DNA of 64,000 nt from Halicephalobus mephisto (Eukaryota > Nematoda > Chromadorea > Rhabditida > Panagrolaimidae): assembly GCA_009193035.1 (NCBI GenBank), contig SWDT01000016.1, forward strand, positions 372,001-436,000, written 5' to 3'. The notes beneath the pieces are model-generated. The model had not been told where the DNA came from, made no database searches, and saw only the letters and a list, made by a program, of their open reading frames with translations. The position numbers were made by a program, and so were the translations under genes. Position 1 is the first letter of the stretch. Every line of letters begins with the position of its first letter. Positions 1 through 64,000 of this stretch are shown in pieces.

Positions 1-837
1 TTTCGTAATTTCGGATGAGTCATAGATGAAGGGAAATAGAAAATTAAAGTAATTTATTTACAAAAAATCATAATTTTATAAAAATTACGAAATCGGTATT
101 CGGAACAGAAAAACTACTTTCGGCGGGAAAACGGAAATTTAAATTTTCCGTGTTTGTAATGGACAATTTTAAATTTCTTTTGTCTTATTGTAGTTTATTA
201 GGGATTTTGAGGATAGTAATTCAAGGATTTTGGAGATCGTGACATTCAGAACACTTTGCCAAAAACTTAAATTTCAACCTGAATTTTTCAGCTTTGTACT
301 TTTCGAAATACTTTTTAGAAATTCTTTGATAACCTTCCCATGACCTTTTGGCATCTCCAAATGGAGCGATCAAGAGGGTAGGCGATCGAAACTGCAAAGG
401 CAAGAAGGTGAAAGCATCGTGTTTACTCAGTGCGTCGGCCATTCCTCGTCGATTCCCCACCAGAGATGAATAAGAGGAAACGGCGACTGCAGAGCTTTCT
501 CGGTTGTTCGCCTTCCTCAGCGATTTTAGACGAAAATGGTCGGAACAAGCAAGACTGTTTCCTTGACTGTACGAGATGTGCTTTACGATTTCTGAAACTC
601 ACGTTCCCTCCGGGCTTTGTTTAGCTTGTCTTGCGCGAGTGACCATCTCCACGTTCTGTTTGTTGAAGAATTTAAAGTTGTCGTGATCGATCGATTCGTC
701 GAATTCCTCCTAATTGGGAGGAAACAGCTAAGTCCAGTTCTGTACACCTTGAAGCGGTTCTATGTGACACATTCTGCGTGGGAGTAACGGTGACTCCAAG
801 TGCCTTTGGTTGCTCTGGACGCTCCCCCGATCACCCT

Positions 838-894
838 TGACTCATCGGCTGCTTTTCCTTTTTCGTTTGGCTTTCATGCGACAAACTTGACTCA
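838..894. promoter_or_regulatory. Pair of AP-1-like TGACTCA sites 50 bp apart
   Basis: TGACTCA occurs at 838-844 and again at 888-894, spaced exactly 50 bp start to start and both followed by T. TGACTCA is the consensus FOS/JUN (AP-1) site. The pair lies about 600 bp upstream of the start codon at 1501. That it regulates this gene is inference. Confidence 0.35.
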
Positions 895-959
895 TTTTAT
901 CGATCCGTGTTTTCGACCATCAGCGAAAACTGATTAAATTTCAATTAAACTTTGTTCTA

Positions 960-1400
960 TATTGTCAGAATTCCATCGAAACTTCTACAATCAAGTGTAA
1001 AATCCTGGAACATTCGGGAATCAGATGGAACGTCTAGAATTTTCGAGATTCTCAAGGAAGTTTTTGAATTTCCCGGAATCAGATGGACATTTCAGACTTT
1101 CTAGAATACTTCGGGAATATCTAGGATTCCATCACAGTTCCCAGAACCTAGTAAAAGATTCTGAATCTTTTCAGAATCTCATGAAAGTTTCTAGAACCTT
1201 TCAGAATTTAGTATAACTTTTTGGAATCTTCCGAAATCTCATAGAAGCTTCTGAACCCCTCTAGAACCTTTCAGAATCCCATCGAAATTTCAAAACCTTC
1301 CAGAATCCAATATTAAATCCTGGATTTTTCCACAACTTTTTGGAACTTTTTTGAACTTTTCTGAATCCAATAAAACTTTCGAAATATCTGAAATTCCAAA
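960..1400. repeat. Degenerate tandem repeat rich in TTCTAGAA / GAAnnTTC (heat-shock-element-like)
   Basis: The stretch consists of diverged ~30-bp units built on TTTCTAGAACCTTTCAGAAT and ATCCCATCGAAA. TTCnnGAA half-site pairs recur throughout, for example CTTTCTAGAA near 1098, GTTTCTAGAACC near 1190 and CTCTAGAACC near 1260. nGAAnnTTCnnGAAn is the heat-shock-factor element. The unit boundaries are blurred, so this is an old array. Confidence 0.6.
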
Positions 1401-1500
1401 GCTTCGTGTCGAGACGATTTCATAATAACACTGACTTCTAGTTTTGTAATAATATTGAAATCTTTCAGCTTCTGACTTTAGAAGCAGAATCAGAATCAGA

Positions 1501-2236
1501 ATGCTACCGAGGATCAGGCTGCATCACGTGGCCATTTTTGTCTTTTTTGCTGTTTGTGGTGAGTTCATGAATTATTCTTTAAATTCCAATTATTTGTTTT
1601 TAGTTTATTACGTCAATGCTCAAGCCCTGAATGACCCGATCACTCAGTACATCGAAGGCAGACTCGGCAATAGACGGATATTTTGGTGTCCTTCCGGTTA
1701 CGGTAAGTCTCTTCGGGTTGCCTTGGTAACGCTGGACATTGTCCATTCGGGTGTTACATTTCATTATGCGATAATAATTACGAAAATACAGACAAAATTG
1801 ATTGAAAAATGTTTCAAAATGAGAATCCTAAAAACAATACTAAAAAGTAAATTTTTGAAGTTTGGCATTAATGAGCATTTCGCCAAAGTTAAATTTTTGA
1901 ATTTTCTTGGTTGTTTGCAGTTTTATAATTTTATAGCTTTTTTGTAATTTTTTCATTTTTTATATTTTTTCATTTTTAGGATACTTGGCGTATTGTCCAC
2001 AACCCACAGACTGGGACAATTACAATTGGTGTTGCACATGGCCCTACATGGGTTCTTGGAAGCCTTCCTGCTGTCCTTTCGCGATCCCGACAGGAGCGGT
2101 CGTGGCGATCATCATTGCCTCCATTATCCTGCTTGCCGTCTTGATCGGACTTTCCTGTTGGTGCTGCTACTGTTGTCCTCTGTACAAGCAACTGTATGAG
2201 TACGAAGACGACGATATCCCGCCTGGAGGAAGATGA
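1501..2236 (+). CDS. Small cysteine-rich type I membrane protein (137 aa)
   Basis: Exons are 1501-1558, 1604-1702 and 1980-2236; phases close into 137 residues. The protein starts with a hydrophobic signal peptide (about residues 5-25). A short extracellular part follows with Cys residues in WCPSGYG, YCPQP and NWCCTWP settings ending in a CCP pair. Next comes one strong membrane helix (about residues 90-112) running straight into the juxtamembrane cysteine cluster CWCCYCCPLYK, and then a short acidic tail. The arrangement (signal peptide, CC-containing ectodomain, one helix, cytoplasmic cysteines that could be palmitoylated) recalls Shisa-like and CYYR1-like small membrane adaptors, but I cannot assign it to a family with certainty. 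The start was chosen because it gives the signal peptide and follows a TTTCAG site near 1470. Function is unknown. Confidence 0.75.
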
Positions 2237-2610
2237 TTTTATTAAAATGTAAAAAGATATCCTAGATCGTTTTCCAAAAGCTGTTTTAAAAGTTTTTGGA
2301 TTTGTAACTCTTTCACTTTATTCAAACTCCTGCCGTTTCTGGACTTAATTAATCTCTTAAATCTCGATTAGTGACAAAGTCTCTTCGATCAAGGGCAGTT
2401 GAATGGTAAAAGATCTTTTTTAATTTAATCCATCGATCCAAAGTTCAAATGTCCAGAGAAGCCCGACTTTGCTTAAGTTCAATGTAATTTGTTATTTTTG
2501 CCGAATGATTTTTATTTATTTTTTAACAAACAAATCGTTGGAATATTTATGTTTCCGAGAGTCTGCTAATATATAAAAGCTTAAAAACTAAAAAATCGGA
2601 TTTCCAAGGT
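2237..2610. other. Intergenic, AT-rich
   Basis: This is the 3' flank of the small membrane-protein gene (ATTAAAATG just after the stop) followed by AT-rich sequence. I see no gene, repeat or RNA gene in it. Confidence 0.6.
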
Positions 2611-2886
2611 ACTTCAAGGTGGGAGTGAAAAAGGCTAGATGTTTATAAAGATCTGGTTACTGTACATTTGAGCGGAAAATTAGAGTGAGTGTGGTTACAA
2701 AGGGTTAGATATCGCACATGGAACAGATTCTGGCGATGGCCATGAGGACGACGGGGCTGGCCAGGATGTCCTTCGCCTTCGGTCTTCGTTCCGGGGTCAC
2801 GGAGAGGCAGTCCAGCATTATCTGCAGCACAATTGGGTCGCTGCATCGTTTCGGCTTACTGTAGCTCGCCTTCAGGATGTTGTTTA
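2611..2886 (-). pseudogene. Orphan duplicate of the last NEK-kinase exon and 3' UTR
   Basis: This stretch is a near-identical copy of 8240-8515, the end of the NEK kinase gene, at a constant offset of 5629 bp. I count 8 differences in about 275 bp (~97% identity). It carries the C-terminal third of the last exon (reading ...SMCDI, stop near 2705) plus about 95 bp of 3' flank. The homology ends abruptly inside the exon at about 2886, and no other kinase exon follows to the right, so it cannot encode a kinase. All eight differences are transitions. Of the six coding ones four are silent and two conservative (Arg/Lys, Val/Ile). It could be a recent partial duplication, the remnant of a full tandem paralogue, or an assembly artefact. 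Confidence 0.85.
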
Positions 2887-3513
2887 TTAAAACGGAATGA
2901 GATCCAAGTTCGAATATATTGAAATTTTTTATTTTGATGTCGAAGTAATTTTATTTTACAAATACTAAAAAATTCTAAGATCCAGTAAGTTCAGAATTTA
3001 ATACTGAATTATTTTTAAAATTAATTTTGGGGGGTTTTGGTGGAAAAAACCATAATTCATAGACTTTCGACATGATAAAAACCTTCAAAAATAACTTGTA
3101 CTAGATTTTTTTTATAATTATAATCAGAAAGTCAACTATTTGATTCTGAAAGAAATTAGAAAGTCAAAAAGAATCCTGAATGACGATTCCAGGAAGATTC
3201 ATCATAGATTTAAAACGACAAAAATGACGAAGAAGATTTTATTTGAATTTTGGACAAAGGATCTGCTGATTGGATGAAAATCGATAACCAGAAAAGTATC
3301 TGCAACATTGTCAAAAATAATGGAGGATGTATCCCGGAATTTAAGAACAAAGAGATCTGTAGGACTTGATACGACCCGATTTTTTATAAAATTTAAAAAA
3401 ACTAGTTAAAAATGCTCCCATTTGAATGTTTCGTTTAAATCTACTATTTCGTTCCATTTTATAATTTTTTATCATTTGCATTAAAATTAAAACAAAATAT
3501 TTCAAATACGACG
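2887..3513. other. Intergenic, AT-rich
   Basis: No gene or clear repeat is visible. The NEK-exon duplication ends at its left edge and no further kinase homology continues into it. Confidence 0.55.
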
Positions 3514-3945
3514 GTGTTCAATCGAGAAAACACAGGATCAGATTTTTGGAGCGTCCTCGTTTTGCCGAAGAGAGAAAGACGATCCATTCTCCTTTCGGCA
3601 GAGTGGGAATGCTCCAGATTTTTGGTCGCTCATATGGTGGACATGGATCGAGCTCTTCGTGGAAAAACAAGCCCAGTTGTTGAACTTAGATTAATTTAGT
3701 ATTTGCAAGAATTAATCTATGTTTTAGATAAATATAAATATAGGGCGAAGCTGACGACGCTCTGGAAACCGAAGACGATCAGGCCACTTGGAAGACCACG
3801 AACACACTGGACAGATGACCTAGCTGATGAAGTTGAATGCCGGAAGACAGATTTCGACCTGACGAAGCAGACCCTCCTACTAACCCGGGCTAACACCTAC
3901 GCACGTCACCAACGAAACAGATGGATCAAAGAAGCAAACTATTAA
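3514..3945 (+). mobile_element. Degenerate 3' fragment of a non-LTR retrotransposon
   Basis: Two short open stretches separated by a stop (3514-3699 and 3703-3945) lie in AT-rich sequence. The second contains RPLGRPRTHWTDDL, a close match to the GRPxxRWxDDI motif found near the end of reverse-transcriptase polyproteins of RTE/CR1-type non-LTR elements. It ends in a basic RNRW stretch typical of the same region. No upstream RT palm motif (YxDD) remains in the window, and there is no initiation context, so this is a dead 5'-truncated copy. Confidence 0.6.
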
Positions 3946-4548
3946 AATTGAAAAAATTTAATTTGTTTAAGTTTGAAATTATATTGTTTGTAAATTTGAT
4001 ATAGTGCGAAATAGGAATAAAAGTAAAAGTAAAGTTAGATAAATATAAACATAAATTGATCGATATTAGCTGAAAAATAATTGTCCAAAAATATTTAAAG
4101 CAGTTTCGTCCGAAACAAAATGAACAAAAACATTCAGATTTTTTTAATTATAATTTTCTTGTTTTAATATTGCCAATTCACTACATCAATAATAACACCG
4201 AAATTTTAAAACTTTTCCAAAATCAATTTTAAAATTTTCCGTAATTTTTAATTCCGTTTTCTCATCGCTCAATACTGAATCAATAATTTTTACATCTTCT
4301 TATTTTGTATTCAAGCATTTACTAATTATAAATATTGAATTTGATACACTTTTGTGGAGCAAAAAAATAAAAATTGAAAAAAGATTATTCACGAAAAAAT
4401 TTCCTCGTTGAGAAGAGAGACGTGTCAATCTGCTCTGGACGCCAGAAGCAGTTCTCGCTTGATCTGTTGACGCCGTTTGGAAGTCCCTCCCCTTGGTTTT
4501 CTTTGTAGATTCGTCATTTTCACTTTATTTTCCGCTTAATGGTTTTCA
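3946..4548. other. Intergenic; upstream of the TBC1D23 homologue
   Basis: AT-rich, with no gene visible. An upstream ATG at 4539, ten bases before the chosen TBC1D23 start, opens a short frame that closes after 11 codons and overlaps that start. It may act as a small upstream ORF or be ignored after trans-splicing. Confidence 0.5.
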
Positions 4549-6843
4549 ATGGCAAAAGAAGAGGCTTTGGATAAAAGTTCATCAAGGTAAACTAAATTTT
4601 ATATATGAATTTTAATTTTTTGTTTTAGTCCCGATCAATCAGACCAACCTGGCATCAGCGGACTGGATCCGGGCAAAAACAACAATAACTCGTCTGATGA
4701 CGTTAACAATGGCCTTCAGAAGTTGTCGTTGATGTCGAATGATTCCAGAAAATCGAATTGGATTGTGAGTTTCGTTTTGTTTACGTTGATGAGTTGTCAA
4801 TTGCGTGTTCCAGAATGTCCTTGGCGTCAGAAACAAACCTGATTTGCTTATTGATTGGGATCATTTGTACAATTTATCCGATCAATCCGAACTCAGGAAG
4901 CAATGCCAGAAGGTTATTGCGAAAGTTACCACTGCCACAGACGATCAAAAAACCCGAGTGTCTTTGCCAGACCTAGAAAGCATGATGACGCTTTGGTGCA
5001 AAAAGAGAAAAATCGACAAGGTTTCTAAGATTAGTTGGATGGATATCATGGTCGTCTTGATTCAGTTAGACTTTGACAACGCCACTTTGTTCAATATTTT
5101 CTTCGCAATCACAACAAAATACATTCCAAGGCAAGTTTCATATATGAATTTATTTTATTTTTTCGCTTTTACAGAGATGCCGCCGAAGGAGGCAAGACTT
5201 ATGACTTATTCCGATTATTGATGCAATACCACGATCCCGAAGTCTGTTCTCATCTTGATTCCCTTAAAATTTCTCCGTTTGCTTATTCGTCCTCTTGGTT
5301 CGACTCCTTACTTAGTCATGACATTGACAACCAGCTCTGTGCAATGCTATGGGATATTTACTTCGACAAAGTAAGTTCTTTAATGAAGAATTTAATAGCT
5401 TTTATCTTCAGGCCGATCCATTCCTAATTTTTTACATTTCTCTTGCAATGGTCCAAAGCGTTCGAGAACAGCTGTTGGAGATGAAGACAAAAGATGAAAT
5501 TATTTCTTTTCTGAAGCAAGTTCCGAAGAACATGGGCTCTGAAGACATTGTGGATTTGATCGATGTGTGTGCAGTTTCCATCAGTTTGACTCCAGTTTCA
5601 ATTCGAGAGGATTTTCACTGTATGCTTTTCGGAGCAAACATGGTCGAAGATTTTTACGAGCTTCCTCTCCACACTTTGCTTTGTATGCCGATTTCTGTCC
5701 AAGAACTTTACAAAAGAGTCATCGACGTTTCCGCAACAAATACCGTAAGTGAATTTACGACAATTGTTTGTCAATTTTGGAATTTTTAGATCCCTTATAA
5801 TTACTTTGTTGTGGATACCAGATCTTACAAGGACTTTGGAAACGGAAGCGTCTCAGGATCCTACAACCTTAGTGGAAGGTTACTAGTAGATGAACCAGAG
5901 AAATTCCAAAATGCGATGAATTCTCTGCTTCAGTTCCGTGAAGAGAATTGTCCAACAGATCATATTTGTTTCTTTGGATCAGGATTGGAAGAAGATGACT
6001 CTTACATGATGATGGTTATTTCTCGATTCTTACATAAGAATATCAGTCATATTTCCTATGTTGATGGTGGATACAAGGCTCTTCATCAAATGCTAAAAGA
6101 CACAAATAATCTTTCCAAATTGAGTAATCACTTTAGTGTTAATTCTTGTGTTCATTGTTCGACTGATTCTACCGCGAAAGAATCGTTTACTTGGTCTATA
6201 ATGGAAGGCATGAAGAGAAGACGACAAGAAATAGCAGAAGCAGCGAAAAATATTTCGGAATATCTTCCGAAACCAGATATTTTTTCAAGAGAACAACCTA
6301 CTCATGTTAAAAGCACAGAAAGACATCAAAAACGATATCGTAATGCTCAATCAGTATTTTCAATTGATGATTCAGATTCAGCTGATGATTTGACTGTATC
6401 ATTGGATTCTGCTTATGCTAATGAAAAATTGAAATGGGAGGATATTATTGGACAACCAGAAATTACCCATCATTTTGTTGGAAAAGAAGTTACTCCAGAA
6501 AAAATGTTATTGCCATGTTATATTGCCTTGAGTCGAACTCATATGCATATTTTTCATGATGTCCAAGATTCTGTGAGTTTTTTGATTTTAAAATTGTTTG
6601 AAGAAATAATTTTTTTAGAAGAATCATATTAGAACGTCTGCTCGCCATGCCCTTAGTTCTGTGATGCGTGTATCTAGCAAGAAGAATTACCCAGAATATT
6701 TGACTTTTCAATTTGGATATGAATTACCGACTGGAGAAGCTCATATCAATCGTATTCATAAGTTTATCATTTCGAAATCCGGGGAATTGGCAACAGCTGT
6801 AAAAAATAATATTTTTGCTTTGAAACCAAATTTGCTCGATTAG
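4549..6843 (+). CDS. TBC1D23 homologue (TBC domain plus rhodanese-like domain)
   Basis: Seven exons (4549-4586, 4629-4764, 4814-5130, 5175-5370, 5412-5744, 5790-6572, 6619-6843) give 675 residues, near the ~700 of human TBC1D23. A disordered Ser/Asn/Asp N-terminus is followed by a TBC-type helical domain (about 60-260; TKYIPR then RLLMQYHDPEVCS and KISPFAYSSSWF). A rhodanese-like domain follows (about 305-410; FVVDTRSYKDFGNG, ICFFGSGLEEDDSYMMM). The C-terminal domain (about 560-675) is PH-like. In the known family the TBC domain lacks GAP catalytic residues and the protein sits at the trans-Golgi, bridging golgin-captured endosomal vesicles to the WASH complex. Consistent with that, I see no YxQ glutamine finger. 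Intron 3 (5131-5174) has a GC donor. The ATG at 4549 was chosen because the upstream ATG at 4539 is out of frame. Confidence 0.9.
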
Positions 6844-8239
6844 TCTAGAGCTGGATTTTTAATTTTTGGGTCGCTAAATAATTGTAATCAGCTTATTTGG
6901 ATTATTTATTTTATTAATTAAATAATTAACCAAAGATGTTTAATGAGAAATTTTAGTCATGAAACTAAACAGAAATAAATATGTTTGTAGTTGTGTTAGG
7001 AACAGTGGAAGTTTACGGTAGAAAAAGTTGATTGTTTAGATGACGTCGGAAGGAGATAAAGTTCTCCAGGGTTACTACTGGATTGGTTATTTATTTACTT
7101 ATTGGGAATCTTGATCTGATTTCCTACGGTATATGTGTTGTGACTTTGGTCGGGTTATTTGTTTAAACTTCAAACTTGGGTAATTAAGCAATTTGTAAAA
7201 GACGATATTATATGAAATTAACGCTAAGAGAAAAGATAGTTCTTGTTTTTAAACAAGGAGAGAATGTTTTTGTTTGCTCGACACACTGGTTGCGGCCTGT
7301 TGATCGGGTATTTACCGTATTCTTTACAGTATGGATCTATGATGTTAAAGTTGTGGATCTTTAAAAACTTCTATTGAGTACTGATGATTTTTATCTAATT
7401 ACAATTTACTTTTGTAGTCGAATAACTTATAATTCTTTTGTTAGATGTAAATTTCACTGACAAAAGTGACTAGAACCCTATTTATAAATCGTTAACCAGA
7501 ATCTCAAATCGAAATTTGGATGTTCTTCAAAATTATTTTTTCGACATTTGTCTATATTTCCTAATAAATTTTATGAAATTGAAAATTTTCTATTTTTTCC
7601 GTTTTTTAAATTTCACCATCTCAAAATCAAATATTCCAATTAAGAAAACCTTATCCAGAATACAGTAATCTGAATCCAAAAGAACTCACGGATTGATTCC
7701 TTAGGGAAGTAACATTGTTACCGTACTTGGGGAATTTCCTACTTCAATCACTGAGTTACTGTAAAAATTAAAAAGATTTTTAAATTCGTAAACGTTAATT
7801 CTAACAATGATCGAATATCCTAATAAAAGTCCGGAATAATTTATTAGAAATCATTTTGAGATTTCCCGATTGAAAAAAATGTCTGAATTGATTTCAGAGC
7901 CTCTTTATCCCAATTTGAAGTCCTGTCAGACTCAAATAATTTGAAATTGGAATACTGTAGTTTCTGCTTTCATTAGTTCCACATCGATAAGCAATTAATA
8001 ACATAAATATTCAGATCTAGAAACTTTGCGCTAGTTCCACTTAGGACGGAAGGAACACTAAGCTCATGCTCCTACTCTTTCCCCACGATGTCTTGAACAA
8101 AAATATTCCTTTAGTTGTTTCTACTATTTCTAGAATTCACTGAACCTCAAGCAATGAGGGTTTCGATTATTATCTCTCATTATATGCTTTATTTCCCGTA
8201 TTCACCATTTTAGGATATTGGTTCGTCTACCCTGAGAAT
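6844..8239. other. Intergenic, 1.4 kb, no gene seen
   Basis: The interval between the TBC1D23 stop and the 3' flank of the NEK gene has no open frame of note, no tRNA-like fold and no obvious repeat. An AATAAAT-like polyadenylation signal for the TBC gene lies near 6974. The two genes converge here. Confidence 0.6.
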
Positions 8240-8333
8240 ACTTCAAGATGGGAGTGAAAAAGGCTAGATGTTTATAAAGATCTGGTTACTGTACATTTGA
8301 GCGGAAAATTAAAGTGAGTGTGGTTACAAAGGG

Positions 8334-9284
8334 TTAGATGTCGCACATGGAGCAGATTCTGGCGATGGCCATGAGGACGACGGGACTGGCCAGGATGTCC
8401 CTCGCCTTCGGTCTTCGTTCCGGGGTCACGGAAAGGCAGTCCAGCATTATCTGCAGCACAATTGGGTCGCTGCATCGTTTCGGCTTACTGTAGCTCGCCT
8501 TCAGGATGTTGTTTACTAAAGCAGCGTGGCATCCGCTGAAAGCTCTTTCAAGTTCGGTCAGTTCATAGAGAACACATCCCAGAGCCCAAATGTCTACTGT
8601 CTTATCGTAAGCTCGACCTGCAATTGTCGATTATTTCAAAAAACGGAAAAAACAAACCCATGTACATTTCCGGAGCTACGTAGTTACTCGTCCCGATGAA
8701 GGTCTTCGAAGGTCCATTGTCTTCCATCTCCTTGCTGATTCCAAAGTCAGCTACTTTCAAGATCTTCCTGGAGGCGTTCATAAGGATGTTATCTGGTTTC
8801 AAGTCACGGTGAATAATGTTGTTCCTATGCAGATACTCCAGAGCCATCGTTATCTAAACCATCTGCGGGTTAAAGCCCTCCAGAATCAGAATCTAACCTG
8901 TCCAAGGTAATCAGCAACTTCATCATCACTCAAGTAGGCACGAGGGATAGAAAGAGATCGTTGGTGTAAAAAGTCGGCGAGATTCCCTCCTTCCATATAC
9001 TGCATGACGATGTTCATGTTTCCTTCATGATCCACAAAGGTTTCAAAGAATCCGACGATAAAAGGATGTCGGAACCTCGAGAGAATCTTTATCTCCTCTG
9101 AATGAAAAGTGATATATGGGAACTGGATGCGAAACAAACCTTTTTGTTTTTCGGGGTCAGTGAGCGGAATCTTCTTGATAACCACCTTCGTCTGGAGAAC
9201 GTCATCAGTTCTTTCACAAAGATAACAGGATCCATGAGCTCCACGGCTGAGGAACTTGATTTCTCTGTAGTTTAATGGACCCAT
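8334..9284 (-). CDS. NEK-family (NIMA-related) serine/threonine kinase, catalytic domain only
   Basis: Four exons on the minus strand (9284-9140, 9097-8898, 8853-8658, 8617-8334) make a 274-residue protein that is almost wholly kinase domain. Visible elements are a glycine-rich loop (SRGAHGSCYLC), the ATP-binding Lys in VVIKKIP, catalytic IHRDLKPDN, DFG in VADFGISK, the GTSNYVAPEM activation segment and the NEK signature DIWALGCVLYELTELERAF. The sequence is closest to NEK8/NEK9-type catalytic domains, which in animals work at cilia and centrosomes, but the RCC1 repeats of those proteins are absent. The ATG follows a TTTTTCCAG 3' splice site by 9 bp, as in trans-spliced genes. It is divergent from tat-5, with 361 bp between start codons. 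Its last exon is duplicated at 2611-2886. Confidence 0.88.
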
Positions 9285-9645
9285 CGAGAATTTCTGGAAA
9301 AAGTAGAAAAAAACAAAAACGAAAAAAGAAAGATAACTTCGACTCGCTTTTTTACCAGTCAAAAGTCTACCTCTTGCCAATTAGACCATACTTTCTTTTT
9401 TTAAGGAAAATTAAGCGTAGCAAAAGGGAAATACTTTGTATTGGACCTATTTTCCTTTCCTTTCCCATTTTTCTCCCAAAGAACACTCCCGCCGCGAAAG
9501 TTGTCTTGCTTTGGCTCACTTCCAGCACGAGGAGCGTTACCTTTCTGTTTAAAGGAAAACCGCTGTTTCATCAAATATTTCATCACCTCTCGTCGTTGTT
9601 TGTTTCGACGGGAGTATGAAGTAGTGTTTCATTGATTGATTGTGT

Positions 9646-12600
9646 ATGCGTTTTAACCGAAAATCGTCACATCGACGATCTTTTGTAGTTAACGAAGAAA
9701 CGCCACTGATGGGCGACCGGACGAGTGTAATCGACGACGACGCTTATCTGATTCCGACTGCTTCGCCGCGATCTATTACATCTCTCAGCTCGACTTCGAG
9801 CTATTGTTCCAGCATGTTCAGGTGAGTAAATTCTTTTTTCGGAAAAAGACCGTTATTTCCCCCGATGACTCAATGTCGGAGAGGAGCGCGTTTTCAACAA
9901 AAGCACAACTATTCTTTCGACGTGTGATCGATCGAATCTGAAACTTTCGATTCTAATAGGATTAACTCTTGTAATACTGGTTCTATCATGAACAAGGTAT
10001 TTTGGAAGCCAGACGAAACTCCGGGCACCAGTAGTTATTCCGAAGTCGAATTTAGCGCTAATATGACCAGGTCTTCCAGAATTTATTATGTCAGCGGCGA
10101 AAAATTTTCATTAAAATTGTTAGTGATCAGTTATTTGTATACTCCGGAAATCTCGATATATGAAATTTACGCCGGGTTTTCAGGTGCTGCCGTAATTTCT
10201 TCCAGAAACGGCGACCGCTTTATTCGAGGACGATTCGGGTAGGTCATGGACCAATCTGTCACGGCGGTACCAGCTTTCCCCGGAATGCGGTTTGCAACCA
10301 GAAATACAACATTTTTACTTTTGTTCCGTTGGTCCTATTCCAACAATTTAAGTTCTTCCTGAACTTGTATTTCTTGTTGATGGCTTGTAGCCAGTTCATC
10401 CCGGCTATCCAGATCGGAGCTCCGATTACTTACTGGGGACCTTTGGTAGGACTCTGATCTAGTTTATGTTCCCAATCAGTTAATTTCCAGGGATTTGTTC
10501 TGACAATCACGCTGATTCGTGAAGCTTTGGATGACATTGTTAGATTCTGGCGAGATCGGGAAATGAATAGTGAAAAATACGAAAAACTCACTCGCAATGG
10601 CTTTGACGAGGTGGAAAGCGCGAACATCCAAGTTGGAGATCTGATTGTGATCCACAAGGACAAGAGGATACCAGCTGATGTCGTCTTACTGAGGACAACG
10701 GAGAAATCTGGAGCTTGTTTCATCAGAACGGATCAACTAGATGGTGAAACTGATTGGAAGTTGAGAATAGCTGTGCATTACACCCAGAATATGCACGAGG
10801 ACTTAGATATTCTGGATCTGAATTGTGAAGTCTACGCCGAGAAACCTCAAAAGGACATTCACGCCTTTGTTGGAACTTACAAGATCACTACGGATGACGG
10901 TGTTCATGACGGAAGTCTTTCTGTTGAAAATGTCCTCTGGGCCAACACTGTTCTTGCCAGCGGCACTGCGATTGGTCTTGTGGTCTACACTGGAAGAGAA
11001 ACGAGGTCTGTGATGAACACTACACTTCCTGAAAGCAAAGTCGGACTTCTGGATTTGGAAGTAAACAATTTGACCAAGATCCTTTTCATGTTCGTGGTTA
11101 TTCTCTCCTCGGTCATGGTCATTATGAAAGGGTTGGACACGAATTGGTACAGGTATCTGATGAGATTCGTCCTCTTGTTCTCCTACATCATCCCGATTTC
11201 CTTGAGAGTCAACTTGGATATGGCAAAATTGTTCTATTCTTATCAAATTGGCCGAGACAAGACGATTCCCGAGACTGTTGTGAGAAGTTCAACTATTCCA
11301 GAAGAACTTGGACGGATTTCTTTCTTATTGTCGGACAAGACAGGAACTTTGACAAGAAATGAAATGAGATTCAAGAAGGTGACCTTAGTTTTTATGCTTT
11401 TCATATAAAAATTGTTTCAGATTCATCTTGGTTCAGTTTCCTTTGGAGGAGATGCTTTTACAGATGTCGCGATGCACATTGAGTCTGCTTATTCTGGGAA
11501 ATTGGCCAAGCATTCTTTTTCTGTGAAACTCCAGACAGCAGTTGAAGCTATTGCTCTTTGTCATAATGTTACTCCCATTGAGGAAAATGGAACCGTTGCT
11601 TATCAAGCGGCCTCTCCAGATGAAATTGCTCTTGTTGAATGGACTGAACAGGTAGGAGTTCGTCTTGCATCCCGGGATTTGACCTCTATGGAACTTCAAC
11701 TCGCTAATGGAAACAGGAAACGCTTCCAAATTCTTTACCTTTTCCCATTCACTTCTGAGACAAAGAGAATGGGCATTATTGTCAAGGATGAAGCAACTGA
11801 TGAGGTTTGTCTCTTGATGAAAGGTGCGGACACTGTCATGGCTCCAATGGTTCAGTACAATGATTGGTTAGAAGAAGAGTGTTCTAATATGGCTAGAGAA
11901 GGACTGAGAACTCTTGTTGTTGCGAAGAAGGTTCTATCTCAAGAACAATTGGCCGATTTTGAAAAGCAATATCATGCAGCAAAAATGACGATCACTGGAA
12001 GAAATGAACATATGGCTGCTGTTTTGAGAAGATTGGAGACGGATCTTCAATTGCTCTGTCTTACTGGAGTAGAAGATAGACTTCAAGATCAGGTCACGAC
12101 TTCGCTGGAACTCTTGAGAAATGCTGGAATTAAGGTTTGGATGCTTACTGGAGATAAGCTGGAGACAGCTATTTGTATCGCGAAGTCTTCTGGGTTGTTT
12201 TCTAAAACTGATAATATCCATGTTTTTGGACAAGTTCAATCTCGAACGGAAGCTCATAATGAATTGAACCAACTGAGAAAGTAGGTCGTCTTTTTGGGAT
12301 TAAACTTACTGAATTTTTAGGAAATCTGATGTTGCACTTGTTATGACTGGCTCTGCTTTGAACGTTTGTCTCCAGTACTATGAAGCTGAAGTTGCTGAAC
12401 TCGTCTGTTCTTGCACTGCAGTTGTTTGTTGCCGTTGTTCTCCTGAGCAAAAAGCCCAAATTGTCAATCTACTGAAACGTTATAAGAAGCCAGCTCGCGT
12501 TGCTGCTGTTGGTGATGGAGGAAACGATGTTTCAATGATTCAAGCCGCTCATGCTGGTATTGGCATTGATGCTCATGAGGGAAAACAGGCTTCTCTGGCT

Positions 12601-13346
12601 GCAGATTTCTCAATCACTCAATTCCATCATATTTGCCGTCTGTTGCTTGTTCATGGACGATTCTGCTACAAACGGTCTTGTGCTCTTTCTCAGTTTGTTA
12701 TGCATCGAGGATTGATTATTTCTATTATGCAGGCGATTTTCTCGTGTGTCTTCTATTTTGCATCTGTCTCTCTTTATCAAGGAGTCCTGATGGTTGCTTA
12801 TTCTACTGCTTACACAATGCTCCCAGTCTTTTCATTAGTTGTGGATAGAGATGTGACTGCGGAGAATGCTCTAACTTACCCTGAATTATACAAAGAACTT
12901 GGGAAAGGCAGATCGCTTTCCTTGAAGACATTCTGCATTTGGGTTCTCGTTAGTATTTACCAAGGGTCTGTGATAATGTATGGTGCTTTGGTTGCTTTTG
13001 ACAACGATTTTATTCATGTCGTGTCGATTAGCTTTTCTGCTTTGATTGTAACAGAACTTATTATGGTTGCAATGACTGTTCATACATGGCATTGGGCAAT
13101 GCTGGTCGCGCAGGTAAGAATTTTGTTGTTTTCAGAGTTATTGAAATTGAATTTTAGGGTCTCTCGTTGGGTCTCTATGGTGCTTCTTTGTTGATATTAG
13201 ACAAGTTCTTTGATAGACAATTTGTGTTGTCTTGGACCTTTATCACGAAAACGACATTAATTACTATTATTTCTTGTTTGCCGTTGTATCTGTTCAAAGC
13301 CGCTCGCCGTCGATTCTCGCCACCTTCATATGCAAAAGTTAATTGA
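9646..13346 (+). CDS. tat-5: P4-ATPase phospholipid flippase, ATP9/TAT-5 class
   Basis: Predicted exons are 9646-9821, 9960-10070, 10184-10445, 10491-11378, 11421-12280, 12321-13113 and 13158-13346, giving 1092 residues; C. elegans TAT-5 is about that size. P4 hallmarks are the actuator motif in ATP9 form (DGETDWK, about residue 266), the phosphorylation site DKTGTLT (about 464), the hinge LTGDKLETA (about 722), [11 protein letters not shown] (about 829) and ten expected helices. [13 protein letters not shown] and [14 protein letters not shown] match ATP9A/B closely. TAT-5 is known to keep phosphatidylethanolamine in the inner leaflet and limit extracellular-vesicle budding, working with endosomal recycling. 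The N-terminus up to 10183 is the least certain part. Exon 2 (111 bp) is phase-symmetric and could be skipped in frame, and its donor (GTCTTC) is weak. The TTG at 9640 is not needed as a start. Confidence 0.92.
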
Positions 13347-13627
13347 TTCCAAATGACAATAATGTTTCAAGCTTTATTATGGTTACCTAAAGTATCAACA
13401 GTGCTAAATGACGTTGTCGGGTAAAATGGTAAACCCAATGTTTGTGAATGGATGATATAATTAACTAATTTATTCATGGTGCATTTTTTAAAAATCTGTA
13501 AGACGTTTATTATTCGTAGAACTTAAGAAATGCCCTTGTTATAAAGAGAATATTTTGGATACTTTTGGAGGAATTGGTTTTTGACCGATTTTAATATCTT
13601 ATTTGATTTTTGTGCTTTTTGAATAAT
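13347..13627. other. Short intercistronic gap between tat-5 and aph-1
   Basis: 281 bp, AT-rich, with no gene. The size fits a nematode operon spacer, but no strong TTTCAG precedes the aph-1 ATG, so the operon reading is open. Confidence 0.5.
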
Positions 13628-14786
13628 ATGGTTTTAGATCGGATGGGTAGACTGGAAGCATGGATATGTGCTTGTTATGCTTTTGCTCCTGCAATTGTGT
13701 TTTTTATAAGATTTGTTTCCAAGGAACCCCTTAGAATCATCCTTTTCATGATAGGGTAACTGATTTTTAAAATGAATTTTAAATTTTTGTTTAATTTTAG
13801 AGCTTTTTTCTGGCTTGTGTCTTTGTTATTTACATCGATAGAATGGCAATTGACAAGGTTATTAACGAATTCGCCAATTGTTATATTGTTGATATTTATT
13901 TTGAATCAAGAAATTGCACGGGTTCTTTTTTTCCTGTTTGCAAGAAAAGCTTATGAGTAAGTTTTAGGTTGTTTTGTTGCTGTTAATTACTTTATTTTAG
14001 TGGTCTTATTAAACTTGGGACGTCAAATAAGCTGATTATCCCGGAAATTGCTTTATTAGCTCATGATTCGAGACATACTTTTTCGTTTGTTTGTGGATTT
14101 GGTTTCGGAGCTATGGCTTGTTTTTTCGCTGTGGCGAATGTGATTGCAGACATGTCAAAAGATGGTATTCCTGGTTTTCCGCCGGCATTGGAGAAATCGC
14201 AATGTCCAGTGCATCGAACTGCTGTAGATGCTGCTGTTCCCTTTGCGTATTCTATTGCTGGGTCAATTGTTGTCTTTTTGAATGTTTGTTGGACTATTCT
14301 TCAATGGGATAGTATTCACAAGTTTGTGAGGGCGAAGAAATTGATGGATTCTGAAGTTAACAATCAAAATGGGAACGAGCAAGAGAGTAATCAAGAAGGG
14401 AACAGTCTTCCGTCATGCTGGTGGCTTGGGATTACTGCTAGTTTTGTCGCCCATGTAACGAATAGTTTGTTGGTAAGTTATTTAGTAAGGAAATGCATAG
14501 TTAATTGTTTTGTTTTTAGTCAACTTTGAGTCCTGGAGGAAGGCATTGGTATATTTTGAATGCCCAGTTTATCCTACTTCTTATATGTGTTGCTCTGACT
14601 CTTTGTGTTACTGGATTCAAAAAGCCAGAATGTTGGATGATATTTGTTACAAGTGCTTTTACATCTCAATGTTGCAAGAAACCCCGATCAAGTTCAACAA
14701 ACGAACCAAATCCTCTTGATACAACTGCAGTTAGAATCCGCCAACCAGGTGCTAGTGACAGCTCATCAGTTCCAGCAGCAGTTTAA
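13628..14786 (+). CDS. aph-1: Gamma-secretase subunit APH-1
   Basis: Four exons (13628-13755, 13801-13956, 14001-14472, 14520-14786) encode 340 residues, close to other nematode APH-1 proteins (~308). The family signature GAFFWLVSLL follows the first helix. Other matches are QEIARVLFF in the third helix, GFGFGAMACFFAVANVIAD in the fourth (with the GxxxG-type packing glycines of APH-1), and the helix with FLNVCWTILQWDS. A hydrophilic Asn/Glu loop (about residues 235-255) and a polar tail follow. APH-1 is a seven-helix scaffold that assembles presenilin, nicastrin and PEN-2, the protease that releases the Notch intracellular domain. It lies 281 bp downstream of tat-5 on the same strand. From memory the two genes are also neighbours in C. 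elegans. Confidence 0.93.
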
Positions 14787-15335
14787 CGCCATATCTTTGA
14801 ATCTCCCGAATTTGATCTCAATTTACCTATAGTTTTTTTTGTTTTCCAGTTTTACCATTTTACCTTTTCATAAACTGAATCGGAATTACGAAATGGAATT
14901 GGGACGCCCGTTTTTCCACTTTTGCGTGCGAGAACGTGGCTGCGCGAGAGACGTTGACCGGCGATCGATCGCCAATTCCCTCTGTCATCCTTTGTTGTCG
15001 AGGGAAATACTGGTTTTTTTCATAATTTTAATATAAATATTACAGTAATTATTTAAATAATTACTTGTTAAGAAAGTTTTTGTTTTACTTTTTAGTTTTT
15101 AACTAGTAATCGATTGATTGTTTGGGATTTGTAGTTTTTGATCTTTTTGGAAAACTTGTTTTGTCGACCACATGAAATCCAATGAGATGAGTCAGATTGG
15201 ACATATGTGACCATTTTTCTGATTTTTTAATTTTTGGAAAAATTTTTAAATATTTTTTTGTTTTTGATTTAAAAATTTTTTTATTGAATTTGAGGGAATT
15301 TTTTTCGATGAATAAAATGATTAAATTTTAGAGAA
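14787..15335. other. Intergenic, upstream of dkf-1
   Basis: No gene seen. It contains a perfect 20-bp palindrome at 15045-15064 (GTAATTATTT and its mirror). A TTTTAG 3' splice site lies 4 bp before the dkf-1 ATG, typical of trans-splicing. Confidence 0.6.
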
Positions 15336-18300
15336 ATGAATTCTCAGAATAACATGGTTCAAGGATTCCCGATGGAGTTGGGGAATCAGAATATGGCTTT
15401 TCAGTTTCCAGAACAACCGGGACCTTCGGGGACTTTCGGGATCCCTGGAGGACCGGCTTTGATAACGATTACACTTCAGTATGGGTCTTCGAAGGAAATT
15501 GTGGTTTTGGAACGAACATACGACATGAATGTAAGTAGGAATTTTCTAATAATTTTCTCCAAATTTGATAATTAATAATTTTTCGAAAATTTTACTTAAG
15601 AAAATCTAACTCGTTTTGAAAATCGATCTTGATAGAGTTTCAGAATTTATTTCTCGAAGAAACACAACGGGTTCAAGTGATCTGTAAAGGTTTTTTGGTC
15701 GGAGAAATTTCATATTTTTTCTCAGGGAATAAATTAGGTCTTAATTTTTCGGAATTAATTTTTCGAAATTAATTTTTCGGAATTTAGTAGGTCAGATCTT
15801 GGAAAATTATTAAAATTAACTACATCAGAATTTATTTTTAAAATAATTTCGTAATTTTCATTGAAAAAATTAAAAATGAGTATTGTTTCGAAATTGTCTC
15901 GACACGAATTTCCAGAATCCCGGATTTGGAAATAATTTTTAAAATTTTATTAGATTCTAAAAGTTCTTATGGAATTTCAGAAAATTTTATTAAATTTTGA
16001 AAGATTTTACAAAATTTTCCACGATTTTAGAAACTTCTGTTAAATTTTGAAAGATTCTAGAAATTTCCACTACTTTCTACTAGATTCTGGAAGGTTTCAG
16101 AAACTTTTCTTAAATTTTGAAAGATTCTAGAAATTTTTACTAAATTTCACAAGATTCGAAAAATTTCCACTACTTTCTACTAGATTCTGGAAGGTTTCAG
16201 AAACTTTTACTAAATTTTGAAAGATTCTAGAAGTTTCTACTAAATTTCACAAAATTCTAGAATTTTCCATAAAATTCGAAAAATTTCCACAACTTTCTGC
16301 TAGATTCTAGACGATTTTAAAAACTTTATAAAATTCCAATTTTGTAATTAATAATAACCCAAATTTAGGCCTTTGCAATATTTCGTGAGAAAGCCAGACA
16401 ATTAGCGGAAAAACAGTTTTTGGAATCTGCAGTGCCGGGATTGATCCAGCCAGGGACCTCCGCTGCAGAAGTCCAGTTATTCGTCCACGACTACCATTCT
16501 CCGACTTTGTTACAGTCTTTGACGACGTTAGCCCAATTGGACAATGGATCCGTCGTTGAAGTCATCAGAATCGACAGAAACGAGAAACCCACTCGACCTC
16601 ATGTCCTCAATGTCACCTCCTACAGAACCCCTACTTTCTGCGATTACTGTGGAGAAATCCTCGTGGGGATAATCAAACAAGGACTTCAATGCAATCTCTG
16701 CAAATGCAACTTCCACAAAAAATGCGCATTCGCCCCGAGGAACAACTGTGCCAAAAACGAATTGGCCCCGAATACATTCCTAGCGGGGGCCGGGGCCTTC
16801 GAAGCTCCAGAACCCCCTCCGACTCCACAAGATGGACCCCAATTCGCTCTGCCTCACACACTGAGTGTTCATAGTTACAAAACTCCCACAGTTTGCAAAG
16901 TCTGTGATAAACTGCTATTAGGGCTGTTTCGTCAGGGCCTAAAATGTAGAGATTGCGAGGTAGGTTACTGTAATAATGAAATATTCATTTCTTATTTAAA
17001 AAATTCCAAAAATCGAAACAATTCTCAAGAACTTCAAATATTAAGGAAATCTCTGGACTATATTGAAAAGGATTTTCTTTACTGTAACTTCTTAGATAAA
17101 ATTAGTCTCTTCTTGTAGCCTTTTTAGACACAAGACATCCTTTACCGTAACTTTTTCGAGATTTAAGACATCCATCGTCATCGTTATCTTGAGATATCAA
17201 GTGTCCTTTAAGATCTTTTTTTAAATAGATGTTTATTTTTATTTTGGAGATGTTAGGTTCCCGTTATTTTCGTTTTTGGAGATATGGAGTATTCCTTACT
17301 ATCATTATTTCTCGACATTAGGTATTTCCTACCATAGTTATTTCGAAATAAAATGCGTTATTAAGCATTATTTTTAGATGAGGTATTTCCTACCATGGTT
17401 ATTTCGAAATAGGATGTGCTCTTTATCATTATTTTTAGACATGAAGTATTTTCTATCATTACTTTTTTGAGATACAAACTGCTCCTGATCATCGATATTT
17501 TAAAATAGTTTTTTTACTATTATAATTTTCTAATATACTACAGTAGAACTTGGATATAAGATATCCCCTTGGGACCGGCCAAAGCGTATCTTTAAGGAAG
17601 GATATGCTATAGAGGGGGTCAATTTGAAGGCAGACTAACCAAACACATTCACTCAGACCGTATACTTTAACGTGAGATATGTTATAGCAGAAGTGTCTTA
17701 TATCCAAGTTCTACTGTATAACCTCATTCCGAAACAACAATGCACACAAAAAAGCGTAACTTTTGGCCTTATAAAAATTGCGAAATGTAACACAATCATC
17801 ACATTTTTCATGAATATTTGATATTTGTGACGGAAATTAGAAATAATAATGACGATTTGAATTTGTTACTAAGCCAAAAATACTTTTTTTGTGTGGAAAG
17901 TGAAAATTCGCATCCTCCACATAGGATCGTTTCTGTATTGTTTACAATTCCCGGAAATCAAATGCCGGTTTTTGATGTCATTCTCATAAAAGTACTCTGT
18001 ATTGCTCACTTTCCACCCCCTGACCAAACACCTACTCAAACGAATTCTTAAATGGATCCGAGCGAAGTAAAAATTTCTAAATAAATAAAATAAAAATTCT
18101 CCGATTTTTTTAAATTTATAAATCTTTTAAAAATTAAATTCTCCAATTTTTTTATTTTAAAATTTTCGGTTTTTTTTAATTTATACATCTTTAAAAAATC
18201 AAATTTTCGGTTTTTTAAATTTTAAAATTTATAAATTTTCGTTTTTTTTAATTTAGAGAAATTTTTAGAATTTCTATGAATTTTTTATTTTTAAATTTTT

Positions 18301-21300
18301 TACGTAACTTTGTAGAAAATAATTTTGACCATAAACCACAGATTAGTGTTTCCCAAACTGACCTTCAAAATTGAGCAAAAATAAACTCTGATCTCAAAAT
18401 CGATGAATCAGAATAGTGTGCTTTGATTTTGTTTTCCTTCCTCCGTAATCGAGACGAGTCCTTATTTTTCAATTTTTGTATTCTTCGAAAAAAAGAATTT
18501 TCATGGACCAAACCGAGACTAACTCCGCCTTTTTGCAAGTTGAGCATTGACCGGTCAACTGCATCCGAATTGTAAAAACTTGGAAATTCCAAAAATCAAA
18601 ATTTTAGATTTAGAGTAGAAAGATAAAATTTAAAATCTAAAAAATAAAAAGTACCATTATAGTCTGAGGCTGTTTTTTATTTTTCGATAGTTATCTAAAA
18701 ACCTAAACTACAGTATGCTTAATAAATTTCAAATTTTTTCATTCAAAAATTTTAAACTTTCTTATTTAAAATTTATTTTTTAACTTTTCTTATTCGAAAA
18801 CAATTTTTTTCGTTTGAAACCTTTGGAAATTAAAATCCACTCGAGACTAAAAAGTAATTTTTCTTTGTTAAAATTCAATTTTACAAATTTTTCTTTTATT
18901 TACTATTTTTAAATATGAATGATATTTTCGAATTAAATGAATAATTTTAAAAAGTCAAAAAATTACATTACAGTTTTGAATGAAAATTGAAATTTTTGGA
19001 TTTTGATCGGAACGGCGATAACGAGACTGATCCAGGAAGATTCCTAGCGGTTTTAACAAGGATTTACCGATCGTGTTGCATTTGTACATCTTATCGCGTT
19101 TATAATAATGGTTTAATTATCCAAGTTTGAGATATCCGTTCGAAATAAATCGAAGAAGAAACAGCATTTCGAACGGATTTTATGGATTAATAATTTTAGG
19201 TAAACGTGCACAAGAAATGCGCGAGTCAACTCCCTATGAACTGTCAAATCGGGGAAAATGCCATAACGCCGTCTTTCGACCAGATGAGTATGTCTGATGC
19301 TGCTTCTCTCGTGTCTGCCACAGGGGACACTGAGGCGGTTCTTCAGCAACCTAGTATAGACAATGATGCGATGATCCCTTTGGCTAGACTGCCTGGACAG
19401 GCTTCTACGAGAGCCACTCGGCCTGGACCCTTGGCTGAAGGCTGGATGATCCACTTTTTGCTGACGGAACCTGAACGTCGCCTGAGGCATTATTGGATAT
19501 TGACCAACGGAGCCATCTCTATGTATAACGAAATCAGCGAAGGAGGTGTCAATCCCAACAGAGTCTACAGAACCATCCCTCTGGCTTCCATATTGGCTTT
19601 GATACCGTACGACGGACCGCCTATCGATGAACGATTTCCTCCTCATTGTTTCGAAATCAGAACAACGGCGAATATCACTTTCTGTGTGGGAGAAAACTTG
19701 GATGCCTTGTCAGCACCCCCGACGAAACTACCCCGGAACACCAACTCTCAATCCTCGGCGAATGTCAAAAATTGGTTCCTGGCTCTGCAGCAGGCCCTTC
19801 AGCCCCCGGCATTGAGGACCGATCCCAACAACGTCGAACCTGCCCTCCAATTCAGCCAGCTTTATCAGATCCTCGGGGACAAAGTTCTCGGTTCCGGACA
19901 ATTCGGGACTGTCTACAGTAGTGTGCACAGACAATCGGGTCGGGAACTGGCAGTCAAAGTCATCGCTAAAGATAGGTTTTCCAAGAAATCCAACGCCGGA
20001 GTGGAGACTTTGAAAAGCGAAGTGGCTATTCTTCAGAATATAGATCATCACGGGATCATCAAACTAGAATCCATGTTCGAAACCAAAGACAAAATATTCG
20101 TCGTGATGGAGAAGATGAACGGGGACATGTTAGAAATGATCCTTAGTCAAGCTACGGGACGGCTGGATGAAAGATCTACGAAATTTTTGATTCTACAGAT
20201 ATTGTCGGCCTTGAGGTACCTCCATTCCAGAGGAATCGCCCATTGCGATCTGAAGCCGGAAAACGTTTTATTATCGGATCTAGGGGCCAAGTTTCCCCAG
20301 ACGAAATTGTGTGATTTTGGGTACGCCAGGTTCATCGGGGATGCCCAGTTCAGGAAGACCATTGTTGGGACTCCGGCTTATTTAGCCCCAGAGGTACTCC
20401 AGAAAAAAGGTGGGTTATTGTTTGCAAAATTAATTTTTAATTTCAAAACGCAAAGATTTAAATAATAATAAATAATTCAAAAAACAAATAATTGTAAAAA
20501 CGTAAAATTAGATCTACCTAAAAAGTCGCCATGTCAGAGGGAGATTTTTCTCATTAAAAAAATTGGAAAATTCCATGTTAAAAAAAATTTAAATTTTATA
20601 TTAAAAAAATTTAAATTTTATTTAAAAAAAAGTAAAATTTTTTGTGTTAAGAATTAAATTACTCATTATTGATTTTGTGGCGGAAATTGTTGATTTTTTT
20701 GGTTATTATTTTTTAATCCCAATAACTTTGGTAAAAATTATAAAAGCGACAATTTTCGTTCTAGGACCATTAAGTCAACATTTTAAAAACTTGGTTTTGA
20801 CAAGAAAATCGCTTTCCTACTGATAACTTATTTTTGCAAAAATTCTTTTATTCAACTTTTGTTTTAAAACTTGAGAAAAATAAAGTATTACGGTCTTAGA
20901 ACGAAAATGGGTTTCTTTAAATGTCTCAACACGAAAATGAATTTTATTAATGTCTTAACGCGAAAATGAATTTTTTTTAATGTCTCAACGCGAAAATGAA
21001 TTTTTTTAATGTCTCAACACGAAAATGTTTTTCCAGGTTACAATAAATCCCTCGATGTCTGGTCAGTTGGAGTGATCATCTACGTGACTCTTTCGGGCAC
21101 TTTTCCCTTCAACGACAACGAAGAAATCGGTAGGTCAAAATTACAGTAATCCAATTACCGTAGTACTGATATGGTGAATTCCAGCGGAACAGATCCAAAA
21201 TGCAGCGTTCATGTTTCCTTCAGAACCGTGGAAGATGATTTCTTCTGAAGCCATTGACCTCATCCAACGACTTCTCAGACTGCAGATAGAAGAGAGGCTG

Positions 21301-21468
21301 ACGATAGACGAGTCCATCACCCACTCGTGGCTCCAGGACCCCGTCGTCTACGGTGACCTCAGAGACCTGGAGTTGCGACTCGGCACGGGAAGGTACTTGA
21401 CCTCTCAGGAGATGGACCAGATCTATGCTCCTTTTTTGCAACAACGAGGAATCCAGCCATTCACGTGA
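15336..21468 (+). CDS. dkf-1: Protein kinase D family kinase, DKF-1 type
   Basis: Exons 15336-15530, 16369-16959, 19200-20409, 21037-21129 and 21185-21468 encode 790 residues. Domain order is that of PKD: an N-terminal ubiquitin-like region, two C1 zinc fingers (about 141-190 and 227-275, with HxnCxxC patterns), a PH domain (about 339-460, [22 protein letters not shown]), and a kinase domain (about 486-745) with [26 protein letters not shown] and GTPAYLAPE. Known PKDs are activated by diacylglycerol at the C1 domains. The activation segment reads [12 protein letters not shown]: only one phosphorylatable residue (Thr, about 648) where vertebrate PKD and DKF-2 have two serines. That is the DKF-1 pattern. 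Introns 1 (838 bp), 2 (2240 bp) and 3 (627 bp) hold repeats and a MITE. The GANP gene starts 319 bp downstream. Confidence 0.92.
15940..16330. repeat. TTCTAGAA-rich tandem array with 100-bp higher-order period, in dkf-1 intron 1
   Basis: Diverged ~30-bp units of the form AAATTTTGAAAGATTCTAGAA and CACTACTTTCTACTAGATTC repeat through the intron. A higher-order unit recurs at exactly 100 bp: TACTTTCTACTAGATTCTGG starts at 16071 and at 16171. AGATTCTAGAA recurs at about 16052, 16123 and 16223, with related TTCTAGA sequences elsewhere. The same core dominates the array at 960-1400. Confidence 0.75.
16975..17520. repeat. Degenerate minisatellite in dkf-1 intron 2
   Basis: Loosely repeated units of about 45-60 bp share elements such as GGTATTTCCTACCATGGTTATTTCGAAAT (best copies near 17310-17350 and 17380-17410) and ATCATTATTTTTAGACAT. 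Copies towards 16975 and 17500 are increasingly diverged. This is an old tandem array with no coding potential. Confidence 0.45.
17541..17716. mobile_element. 176-bp MITE with perfect 21-bp terminal inverted repeats and TA target duplication (pogo/Tc1-mariner type)
   Basis: The left end CAGTAGAACTTGGATATAAG at 17541 is matched, inverted, at 17696-17716. The 21 terminal bases are perfect inverted repeats and both ends are flanked by TA (17539-17540, 17717-17718). The CAGTRGAAC terminus and TA duplication are those of pogo/Tigger and other Tc1-mariner superfamily elements. There is no open frame, so it is non-autonomous. Inside, two direct near-repeats (CGTATCTTTAAGG and CGTATACTTTAACG) suggest an internally rearranged element. 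It lies in dkf-1 intron 2. Confidence 0.88.
20752..20908. repeat. 17-bp inverted repeat in dkf-1 intron 3
   Basis: ATTTTCGTTCTAGGACC at 20752-20768 is mirrored by GGTCTTAGAACGAAAAT at 20892-20908 (16 of 17 pairs), enclosing about 123 bp. It could be a decayed inverted-repeat element. The right arm touches the tandem array that follows. Confidence 0.5.
20893..21027. repeat. 29-30 bp tandem repeat abutting the 3' splice site of dkf-1 intron 3
   Basis: Four good copies of TGTCTCAACRCGAAAATGAA plus a T-rich spacer start at about 20922, 20951, 20981 and 21010, with a diverged partial copy before them. The last copy runs into TTTTTCCAG at 21036, so the T-rich spacer of the unit resembles the polypyrimidine tract itself. 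Confidence 0.8.
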
Positions 21469-21786
21469 TTTCGTCTTGAGAGCATCTGGCGGTCTCGGAA
21501 CGAAAAACGTTAATTTTACCAAATACAGTAATGCAATTGTCGGCATAGTGTCAGTTGAAAAGTTTTCTCAGTTAGTAAATATGAAAATAAAAAATTCTAT
21601 TCAATCTTCCAATCGGGACAAGTTTTGTCTTCCATACCTCGCGCCCATGTTGCCCGCAACGTGTGCGATGTTCCCGCGTCCAATTTGTTCACGAATTTCG
21701 TTGCCGACGTATCTCCTTTGTTTCTTCTTGTTGATATATGAATTTTATTATTTTCTCATTACATGGCATTTCAGAATCCTAGTGGG

Positions 21787-24700
21787 ATGAACACAGCCCC
21801 CAATGATTCAGATTCTACGACAAACAGAAGGCTGAAGAGGGAGCCAAGAATTCCCAAATATTCTGCACCCATACCAGGGCTGTCGAGGAATGCTGCTAAT
21901 CCTACCGGTCTTCCAGAGGCTTTAGTTACAGCTGGATTCAAGATGGAGCCGTTGAAGCCAAAGAATGTAGAAGACCCAAGGAATGTTCCAGTAGTTGAAC
22001 GACCAGATTTCACATTCAAACAACCATTCGCCCCTCCTTCGGCTAGGTTTCCAGAAGCGGCTTGGAGTAATGCAAATAGGGAAAGAAGGAATGCGATGGT
22101 GAAACGTGATGCCAAGAAACCTCCCATGAAACCGAAGAGATCTGCCTCCAAGGGCGAGACGCCTGGGGGACTTATCAAGAATAAGTTCGTCAAACTCCAA
22201 CAGAAGCAGAGTATCGTCGAAGAAGCCCCGACTGAGTCTCAACTGAGCTATACTGAAATTGAATCCTATGTTGCTGAGCTGAAGAACCTATACGGAAGAG
22301 TATGCAAAGATTACCAAGCCAAGTACTTTCTTCTCAAGGACAGAGACACTATCATGAACAAGGCCAGACCAAGGGATCTCAACAAAGTAATGAAAGTAAG
22401 TTCCTGCTCCTTTTTGTGTATAACTGAGTTCGTTTTCTCAGGGAACAATGATGGAAATGTGTTCGGAGAAAGAGAGATACTCCAGGATGATGGGAAGAGC
22501 CGCAAGTGTCTACGAAAGAACTCCAGACGAATTCGTCAAAGAATATGTCAGATCTGCTGCTGATCAAGACCTCCCATTGCCTCATGAACTTAGACCCATT
22601 GAGACTTTAGTTTTGACAACAGATCACTTGATGTCGGATATCGTCGACAATGTACCAGAAGATGTGCTAGAATTGGTCAAGTGGTACGAGTTTATCTGGT
22701 CGAGAACAAGGGCTATCAGGAAGGATATTACTCAGCAGAGACTGGTCAACACTGATGTCGTAGACATTATCGAAAAGTGCATTCGATTCCATATTTTTTC
22801 CGGCTACAAGCTTTCTATATTAGAACAAGGGAATTTCGACCCGAGAATGAATATCGGTAAGTGAGCTGTGTCTTCATATAATTCTTATTCACTACTTTCC
22901 AGAGAATCTCGCCAAATGTCTTCAGTCCTTGAGACATTGCTATGAAGATCTGGCCAAAAAGGACATCTTCTGTCCGAATGAATCGGAATTTAGATCTTAC
23001 GATATCCTACTCAATATGCAGGATAGTGGAGTAGCTTCTCAAGCAAATCATTACCGACCAGACGTCAAGAAAAATAAACTCGTCCAAAATGCCCTCACAA
23101 TTGCTAGTGCTTTTCATTGTGAGGAATATCGCCTTATTTTTAAATTAGTAGCAGCGGATTCTACGAATTTCCTTCAAGCGTGTCTTTGCCACCAGAATTT
23201 TGCACAGATCAGAGCTCAAATGTTGCTTCATATTTCAACAGCACTTTCGGCGAGATCCATGATAGAAGCTCCTGTTTTGGAAAAGATGTTGTTCTTTGAG
23301 AATCTGAATTCCTGTTTGGACTTCTTGGCAGCTCATGGATGTGAAATTGCACAAGATTTCAGTGGTCAAGTTATAGTTGATGTTCGGAAAGTCAGGATGA
23401 ATTCTGGATTCAGAGATTCCTATAGTCCTTTGGTTGATGACAAACTGAAAACCTCCGTAGCTACAGTAAGTCATGTTTCTTGATTACTTAGAATTACGTT
23501 ATTTCTTTAGATGATTTGTGGAATTCCACCAAAAAAGATTCGACCTCCTAAAGCTATTAATTCTTTTGATGAAGAAGATAGATACACTAATGATCCCGTT
23601 ACTCGATCGTTTATCCATGAATTAACTGGTGAAAATTTTGCATGGGTAGCAAAACCAACGGAGAAGGACTTTTTTTCGAAGAAACCGACAACTGCAGAAC
23701 CTTCAAAACTATTTCCTGGAAGTTCATTAGTGGATTTTGCAAAAAAATCACAAGCTTCATCTTTATCAACACTGCTTCCTCCACCTACTTTGACTGTTCC
23801 AAAGTCTTCCATTTCCGGAAAGTTTCCAGAATCCAATGAATTCAATGGGCAATTCAAGCAGCAAGTTCCTTTCTCTTTTAGGAAGCCATCGGATCCAGCT
23901 CCTTTTAGTTTCAAGAAGTCGTCAGATGATGAAGAGAAAGAAAAGAAGAAATTAGCTGAAGAAGAAGAGCAAAGGAGGAAGAAAGAAGAAGAGAAATTGA
24001 AAGCTAAGAAAGAAGCAGAGAGGAAGAAACGAGAAGGAGAAGCTAGAAGACTGAAACAACTTGCAGAAGAAGCGGAGAGGAAGAGACGAGCGGAATTGGA
24101 CGAACAAAAGAAAAAGATTCAAGAACAAGAAGCACTTAAGAGGAAGATTTCTGGAGTTCTTGTGGATGAACTCCTAACTGAAGTTGTGAGAAAGAAGAGC
24201 TTAGTGTTAGTAAAAGAAGAAATAGCGTAAGTTGTTCTAAAAGTTTTATAGTATGGAATGAGTTATTTCCAGGAAATTCAAGAAGGTTCAAAAGGAAAGG
24301 AGGAAAGTTGCTAAACGTCTTGCTGAGAATTTGGTGACAGAAGTAATATTTAGTTCTCTCATTCCAGTGGGAGAGAAAGTTTGTAGTGAATTGAGAGCAA
24401 AATGGGATAGATTAGCTGAAATTGGAAGAAGTGTCCATCAAAGGAGGATAGAAGACAGAAGTAGACGATATCTGGCTCATTGGATCAAGTTTACTCGATG
24501 GAAACGAGAAAAACGGGCCATTGAGACTTTTAAAGAAGCAGTAAGAAACGCTAATGATGGTGAGTTTTTTAATTATTGGACAAGTAATTGATTTTATTTT
24601 CAGATAAGTTAAAAGGAGTCCAGAGAGTAGTAGTTTGTACTAAGCCGATATCTGAGATTGACATTATTCGATCAAAAGTGATGACGATAAGGAAATGGCG

Positions 24701-25004
24701 AGCAGAAAGATTGGCGAGGAAGTACTTTTCTATCTGGAAAGCAGCGGCTCCACAGAAAAAAGCCTACAGACTATGGCGAGAGGAATTTGTCTCTATCCCA
24801 GTTACGGATCCAACAAAGATCATAATTGGCAACTACTGGAAGCGAAGAGAGGTCAAGAAACTCCCATTATTTAGAAAACGCTACATTCGAGAGGAATCGT
24901 CAGAATTAGAATCTCCAAAACGATTCCATTTTTCCACTCCTTTTGAAGGAAACAAACCGAGAGCTCCATTGATATGCTTGTCACCAGTGTCACGAAGGAT
25001 ATAA
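21787..25004 (+). CDS. SAC3/GANP-family mRNA export protein (TREX-2)
   Basis: Exons 21787-22395, 22442-22856, 22903-23465, 23511-24226, 24273-24559 and 24604-25004 encode 996 residues. A basic disordered N-terminus leads to a SAC3/GANP helical domain (about 205-520; CSEKERYSRM, then TPDEFVKEYVRSAADQDLPLPHELRP, and VVDIIEKCIRFHIF). A Pro/Phe-rich linker and a long charged coiled coil (about 680-770, rich in EEEQRRKKEE-like runs) resemble the centrin/Sus1-binding region of GANP. In yeast and animals this protein scaffolds TREX-2 at the nuclear pore basket. An in-frame ATG at 21763 exists, but CATTTCAG at 21767-21774 lies just after it and looks like the trans-splice acceptor, so I start at 21787. 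The dkf-1 stop is 318 bp upstream on the same strand. The gene converges with the forkhead gene, 41 bp between stops. Confidence 0.82.
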
Positions 25005-25045
25005 CGGGTTTATTCCTGGTTGTATGATTAACAAATTGGGTATCG

Positions 25046-26144
25046 TTATTTTTGTAACAAAGATTCCACATCAAATTTTTGTTTCTTTTGGAGGGGGGTT
25101 GTTGGGTCATTAAATTTTTGAGGAATTAAAATTGGGACTAGATCGGGATAAGAGATGGGATTTTGCTGAATCTCCATGGACCACATTTGGTAGGAATTGA
25201 GTCTTCCGGCAAAAGCCCTGACGTCGTGGCTTTTTACTTTCCATTGGGCTTGTTTTCGACGAAAATCTCCACGAATAAAATCCTCGAGATTTGCAGGATG
25301 GATTGTCCAATATGAGGATTTACCGTTTGGAGCTCTTCCTGCTTTGATGAAACAATCGTTGAGAGAAAGATTGTGTCGGATACTGTTTCGCCAACCTGAA
25401 GGAAAGTTGAGTAAAGGATTACGATGAAATATTAATTTCGAAAAAAATTTGTGGGGATTTTTTGAGTGTATTTTCTTGTTGGATAAATTCATCACTATGC
25501 AACTCATCACGAGAAAAACAATAACAGAAAAATTGCAAAATCCATATGATTACTGTCAGGATAGAAACTAAACTAGAGAGCACCAGAAGTGATAGCCTGA
25601 ATTTCAGGGACTGCAGAATACTGTAGGACATGAGTGACTCTCGGTTGTCTTGTGTGGAAGATATATAATGATTCCATCTGTGTTTTATTCTTCGAGTAAA
25701 GATTATTATTATATTTCTGTTTTCTGTCCCAACAACCACTGTAGGGTGAATTGTCCCAGAGGTAGGAAGTTATGAAACTAATTTTGATTTAACGTGATTA
25801 ATCATCCCAAGGGAAAAACATTTTAAAATTTATTTAAAAACACCGATTTTTCAAGTTTTTTTAGATTTCCACGTTATTTTTCCGTTTCAAAAATCAAACA
25901 AATTTAAAAATTACTTTCGAAATTACTTTTTAATTTTCAACTTACCATTTCCTTTGAATCTAAAATACGGATATCTTACCAATATCCACTCATACAACTC
26001 CGACAACAATAACCTTCTTTCTGGAGCAGCCAGGATAGCTTGGGCAATTAATCCAATATAACTATGAGTAGGTTTCACAAATCCAGATGACGGTAACTGA
26101 GTCAACCAAGTAATAGACTCATCATTCAGATTACTGTTGTTCAT
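25046..26144 (-). CDS. Forkhead (FOX) transcription factor, FoxQ2-like
   Basis: Two exons on the minus strand (26144-25946, 25395-25046; 550-bp intron) give 182 residues. The forkhead domain starts at about residue 23: [15 protein letters not shown], the [17 protein letters not shown] helix, then across the splice [19 protein letters not shown] (recognition helix) and [14 protein letters not shown] followed by a basic [10 protein letters not shown] wing. The intron splits the domain between helices 2 and 3. The KAGR...NGK and IHPAN...DF forms resemble FoxQ2; from memory C. elegans fkh-10 is of this type, so the subclass is inference. The C-terminal ~80 residues have no known domain. The start at 26144 is the first ATG; an in-frame TTG further upstream is not needed. 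It lies 304 bp downstream of the hnRNP M-like gene on the same strand. Confidence 0.85.
25396..25945 (-). other. 550-bp intron of the forkhead gene
   Basis: The donor is GTAAGT on the minus strand at 25945 and the acceptor CCTTCAG ends at 25396. No nested gene or strong repeat is seen. Confidence 0.6.
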
Positions 26145-26448
26145 TTTCGAAAGAATCCAAGTTTGTGAGACAAGCAAGCAAACAGCCAAGAGCTTCCTTT
26201 TGCTTTGTTCCCCTAATCAAGGACCGTTGACAAGCCCCTTCAGGAAACGCTCGTTTATTTTAAAACACGAGACAATTCCAACAATGAAATCTCCGTAATC
26301 ATATTTGCGCACTCGAAAATGCCAAACAAATTTCAATGAAAAAACTTACTATATAAAAACATCAGGGAAACATTCAGATATTTATAAAAGAATTGTCCAC
26401 ATAAAGCAATAATGATACAAAAATAAGATCATCAGTAGTAATGCTTCT
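26145..26448. other. Intercistronic gap between hnRNP M-like and forkhead genes
   Basis: 304 bp separate two minus-strand genes, a spacing compatible with a nematode operon. I see no convincing 3' splice site immediately before the forkhead ATG, so independent transcription is equally possible. Confidence 0.45.
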
Positions 26449-28333
26449 TTAGAGGTACTCAACAGCTATTATACGTCCTTCCACCGTAGTCCCGGAAAGC
26501 GTGCTCTTAGTACGTTCAGCATCTGGAACACGGACGAATCTGACCTTAGCAACGCCAGGAGAAACAATCTCAACGTTCTCTACATCGCCAAACTTCTGGA
26601 CACGATCGTGAACAATGTTCCAAGTGTAATCAAGAGGGAGCTGAAAAAAGTTAATCAACACGAGTAAAATCAATCTGATATTAATTTCCAAAACATCCAC
26701 ATGGTTACCAATCAACTTACGTTTTTGATGAGAATAACCCTAGATGGTTGGCTATCGTAAAAACCCTTTGGGTGAGAACCTCCGAATCCCCCTCCACTCA
26801 TTGGAGAGCTTATTTTGCCGTAACCATTGCTAGGATTACCGTAACCGCTACTATTCATCGAAGGTCCACTGTTCACCGGTTGTGGATTCGGATAAAAATT
26901 ACCACTAGGGAAGGATTGCTGCTGAGGATTTTGCTGTTGCTGATTGTACTGGAGAGAAGGTTCATTGCCCCCAAAACCACCCATCTGTTGTGGAGGTACC
27001 GATTGTTGTTGGACGAACTGCTGTTGAGGACCCTGCTGATTCATGAAAGGATTGGCGTTCATCATAGACTGATTAAACGGTTGAACCGACTGTTGTTGCA
27101 TCGTGTTCGTCCCAAGAGTGGATAACACAGAAGCAACATTCGCCAAAGGAGCTCCATTTGCACCAAGACCCATTCCGACGGCACGCAGACCAGTAGGCAA
27201 TTCACCAGGAGGACGTTCCGCTTCCTTCTCAAATCGATCGAGCTTGACAGATATGGTTCGGTCGAAAACCCGTTGGTTATTTAGCATCGAAATCGCTTGA
27301 ACCGCCTCAATCGGGTGAGAATACTGGACTACGGCCATTCCCTTCGTCTTCCCTTCATTGTCCAGTTGAAGATCCAACCAGGTGATTTTGCCAGCCAACG
27401 AGAAGATATCGAACAATTGTCCAACACCACAAGAATACGAAATCTAAGAGAATAATCGATAAATACCTGCAAGTAATTAGAAAATAAACAAACATTAGTC
27501 ACAAACACTCGATTCACAAGTGGAGGCTTGATGTTCAACTTGGCGAGGAAACTCGGACTCAATCCATAGGTTTCAGTATCCAAGGAATCGTCTTCAATCT
27601 CACGTCTTCGCGGTCCGCCACCACCACGTCCGGGAAGAACAACTCTATTGGCAAGAAAGTCAACTCCGATATCCTGTTTAATCCGACGGAAAAAGCCAAT
27701 AGGATCCTAAACCAAGATTGTTTTCCATGCCAACAAAGCGGAATAAAATTACCCGGATATCTCTGGCAGTAATGTTGCGACCACCAATGTCCATACGGTG
27801 AAGAATCTCGACAGCTTTTTGAGCCGCGCTCCTGTTATCAAAGTCCAAAACGGCGGCGCCTTTGAATTTACCAGAATCGTCTTCGAGGAACTCGACGTAA
27901 GCACTCTACAACGATCTTGCTATTCAAATTCAAGGGAAAGACAGGTAGGTTTCAAAACCGACAAATCCGCAGTTTCGGAACTACCCACAACCCTGTCTTC
28001 AAACTATTTACCTGTCCGACTTTCTCGCGGATGATATCTTTCAAGGCATTCCACTTTAAATCAAACGGCAAATTGTTCAGATAAACCATCTTGTCACTAT
28101 GAGCATCAACTGGACGTTTTTCTGAAAATCCTGGATATGCGGCGGAAGTCTACCAAATGCGACACTAATTATCGTCCAAAATCTAAGGGGAACCATAACG
28201 GGGAACAAATTGCAAGGAACGACGAAGTGGAGGACAAATTTTATATAAACACCAAACATAACCAACCTCTACGACGGTCATTGCCACGATCCCTTCTGAC
28301 CGGGCTTCTGGAGCGAGAACGAGTACGATTCAT
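26449..28333 (-). CDS. hnRNP M / MYEF2-like RNA-binding protein (three RRMs)
   Basis: Minus-strand exons 28333-28267, 28121-28012, 27905-27753, 27706-27494, 27443-26721 and 26640-26449 give 485 residues. A short RS-rich N-terminus (RTRSRSRSPVRR) precedes RRM1 (about 28-115; MVYLNNLPFDLKW, KGAAVLDF). RRM2 (about 185-260) carries VFVTNISY and GKTKGMAVVQY and then EAVQAISMLNNQ and FDRTISVKLD, an almost diagnostic match to hnRNP M. The following RAVGMGLGANGAPL also matches. A Gln/Asn/Gly-rich low-complexity stretch (about 305-410) leads to a final RRM whose RNP motifs are split by the last intron (RVILIKN ... VAKVRFVRV). The family regulates splicing in the nucleus. The ATG follows a TTTCAG site by 20 bp. 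It is divergent from mce-1 with 254 bp between start codons. Confidence 0.88.
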
Positions 28334-28587
28334 CCTGGTTCTGCTAGTTCTGAAAGAGTAGAAATAGAACTTGGGAAAATATGGTGAGAAACCAGAGAAA
28401 TTCAGCGACAAGTGAAATATTCTCGCAAGACAGCGCGAGTTAGAAATTCGCGGTTTTCGTGGTTTACGGTAACGCGGGAAATTCAAATCCAAGGAAGTTG
28501 ATGGGTTGCAAGAAAGTCACGTATTTCTCAAGTTTTTGCTGTTGTTTTGATCTTATTTCTTCACTAATTTTATTTCATCCAATAAAC
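28334..28587. promoter_or_regulatory. Shared divergent promoter region, hnRNP M-like / mce-1
   Basis: 254 bp lie between the two start codons. The interval is locally GC-rich for this genome near 28430-28480 (several CGCG and CGCGG steps). No TATA box in standard position is evident. Confidence 0.45.
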
Positions 28588-29163
28588 ATGAGGTTTCTTG
28601 TCGCTGCAGGAAGAATTATTAATAAATCTCTAGTTTCTCCAAGAGTAAGTGGGATTTTTATATGAAACAATCATTTTCAATTTTCAGACAATGTCTACGA
28701 CGGCTCTCAGTGGACTTCTCGGACGGCTGAACCATGTTGCGATTGCTTGCCCTAATCTCGAGAAAGCTAGTCAGTTCTACAAGGACCTAGGAGCCAAAGT
28801 CAGCGAACCAGTGGTAAGTCCTCCGTAGCGGAATTTCCCATTCCATTGACCCACCCCTTCCAGCCCCAAAAGGAACACGGAGTCTACACCGTTTTCGTCG
28901 ATCTGGGCAACTCGAAGATCGAACTCCTTCATCCTTATGGAGAAAAGAGTCCAATTGCCAATTTCCTCGAAAAAAACAAAGCCGGTGGGATCCACCACGT
29001 CTGCATTGAAGTCAGCAACATCGACGAAGCTATCAAGAAGGCAAAGGAACTAGGGATCCGAACGCTAGGGGACAACTGGAAGATCGGAGCTCATGGAAAA
29101 CCCGTCATCTTCCTCCATCCCAAGGACTGTCTAGGAGTTCTGACTGAATTAGAACAAGCTTAG
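28588..29163 (+). CDS. mce-1: Mitochondrial methylmalonyl-CoA epimerase
   Basis: Exons 28588-28644, 28688-28813 and 28864-29163 encode 160 residues. The first ~20 residues are Arg-containing and lack acidic residues, fitting a mitochondrial targeting peptide. The rest is one vicinal-oxygen-chelate (glyoxalase-like) fold: LNHVAIACPNLEKASQFYKD, then GVYTVFVDLGNSKIELL, GIHHVCIEVSNIDEA and a final KPVIFLHPKDC. The metal-binding residues expected for epimerase are visible as the His of NHVAI, the Glu of KIELL and the His of GIHHV. The enzyme interconverts (2R)- and (2S)-methylmalonyl-CoA in propionate breakdown, upstream of the B12-dependent mutase. The gene converges with the MBD2/3 gene, 89 bp between stops. 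Confidence 0.95.
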
Positions 29164-29252
29164 GTAAATAGCACACCAAATTTCCCGGACAAGTTTATAA
29201 ATCACAAGTGACAAATGAAAACTTGGAAAATCGCAAATAATTTACAAAAAAT

Positions 29253-29958
29253 TCAAGCACAATTGGAAGGGCGAAATATGAAACTGTTCCGTAATTCATG
29301 TAACCTTTTCCTCATGTCTAGTATTTGTTGTTCTTGTTTGCTGATATCTTCTGGTAGGATCTTGGTTATACCCTGAAAACCACCAACTAAAAACCTCCCA
29401 TATATCAAAGTGACTCACGACAACGAGAGGTTGTTCTGAATTGGCATTGTGACAAGGATTGTCGAATCCTCTTTTCGTTGAATTCGGTTGTGGCTGACCA
29501 ATCACACCATTTGTCGGGGGATTGGACTTGCAGAGGGCATTGGTCAAACTGAGAGCCGATCCTTCCGACTTGAGAACACTACAGTACGGAGAAACACTAT
29601 CGGGGAGATTCGTCCGTTGCGGCACATACTCATCATCCTTCTGGAGGTACTCCAAACTAACTTTGTCACATTTGTGAATAGGTGCCATTGCAACGATGCC
29701 CTCGAGGGATTTGGCCCAGAAAATCGGAAGCGGGGACTCAAGATCTTGAGGATATTTTTTCAATTTGTCGGACGGGGTGTCGGTCGTTTCCGGCCTCGTA
29801 CTGTGGACAAGAGTGATTGGCTGCTTGAATATAGTGGCGGTTTTCCTCCAGGGAGCAGTCAGAGGACCATCGAATCCATGCTTCACTGCGGCTTCTTTCC
29901 TATGTTTTGGACCTCGTTTGATCCCCGCATGACCTGCTTCTGACTTGATCCGTCCCAT
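29253..29958 (-). CDS. mbd-2: MBD2/3-type NuRD subunit lacking the methyl-CpG-binding domain
   Basis: Two exons on the minus strand (29958-29419, 29372-29253) give 219 residues. After a short basic N-terminus the sequence enters the MBD2/3 core directly: TAPWRKTATIFKQPIT, then DKLKKYPQDL and LPIFWAKSLEGI. It ends in a coiled coil (ITKILPEDISKQEQQILDMR), the segment that in MBD2 pairs with p66/GATAD2. The methyl-CpG-binding domain expected at the N-terminus is missing. This matches the known C. elegans MBD-2 situation and a genome with little or no CpG methylation. The start at 29958 was preferred over a longer in-frame read-through because an AAATAG 3' splice site lies 10 bp upstream. It is 255 bp downstream of ANP32 on the same strand. 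Confidence 0.88.
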
Positions 29959-30213
29959 CTTCCAAAATCTATTTAAAAACCAGAAAACCAAAAACTCCCA
30001 AATATCAACACCGTTCCAGACGGATAAATTGCAACTAAACTCAACATTCAAACTTTAATTCAAAAATAAATAACAGTCCCGTATCCTCAATGCGGTGAGA
30101 ACATGTAAAAATAGTCAATACAGCCGGGCTAGAAAAACAAGAGGAGTTCGAGAACGATACCAAGAGAAAAATCAGAAACATTCACGTGGATGTATTGTTG
30201 CGATCCGCGGGCT

Positions 30214-30939
30214 TTACTCATCTTTCTTAGCTTGCTTCTCAGCAGAGCTTCCTTCGACATCACCTTCATTCTTACGCTTACGAGAGAGCTTTTCCTCGAA
30301 GTCTGGAGAGTCGTCTTCTTCTTCAAGGCACTTGCTGGAATCAAGGTAGCTGAGTCCGATTTCTTCCTCGTCTTCTTCATCTTCGTCTTCAATCAGTTCA
30401 GCGCTCTCGCCACTTCCCAATGACCCAATATCGATTTCCTCATTGTTGCGGTCATATCCATCGAGGTAACGAAGATTGGGGAAAAGCTCGAATACCTTCT
30501 CACGGTAGTTTTCTGCTTTAGTGCATTCGTTTTCAAGGAGATCGAGAGTCAGAAGGGATTTAATGTTAAGGAGATTCTTGAGCCCATCAAGGTCCTAAAG
30601 TCATTGTTATGAGCTAGGATTCAAAAGACGTAAACCCACAGTAATCTTGTTGCCGCAGAGGTTGAGTTGTTCGAGAGCAGGGCATTTCTCTCCAATTTTG
30701 CCCAAAACAGCAGCGGTCAGTTGGTTTTCTGAGAGGTCGATGGTGTGAAGCTTAGGCAAATTAGGTAAACCATTCAGATTTTCCAATCCGAGACCTGAAG
30801 CATTAATGATGAGGACTTCCGGCAGCTCGTCAGGCAGTCCTTCAAAGTTTTGGGCCTTTACTTTCTCCAAATCGAGGTCTGTGATGTCTTTGAGATCACG
30901 TTCGCCTTGAATCTCTTCAAATCTAATCTTCAACTCCAT
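30214..30939 (-). CDS. ANP32-family acidic leucine-rich nuclear phosphoprotein
   Basis: Two exons on the minus strand (30939-30640, 30594-30214) encode 226 residues. The N-terminal ~150 residues are leucine-rich repeats (INASGLGLENLNGLPNLPKL, DLSENQL, LNLCGNKIT) closed by the family cap YREKVFELFPNLRYLDGYDR. The tail is the acidic tract of the family (EDEDEEDEEE) followed by a Lys-rich KRKNEG stretch that could serve as a nuclear signal. ANP32 proteins bind histones, act as chaperones and inhibit PP2A. The ATG follows TTTCAG by 8 bp. The MBD2/3 gene follows 255 bp downstream on the same strand, so the pair could be an operon. Confidence 0.93.
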
Positions 30940-32020
30940 AATTACTCCTGAAAGTTAAAATCCTATGACAAATGTGGAGAAAAACACGACAAATATAAAA
31001 TCTAGCTGAGTGTCAGCCTGGCACGGACCCAAGAACAAAGAATGGAAAAAGAGCGCGAGAAGCAAAGGCAAGTCAGCCGGACAGGACACACGCTGACCCG
31101 ACGGTGAACAGTTGCCTCCTCCTTTCAAGCGAGGAGCGAATATAGCAAAAATACAAGTCAACGCGCGAAAAATGCAATTGGCCTTGAATCAGCATCAGAA
31201 GGGTTAGTTAATCTCAACTACAAGTAAAAGACGGATTTACCCAAATTCCATATATGAGGAGAGAATAAACACGAGACCGAGTTCGTCGGGAACGACGAAA
31301 ACAAGCTTGGGAAAACAGGCAGACGTACAGAGGATGTGGATCTCTGTATAAGAATGAAGTCGGCATAAGATAGTTATGATGGCAGAAATGATTGAAAAGC
31401 AGACCTAGGGGGTCGAGCGCCGAAGGAGAGAAAGTTGAACCAAGACAAAACCGAAAGTTCCGAGAGTCGTCAAATGTCGAAAACTCGCGCGTCAAACTCT
31501 CGTTTCAAGACTCAATTTTAAACAAATTTGTTTTAAATAAAATTCCCATCGATTTAGTTTTACACGCCTTCCAACTAATCCTGTAGGCCATGAATAATCC
31601 TGGAAGTTATTCTTCACCTTCCTTATGATGATGTTCTTACTTTGTACCTGAAATATTTTAAAGCTGATGGTTTTTTATTAGGAAGTATTTAAATTAATTA
31701 TATTTATGTCCAAAAGTTACGCAATGATTTTTTACAAACAATCTATGATCGGCTACCCTTGACTATGACCGCAGTGGCAGAATGGACCATGCGCCACTCC
31801 GGCCGTTACGCCTCTCTTCCCTGTTCACGTGTATTTCCACTTTCTTTCTAGACAATGTATCCGTTTTTAATCTGATATATTTTCCCTTTTAAATGTTCTT
31901 TGGAACTGATTTAACCTTGTAGACTTCACATATTGTCCTTTTATATATGAATTCTACTCTGCGGTTAATCACATGATTACACGTGTTCGATGTAATTTTT
32001 GTTTTTCAGAAGAAGCAGAG
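30940..32020. other. Divergent intergenic region between ANP32 and clpX
   Basis: 1.1 kb with no gene. An E2F-like GCGCGAAA lies at 31163-31170 and CpG-rich steps follow near 31480. TTTATATATGAATTC near 31940 in the presumed clpX outron is one instance of the ATATATG motif described under findings. GTTTTTCAG ending at 32009 is the likely trans-splice site of clpX. Confidence 0.5.
31163..31170. promoter_or_regulatory. E2F-like site upstream of ANP32
   Basis: ACGCGCGAAAAAT at 31161-31173 contains GCGCGAAA, the core of the E2F/DP element, about 230 bp upstream of the ANP32 start on its strand. Assignment rests on motif match only. Confidence 0.35.
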
Positions 32021-33826
32021 ATGCGACCGCCTTTCGTTCTGGTTCACCTTCCTGGTCGTTTAGTCAGGTCCCAGAAGCGCCATCTGAAACGGTTGGCTGC
32101 TCTTCAAACTTCGGAATTCCTCGAGGATCAATCTCCACCGGTACAGCCGAGCTTCCAAGCCGCATCTCACAAGTGTCACACGTGTGGAAAGCCTGTAAAA
32201 CCTGTTCAAACTACCAACGGTGAGATTCCATCATTAGTCACTTTACAGTATTACTTCCGTTTCAGCAAATTCACGATTTTTGCATTGTCCTGAATGCAAC
32301 TCCTTGTATTCGACTTCGTCTGGTGCGGATAACCTGGGCAAGTGGAACGCGCTGAAAACATCGAACACAATGTCGAGACGTCCTCCTTATCCTAGTGAAG
32401 TTAGTTTTACTCCTTTTTTAGTCAAATGGATATATGGACACTTTGTAGATTTCCGCTTTCTTGGACAAGTTCGTGGTTGGTCAACAAGAAGCCAAGAAAT
32501 CCCTCTCTGTGGGCATCTACCAGCATTATAGGAGATTAGCTAACAATGCAGAGCATAAAATGAACACTTCTGCCCAGAATTACCTTAGTCAATCATCGGT
32601 TCTGGTCCAAAATACCGTGAATCCTCTTGATTATCAAGATCCGCAACAGGCCCAAAAGACACACCTGCAAACTCCTCAAAGTTCTTCGGTCGTTTTCCGA
32701 TCTATACCTTCTGTAGATACAAGCATCAGACTTGACAAGTCGAATATCCTGCTTCTGGGACCTTCTGGAGTCGGCAAGACCTACGTCACTCAAGTTCTAG
32801 CCAAGATTCTGGATGTTCCGATTGCCCTTTGCGACTGTACTTCGATGACTCAAGCTGGATATGTCGGTGAAGATGTCGAAAATTGTTGTGCCAAGCTTCT
32901 ACAGAATGCCCAAGGCAATGTTGAACGAGCCCAACAAGGAATTGTTTTTCTGGATGAAATGGACAAAATTGCTGCTGCTGGAGATTCCCACAGTCATGCC
33001 TACAGAGATGTCAGTGGAGAAGGAGTCCAACATGCCCTTCTGAAGCTAGTCGAAGGCACTGCCGTCAATGTGAAGAGCGGGAGAAAAGGACCAGGACAAC
33101 AAGACACAGTTCAAATGGACACTACTGATATTCTCTTTGTTGGATCTGGAGCTTTTACAGGATTAGAGAAAATCGTGGGTCAACGATTGGATAAGAGATC
33201 TGTCGGCTTTGGTAAGTTTGTTTAGAAATGTATTTGAATGTATTTATTTTTCTAGGATCTACTAGTCTTATGCATTCTGTCACGAAGGATGACAAGGATC
33301 AAGCTATGATTAACGAAAAACGAGATAAACTTTTTACTCAAGCGGATCAAGGAGATTTGATCAAGTTTGGAATTGTTCCTGAACTTGTTGGAAGATTTCC
33401 AGTTCTTGTGCCTTTTCATTCATTCAATCGGGAAATGTTGGTCCGGGTTTTGAGTGAACCAGCAAATTCACTTCTAGCTCAAATGAAATACCAATTTGCT
33501 ATGGATGGAGTAGGCAGTTTAATAGTTAATTTATTTATAGTTATGTTTTTTAGGTTGACCTTGATTTCGATCCAGAAGCCTTGGAAGAGATTGCTCAATT
33601 AGCTCTTGAAAGGAAAACTGGTGCTCGAGCTCTTAGGTCAATAATCGAAAAAGTTCTTTTACTACCAAAGTTTGAAGTCCCAGGAACTGATATCCAACAA
33701 GTGAAAGTTACTGCTGATTCTGTGAAGGGGAAAGAACCCTGTATTTACAAAAGAAAAGAACAATCGCGGCAAGAAGAACAAGAAGAAACTAATTCTGATT
33801 CGAGAATCGCGGTGGCTGCTCTTTAA
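32021..33826 (+). CDS. Mitochondrial ClpX, ATP-dependent unfoldase
   Basis: Exons 32021-32219, 32266-32399, 32449-33211, 33256-33509 and 33554-33826 encode 540 residues. A basic N-terminal region ([17 protein letters not shown]) fits mitochondrial import. A C4 zinc-binding domain (about 50-85; CHTCGK and CPECNS) follows. The AAA+ module has Walker A GPSGVGKT (about 213), the pore loop GYVG (about 246), Walker B FLDEMDK (about 277), sensor FVGSGAF and the C-terminal small domain ([16 protein letters not shown]). ClpX unfolds substrates for the ClpP protease in the matrix. The insertion of Gln-rich sequence between the N-terminal ATPase strand and Walker A (about 140-195) is long, as in animal ClpX. 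Predicted intron 2 (49 bp) contains GATATATGGA. Confidence 0.93.
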
Positions 33827-34454
33827 CCAGTGTACATACTCTAGAGTATTTATGGACCGATTTTTGCTAGTGTAATGCTTTTGAAGACGATTTGTGATAA
33901 ATCCACGAATTACGGATTTATCACAAACTGATTTTAAAATTAGGGTTGTGGAAGATCGAAAATAGAAGAGTTTTTTGTACTGTTAAATAACTCGACATTA
34001 TTTGAAATAACAGCAGCGTGGAAGTTCTGGTTTCTGAGAAAACGGGAAATCTGATGATGGACTTTGGAGATTTGTCCTATCTGTCGTCAAAAGGGAATAA
34101 AGGATGAGGTTTGAGGATTCTTAATAGAGATATAGACTAAATTGATCATTCACTTTGATTTCGATGTGTACGATGAGATGGATTGCTTCTGGAACTGTTT
34201 TCGATATAATAGTATAAAATTGTTAATGACTTTTGAAAGTATAGTAACTTCGAATTCTATTCTGACAAGTCAATTTCATCATTTTTCATCTTACATTAAT
34301 CATCAAAATTTCCTTTAACCATTTCCCTTCAACATCTTGTTCGAAACAAAATGACTGAAAAATCACAATCAAATCAGCAAAGATTTCTCAAGAAACAATC
34401 TCAATTCTCTATTATTAAACTTTCATTCAAACTCAACAACGGGAAAATCCTAAA
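33827..34454. other. Convergent intergenic region, 628 bp
   Basis: It lies between the clpX stop and the stop of the minus-strand gene. It contains the perfect hairpin at 33891-33927. No gene is seen. Confidence 0.55.
33891..33927. repeat. Perfect 14-bp hairpin downstream of clpX
   Basis: TTTGTGATAAATCC at 33891-33904 pairs perfectly with GGATTTATCACAAA at 33914-33927 across a 9-nt loop. It sits about 65 bp after the clpX stop, so it would probably be in the 3' UTR or just past the cleavage site. Confidence 0.7.
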
Positions 34455-36477
34455 TCAATCATCATGAAAATCTTTCAACATATCCATAACAGACTTGGAT
34501 GTTGGATGGTTGTATTCAATTGGAGGACTCCTTGGTTTATTCTTCTCGAGTGGATTAATCACTTGGATATCATTGTCTTCCTTTCGCTTTTTTCTAGGAA
34601 CAGGTGTAGAAGTTACCGAGGACGACTTCATTGGGGAAGGGTCCACTTCTCTTTTGACTGATTGACTGGATCCTATTAACGGTAAACTGCTCCCCATATC
34701 GATCGTTTTGACATATTTTGGAGATGATGGTTTTTCTTCAATAATAACACAATCGTCATCAGAAACCTCTTCAACAACAGGAGCATCAGATTCAGGGGGA
34801 GCGTTTTCTACAACATTTACTGTAGAGGAACTTGAAGACAAATTATCGCTACTATTACCCTTTTGAATTGTTTGCTCTTCAGGAACAATCACAGGTGCAC
34901 TCTGAGGCTCAATAGATGAGTTCACTTGAGGTTGTTCTTCGATTTCAACTGCAGTTGGTTTAAGATTTATCTGAGGTTGTTCTTCAACTTCCATAGGTTT
35001 ATCTTCTTGCTCTGCTGTATTTGTCAATTCACTAACAAGGAAGTGATTGTATTCCGGAGTCTGCGATGTATAAGAAAGAAAGCGACTACTTCTTTGAGCT
35101 TCGCACAATGCACGACCAACAATAACAAAAGGAGTCAATTCTTTGTTACTGTGAATGGACTTCCATGAGTATATAGTTCTCGCAACCTAAAAATTTCAAA
35201 ATCATCGGAACAACCGGAACACTCAGTTACAAACCTGACATGGAGATGGCATCTTCTCATTACTTACTGACAACAAAGCATTAAGTAATTTCAAATCAAT
35301 AACTTCAGGTGTGAAAGTCAGAACTCGATTACATACGTACTTCTGGATTTTCAACAACGGTTCGATTGGAAGAGATGCTGGATTATTCTCAATCAATGCA
35401 ACAATCAATTCCGCATGAAGTTGGAAATCTGAAGATTCCTTCTGACAAGTTGAAGCAATCTTCTTCGCCATTTCTTCTGCATTTGTTCGACCAATCAGAA
35501 GTAACTCATTTGCGTTATTGTTAGATCCAGGCATCTTCAAACCATCGACAAAATTAGTCAAGACATTCGGGAAGAAACGGACAATATCAATTTGCGATCC
35601 AACGGCATGATTCAACTCCAGAAGGAACTTGTAGAGGACATTCGGAACAATATCAAAATTGTTAATCATCTCAAACGCTGCATTGGAAGCTCGAGCAAAG
35701 TATCCTTGAGAAACAACAGCAACTTGAACAAGGACATTTAGGGCACGAGCATGAACAACTTTATCCGGATTCTGCAAACATGTAGCCACCATTTTCAAAA
35801 GAATATCTAGTTGAATTTTCTGTCCTAAAATATTCTTTAGAAAAAAACACAAAACAAATCAAACCTCTGTCGGAATGTCTTATCATGCACCCTAAAAGAT
35901 CCAAAAAGAAGGACATTAATTCAGAATTGAGTTTTCTTCCAAACTGTTGAATAATTGGCAATTGTAGTATACTTTGTTTCTTATATGGAGGTCTCTTTTT
36001 TAATTCTTCAATTGTATTAATCACTAGGTTCATTGAAGAATTAAAATGTGCAGAAAACAAATTAAAGGCCGGTTCAGCAGAAAACCCAGTATCTGCCTCA
36101 ACATAGATCTTCCTAAAAGTGAAGTCCAGAGAGCTAAAAGCAATCGTCTTGAAAGTCTCTTGGTTATAGCTGAACATCTTTGGCTGCTTTTTGAGGAGGT
36201 TCCAAGCAAAGAAAGTGACCCCCATGTGGTGTTCTATCTTACTTGCTTCAACAAGTTTTCTCTGGATCTGGCTTTGAAGAGACTGGAACATTTGAGGAGT
36301 TAACCTGAAATGGAATCGTAATTAACGGATCCAAATGCAAAGAAACCTGTCGATAAAAGCAGCAAGGTAGGCAAACGATGGACCCGTGGAATCAGCCGCG
36401 AGTTCTTCGTAAAATTCGGTGTACCTTTGAGCCAGGACATCAGCTGGAGCTGAGATAGCCCCAATCGCGGACTTCAT
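34455..36477 (-). CDS. Unrecognised helical protein with acidic/serine-rich C-terminus (630 aa)
   Basis: Minus-strand exons 36477-36347, 36304-35865, 35824-35235 and 35186-34455 encode 630 residues. The first ~400 residues are leucine-rich amphipathic helices without a signal peptide or membrane segment, compatible with a HEAT/ARM-like solenoid (LLKMVATCLQNPDKVVHARA, LKLLNALLSV). The last ~200 are disordered: Glu/Pro/Gln-rich repeats (MEVEEQPQINLK, AVEIEEQPQVN), an acidic EEVSDDDCVIIEE stretch, and a basic PRKKRK that could be a nuclear signal. SDDDCVIIEE resembles SUMO-interacting motifs. I cannot name the family. A solenoid plus acidic tail recalls PELP1/Rix1, but this is speculation. The ATG immediately follows TTTAG, and the NDUFB7 gene ends 153 bp upstream on the same strand, so it may be the second gene of an operon. 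Confidence 0.75.
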
Positions 36478-36630
36478 CTAAAGTCAAGTAAAATACAAAG
36501 AGAATTAAAGTAAAAAGTATATCCAGTGCATCAGACACCTTTTAAATAATCAAACTGTAACCCAAATCAGTTTACAATCTAAATCATAATAATCCAGCTA
36601 CTCCGGAGAGTATCGCTAAATTTTATACAC

Positions 36631-37069
36631 CTAAGAAGCACCATAGACCTGACCGGCAGCTTCCTTCCGTTTCTTTCTCAACAGCAACCGTTTCTCGCGC
36701 TCATACTCCTTCATCCGCATAATGTAGTCGTCGTATTCACACTTATCCCAGGCATGGCGTTCTTCATGACACATGTGTCCAGCAACAGGAGTATAATTCG
36801 TCTGAAAATGCGCAATTCACACAAAAATATAGTTTTGGAAAATGGAGTACCTGGCACTTGATCAACGGAATCAGCAAATGAGCGCAGTAGTCACGTTGGC
36901 CGATGGTAAGTCCGTATTGATCCATTTCCTCCCATGTGGCCTTCATCTCTCTCGGCTTACGACCATGGGGGAAGCCTGCAACAGGGTCAAAAGTTGCCGG
37001 ACGGTCAAAACGTGGGGCAATCTCGGGGGACGTATAATCCTCCACAGAAGTCGACAATTTTTGACCCAT
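36631..37069 (-). CDS. Complex I accessory subunit NDUFB7 (B18)
   Basis: Two exons on the minus strand (37069-36851, 36801-36631) encode 129 residues, the usual family length. The twin CX9C pattern of the CHCH fold is explicit: [11 protein letters not shown] before the intron and [11 protein letters not shown] after it, followed by a basic helical tail ([17 protein letters not shown]). The N-terminal MGQK could be myristoylated, as reported for B18. The protein is a structural subunit of mitochondrial NADH dehydrogenase on the intermembrane-space side. The ATG lies 18 bp after a TTTTAG 3' splice site. It is divergent from mans-1 (406 bp between starts). The next gene on the same strand begins 153 bp downstream. 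Confidence 0.92.
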
Positions 37070-37475
37070 TGTGGAGATTGGGTGGTCTAAAATATCTCGA
37101 TTAACTACCTCAACACAATCCTCGTGTAAAAACAGAAAGAAATAAATATTCATATAAAAACATCCGAATAATAAATCCACCAAGAACTTTCGCATTAAGT
37201 CGAGAAAAGATTCCTGTCAGGACCATTTTCCGCTGTTGTTCAGCATTTTACGCCAGACTTTCTAAAGCGTAGAGATGTCTTTTGTCATGTTTCCTGCCGT
37301 CGTCAAGAAGTTTGTCTGGTCCCGCAATGGGTAGCTGAGGATTTATGGTCTTTGGGTCCTTGTTGATGAAAAACTGACTTTAGCATTTTGATGAGATTTA
37401 AAGATTTTCGTTTTCCGCATTTTCACTCGTAAAATTCCATTTCTCGTGCTAGACTTTGAATTTTCAGATCCAGTA
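37070..37475. other. Divergent promoter region, NDUFB7 / mans-1
   Basis: 406 bp with no gene. An ATTCATATAAAAA motif near 37150 lies in the presumed NDUFB7 outron. ATTTTCAG ending at 37467 is the likely trans-splice acceptor for mans-1. Confidence 0.5.
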
Positions 37476-39548
<2,073 letters not shown>

Positions 39549-39730
39549 TGACAACGAATTTTTCATTTACAATGTTCCACATTGGAATTTTTTATGAGAA
39601 AAATCCGGGTTGAATTTTGACATAATAAAAGTATTTAGACAAAGATATGTGATAACTTAAAAATCTGTAAATACTTATTTTCGACAATATTAATTTGATA
39701 ATTTAGTATTACACGAATTACTCTGGTTCC

Positions 39731-41247
39731 TCAGGCTTTTGTTTCTGGCTGAAATTTCTCCCATTGCTCGAGCACTTGACGTTCACTTTCGATGAGAGAA
39801 TCAAAGTAGCGAAGAAGAGCGTCACGAATGTCTTCTCTTCGTTGGCTACAAGATCTGGCAAATTCAGTTCTGATGACTTTGCTCATGGCTTGGAAATCCT
39901 TCTCCATTTGATCTACCTTGGTTTCGCATTCAGCAAGTTCGTCCTTGTATTGGTTTGCACGATCAGTTTTGCCAGCGAGTTCGTGACGAGTTTTGGCTTC
40001 GCGCTTCTTCCCCAGGAGTTGAACTTGGTTCTGCCAGTTTTGCCAGGTTTTCACACGTTCGTAAAACACTTCCTTTAGGGCATTGGTTAAAGCCATATGT
40101 TCCTGAAAGTGGAAAAGTCGAGACTGTCTAGACACAAGAGGAGGCTTACCTGAACGCTTTCGAGCAAGATGGCGGAGTCCTGTTCGTACATGTGTTTCTC
40201 AATCATGGCCAAGTTTTCGTGGGTTTCAGCCAACTTGGACAGAATTCGAGCAAGAGAAGTATTTTCCTCACATGAAGCCAGCATTGCCAAGCCTTTTGAC
40301 AGTTGCTCGTCGGCAGAAGTAAGGTCACGTCTATTGTTAACTAGAGAATCAATGGAGTTCATCAACCTAGTCCACAACTCATCTAGTTCATCAACTTGAC
40401 TGTGGACTTGCTCGAACCAACGATCATTCTCGTCCATCGGGAAAGCGATCTTGGAAAACACATCTCCGAAGGATTTTAGCATTTTCTTGACGCTCGACCC
40501 GCTAAGAGCAGAAGTAAATGCCGCTTTGGGAAGTTCTCCTTCCATCGTCACGAAATCACGGAAATCACAATCAGTCACAAGTCGAGGATGACGGGAGACT
40601 CTTCTAAGGAATCTCTGGAGGTCACGAGCTCTTTTGTCCACCACTTCGTTCCCAGTGTGCTCTTCGGAATTGCTGTTCAACTTCGTCTTGGTCAACGCAC
40701 TGATGCTTTTCTCCGGAGCAGGAGGAACGAGGATTCCTAAATGCTGGTATTTTTCGAGAAGTTTCTCGCGGAGACCTAGGAAATCGCTGAACCGTCTCCA
40801 GACTTCGTACATGGGTTTAGAATACCCAGGCACATTTGTTACCTAAAATGTTAGGGGATTTAAATTTAAAAATAAAATAAACAAACATGAGTGGCAATTT
40901 TATAGACTAAGTAGGCGTTGATCCCTTCTCCTCTTTTTTCGTAGCTAAGTAAGTTAATAATAATGCGGGCATCACTCGGCAATCCCTCGTCAGCCTGATC
41001 CTGTCCTGATTCAGCGGCTTCGTCATCGTCGGGAGCAGAAGGGTTTTCTGGGGGTTTGGAAATGACTAACTTGCTCTGAAAATCATACACAATAGATTTA
41101 GTTAACGAAAATTTAAAAATGAAAATAAACAACAAGGGACAGTTAATCCCAGTGTTCATCTAATGAAACGTATAAAATCATCAAAATTACCTCCTGAGGC
41201 TGTCCTTCATCATCACTCACAGGTAAGAGGTCCTCGCCGTTGATCAT
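39731..41247 (-). CDS. snx-1: Sorting nexin SNX1/2 type (PX-BAR, retromer-associated)
   Basis: Minus-strand exons 41247-41191, 41075-40887, 40842-40150 and 40102-39731 encode 436 residues. After an acidic N-terminus comes a PX domain (about 45-160): YKIATHVTNVPGYSKPMYEV leading to WRRFSDFLGLREKL and LVPPAPEKS, the PI3P-binding core. The BAR domain (about 200-436) is long amphipathic helix: WFEQVHSQVDELDELW, LAETHENLAMIEKH, VKTWQNWQNQVQLLGKKREA. SNX-1 tubulates endosomes for retromer-dependent recycling. TTTCCAG directly precedes the ATG. It converges with mans-1 (182 bp between stops) and is divergent from ppk-1. Confidence 0.93.
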
Positions 41248-41885
41248 CTGGAAACCAAGTCAATACGAGTGAATTTTTATATAAAACAATCCAAAACCGC
41301 GGAATGTTTATCAAACTACACGAAATCAATGATTCATTTGTTTTGAATTTCGCAGGTTGCGAATCAGCTGGGGAAGTTTGAGTTTTGGCGTCGTCCGAAA
41401 AAGCAAAAAGAATACGTAACTTGCATTTAAACAAAAAACGATTTGAATGCCATTGTGTCTTCCTAAAAGAGAAGAATGCCGGCGGCGAAAATGGCAACTT
41501 GGAGCCCGCAGGCGTGCAGCCAGTTTTTCCTTTTCGGTCGCGTCTCCGAAAGACAAGCACCGCCTTCTGGTTCTTCTGCAGTATCGACAAAGTTTGTATT
41601 CTATTCGATAATCGTGGAATTTATGGATTGTGTCGATAAGATAATTAAATTGCGCATGTTGCGGGACGGGAATTTTAGGTTCAATCAATCTTGTTTCTCA
41701 CCAGTTTTGATCGCTTTTTGGAAAAAAGACACTTTTCGTCCTAAGAACAGTTTTGTTCTCTTTTCCGTCGCTGACGATGTCGTCGTGTTTTTATTGTTTC
41801 CCGATCATCGTATAGTTGAATACCGAATTGCATTTGATTTTTATTCGTTTTTTATATAAAATTTGTAATTCTAGGGATCTCGGCC
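41248..41885. promoter_or_regulatory. Divergent promoter region, snx-1 / ppk-1
   Basis: 638 bp between start codons. Overlapping open frames on both strands (41385-41860) have no recognisable domain and look like chance frames in a locally GC-richer stretch (41470-41580). They might be untranslated first exons. Confidence 0.45.
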
Positions 41886-43875
41886 ATGTCAGCGAACGCG
41901 GCATCCTCGCCGCCTCTTCCATTGTCAGTAGAAAAAGATCTTCAACAAGGTCAGCGTTTTGTTTGAATTTCATATAAAAATTAGTAAAATTTACAGCTGA
42001 CCTTCCTCGTGATGTACCGGAAAAATCTGTTACCTTTAACGAAGAAGTCAAGGAGAAACAAAAGCTGGGTCATCGGCGAATCGACCGACAAGGAGAAGTC
42101 AGCTACAAGAGAGTTCCTTCGAATGCCTTGATGGGTGCCATCCAGCTGGGGATCGCGAATTCCCTCGGATCCCTCGCGAACAGACCAAGAAGAGACATCT
42201 TGGTGCAAGATTTCGAGGTTATCGAGGAAGTAGCGTTTCCTTCAGTCGGATCTCAAACGACGCCATCCCACAAGTACGACGATTTCAAGTTCAAAACCTA
42301 CGCTCCAATTGCATTTCGATATTTTCGAGAACTGTTCAAGGTCGAAGCAGATGAATTCCTACGATCTCTATGTGCTAATTCACTGAAGGAATTGAGTAAC
42401 CCCGGAGCTTCCGGATCGATTTTCTATGTTTCGCAAGATGACAAATTCATAATCAAAACAGTCCAACACAAAGAAGCCGAATTTTTGCGCAAACTGCTGC
42501 CAGGATATTACTTAAATCTTCATCAGAATCCCAGAACGTTGTTGCCCAAGTTCTTTGGTTTGTTTTGCTATCAAGTAAGTTTTTTCATTTCAATGATTGA
42601 TATATGGAAGTCTTTTCAGGGTAGAGGAAAGAACATTCGACTTCTTGTGATGAACAATCTGCTTCCAAATTCGATTAAAATGCATGAGAAATTTGACCTC
42701 AAAGGTTCCACATACAAAAGATTCGCCTCCAAAGCTGAACGCGCCAAAAGCAACCCGACACTGAAGGATCTGGATTTCAATGAAGAATATACCAGTGGAA
42801 TTGTTCTAGATTCTTCTACTTACGACGTTATCATTGATATTATCCACAGAGATTGCATGGTAAGTGGGGTTTTGCAATTTTGTAGTATTTGCGTCAGTTT
42901 TGAAAGTGTAGCTTTTATTTAAAGGCTACTTCCCACCTTTTACGTCACAAGCGCGTAATTGTTTTTCAATTATAGGTTATGCAAAGCTTCAAGATTATGG
43001 ATTATAGTCTTCTTATGGGTGTGCACAATCTAGATATTGCTGAAGCTGAGAATCAAAGCGCCATTGAAGGAGATGAGATATCAATTGAAGGGAGTTCTGC
43101 AAACCCATCAATAGCGGCAACCGAGAGAGCAATAGCAAGGGCTGAAGCTTGGAAAAGTTATCAATTGGATTTTAACACAAGAGCTCCATATGAGTAAGTT
43201 GTTTTTTATCGATTTGAATTGGTTTTATGGTATTTTATTGCTTTAGAGAAGGAGGAGTGCCAGCGAAGAATTCCAAAGGAGAAAGACTACTATTGTTCCT
43301 CGGTATTATTGATATTCTGCAGAATTACAGACTTTTCAAAAAGCTTGAACATACTTGGAAAAGTGTATTGCACGATGGGGACTCAATTTCCGTACACAAT
43401 CCGGGCTTCTATTCTACTCGATTCCAGGATTATATTTCTGAAAAAGTATTTTGTAAGGGTTCTGCGGATTTGCTCCATAGTAAACAATCTCATAAGTTTA
43501 AATCTCTGGTTCATTCCTATATCGGTAAGTTTTTTAAATTACGATTCAGGGTGATTATTGCGGGATTTTAGCAATGAAACAAACACCAAATAGACAAACT
43601 AGTAGAACAAGGAGTCAGACAGAAAAAGATGACGATGGTAGAGACCAAGTTGATACTGGAATGACGAGTGGCCGAGCTGGTCCTATCAGAGTGTCTTATT
43701 ATAAAACTGATACTGAGTAAGTTGTTGAGAAAGTATTGATGGTAAATTTATTTTTAGGAAAAAGAAAAAAATTGAAAGATTATTTGCCTCAAAAGCTGAA
43801 CCAGAAGTCTTTGATGAACCAACTTCTAGTCGATCAGGAGTAGAAGTTTCTGAAGTAACGTTAACGTTGGAATGA
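41886..43875 (+). CDS. ppk-1: Type I phosphatidylinositol-4-phosphate 5-kinase
   Basis: Exons 41886-41949, 41997-42574, 42620-42859, 42976-43193, 43247-43524, 43572-43716 and 43758-43875 encode 546 residues. PIP5K hallmarks appear in order: [19 protein letters not shown]-like [33 protein letters not shown] with [14 protein letters not shown] (ATP-binding Lys), [20 protein letters not shown], the DLKGSTYKR substrate loop (about 238), MDYSLLMG and [11 protein letters not shown]. The sequence is type I rather than type II. A Ser/Thr-rich acidic tail ends the protein. The enzyme makes PI(4,5)P2 at the plasma membrane. Introns 1 and 2 carry CATATAAAA and GATATATGG motifs. GTAATTCTAG lies 12 bp before the ATG. 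Confidence 0.94.
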
Positions 43876-44726
43876 TGGATAGCAATAATGAGATTACCAT
43901 ACTATTCCCGGTCCCAAATTTATGATGATAGCAATTTTAGTTGTACGATATTTTTTATTTACTCTAGTTGTCTGCAAAACTGAAAATTGTGGTTTTCAAG
44001 GCCAGTCCGACTCTTATTGCCACTTTGACCTAATATTCCAAAATTATTTTGCTTTAAAATTGAGCGATGATCGCTCGGGATTCTGCCGGTGGCCAAGCGT
44101 TTGTTGTCTGATTTCACTTGTCGAAAACGTTGTAGATATTGAGTAATAAAGAGTTCACGAGGAAAACCTGGGAGACAAAGGTTGAAAAACCCGGTATTTT
44201 TAAATTTGATTGGTTTTGGAGGTGTGTAAGATGTCTGAAATCCAGAATGTCGGAGTTACGGAGTTTTATTGAAATAAGATGGATTTTTTGCGAGGTGTTT
44301 TAGAACGGGATTTTAAATTTAATAGAATTTTTTAGAAGCCATGTTTTTAGAAAGTAGTTCTTATTGATCTTTAGAAGTTTGAAATTATAGCAATAGTTTT
44401 AAAAGTCTAGATTTTGGAGGATTTGATCAGTTTTTGAATTTCGGTTGGGAGAAAATTACAAGTTTTTATGTTTGGGAAATTAAAAGTTAAATTTCCTACT
44501 GTGGTGATGGTGAATTTCGAAATTACTTAATTGTGGAATTGAGAAAGTCCTAGATTTGGGAATTTTCGGTAATTTTGTTATCTGACTCTGGAAGCTAATT
44601 AAGTCGTTAAATCTGAACCCCAATAGTAACCTACAGTGATTTCAAGATTCTGGTTGAAAGGATTTCTAGATATCTCCCAGGGGTGCAAGTATCTTTGACG
44701 TAATTTATTTTTATGATTTCTTTTAG
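43876..44726. other. Intergenic, 851 bp, no gene seen
   Basis: AT-rich, with diverged repeats of GATTTTGGAGGATTT-like sequence around 44330-44560 but no clear array. TTTTAG ends directly before the next ATG. Confidence 0.5.
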
Positions 44727-45329
44727 ATGTCGACTGAGTTTCCTCCAGATCTCGTTCAAAATGTACGGGTAATGAACATCAAACCGAACTCCAAAATCAA
44801 GAACATTATCCCCTTTGCTAAACAAGAACTCTCTAAGCCTGAAGTCTCGAAACTGCTGTTCGAGGGTGAAGGAGAAGCCACCTATACCGTCGTCACTCAC
44901 GTGGAAGCTTTGAAAAGAGACCTCTTGCCGACGTCGATATATCAATGGACTAGAATGGAAAAGAAGGAAGACAAACAAAACCCAGAGAACTGGGTCCCTT
45001 ATATCCAAGTCCTACTGTCGAAAGAACCATTCCCAGTGGCTTCTGATAGCCAACAGTGTTCCACTGATGAGGATTCTGGGAGCTGGTTAGCAGATGTTCC
45101 GAAAATGGTCCCGAAAATTCCTGTCGAGAGAATCGGAGTCAAAGCCGATGAAAAGAAAGTCTTGAATAAGAAATCCAAGAAGGAATTTGCAAATGTTCTT
45201 TTGCCAGTGAAGGAGACCGGAGGTCAGACACAATTGAAGAGGATAAAGTTAGATGTTGAAGAAAATCCTTTCATGAGACCGAAAAAGAATCCCAAGGCTA
45301 AGAAGGTTGAAGATGACGAAAGTGATTAA
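44727..45329 (+). CDS. Alba-domain protein, RPP25/RPP25L-like (RNase P/MRP subunit)
   Basis: One exon, 200 residues. The Alba fold is clear in the first ~85 residues: MNIKPNSKIKNIIPFAKQEL, the strand LLFEGEGEATYTVVTHVEALKRDL, and a later YQWTRME. PYIQVLLSKEPF follows, matching the last strand of RPP25. The C-terminal half is charged and ends in basic and acidic runs (KKNPKAKK, EDDESD). In animals RPP25 pairs with RPP20 to bind the P3 domain of RNase P and RNase MRP RNA. The ATG directly follows TTTTAG, as for a trans-spliced or operon gene. The upstream same-strand gene (ppk-1) is 851 bp away, long for an operon. Confidence 0.85.
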   Translation: MSTEFPPDLVQNVRVMNIKPNSKIKNIIPFAKQELSKPEVSKLLFEGEGEATYTVVTHVEALKRDLLPTSIYQWTRMEKKEDKQNPENWVPYIQVLLSKEPFPVASDSQQCSTDEDSGSWLADVPKMVPKIPVERIGVKADEKKVLNKKSKKEFANVLLPVKETGGQTQLKRIKLDVEENPFMRPKKNPKAKKVEDDESD

Positions 45330-45664
45330 TTTGTTGAGTTTGTTCGTTTTAAAATTTTTTTACAACATTTATGCGGGAATAATTGTGTTGTGGAAGTTGT
45401 TAAAAAAGGTGTTGTATTTTTGTGTACTTAGAAGACAAAGGAAACCCTCTTTACTGATCGTGGTTCAGTGGACTAGAGCGTTTCCGTGTCACGTGTATAG
45501 TCCTGGGTTCGATCTTCCCTGGCTGTGAAGAGAAGCAAAATCTTATCAAGGTGATGAATAACTTATAGTAGTTTGCAAGCCCGAGCCTTCCCCACTTTTT
45601 TGCCACAGTATCTCAGTTTTATTGAATGCTGTCCAAATAACTGAAATTGTTCTCCAAAATGAAG
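45330..45664. other. Convergent intergenic region with a tRNA-like sequence
   Basis: 335 bp between the RPP25-like and TRAF stops. It includes the tRNA-like stretch at about 45458-45530. No protein gene is seen. Confidence 0.5.
45458..45530 (+). pseudogene. tRNA-like sequence (probable tRNA pseudogene or tRNA-derived repeat)
   Basis: TGGTTCAGTGG (45460-45470) matches the A box of tRNA genes and GGGTTCGATCTT (near 45505) matches the B box. The D stem GTTC/GAGC can pair. The anticodon and T stems pair poorly, and I cannot form a 7-bp acceptor stem, so it is not called as a functional tRNA. It may keep internal promoter activity. Confidence 0.4.
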
Positions 45665-47563
45665 TTACAGTAAGATCATATTTTGGGTGTCAACGTTGCA
45701 CTTGATGAACATGACGTCATCTTTGATGTACTTTCCGACGACATCTAACTCGCAGAATTTGTGGGCTCCGAAAGAGGAATTACGGTCATTGACGGGTCTA
45801 TCAAAGAAAGCTTTGTTTTCGACGGAGGAATTCGGCTTGACGATGTAGCTGATGTGGTTCCGTTTCGCGAAGTCAGGATTCTGATCCATCAAAGTGAAAG
45901 TCACTTTATGGACGAAAGGCCAAGGAAGCAAGGAATCGAAATCCCCTTTCATGATAGAGATAAAGACAGACATGTATTTTCCTTTGACAGGACCGTCCCC
46001 CAAGAGCGAAATCGACATGACTAGTTTGTAGCCGTACTTTCCTGACATAAAAGGTGGAGAGAAAATGATATTTTTGGTCCCCGATTTGGCTTCATTTTGT
46101 TTTTGCTTAACATTGTCGATTCTCCAGATGAATTGTGCACCGTAGAGCTTCTCGAGGGAGTTGATTTTCGTCGAAAGTAATTCGATGTTTCTCGTTAACT
46201 TTTCTGAATTCAGTTGTACGGTAGACAGTAACGTCTTCAGTTCCAGTACCCCATCACAGAGGAAAGACAGATGCTTGACTGACTGTTCTTTTATGTGCTT
46301 CTGGAGATGCTCTCGTCCTCCGGTGAAGTTACAGCCGAATTCCCCGAAAGGACAGACCGATCCTGCCTTAGGGCATTCTGGGAGATGCTCGTTGATCTCG
46401 CTTCTTGGACGATTCTTGAGTCCACAATTGTTCGGACAATTGATTTTGAAACTAGGACAGACTTTCAAATGGGTCTTCAAGCCCTTTACAGTAATCTCGT
46501 TGTTACAGTGTTCGCAAGAGATCAATTTCTTACTGCATTCGTTGTTGAGATGTTGTTCTTGTTGTTTTTTGGGGAAGACACTGCCACAGCCTCGGGGACA
46601 GATGATGTCGGAATGCTCGCAGTTGAAGGCGTGGGCTTCGAGGGACCGCAGTTCCCCCTTCCAAGTGCACCCGTTGTCGTGGAAGGTACACTGGACACTC
46701 AGTTTTTGAATTCGTCTTTGGGCCTCCTTGTCAAGTTTCAACTGAAAAGGACTTTAGTAATGACCGTAACCACTCAAAAACCATCCATGTTAATCACTGT
46801 CAGTGTAGGATAGTGTCCTTTTAAGAAACTGTCGAATGGAATTACTACTTTTGATAGTGCCCATAATCACTAAATTTAAGTCACTATCCTTCAACAATAG
46901 TACAGTATCTACTTCGACTGATTTTCTTCTTATCTTAGACACGTCAAAATTCTCTGATTCGTATTTAAGTAAACCGAGATAGTGACTGGAACATTTTCAT
47001 AATGCTCAACTTTAGTCACTATCCTGTTCTTATTTCTTCCATGAAAACTTGGATAGTGTCTAAAACTGAAGATCAGTCTATACAGACATTATCCAAAGTT
47101 ATTTTTTATTAAATTGAGTAATTTTAGAGAGTGACTGACGAGATCAGGAATCACATGAGATGGACACTATCCAATTCGGTTATCAAAAAATTAATGAAGA
47201 CAATATTGGATAGTGACTGAACTTTATCAAAAATTGCTCTCTCCAGACACTATCCAAAATCGAACCAACCTTTCCATGGTCAATTTGAGCTCCACACTCA
47301 GGACAAACCTTCAGTCCTGAGACACAATTCTCGCAGATTCTGTGTCCACATTCTTGAATCCTCTGTGGGAGTCTGAGGACTTGATTACATCGATGACATT
47401 GGAGATCTTCCGGTAGAGCGTCCAAAAACACAATTTCAATCTCCTTCTCACGATTCGAGATTTCCTCACTCTTCCTGGATCCTCCAAAGTCAACCACCGA
47501 TTTCCCATTCCGATCAGAATTATCTAGCTTAATTGGATTTTGTTTAAGAACAGAAACCGCCAT
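45665..47563 (-). CDS. TRAF-family protein (RING, TRAF zinc fingers, coiled coil, MATH domain)
   Basis: Two exons on the minus strand (47563-47270, 46741-45665) encode 456 residues. The first exon ends just after a RING finger (about 56-90: CHRCNQVL, CGHRICENC, CPEC). The second begins with TRAF-type zinc fingers (about 110-245; CTFHDNGC, CPRGCG, CEHCNNEI, CPNNCG, CPFGEFGCNF). A coiled coil (LLSTVQLNSEKLTRNIELLS) and a C-terminal MATH/TRAF-C domain (about 305-450; FIWRIDNVKQKQ, SPPFMSGKYGYKLVMSISL, FFDRPVNDRNSSFG) follow. This is the full TRAF4/6-like architecture: an E3 ligase adaptor trimerised by its coiled coil. It may be the trf-1 orthologue. The 528-bp intron carries the GGATAGTG array. 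The met-1 gene ends 206 bp upstream on the same strand. Confidence 0.9.
46800..47260. repeat. Alternating forward/reverse copies of GGATAGTGWCT in the TRAF intron
   Basis: Within the 528-bp intron (46742-47269) I count about eleven copies of an 11-bp motif. Forward copies (GATAGTG) lie at 46808, 46853, 46978, 47051 and 47208, with a weaker one near 47129. Reverse copies (CACTATCC or CATTATCC) lie at 46882, 47017, 47086, 47165 and 47248. From 46853 on, forward and reverse copies alternate, so neighbours could pair in the pre-mRNA or form an array of two-sided protein sites. Spacing is about 30-95 bp. Confidence 0.85.
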
Positions 47564-47769
47564 TCAGAATTAAAAACGAAATAAAAAATAAAAAGTCCCA
47601 TCTCTATGGATTCCCGTAGGCGCTTCCATGGATATTCTCGTTGCTTAGTGTAACTCAAACAATTCATTGACGTTAATCGTCAGAACAACATCAATTCAAA
47701 GAAGAAACCTAATCAGTCAAAAAACAACAACCCGTAATGGTAAACTCGATATTAGAGATCAATCAACGA

Positions 47770-50700
47770 TTATTGTACACCTTGAGTCGACTTTCTGCGA
47801 TTATCGATGGGTAACGGTCTGAGGGGTCGAGTATGCCGCACAAATTCCCCGAGGTTATCTTCAGTAATCTTCCTCGCTCGAGCGAACACCGCTTCTGTGG
47901 TTTCTAGACGGACATTGCCAGATTTAATTTCACTATTCAGAGTCAAATGAGTCATCTAAAAATTCCACCGATCACCAACTTTCAAAACTAAAAAAACAAA
48001 CCTTTCTGGCGAACTGTGTCAAATCCTGTTCTCGGAAGTAAGAGAACTTTGACCAATTTTTGAGGAACTTGTTAAAAAGACAATGCCAAACCTTCTCCTT
48101 AAATTCCTTCTTTTGCCGCATTTCCTCTGTAAGAACTTCAGGTTTTGAGGACTTCTGATGCCTGTGAGTAACTTCAGAAGCATGTTGAGCTTCAGGAACT
48201 TGATCACTATCGTTGTTCTGTTGTTGTTTAATGACCGCAGACTCAGCAAACTCTTGTCCAGTTGACATTTCATCCTGAGTTGTTTCAGCTTCCTTCTGAT
48301 TCGCAAGTTCGGTTTCCAAATCAGGAGGCTCGTCCCACGTTGATTCCAAAGTATGCTTGTTATAATAGTAGCAATAACCATCATCTGTCGGAACAATCAA
48401 CCAGTTAGGATTTTTCTCATAAGGTTGATATTCCGAACCCGCATCAGTTGCTTTCTCTTGAGATCCTGGTCTTGATTGAATCGGATCAGAGACAACAGAT
48501 GTAGGTGACGGTCCTTCTTCAGCAGCTCCAGTAGCCACAGTAACAGCAGAAACATCATTAGCAGCAGTATCATCAGGTGGAGGAGGGACTGGTGGCGGTG
48601 GATAGTACATCGTTTGCTGAGGATAGTAATAATAACCCGCTTGATATTCAGGAGGAAGACAGGACATAGCATACTCAGGAGGATAAGGATAACCCAACGG
48701 GACATTATTTTGAGGTAACTGACGGCCAGTTTTGATACCGATTCGAGGTTTGACTACTGGTTGGAATTCAGGGAAAGCAGCAGCAATCTCACTAGATCCC
48801 GGTGGTTTAACAGGTTCTGGTTTTGGGATCCTCGTCAGTAACTGCGGCGGTGCAACAGGAGCATAATTCCTCAGTTGCAACTCAGGAGCAGGAGTGGGGG
48901 TCGGTTCTTCCGGAGGAGGCACTGGTTTGTGTTCCTCATCTGCAACCTCTCTCTTGATCTCCTTCGCGAGTGGACTCCTCCGTCTGAATTCAGAACGGAA
49001 ATCCAGAGGTTTCCTAATAGGAGATATGCTCCTCAAGCCATGATAACCACCAGAGTACCGGTTATATCTATCTCTTTTCCAATCGGAACGATAATCATCA
49101 TAATATCGCCTTCTGTATCCACCTCTCTCTCTATCACGGTAATCATCCCTTCTATAGAACCTATCTCTTCTTCTGTAGTACGGAGATGGAGACCGACGAC
49201 GACGATCATAATGATAGTCACGGTCGCGAGAAGGAGATCTTCTACGATGTCTGTCCCAGCTTGGGCTTCTTCTTTCGTAATCCGACCGGGAGTTACTTCT
49301 AGAATCATCACTTCTTGATTGTGATCTAGAACCATACCGAGAATCCACTCTAGAATTAGATCTGCAAGAATCACTGCGCGAATCCGACCTCGAATAAGGA
49401 GAAGGAGGAGTATGTCTAAAAAACAACCGTAAAAACACCGAAAAATAAACACATACCCTCTGAAAGAAACATCGTCATTGTCAGACACCAGTTCCATCTT
49501 CGTCCCATTGTCGGCTTCCTGTGCACGTCTTTCCGCTGCGGCCAACTCCTCAACTTGAGCTCTCTCTTCCGCTTCTTTCACAACTTCAGGTTTAGGACCG
49601 AGCAGAGACCATTTCTCATGTAATAAAGTTGCTTTTTTGACTAGTTCATCTAGAATATCTAAAGTACTTATTTCATCTCTTTCGAGAACCCGTAAAAGAT
49701 CTTTGTCATTCAACGCATCGTCAGAAACCTTGTTCATCATATCCTTCATCATTTCAGCGATAATTTTTTCCTCAGGCAATTGAAATTCCATCCGATGTTT
49801 TATCAATGTCAACAATTTTCCTTCCACGATTTCATCATTGTATTGAATCGGTAAAGTAAGGAGGAAATTTATCAATTGCAACTGCAAACGCATTGTATTT
49901 TTCACCGATCCTCCACATGAGAAATCCAAAAGCCAATTAGAAATGGCCAAGACTCCATTCTGGTCCACAAACCATTGTTTAACTTGCTCATTCGTCATCG
50001 TTAAGAAAATATCAGAAATAAAAAGTCTTTCTTCGTAAGAATTAACCAAAACACTATGTCGAATGATAGCAAGGATATCTTCTTTCGTAAAGTGTTTCTT
50101 CTTTTTGATAACTTTTCTCACTTCCCTCCTCGCTCTCACGACTCTCTTCCGAGTATATGCAATTTCTTTCAGAAGAACACGTTCAGCTTCGGTCCTCTTT
50201 CTTCGCGGCGGTCTAGGAACTGACTTCTTCTCTTCAGAAGGAACATCTTCCTCCTCCTCTGATGCCTCACTATTCTCGACGGACGAATCTTCCTCTTCAT
50301 CGTCTGGTTTTCCTCCAATAAACCCAGTACACTTCTCCGAGCCACAGTAGCATTCCTGGGCTTTTTTACCGAATCTTTCGAAAGCATAATCGAAAACTAT
50401 TTCCTCTCCTTGGGCGATATTCTTGACAGCGAAAAATCCAATTCTCAATTGCTTATCCACAATCCACTTCTGAGTTTCGGCATTTGGAGAACACGAATGA
50501 TTTACAAAACGTGAATAATTACCGTATGTCGTGGCATCAATAACAGCTCCATTTCGAAGACCCATCATGTAATGATGACGATGGTTGTTTTTCGCGTATC
50601 TTTTCAATCTTCTCGCTGTTTCATTGGCATCAATAATTTCTCCAACGTATTCCATGATAAACTGTCCTGCTTTAATTGGAGCTTCTGCTCGAATTCCCCA

Positions 50701-52409
50701 TCCTTTAGCACCGGTGAAAAACGGTTGGATAGGAGCATACTCATGCTACAAAAAGCAACTCATAAAGATATAAATTGTCCCAACTTACATTTTGGAATCT
50801 CTTATTTTGACATTTGTCCTTCAAGACGCATCTCGATCCACATTCCATACGAAGATGAACATTGAGACAGTTGAACGAACAACCGTATCCATCTTTGTTC
50901 GGCTTGCAAGTGCACATGAGAACCATGGAATCTTTGACAGCCTGCATTGCACTCTTGTGAACGATGCATTCATCCACGATTTCAAACTTGGGCATTGGAG
51001 TTTTCGGGACATCAGGAACCTTAATCTTCGGTCGAACTTGTTGAGGAGGTGCTGGGGGTTCTTCTTTCTTACTTGATTTCTTCGCTGGAGGAGGACTGGG
51101 TTCATGTTTCGTCTTCTTTGCACTCGGAGGAGGATCTGGCGCTGGTCTCTTTTTCACTTTCTTCGATTGTTTCGTAGTCTGGTCCGACGCCGAACCTGTT
51201 GCTGGAGGATCTGGTTTGACACTCGGGGAACTGGGCACTAATTTTTTAGTTTGAGATCTCGTAATCGCCATGTCATCATCACAATACAAATCTTCCCAAT
51301 CAAACTCTTCCGTCCGATCTGAAGAAAACTATTAATAGGGATATATGCAAATTTCCAGGGAAGGAAGTTAATCCTGTTAATTCGTGCAAAGACCATGGTT
51401 TGCTTTAAGCAAGTGGAGGAAAACTAACCTTTTTCTTTTTCTTTATCATTATCCTTTTTCACGGTTGGTTCCTTCTTCCTCTCAGACTTTCGCTCATCGT
51501 AGGCTTGTATGTAATTAGTACTAAAAACGAATTATTTCCGAAAGTTCGGGAAACAATATACGAGTCAACTCACCACATGAGATCTTCGATTATGGGTTCC
51601 AGAATCTTGTGAATCCCGGTCTGAGTATCGTAGATAGCAATGCTGTTAGCCCCCCATACTTCCGAAGCCAACTTTCTCTCCGTCAAAATTGTAGTCCTTA
51701 TAGTTCTGCAGGCAGCTTCATAAGCAGCGATGGCTTTCTTGTAGTGTTCGAAAGCTTGGGGCACAACGTCCATGTTCCCGTCCATTATCTGCTCCACTAA
51801 ATCCATCATTTTGCCCGCATGCTTCTCCATAGTGTAGAGTTCAATCTTAGACTGCTTGTGCTTGACCTTGAAGTACTTTAATCTACCAAGGTATTTGGAA
51901 GAGAAAGTTTGTTTCATAACAGGATCTGTCGGTGGCTTCGGTTTCTTGAACACGGGTTTTTTCTTTGGTTCTGGTGGAGGAGGCTTCTGAATCTTTGGCT
52001 GAGTTGAAAGCCGGAAATCGACATCTGTAGAACTCGTGAATTTCGCAGTAGCGGACATGGCGGCTTTCCTGACGGGTGGGGCGAGGATGAAAGGATTGAA
52101 TTCCAAGGAATCCTCCATGCCTTCTGCTTGCGATTCCCTCTCCGGGGACAATCCCACTACGTCAATCTATGAATAATCCCAAAATCAATAAATTAAACAA
52201 GGCAAACAACCCACCTCTTCATTTGCCGTTTCTTCTGGATCGATGACAAAAACGATTTCGTTCATCTCCAAAGGACGAGGGGGTTCTTTCGAGTTCGGGG
52301 ATGTTTCTTTCTAAAAATTACCCTTGTCATTTAGTAAATAACCTAAACGAACATTTTCATTTCCTGGAGACTCTTCCATTTCTACATCGATAGAAATTGG
52401 TTCAGACAT
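47770..52409 (-). CDS. met-1: SETD2-type histone H3 lysine-36 methyltransferase
   Basis: Eight predicted minus-strand exons (52409-52353, 52310-52215, 52166-51574, 51520-51429, 51318-50789, 50745-49457, 49415-48002, 47955-47770) encode 1418 residues. An AWS zinc cluster (about 405-450; GCSFNCLNVHLRMECGSRC) precedes the SET domain (about 460-580; MEYVGEII, YMMGLRNGAVIDATTYGNYS, NHSCSPNAETQKW, FDYAFERFGKKAQ) and post-SET CYCGSEKCTG. A charged helical region follows, then a long RS/RD-rich stretch, a WW domain (about 1216-1250; WLIVPTDDGYCYYYN, TWDEPP) and a C-terminal SRI domain (about 1310-1400) that in SETD2 binds the phosphorylated Pol II tail. This order is diagnostic of SETD2/MET-1, which deposits H3K36me3 during transcription. 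The N-terminal exons before 51318 have only length and phase support. Confidence 0.92.
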
Positions 52410-52942
52410 TATTTACCAGCTCAAGAATCATCACAAACTCCAATCCCTGCAATGTTTTCAACGTTGAGGTGAAATCTAAATTTTTCCAACGTAACACAGG
52501 CCGTAAAATTCAGAATTGATATAAAATCTATTGCCAGAGCAAGGAAAGGGAAGGGGACTAAGCGGGAAGTCAATGCGGTGTGTTCCCTAGAAGCGGACGC
52601 ACAAAAGCATCAGGTCTGGCCAGAACTGCTGCTCTTTTGCGCGGGAAGAACGTTTCACTCGTCTTCTGTTCCGTGCCATGCTCGGCGGGTCCTTTTATCG
52701 CTAATAGACTTGGGGGTTAACGGACAATAATCTGTCAATACTGGTCACTTCCGCAGGGGACTTGCTGACTGGACTGATTTCGGAAGTCAGTTTCCCCAAC
52801 GCTTTCATATATCGACTTTCTTGCTCACATGTCCCGAAATATAGTAAATGAAAAGTAATTTTCTGGTAAATAGCCATTGCAACAACAGTTAGAAATCAGA
52901 TAATATTACAAGAGCTAGATGAAGGGTATTCATCCTTCGAAA
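52410..52942. promoter_or_regulatory. met-1 upstream region with an E2F-like site
   Basis: 533 bp between the met-1 start and the end of the V-ATPase G gene. TTTTGCGCGGGAA at 52635-52647 is close to the E2F/DP consensus TTTSSCGC. Further CG-rich steps surround it. The site lies about 230 bp upstream of the met-1 start codon. Confidence 0.45.
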
Positions 52943-53460
52943 TTAATGGTTATTTGAGGTTTTGTCGTTAGTGCGGTATTCGTCCAGGGGATGCAGTTTC
53001 GTGAAACTTCCTGAGGCAGCAATTTCCTTCTGAATCATGAAGTTGTGATGGATGACGGGCTGAATGTTGCAGACCTCCTCCAGGAGCTTCTCGACAACCG
53101 CATCACGGTGCTTTCTGACGGCTTCTTCGTACTGATTCAGAATCTCCTGGACGCTTTCTTCGTAGTCTTGGGCTTCTGACTGGACTTCCTCCTTTATCTG
53201 CTGGAGTTTCTCCTGGATATGAGCTTCCTTTTTCTGGAAAATATAAACATGTAAAAATAAAAGACCTTCATATATGAAAAACTTACATCTCGGATTTCCT
53301 GGATTTCAGCTTCAGCTTCGATTCTCGCTTGCTTGATCTTCGAGGTCCGAAAAGCCTGGGCTTTTTTGACTCTGGCTGCTCCTCGTTTCTCGGCATTGAT
53401 GAGTAGCCGGATGCAACGATCACCAGTAGGGGCATGGGTTCTCACTTGAGTTTTTATCAT
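52943..53460 (-). CDS. V-type H+-ATPase subunit G
   Basis: Two exons on the minus strand (53460-53287, 53233-52943) encode 154 residues, longer than the ~120-residue norm because of extra ends. The body is one charged helix: LLINAEKRGAARVKKAQAFR, KIKQARIEAEAEIQEI, and a C-terminal VVEKLLEEVCNIQPVIHHNF matching the conserved G-subunit end. The usual N-terminal Gln-Gln-Leu-Leu is replaced by RCIRLLINAEKR, and a ~25-residue tail (FTKLHPLDEYRTNDK) is added, so this may be a diverged paralogue rather than the main G subunit. Subunit G forms the peripheral stalk with subunit E. It is divergent from the trimethylguanosine synthase gene (473 bp between starts). Confidence 0.85.
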
Positions 53461-53933
53461 CTCTGTGTTCTTTCCTGAATCAGAATCGGTGCTTAAGAGA
53501 AGTCAGAAGTCCACGATTTGTGGGAATATTGAGTCGCACAGTTTGGCACGGAAATCACAGCGAGTAGACAGTGACTGCCACTCGCTCTCCACATGCAAGA
53601 GGAAAATCGGTTCTCAAAGTGGACTTTTAGGATTCCCACAGAATGTTTGCATTTTCCTCGTTTTTAGAAGCCATTGTTACACTTATTACTGTATCGACAA
53701 AGTGCCTAGACAGTAATCGATGAAATAAAAAGAGAATTAGTAGAGAAACTATAGTACAGAGAAGGAAATTAAGAGATTAGCCTAAATTCGTTCAAACACC
53801 GAACTCTGTTTCGCTTGGCGAAGTGCGTCAGATTGACAGCGAACTGAATGGTAATTGTGACTTACGAAATCATTGGGCTTGTTGCCGTGTCTTTCCTTTT
53901 CTGGATCTCTGGTTCTCAGGCTGTCATATTCAC
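53461..53933. promoter_or_regulatory. Divergent promoter region, V-ATPase G / TGS1
   Basis: 473 bp with no independent gene. TTCTCAG ending near 53919 is the likely trans-splice acceptor for TGS1. An in-frame ATG at 53823 upstream would be removed by that splice. Confidence 0.5.
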
Positions 53934-55831
53934 ATGACGGATTCAAATCCTCAAGAGCGAGAATACTTATTTAACTGGGACTTACTTCTAGAAGCTAAGC
54001 TAACACATTCAGAATCCGAATCTCCAGTTTTTGCTTTGTTTTCGAAAGTATACATTGAGTTTGTAGTTTGTGATAATCGTATATCAATAATCAATGTGTT
54101 TCAGTGACACGTCACTTTGGATATATCCGTACTTGAAGGAGTTATCAACGGAAATCTCAGACATGTCGATACAAGGGGAAGAGAAGAAACCGGTGTTAAA
54201 TTTCCGAAGATCTGCAAACTACCAACAGCTTCAGGAGAACTCCAGTAGCGATTCCGACGGTTAGTGATAGTTTTATCTTCTTCCGAACCTTTTTCATATA
54301 TGGATGTGATTTAGCTGATCAGGAGTCCACCGATCCGGATCTCCAGATGAAGTTGGCCATGGGTTTGCCTGTTTCTTTCGGAGCTCATCTACCCAATAAC
54401 CGGAAAAGAAAGAAAACATCTAAGCCAGTTGAGAAAGAGGCGTACTGGCAGAAGTTCCAAACGATGTTCGTTCGAGGAATTGAGGAACTTTCAACTTTGG
54501 GTGAAGATGGAAATCCAGAAACCACAACTTTCGCCAGTGCTTTGAAGGCTGCCAGTGGGTCCAAGTTGTTACCAGATCATTCTAAGCTTAATTATTTTAT
54601 TTCTCTACTGGAAACTCGGAAAACTGCCAGACTTGAAGAAAAAGAATTAAAAAATATTATTTTCCATGATGTAGCCAAATTCAACGGAATCCTTGCCAGA
54701 AATGAAGCAGAAAACTTTGTAAAAAAGGTGAGAAATTTACTTTTTTAAAATCAAAAAATAGTTTTAGCTTCAAAAATTGCACTATGTCCCTGGTTTTTCC
54801 ATAAGTAAAAACACCAACGGGAAATCCATCCGAATGGCGTCTTCGACCGATATTTTGAAATCTTTCGACAGTGTCAAATTCAAACAGCATCCTGCAGTTT
54901 ACGAAGACCACAAGAAAATCGATTACAAACTTGGACAGCAATTGGATTTGGATGCTCCAGAAGAAGACGAAATCGTCATCAAAAAGGACCCAAATGAGGA
55001 CAGTGATCCATTTAATTTCGATTTTTCTTTTGACCCTGTTAGAGATGCTCATCTAGTCGCCAAAGACGCGTTAAAGTACTTTGGGAAAAATTCTGTAAGT
55101 TGAAATTAATTTGCAATTGTGGATTTCACTTTCCAGAGTCTTAAAAAGTACTGGCACCAACGTGAACGTTTGTTTTCGAAACTTAACTATGGTATCCTCA
55201 TGGACGAGGAGAGCTGGTTCTCTGTGACTCCAGAACAAATCGCAAGACACTTGGCCGATCGTTTGGTCACGAAGAATTGCGTCATTCTCGATTGTTTCAC
55301 TGGCGCCGGAGGTAATGCCATTCAATTTGCTCTAAGAGGAGCTTTGGTCTACGCGATTGACCTTGATCCTGTCAAAATCCGAATAGCTCGTCAAAATGCC
55401 AAAGTTTACGGAGTTGAAGACAGAATTACCTTCTTCTGTGGCAATGCATTTCACATAATGGATTCTTTTATTAATTCAAGGAAGGACGATGCTTCCAAGC
55501 TGCCTTTCGATGTAGTGTTCTTAAGTCCTCCGTGGGGTGGCCCAGAATACTTGAATGCCAGTGAATTCACCCTCGACATGTGCACTCCTAATGGGTTTGA
55601 GATATTCCAACGAGTCTCCAAGATAACTGAGAACATAGTTTACTTTTTGCCGAGAAATACAAGAGTTTCAGATGTGAGGTTTTTGAGTTTTTAATGACTT
55701 TTTGATTGGAGTATGTTTAGCTTTTACTTCTTGCAAAAGAAACGAAATCTGGAAAAGTGGAAATCGAAAACGTCCAACTCAATGGGAAAATCAAGATGCT
55801 CAATGCTTATTACGGCGACCTCATCAATTAG
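53934..55831 (+). CDS. Trimethylguanosine synthase (TGS1)
   Basis: Exons 53934-54058, 54105-54259, 54315-54727, 54768-55094, 55137-55673 and 55721-55831 encode 555 residues. The N-terminal part aligns with animal TGS1 in pattern (FALFSKVYIED, then KLAMGLPVSFG). The C-terminal 180 residues are the methyltransferase: KKYWHQRERLFSKLNYGI, SVTPEQIA, motif I LDCFTGAGGNAIQFA (about 391), AIDLDPVKI and the catalytic motif LSPPWGGPEY (about 471) whose Trp stacks on m7G. The end LNAYYGDLIN matches the family. TGS1 converts m7G caps of snRNAs, and in nematodes SL RNAs, to m2,2,7G. That makes it relevant to trans-splicing seen at many genes here. The first junction (54058/54105) was chosen because only that phase avoids stops. 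Confidence 0.9.
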
Positions 55832-57109
55832 TCCTTCCAATTTACCACATTGTGCTTGAACTACGCGGTTCCTTGTTAGTACTTTAATTTTAGAATGTTT
55901 TCAGTGTTGATTTGCCTGCTTGCAATAATTGTCGATTAAGAATTACGGAATATAAATTTGTCTTAAAAATTGGATTATTTTATTTTTCTTTCCATATCTT
56001 GACAGATAGCTTTTTGAAATGATGGATATTGGTTGTGATTTTTGAGTATCTGGTCAGGAGGATGAGGTAGTAATTATTGTGTAGGTATGGTACGAAATGA
56101 AATTATTCGACCTAGAAGTTGGGACCTTCAGAAATTATTAATTTTCTGAAAATCAATTACATAACTTTTGGAAAACAGAAGTATAGTAATAATTTTTACT
56201 CGAACAATGAGACATACAATTTATGCACTTTTGACAAAAGACGACCGAGAGTCATTCGTGCTTTACAGTATTCCACGGTTCCTGAAATTCAGGATATCAC
56301 CTCTGGTCCTGTCTAGTCTGGTTTTCTATTCCAACAATAACTAAGTAGCTACGAAATGACGTCAACTGCCCTTCTGATCTTTAAAATTCTAACAATCTGC
56401 CATAGGTACTTGATTTTTACAGAAAATCAGCTATAATTATTTAGCTTTAAGAAGGTTTTTGAACCCAATGAAATTTCTGAAATCGTAGAAAATTCTTTAA
56501 GGAATTAGAGGATAACACAAAATCAACATCACTAAAACCGTTGAATTCGAACTAATTTTAGAATAATTCAAATCCAAAACTCGGAGAATCAAATTCAAAT
56601 TGCTCAATTCCAAAACCGACAGTTTTGTGGAAAACTAATAACATGTTTAATCTATCGCAAAGCCCACACCAAATTAGAACGCAAAAATAACAACTTTGGC
56701 GAGAAATCCTAAAACGATTGAATTTTGGAATTCAATGAAGAATCAGAATCCAACATTAATTTTCATCAAATCACTAAAGTGAAGTGGAGAAAATTTTCAA
56801 AAACCGCACCTTAAATAATTTTCCCAATCATAATTTTAAATTTCTGTTAGCAGGCCTAAAATCACCAACCGGTAAAAATCCGCTGTATGAATTATTCACT
56901 CTAATTTCCAGATAGAATCCCATCACTTTAAAAAACAAAAATAATCACAAAATCCGCAGAAAGACAATTTTTTTCAAAATCACTGCAATTCAAAAATATT
57001 TACAAAACGCAATTTAACCAAAGTTGACTCTCACAACGAAAGACTGCGTTGGTTGAAGACCTGCAACCTTTGAAAATCGCATTGTTCTCGGTGTTCCTCT
57101 TTATTTCTG
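55832..57109. other. Convergent intergenic region, 1.3 kb, no gene seen
   Basis: AT-rich sequence between TGS1 and the SLX1-like gene. A short open frame at 56119-56316 has no recognisable domain. I see no tRNA, no array and no convincing mobile-element end. Confidence 0.55.
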
Positions 57110-58058
57110 TTATTTCCCACTGTTTCCTAGTTTCCATTTTGGCACCAGATTCATTGCATTAGTTATCTTGTATTTTTCAACAGCCACTTGAGAAATCTGC
57201 AGCAAAGCCCTCTGATCTCTGATCAGGTCACCCCATCTCGAGGTCGTGAAACAACTCGTACATGATACTTCTACAGGCAGCAGAGCCGATTCTCCTTCAT
57301 CTGACTTATTTAAAGCTTCTTGTGCTAGGCACCGTGCGTGAAAATGAGATTCACAGTTTTTCATCGGACAGCGCACTAACTCAGTTACCTAAAATTTGAT
57401 TTACCTTTAATTTTCATATATGAAATCTTACTGTTGTTATCGATTTTCTACATATTTGACAAGACTTGATAGTTTCATAATCACTTAGTTCGTAAGATAC
57501 TGTTTCTGTTTCTTTTTCAACCTGTCCGTACTTCCTTTGAACGTGGTTCGGGGGAGCCAGGCCTTCTGGGAAAGGAATCTCGAATTGTGCGCTTAGCCAT
57601 CGGAAATACAGCGAGAAACGTTTCCAAGGATCTGAATTCAGCATATGGCACACAATCCTCAGTCTAAATTGAAAATGCGATTCTTTTCTGTCTTTCTTGA
57701 GATCCAAGTCCTTCAGTCTTCTCGACTTGGACGGATTTTGCCAAGCCCATTCGAAACGTAACGCTGTAATAGAGTTCGGAAATCCATGAACAATGCAAAC
57801 CATATCCCATGGCCCTCGACTGTCTGTTTTCTTGGCACCTCCGTGATCCTTGCCAGAATTGTGCTGTACTATCCTTCTGTTCGGGTTTACCGTGTATCCA
57901 ATGTAACATTTATTCTGCAATTGCGTAGTTACCTAGAGCTTCTAGTCGTTTCTTACCTTGTAATGCCTCAATTCACTTCTACTAATCAAGCAATATACTC
58001 CGTAAAACTCGCGTTCAACCGTTGTTGTCGTTTGTTTCTTCGGTGAAGTTCCAAAAAC
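57110..58058 (-). CDS. slx-1: SLX1-like structure-specific endonuclease (GIY-YIG plus RING-like zinc finger), 5' end uncertain
   Basis: Minus-strand exons 58058-57957, 57914-57432 and 57388-57110 form one open frame. The GIY-YIG domain begins FYGVYCL and continues after the first intron with NKCYIGYTVNPNRRIVQHN, GPWDMVCIVHGFP and RFEWAWQNPSKSRR, carrying the catalytic Arg and Glu of SLX1. The C-terminal zinc finger is CQICRKS, then after intron 2 CPMKNCESHFHARCL and CTSCF. SLX1 acts with an SLX4 scaffold to resolve Holliday junctions and flaps. No ATG occurs in frame before the GIY-YIG core: the first exon opens after a TTTTAG at 58059-58062 and reads about 16 residues without Met. The start is therefore missing, in a further upstream exon, or non-AUG. 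The divergent gene starts only 29 bp beyond. Confidence 0.85.
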
Positions 58059-58087
58059 CTAAAATAATCCAATTACTTTTCAGAATC

Positions 58088-58786
58088 ATGGGTCGTCTCG
58101 TGGACTATTCCGTAGGACAACGAATCGTCGTCGAATCAACACTCCATTCCGGTCGAGCCACTGTCTGGAGATTCGTCAGAAAAGCGGAGGAAAACAACAG
58201 AATTTGCATATACCGTTGTTCCATGTGTCAAGCTGATTACAACGAGGTGTTAAGTGTCTTCGGAATTGTTCTACCAACTCCTCCAGAGATTCAGGTGGTC
58301 GAAAATGGTAGGTTACTTGACAATCCTGATTCTGCTAAACACTTTTGCTGTTGGGAAACCAATGAAGCTAATGAAATTGGGATTATTCACGCTCGAAGAT
58401 TGATCTTCCTACTTGCACAAGACATAGAAGATGGTTTCACTCAAGCTGCTCTTTCCAAGAAGCTCAAGGAAATTAAAAAACATCCAATTTTCGGTAAGTC
58501 ACGTTTAGAAAGCTTCCAAACTCAGTGTTTTTTAGATCAAATGGATTTCGCCCAAAAATCCAAGGCAATGGCTCTCATTAACGATGTAACTCGTGAGACG
58601 ATCAGTAAACTCAAAGAAGCTGGCGTTGATGTCATGGACGACCCTCCGATCTATCTCCCTCAACCAGTCGTTAAACAGTTTTCCCCAAAAGTGTCTCGCT
58701 TACGACATACTCTTACATTTCTTTCTCCTCAAAGGTCAAGTTCAATGACCACTGTTTTTAGAGAGATTTTCAGTCCTCGTAATTAG
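58088..58786 (+). CDS. Unrecognised protein with N-terminal Cys cluster (218 aa)
   Basis: Exons 58088-58493 and 58536-58786. The start ATG follows TTTTCAG by 4 bp. The N-terminal half contains ATVWRFVRKAEEN then IYRCSMCQADYNEV and later HFCCWETNEANE. A CxxC followed by His-Phe-Cys-Cys could be a zinc site in the style of FLYWCH-like domains, but the match is too weak to claim. The C-terminal half is helical (LIFLLAQDIEDGFTQAALSK) and then Pro/Ser-rich. The 42-nt intron (58494-58535) is a multiple of three with no in-frame stop, so reading through it adds 14 residues. No function is proposed. It is divergent from the SLX1-like gene at very short distance. Confidence 0.65.
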   Translation: MGRLVDYSVGQRIVVESTLHSGRATVWRFVRKAEENNRICIYRCSMCQADYNEVLSVFGIVLPTPPEIQVVENGRLLDNPDSAKHFCCWETNEANEIGIIHARRLIFLLAQDIEDGFTQAALSKKLKEIKKHPIFGKSRLESFQTQCFLDQMDFAQKSKAMALINDVTRETISKLKEAGVDVMDDPPIYLPQPVVKQFSPKVSRLRHTLTFLSPQRSSSMTTVFREIFSPRN

Positions 58787-58813
58787 TACTTTTTGATTTT
58801 TTGTTGATAATTC

Positions 58814-59104
58814 TCACGTTAAGTCACCTACCTCATCTGGTAATTCGCTGAATAAGACGTTTTCTGGGATTTTCGGTCTCTGAGTAAGTAGCTGGGTACC
58901 CAATTCCACCGCAGGAGGCCTTTTTGCAAGTGCTGGGGAACTATTCAATGCCGAAGTTGATCCACTGCCAAACGAAAATCGCTGTTTTTTGGCCGGTGTT
59001 GTGTATTCTCTCTCAGGAGACTCACTCTTGTCTAAGGAAATAGATTCATTATTACAAACAGGGGTATTGGACCAGATAAAGAGTTCATTGTCTTCATCAT
59101 CCAT
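58814..59104 (-). CDS. Small acidic unrecognised protein (96 aa) downstream of npp-6
   Basis: Single open frame of 96 residues on the minus strand: an acidic start (MDDEDNELFIW), a central basic patch (TPAKKQRFSFG) and a Pro-rich end. No domain is recognised. It follows the npp-6 stop by 134 bp on the same strand, and 3' splice-like TATAG and AACTAG lie just before the ATG, the arrangement of a downstream operon gene. A GAG|GTAGGT near 58826 could be a donor, so a further exon is possible, but the + strand gene occupies the sequence beyond. Confidence 0.5.
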   Translation of the reverse strand: MDDEDNELFIWSNTPVCNNESISLDKSESPEREYTTPAKKQRFSFGSGSTSALNSSPALAKRPPAVELGTQLLTQRPKIPENVLFSELPDEVGDLT

Positions 59105-59238
59105 TATCTAGTTTCGAACTATAAAACAATTTCAGTCAAAAAGCCCTATAAAGGTAAATTCGGGGATAAACCCGTATTTTTAACGCATGAGCTGGAAAAC
59201 AATTTCAGAAATAATCATTAAAACAGTAAAAGTCGAGA

Positions 59239-62200
59239 TCAAAAACTAAGATGAGCAGCTTTGACCATGTTTGAATAGAGCTTCATCAGATTCATAACCT
59301 TGGTTCGTGTTGTTTGGGCTCTCTCCTTGATTTCATCGGGGCGTTTCTCCAGTTCTGCATAAGCTAAAAGTTGATCAATAACTGTAAATGGAATCGGCAA
59401 AGCACTGTTTTCTTGGTTCTTCTGGACATCCTTCATTTGGTCGGCGAGGAACCTGTCCAAGGTCTCAAAAGCGTATTCCAGTTCATCAAATTCAATGAAG
59501 CACGCGAGCAGATCTCCCAAATGATGGTTGGCATGAAGTTCAAGTAGCCAATCAGGAAGTGGCTTCGAGTATTCCAGACTTTTGTATGAGACAGTTCTGA
59601 GGAGCTTGGAATCACCAGGATTAATCTGAAGACAAAAAGTCAAGTATCCATAGAGAACCATCCAATACGGTTTCAACGTGCTGAAAATTAATCAGTAACG
59701 ACCATTTCCCAATAAGCAAACTCACTAATCATCCGTGTAAGTAAGAAAGGCTCTGTTTTCCAAAACCCAATCAGGTTTCTCAGTCTCCAACGATACTTTG
59801 GCTCTTCTGAGTTCTTTCGTAACTTCTCCAAGAACATCTCCAGCTTTATTCAACCGAAATTCCACCTCGTTCTTCAGTTCTTGTTCTTCGTGATCCATCA
59901 ATAAGCACTCAAACGTAACAGCTTCCAGTAATTCATAGGGCTCTAACTTGTAGCTCACAATCATCGAGAAAGCCATGTCATAGAGTTTATACTTGATGGA
60001 CTGCGACACAATTTCTTCTGGATCATCCGGAGGAACAGAATAAGTCTCATACTTCTGTGCCAACGCCAGACGAGCTTCAGCTTTCAAATGCTCTTGTCTC
60101 AAAAACGGCAAATCAATCAATGTGCCTTCTACTGGTTCTTTCCTCTTCCTCAAAATGACCTTATACTCACTTCTTTTCTGAGACGATGGCATATCCATTC
60201 GATACATTTGACGAATAAGAGGTTCGTTAGATCGAGAAGGAGGTTCTGGGACCGTTCCAACAAGATCAAACTTGACTTCTTCTTCTTCACTCATCTGAAC
60301 GAGACCAATTGCAGCTGCAAGGATCCCACATCTTTTCTCCAGGAGATTTTTACTTTGAGCTTCTGATGAAAGTCTGAATGAGTATTCAATGTAAAGTCTA
60401 GCCGCACTGGGGTACATGTGACGAAGAGTGTAGAAAGAATAAGTTACTTGGAATATAGGATCATCCCAATTCATGAAAGTAGCCAGACAATCCCTTTCCA
60501 GAATTTCTGCAACTGCATGAATAAGTGTACCGAAATTGAGTTCTATGAATTCCCGATGTTTCTTCTTGCCCATCATTTGTGAAATTAATTCTCGAAGACA
60601 CATACTACGTTCATCACTACCCGGATTCCTGGAAATCATATTGAGAGCATCAGCAAACTTTTCAGCAGCAATGTAAAGTTTAAAAATCTCCAAGTAAACG
60701 CTTGGAAGAAGAGGTTCATTCGAATTCGCTTCCTCGATAATTTTTTGGCCAACAGTGAGAGAATATTCTGGCAAATTATAAGAACGAAGGAGATCCATGA
60801 CTAGCTTGTAATATTCAATCAACGAATGCACTCTAGTTCTTCCATGTATTGGTTCTTTCAACAGTTGACAAATCGCAATATTCAAAGCATCATCACCATT
60901 CTTTACTCCTTCAAGAATCTCATTGAATGCATCCATTGCTCTCACTCCATCTCCTTGAATGGAATACGCAATTCCTTGGTAAAACCGGAACGCATTAGCC
61001 AATTCCGATATAAAAGGCTCGTTATCAATGCAATACTTCTGAAAACCCCTTGTACAAATTACAAGTCCATAGAAAACCTACACTTAGAGCTTCGGCAAAT
61101 CCCTTTTCGGCCAAAAAGTACGGCAAAGTAAGAGATGTCGATTCAGGCCAAAGAGACACCAAAGCTCCATCGATAACTTCTCTGACAAACGCCCCGTAAT
61201 CTGATTCCGCTTCAACCGGAGGTAGAGAGTGAGATCCACTGCTGGAGCTATCTTCATCGTCAGAAACCAGATTACTTCCCAGAGTGTTTAGTCTCTTGAC
61301 CAGATCGTTTCCAAATTGGAAAAAGGCCTGGCAAACGGTCAATCGACGAGACCCATCATCGGAAGCTTTGTGTTGTTTCGTCAACCTGTGTGAGAGAGCA
61401 GACCACATGATACGGTAGTTGTTCGCGGTTTGAAGAATCGTAGAATCATGCGTACGAGTCACGCTTTCCCAGATGTCATGAGACATGTTTCTGTCCTTCA
61501 AAGGCAAAGTTCTTAAATATTCTATATAAATGGAACCAACATGTCTTGCAAGTTGAACGACGAGTTTTGTCATACCCATGATGAGATTGGCGAATTTGAA
61601 CCTCCTCAACAGACGATGTCGAAGAACGATTGAAAGGAAACCGGTGGTAAAGGGTGACTCCATGTACTCACCACGCGTTGGAGTCACTAAAAGTACCTCT
61701 CAGCAAGTAAAATTAAGAAAAACTTACTTTTCACTTCATCAATTGGACAATGCTCAGCAAACAGACGAATCACGTTACAAAGTTCCTCTTCATGGGCAAT
61801 GAAATCTGCCAAGAGAGAAATTTGTTCCTGATTCGAGAGGAAATTGTTAACACGCTGAAACGAAAACCATACTCTGTCAAAATACATGCAAACTCACGTT
61901 ATCATGTTTCAAAAACAATCTGGAAGCTTCTAAACATTCCCTCAATTTCCTCTGATCCTTGGCAGTCGCGAAAATCTGCTGCATACAGACGTCTCCTTTG
62001 TGGTAAATCGTAAATCGGCACTGTTGGACCACCCCGATCAGATCTAAAGAAGGAGAGTACCAGAGTCCAAGTGGTTGAAGACCAGCTTCTTGGAATTCAT
62101 CACAATGACGAAGCAACGTTTCATAGAATTTGTCAACCGCTGCTTTGGATGTCGTTGTATTCACTACACTCAAGACGTAGAGAGACGACTTGTCTTCTGA

Positions 62201-63692
62201 ATTGAGATGGCTTTGAATAAAGTGACCACTAGAGACGTATTCATCCACATAGGTAACCAGAGCCGACCAGTCATTGTAACTTTGAGGAAGAACAGGACCC
62301 CTTTTGCACACCACCTGAAGGGCACGAGTAACCACATCGAAGGAATAACATTCACCGTTGAAGATTCTGTGTTTGATGGCATTCAATGTCTTCGGGAAAG
62401 CAAAAGAAAGTTCATCCAGAGATTGATCCTCCACGGCCGGCTTGACGCATTCCCAGCTGGCACTCATCGACATCGAAATCGGGCATCGCCACAAGAAATA
62501 AGGCTGGAAAGTGGTGTCGGTTCTGTCTGGATCAAAAGATTCTCGAGAAATAGTCCAGAGGATGTATGATTCCTCGTCAGTTTTCCCAGGAAGAATCAGA
62601 TAATCGGAAACATGTTTCCCGCCGAGGGTGTTGGCGATGAGAACTTCAAAGGTAGGTCTTTGATCAGCAATATAACGGAGAAAGAAGAAACGAGCTTCGT
62701 CGGCCATCTGAGCAAGGACAACAACCAAGGGTTTGTCTTCGTCGATGGCTGCCAGTTTGATGCTATAGGACTGAGCTATCAATTTCTCCGGAGTCGTCAA
62801 GAGAGAAGGGAGATCGGTGGTGTAGAGGAGCTTTCTTTCCAATCCAGACCATACACGAAGTTTCCCATCAAGATAAACAGAAAAAAACAAAACATCGTCG
62901 CCGGAGACAGAAGACGCTACATCCTCGATGGCGCTTTTCCCGTCGACTCCGCGCCAGATCAGATTCACCAGTCTTCTGTTTTCCTGGAGAATGGTTTCTT
63001 TCAGCGTCTCTGGAACCTGTTGAAAAGGGAACTCCATCACGACCAGAAGTCCTTCGTGGAAGGTAAAAGCCAAATAAGCAGTGCCGGAAGAATTCATATT
63101 AATTTCGGCCTTCGTCGCAGTGCCGGTAGTCGTGAAATGACGACAATCCCAGTGAAGTGGGAGATCTTCTTCTCGCGGGAAACAGCACAATATGGACCGT
63201 TGGGAAGAAGCAACGTCGTCTCTAGCGATCCTAACCATGATTCTATGGATGGCAGCCTGAGTAGGAATGTAGAGAATTAGCATCCCGCAATGAGTAAACA
63301 TTTTGACACCCGGAATAATGATGGAATGCCCGAAGTTGATGCACAAAGAAGGGTCTTTGAGGACGTGATCCGCAGAGTATTCATCGAGGTAGAGATTCGG
63401 ACCTTCTGTTCTCCTAAAAACCCACTTGAGGGTTTTACTTTTTAACAAACAAATCAAACCACAAGATAAATCTATTCTCAAATCCTAGGTTATTCTTCGA
63501 GAAATTGAAACATCCAGAAGACGGAGGTACGTCGACGTTGGAGAAACTAGATATGTGAGCATCTAAAAATTCATATAAAGAGGCCTCCGGTTTTCAATAA
63601 TTCTTACCGCCTTTGATTTTAAGTGTTCGGATATACTTTTTAGCAAAATAGGTCCTGTTGAACACAAGCTCCGATGGATCGAAGCAATCCAT
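59239..63692 (-). CDS. npp-6: Nucleoporin NUP160 (Y-complex), NPP-6
   Basis: Seven minus-strand exons (63692-63608, 63562-63460, 63413-61898, 61854-61728, 61686-61082, 61038-59726, 59680-59239) encode 1396 residues, the normal NUP160 length. The N-terminal ~480 residues are a beta-propeller, marked by ENRFILWRTEGPNLYLDE (NUP160 has NRFIYWR here), DVLFFSVYLDGKLRVWSG and LKLAAIDED-like strands. The rest is an alpha-helical solenoid (RALQVVCKRGPVL, FRFYQGIAYSIQGDGVRAM, HANHHLGDLLACFIEF). NUP160 is part of the outer-ring scaffold of the nuclear pore. The start follows CTTTAG by 3 bp. From memory slx-1 and npp-6 are neighbours in C. elegans as well. The 96-aa gene lies 134 bp downstream on the same strand. 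Confidence 0.92.
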
Positions 63693-64000
63693 CCTCTAAA
63701 GTAAGGACAACAGTAATAAAATGAAGAAGAATCAGAACTTTGACGAACAGCTTCGTGTGGAAATGGCGCCATGAGTTTTCGCGTCGGGAGAAGGAATCAA
63801 AGTCAGATAGGTTTTCATTCAAATTTTTCTTTCGAAATCCGTCTTTTTTGACAAGCCTTTTCTCCTAAATTTCGATATTGATTGTATCACAAATCAATTC
63901 TCTATATATCGAAATAAAATAAAAAACTAGAAAATTCAACGTACTAAAGGAAATTACTAGTTGAATAATCGGATGACGAAATCCCATTTATCTTCAATTA
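63693..64000. promoter_or_regulatory. npp-6 upstream region with a nested inverted repeat
   Basis: ATTTCGATAT at 63869-63878 is mirrored by ATATCGAAAT at 63906-63915. Inside it ATTGATT (63877-63883) is mirrored by AATCAAT (63892-63898). The first base of the right-hand neighbour gene is not in the window, so which gene this serves is unknown. Confidence 0.4.

What the first reader, a model, noticed from the sequence alone, without database searches (positions are those of the whole stretch)
4601..57425. A palindromic TTTCATATATGAA-like motif recurs inside short introns and outrons of many unrelated genes
Seen directly in: TBC1D23 introns 1 (near 4601) and 3 (5137-5148); NEK intron 1 (9111); tat-5 intron 2 (10155); clpX intron 2 (32429); mans-1 intron 1 (37738); the MBD2/3 intron (29398-29407); ppk-1 intron 2 (42597); a met-1 intron (51338); V-ATPase G (53268); TGS1 intron 2 (54294); SLX1 intron 2 (57414). 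It also occurs in presumed outrons of GANP (21735) and clpX (31942). Weaker TTTCATATAAAAATT forms sit in tat-5 intron 4, ppk-1 intron 1, GANP intron 2 and npp-6 intron 1. Both orientations occur, always between donor and 3' splice site. A rough estimate from base composition gives about one such octamer per 15-30 kb, while about a dozen fall in only ~2-3 kb of short intron. Many other introns here lack it. It could be a splicing or branch-region element, a nucleosome or structure signal, or the footprint of tiny inserted sequences.
Basis: partly seen in the sequence, partly recalled or inferred. Interest (0 to 1): 0.8.

Follow-up and report, generated by a model that had tools for sequence, protein, structure and literature searches.

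The report
Helix-phased palindrome in early introns
In this nematode a short mirror-symmetric DNA word occurs thousands of times, is concentrated in short introns near the starts of genes, and on average sits in step with runs of A or T that recur once per turn of the double helix, which points to a DNA-level chromatin or gene-boosting signal rather than a splicing signal.

Summary
The motif is real and genome-wide: TTCATATATGAA occurs 2631 times in 59.9 Mb, the same letters read backwards 3 times. In loci picked blind (window plus ten, 164 kb) strict sites number 1.49/kb in short introns, 0.05/kb in long introns, 0.05/kb in intergenic DNA and 0 in exons. Genome-wide it follows donors (181 vs 24) and precedes acceptors (254 vs 77). 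It behaves as a DNA element: half-sites vary without base-pair covariation and the core does not decay like a footprint. In 14 of 18 arrays copies are spaced near multiples of 10.25 bp, against 39 of 130 motif-free tandem arrays. AAA/TTT tracts oscillate with a ~10-bp period about its dyad to about 60 bp; eight control words and random positions do not match this. Motif introns are early: 30 of 189 of rank 1-3, 1 of 78 later. Closest known: C. elegans periodic An/Tn clusters and the Arabidopsis intron-enhancement motif. Best reading: a palindrome-anchored, helically phased chromatin element in promoter-proximal introns. Host: a nematode near Halicephalobus. Function is inferred, not shown.

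The parts
4598..4609 (+). TTTATATATGAA (C3T variant) in 42-nt intron 4587-4628, intron 1 of the same gene as 5137
54293..54304 (+). TTCATATATGGA in 55-nt intron 54260-54314, intron 2 of 5 of the TGS1 homologue
   Evidence: gene identity
42597..42608 (+).
21731..21742 (+).
31940..31951 (+).
11400..11411 (+). weak form (two mismatches) in 42-nt intron 11379-11420
37735..37746 (+). weak form (two mismatches) in 43-nt intron 37719-37761
41969..41980 (+). weak form (two mismatches) in 47-nt intron 41950-41996
10153..10164 (+). weak form (two mismatches), TCGATATATGAA, in predicted intron 9822-10183

Best explanation
The motif (consensus TTSATATATSAA, S = C or G, rigid 2-bp centre) is a double-stranded DNA element, most likely the site of a symmetric (dimeric) DNA-binding protein. 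It marks the dyad of a stretch of about 120 bp in which A/T tracts recur once per helical turn, at half-integer turns from the dyad. Such DNA is bent or rotationally positioned, as on a nucleosome. The element is concentrated in the first three introns of genes. There it probably keeps the start of the gene in an active chromatin state or raises transcription, as periodic An/Tn clusters do in the C. elegans germline and as the TTNGATYTG motif does in Arabidopsis introns. Shown here: abundance, intron placement, 5' bias in predicted genes, lack of half-site covariation, helical phasing. Inferred: the protein, the nucleosome, and the effect on expression.
For: Abundance and symmetry: 2631 vs 3 reversed control; TTCAT and ATGAA occur at spacing 2 in 26 places against 1.4 expected, at most 3 at any other spacing from 0 to 15. 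Constraint: position 3 takes C>G>T and position 2 takes T>C, other single changes are 0-1 locally; genome-wide C3G 3068, C3T 1708 (control 61), A6G 58. DNA-level: C/C 2631, mixed 3068, G/G 403, where independent halves predict 2843/2644/615: an excess of mixed forms, the opposite of compensation. Intronic: donor-to-motif 181 vs 24, motif-to-acceptor 254 vs 77 genome-wide; 1.49/kb in short introns vs 0.05/kb intergenic in blind loci. Early introns: 30/189 vs 1/78, Fisher P=2.4e-4; genes with 5 or more introns 9/57 vs 0/71, P=4.7e-4; blind loci alone 9/116 vs 0/60, P=0.029. Of 22 predicted motif genes in separately fetched pieces I sent 10 to Pfam; in 9 a domain runs across the splice joint, within the first 120 residues. 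Helix: 14/18 arrays vs 39/130 motif-free arrays near multiples of 10.25 bp, P=1.4e-4; AAA/TTT oscillation around 59 solo sites, amplitude 2.51 vs null 0.71, strongest at 10-10.25 bp; one site per flank cluster, 35 sites, 3.09 vs 0.85, and 29 short-intron sites 2.74 vs 0.63; control words and random positions do not match it.
Against: No chromatin, expression or binding data exist here. The two hit sets fetched separately show the 5' bias in the right direction, but each alone is not significant (6/8 vs 62/123, P=0.28; 7/11 vs 53/134, P=0.20; combined one-sided P=0.02). By distance (1 kb cut) the bias in short introns is only P=0.053. Genes were called by a home-made self-trained predictor. Many copies lie in intergenic DNA (17 of 44 hits) and in local or dispersed repeats, where a gene-start role is less obvious. 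In 27 sites with no similar flank the phasing is clear near the motif (P=0.004) but not from 25 to 70 bp (P=0.07). No significant phasing was seen beyond 60 bp. Four of the 18 arrays, and a fifth array made of a T-variant with 22-24 bp units (L009, not among the 18), do not fit or fit poorly.
Confidence: 0.5

Rival explanations
1. Intron-mediated-enhancement motif in the plant sense: a transcription-stimulating word that works only downstream of the start site and near it; the A/T phasing is a by-product.
For: Early-intron bias and no rise of density upstream of starts; early vs late intron k-mer difference exceeds permutations (k=5: 0.304 vs 0.256, P=0.007); multi-copy introns exist.
Against: The parts read of PMC6760150 and PMC12055998 do not describe plant IME words as palindromic or helix-phased; C. 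elegans shows no such k-mer difference (PMC12055998). The helical phasing is unexplained by this reading.
Confidence: 0.22
2. Ordinary transcription-factor sites, often in homotypic clusters, forming intronic enhancers of many genes.
For: Palindrome whose halves vary without compensation, clusters with helical spacing.
Against: Enhancer sites should also be dense upstream of genes; no such rise was seen. Phased A/T tracts around solo sites, even across exons, are not expected of a plain factor site.
Confidence: 0.15
3. RNA-level splicing element (branch region or intronic enhancer).
For: 63 of the first 100 listed motif-to-TTTCAG rows (of 254) lie within 0-9 nt, against 25 of 77 in the reverse order; many copies abut donors. 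Donor scores of motif introns differ (5.79 vs 4.75, P=0.013).
Against: Motif introns have stronger, not weaker, donors; one-sided variants show no clear sense/antisense bias; palindrome and phasing are double-helix properties; hits also in intergenic DNA.
Confidence: 0.07
4. Footprints or fragments of mobile or satellite repeats carrying the word.
For: Local tandem copies and a dispersed unit of about 130 bp in long introns of unrelated genes carry it; one dispersed family with GTAAGT before the motif recurs. 91 solo sites fall into 65 flank clusters, the largest of 13 and 8.
Against: Most short-intron copies share no flanks with others, motif introns are hardly longer, the variant spectrum is constrained, and phasing persists with one site per cluster.
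Confidence: 0.06

Closest known systems
Periodic An/Tn clusters (PATCs) of Caenorhabditis elegans
   Same: A/T tracts with a ~10-bp period, in introns (here: around the motif; there: per PMC10990930 passages and PMC7725773 introduction)
   Different: Here the phasing is tied to a 12-bp palindrome and was not found around other A/T words more than 150 bp from it; the passages seen describe no anchor word. Anti-silencing function untested here.
Arabidopsis intron-mediated-enhancement motif TTNGATYTG (PMC6760150, abstract and discussion read)
   [quoted passage not shown] can be multi-copy
   Different: Palindromic, different sequence, helix-phased, in an animal; no expression test
C. elegans intron effect on expression (PMC12055998, abstract and sections 3, 6, 9 read)
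   Same: Nematode; introns near the 5' end matter most
   Different: There early and late introns have nearly equal k-mer content and all ten introns tested work alike; here early introns carry a specific word

Membership tests
PATC | An/Tn clusters recurring with about 10-bp period | tested here: met
   (averaged over sites, around the motif, to about 60 bp)
PATC | period present as a pervasive feature of noncoding DNA (6-10% of the C. elegans genome) without a sequence anchor | tested here: inconclusive
   no coherent phasing around control A/T words away from the motif; the published PATC algorithm was not run
PATC | located in introns of germline-expressed genes | tested here: inconclusive
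   intronic; germline expression not testable
PATC | protects against germline silencing | not testable with these tools
   needs transgenes
[quoted passage not shown]
   30/189 vs 1/78; within-gene permutation P=0.00025 (6 genes, 8 hits, looser word); same direction, each alone not significant
Intron-mediated enhancement motif | acts only downstream of the start site | tested here: inconclusive
   location agrees (no rise upstream of predicted starts), activity not testable
Intron-mediated enhancement motif | raises mRNA level in a dose-dependent way | not testable with these tools
   needs reporter genes
Splicing or branch-site element | strand-specific, fixed distance to a splice site | tested here: not met
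Insertion footprint | added length and unconstrained decay of copies | tested here: not met

The most novel reading that the evidence does not exclude
A sequence-anchored version of the PATC system: a dimeric protein binds the palindrome at what becomes a nucleosome dyad, A/T tracts at half-integer helical turns fix the wrap, and this mark in the first introns tells the worm that a gene is self and should be expressed. It would be the missing sequence-specific handle on both PATC licensing and animal intron-mediated enhancement.
Probability: 0.25. Interest if true: 0.9.

Novelty: new variant of a known kind. Interest (0 to 1): 0.76.

Why it matters
How introns near gene starts raise expression, and how phased A/T DNA protects genes from silencing, are both open. 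C. elegans gave no sequence handle: its early and late introns are nearly alike in k-mers (PMC12055998). Here is a nematode in which the signal appears as one discrete, countable, mutable 12-bp word, found in introns of only about 45 nt and in arrays. The binding protein could be sought with a single probe, and the word can be deleted from a natural intron or added to a reporter.

Tried and rejected
Hairpin or RNA duplex: the excess of mixed half-site forms is the opposite of compensation. Fixed branch-site role: the motif abuts both ends. Insertion footprint: length and variant spectrum argue against it. General promoter or outron element: no rise upstream of predicted starts. Transposon family as the whole cause: some long-intron copies share a ~130-bp unit across unrelated genes, but most short-intron copies share no flanks. 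CArG box (SRF-type site) was considered from memory: TCCATATATGGA fits it, but the ATATAT core looks far too rigid; no call tests this.

Literature: the searches list no title or abstract reporting this word or a promoter-proximal intron motif in a nematode; most listed papers were seen only as listings (PMC9071541 and PMC551538, which hold 'palindromic motif', were not read). In one search none of the 30 papers listed (of 36) held the 12-mer or 14-mer. Papers: PMC12055998 (abstract, sections 3, 6, 9), PMC6760150 (abstract, discussion), PMC7725773 (introduction, passages), PMC2518113 and PMC10990930 (passages).

Weak points: L010 was picked from a contig stretch with listed hits, and I wrongly counted it as blind; one search corrects this. 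Nine further loci were also picked on stretches with listed hits. L001-L004 were left out of the statistics except (they also appear); L002 covers the same site as one in L007. The 44 hits were solitary ones taken from the first listed rows. Array spacings use only the first listed rows, so beyond contig 7 some neighbours are missing from the lists and a 'spacing' may skip a copy. Of three motif arrays that the tandem-repeat finder saw locally, units were 62, 24 and 20 bp, i.e. two of three fit. In one search, 11 of the 100 donor rows were dropped (one array, one dispersed family), and only the first 100 of 254 and of 181 rows were available. Nine of the 24 motif-to-GTAAGT places come from two arrays, and six of the 181 in the other order come from one of them. 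Of 20 frames fetched, 8 gave a recovered intron; of 13 frames. The opposite half-site order ATGAA-N10-TTCAT has 6 against 1.6 expected; not followed up.
Full report
What was checked. The window count of CATATATG is 5 against 0.64 expected. Across the genome of 59.9 Mb in 331 contigs, TTTCATATATGAAA occurs 831 times (0 for the same word read backwards) and TTCATATATGAA 2631 times (3 for the control). The tool warns that its counts can be lower bounds.

Host. One predicted protein of the window (trimethylguanosine synthase homologue) is 76% identical over its length to a protein of Halicephalobus sp. NKZ332, 77% to an unnamed metagenome protein, 45% to Panagrellus redivivus and 35% to Caenorhabditis auriculariae. 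The genome is therefore that of a nematode near Halicephalobus; the species was not determined.

Gene models. I wrote a self-trained gene predictor whose splice models cover only 9 donor and 8 acceptor positions and whose intron model is of low order, so that the motif should give little help in calling introns. On the 264 kb held it called 276 introns, 162 of them of 70 nt or less. Of 22 motif genes predicted in separately fetched pieces (14, 8) I sent ten products to Pfam: nine gave a domain that continues across the motif intron and one gave none.

Where it lies. In short introns, 14 of 162 carry a site with at most one mismatch against 0.10 in shuffled introns; none of 388 exons does. In the loci picked without regard to hits (window plus ten, 164 kb), strict sites fall 8 in 5378 bp of short intron, 1 in 18872 bp of long intron, 4 in 72789 bp of intergenic DNA and 0 in 66961 bp of exon. 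Of 44 solitary hits taken from the listings, 14 lie in short introns, 12 in long ones, 17 in intergenic DNA and 1 in a predicted exon, where short introns make up 1591 of 52056 bases. Genome-wide without any gene model: GTAAGT within 30 nt before the motif 181, after it 24; TTTCAG within 30 nt after the motif 254, before it 77. Taken as independent the asymmetries have P below 1e-22, but some places come from arrays (nine of the 24, six of the 181).

Early introns. Strict sites are in 30 of 189 introns of rank 1-3 and 1 of 78 of rank 4 or more (P=2.4e-4); in short introns 16 of 110 against 0 of 49 (P=0.003); in genes with at least five introns 9 of 57 against 0 of 71 (P=4.7e-4). Within genes, permutation gives P=0.00025 with a slightly looser word (6 genes, 8 hits). 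In blind loci only: 9 of 116 against 0 of 60 (P=0.029), short introns 8 of 75 against 0 of 42 (P=0.049). A cut at 1 kb from the start codon gives 27 of 172 against 4 of 95 (P=0.005), and in short introns 14 of 102 against 2 of 57 (P=0.053). The 7-mer that best marks early against late short introns, found without using the motif, is TATATGA (20 of 110 against 0 of 49); one A-rich word, AAAACAA, separates the other way with similar strength (2 against 9). Two sets of hits fetched later agree in direction but are not significant alone (combined one-sided P=0.02). Upstream of predicted starts and downstream of stops the density shows no peak.

What it is made of. The two halves TTCAT and ATGAA occur at a spacing of two bases 26 times against 1.4 expected, and at most 3 times at any other spacing from 0 to 15; the two bases are always AT. 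Variants sit at position 3 (C to G 3068, C to T 1708 genome-wide) and position 2; the one core transition counted has 58. C/C, mixed and G/G forms number 2631, 3068 and 403, where independent halves predict 2843, 2644 and 615: there is an excess of mixed forms, the opposite of what base pairing would give. One-sided variants are about equally common in both orientations in introns (6 and 8 in short, 12 and 15 in long). This fits double-stranded DNA read by a symmetric protein better than RNA.

Helical phasing of arrays. Listed copies in arrays are often spaced 20-21, 30-31, 41-42, 50-52, 61-62, 80-82 and 92-93 bp. Taking one spacing per array, 14 of 18 arrays lie within 1.5 bp of a multiple of 10.25, where 0.29 is expected. 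Of 130 tandem arrays without the motif in the DNA held, 39 do, the chance level; the difference has P=1.4e-4. The four exceptions are arrays at 26, 46, 64 and 110 bp. A further array, of the T-variant in L009 with units of 22-24 bp, was not among the 18 and fits poorly. The spacings come from capped listings, so unlisted copies can lie between. Seven of the eleven arrays fetched for this purpose lie in predicted introns.

Phased A/T tracts. Around 59 solo sites outside short introns, AAA and TTT rise and fall with a period of 10-10.25 bp, about symmetrically around the motif centre (amplitude at 10.25 bp 2.51 against a jitter null of 0.71 at 13-60 bp; 1.78 against 0.69 at 30-90 bp). The folded profile peaks at about 6, 15.5, 26, 34.5, 45 and 54 bp from the dyad, i.e. 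near half-integer turns that include the motif's own TTT and AAA; by distance windows it is significant to 60 bp and not beyond. A side peak at period 9 is present and is probably a fringe from the excluded centre. With one site per flank cluster the signal stays: 35 sites 3.09 against 0.85. In 27 sites with no similar flank it is 2.80 against 1.02 (P=0.004) at 13-60 bp, but not significant from 25 to 70 bp (P=0.07). In 29 short-intron sites with exon bases kept it is 2.74 against 0.63, where motif-free short introns taken by their centres give 0.96 with a 97.5% limit of 1.71. Six larger control sets (five kinds of A/T word and random positions, 69 to 2432 places) stay below the motif's value; three small control sets (16-36 places) scatter up to 1.54 at 13-60 bp and up to 1.96 at 25-90 bp at single periods. 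Half-integer turns are where A/T-rich minor grooves face the histones on a nucleosome centred on the dyad (general knowledge, not a call).

Reading. The pieces fit a DNA element that fixes the rotational setting of about 120 bp, is read as a palindrome, and is kept in the first introns of genes. PATCs of C. elegans share the 10-bp A/T rhythm and the intron location and protect germline expression (PMC7725773 introduction; PMC10990930 passages). The Arabidopsis TTNGATYTG motif shares the early-intron location and raises mRNA in a dose-dependent way without need of splicing (PMC6760150 abstract and discussion). In C. elegans early and late introns hardly differ in k-mers and all ten introns tested boost expression alike (PMC12055998, sections 3, 6, 9). 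So the present element would be a motif-anchored relative of the first and a positional analogue of the second, in a nematode lineage for which the searches named in Tried and rejected listed no report. What it does to expression, and which protein reads it, is inference.

Unexplained. Between GTAAGT and the motif, distances 0-6 nt (32) and 10-20 nt (44) are common but 7-9 nt has none of 89 rows. The word is also part of a dispersed unit of about 130 bp in long introns of unrelated genes and of at least one dispersed family for which no gene was recovered; whether these spread the word or exploit it is open.

Noticed in passing
264 kb of this genome (window and L005-L024): Other words are strongly over-represented in two-strand counts against an order-2 model: TACTGTAG/CTACAGTA (71 vs 4.0), GGATAGTGACTA (20 vs 0.01), TGACGTCA (32 vs 4.5), AGATTCTAGAAA (14 vs 0.15).
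   Followed up: no
   Followed up: partly
G000 C57, C60, C79, C120, C183 (L079, L080, L087): A dispersed repeat family carries GTAAGT, then the palindrome; no gene was recovered around the three copies fetched.
   Followed up: partly
L009, L010, L018, L020, L021, L025, L057: A unit of about 130 bp with the palindrome lies in long introns of unrelated genes, often 75-112 nt from the donor.
   Followed up: partly
genome-wide, GTAAGT-motif pairs: The motif avoids positions 7-9 nt after GTAAGT (0 of the 89 rows kept).
   Followed up: partly
window 3727-3945: Short predicted coding piece that looks like the tail of a non-LTR reverse transcriptase (recalled resemblance, not searched).
   Followed up: no
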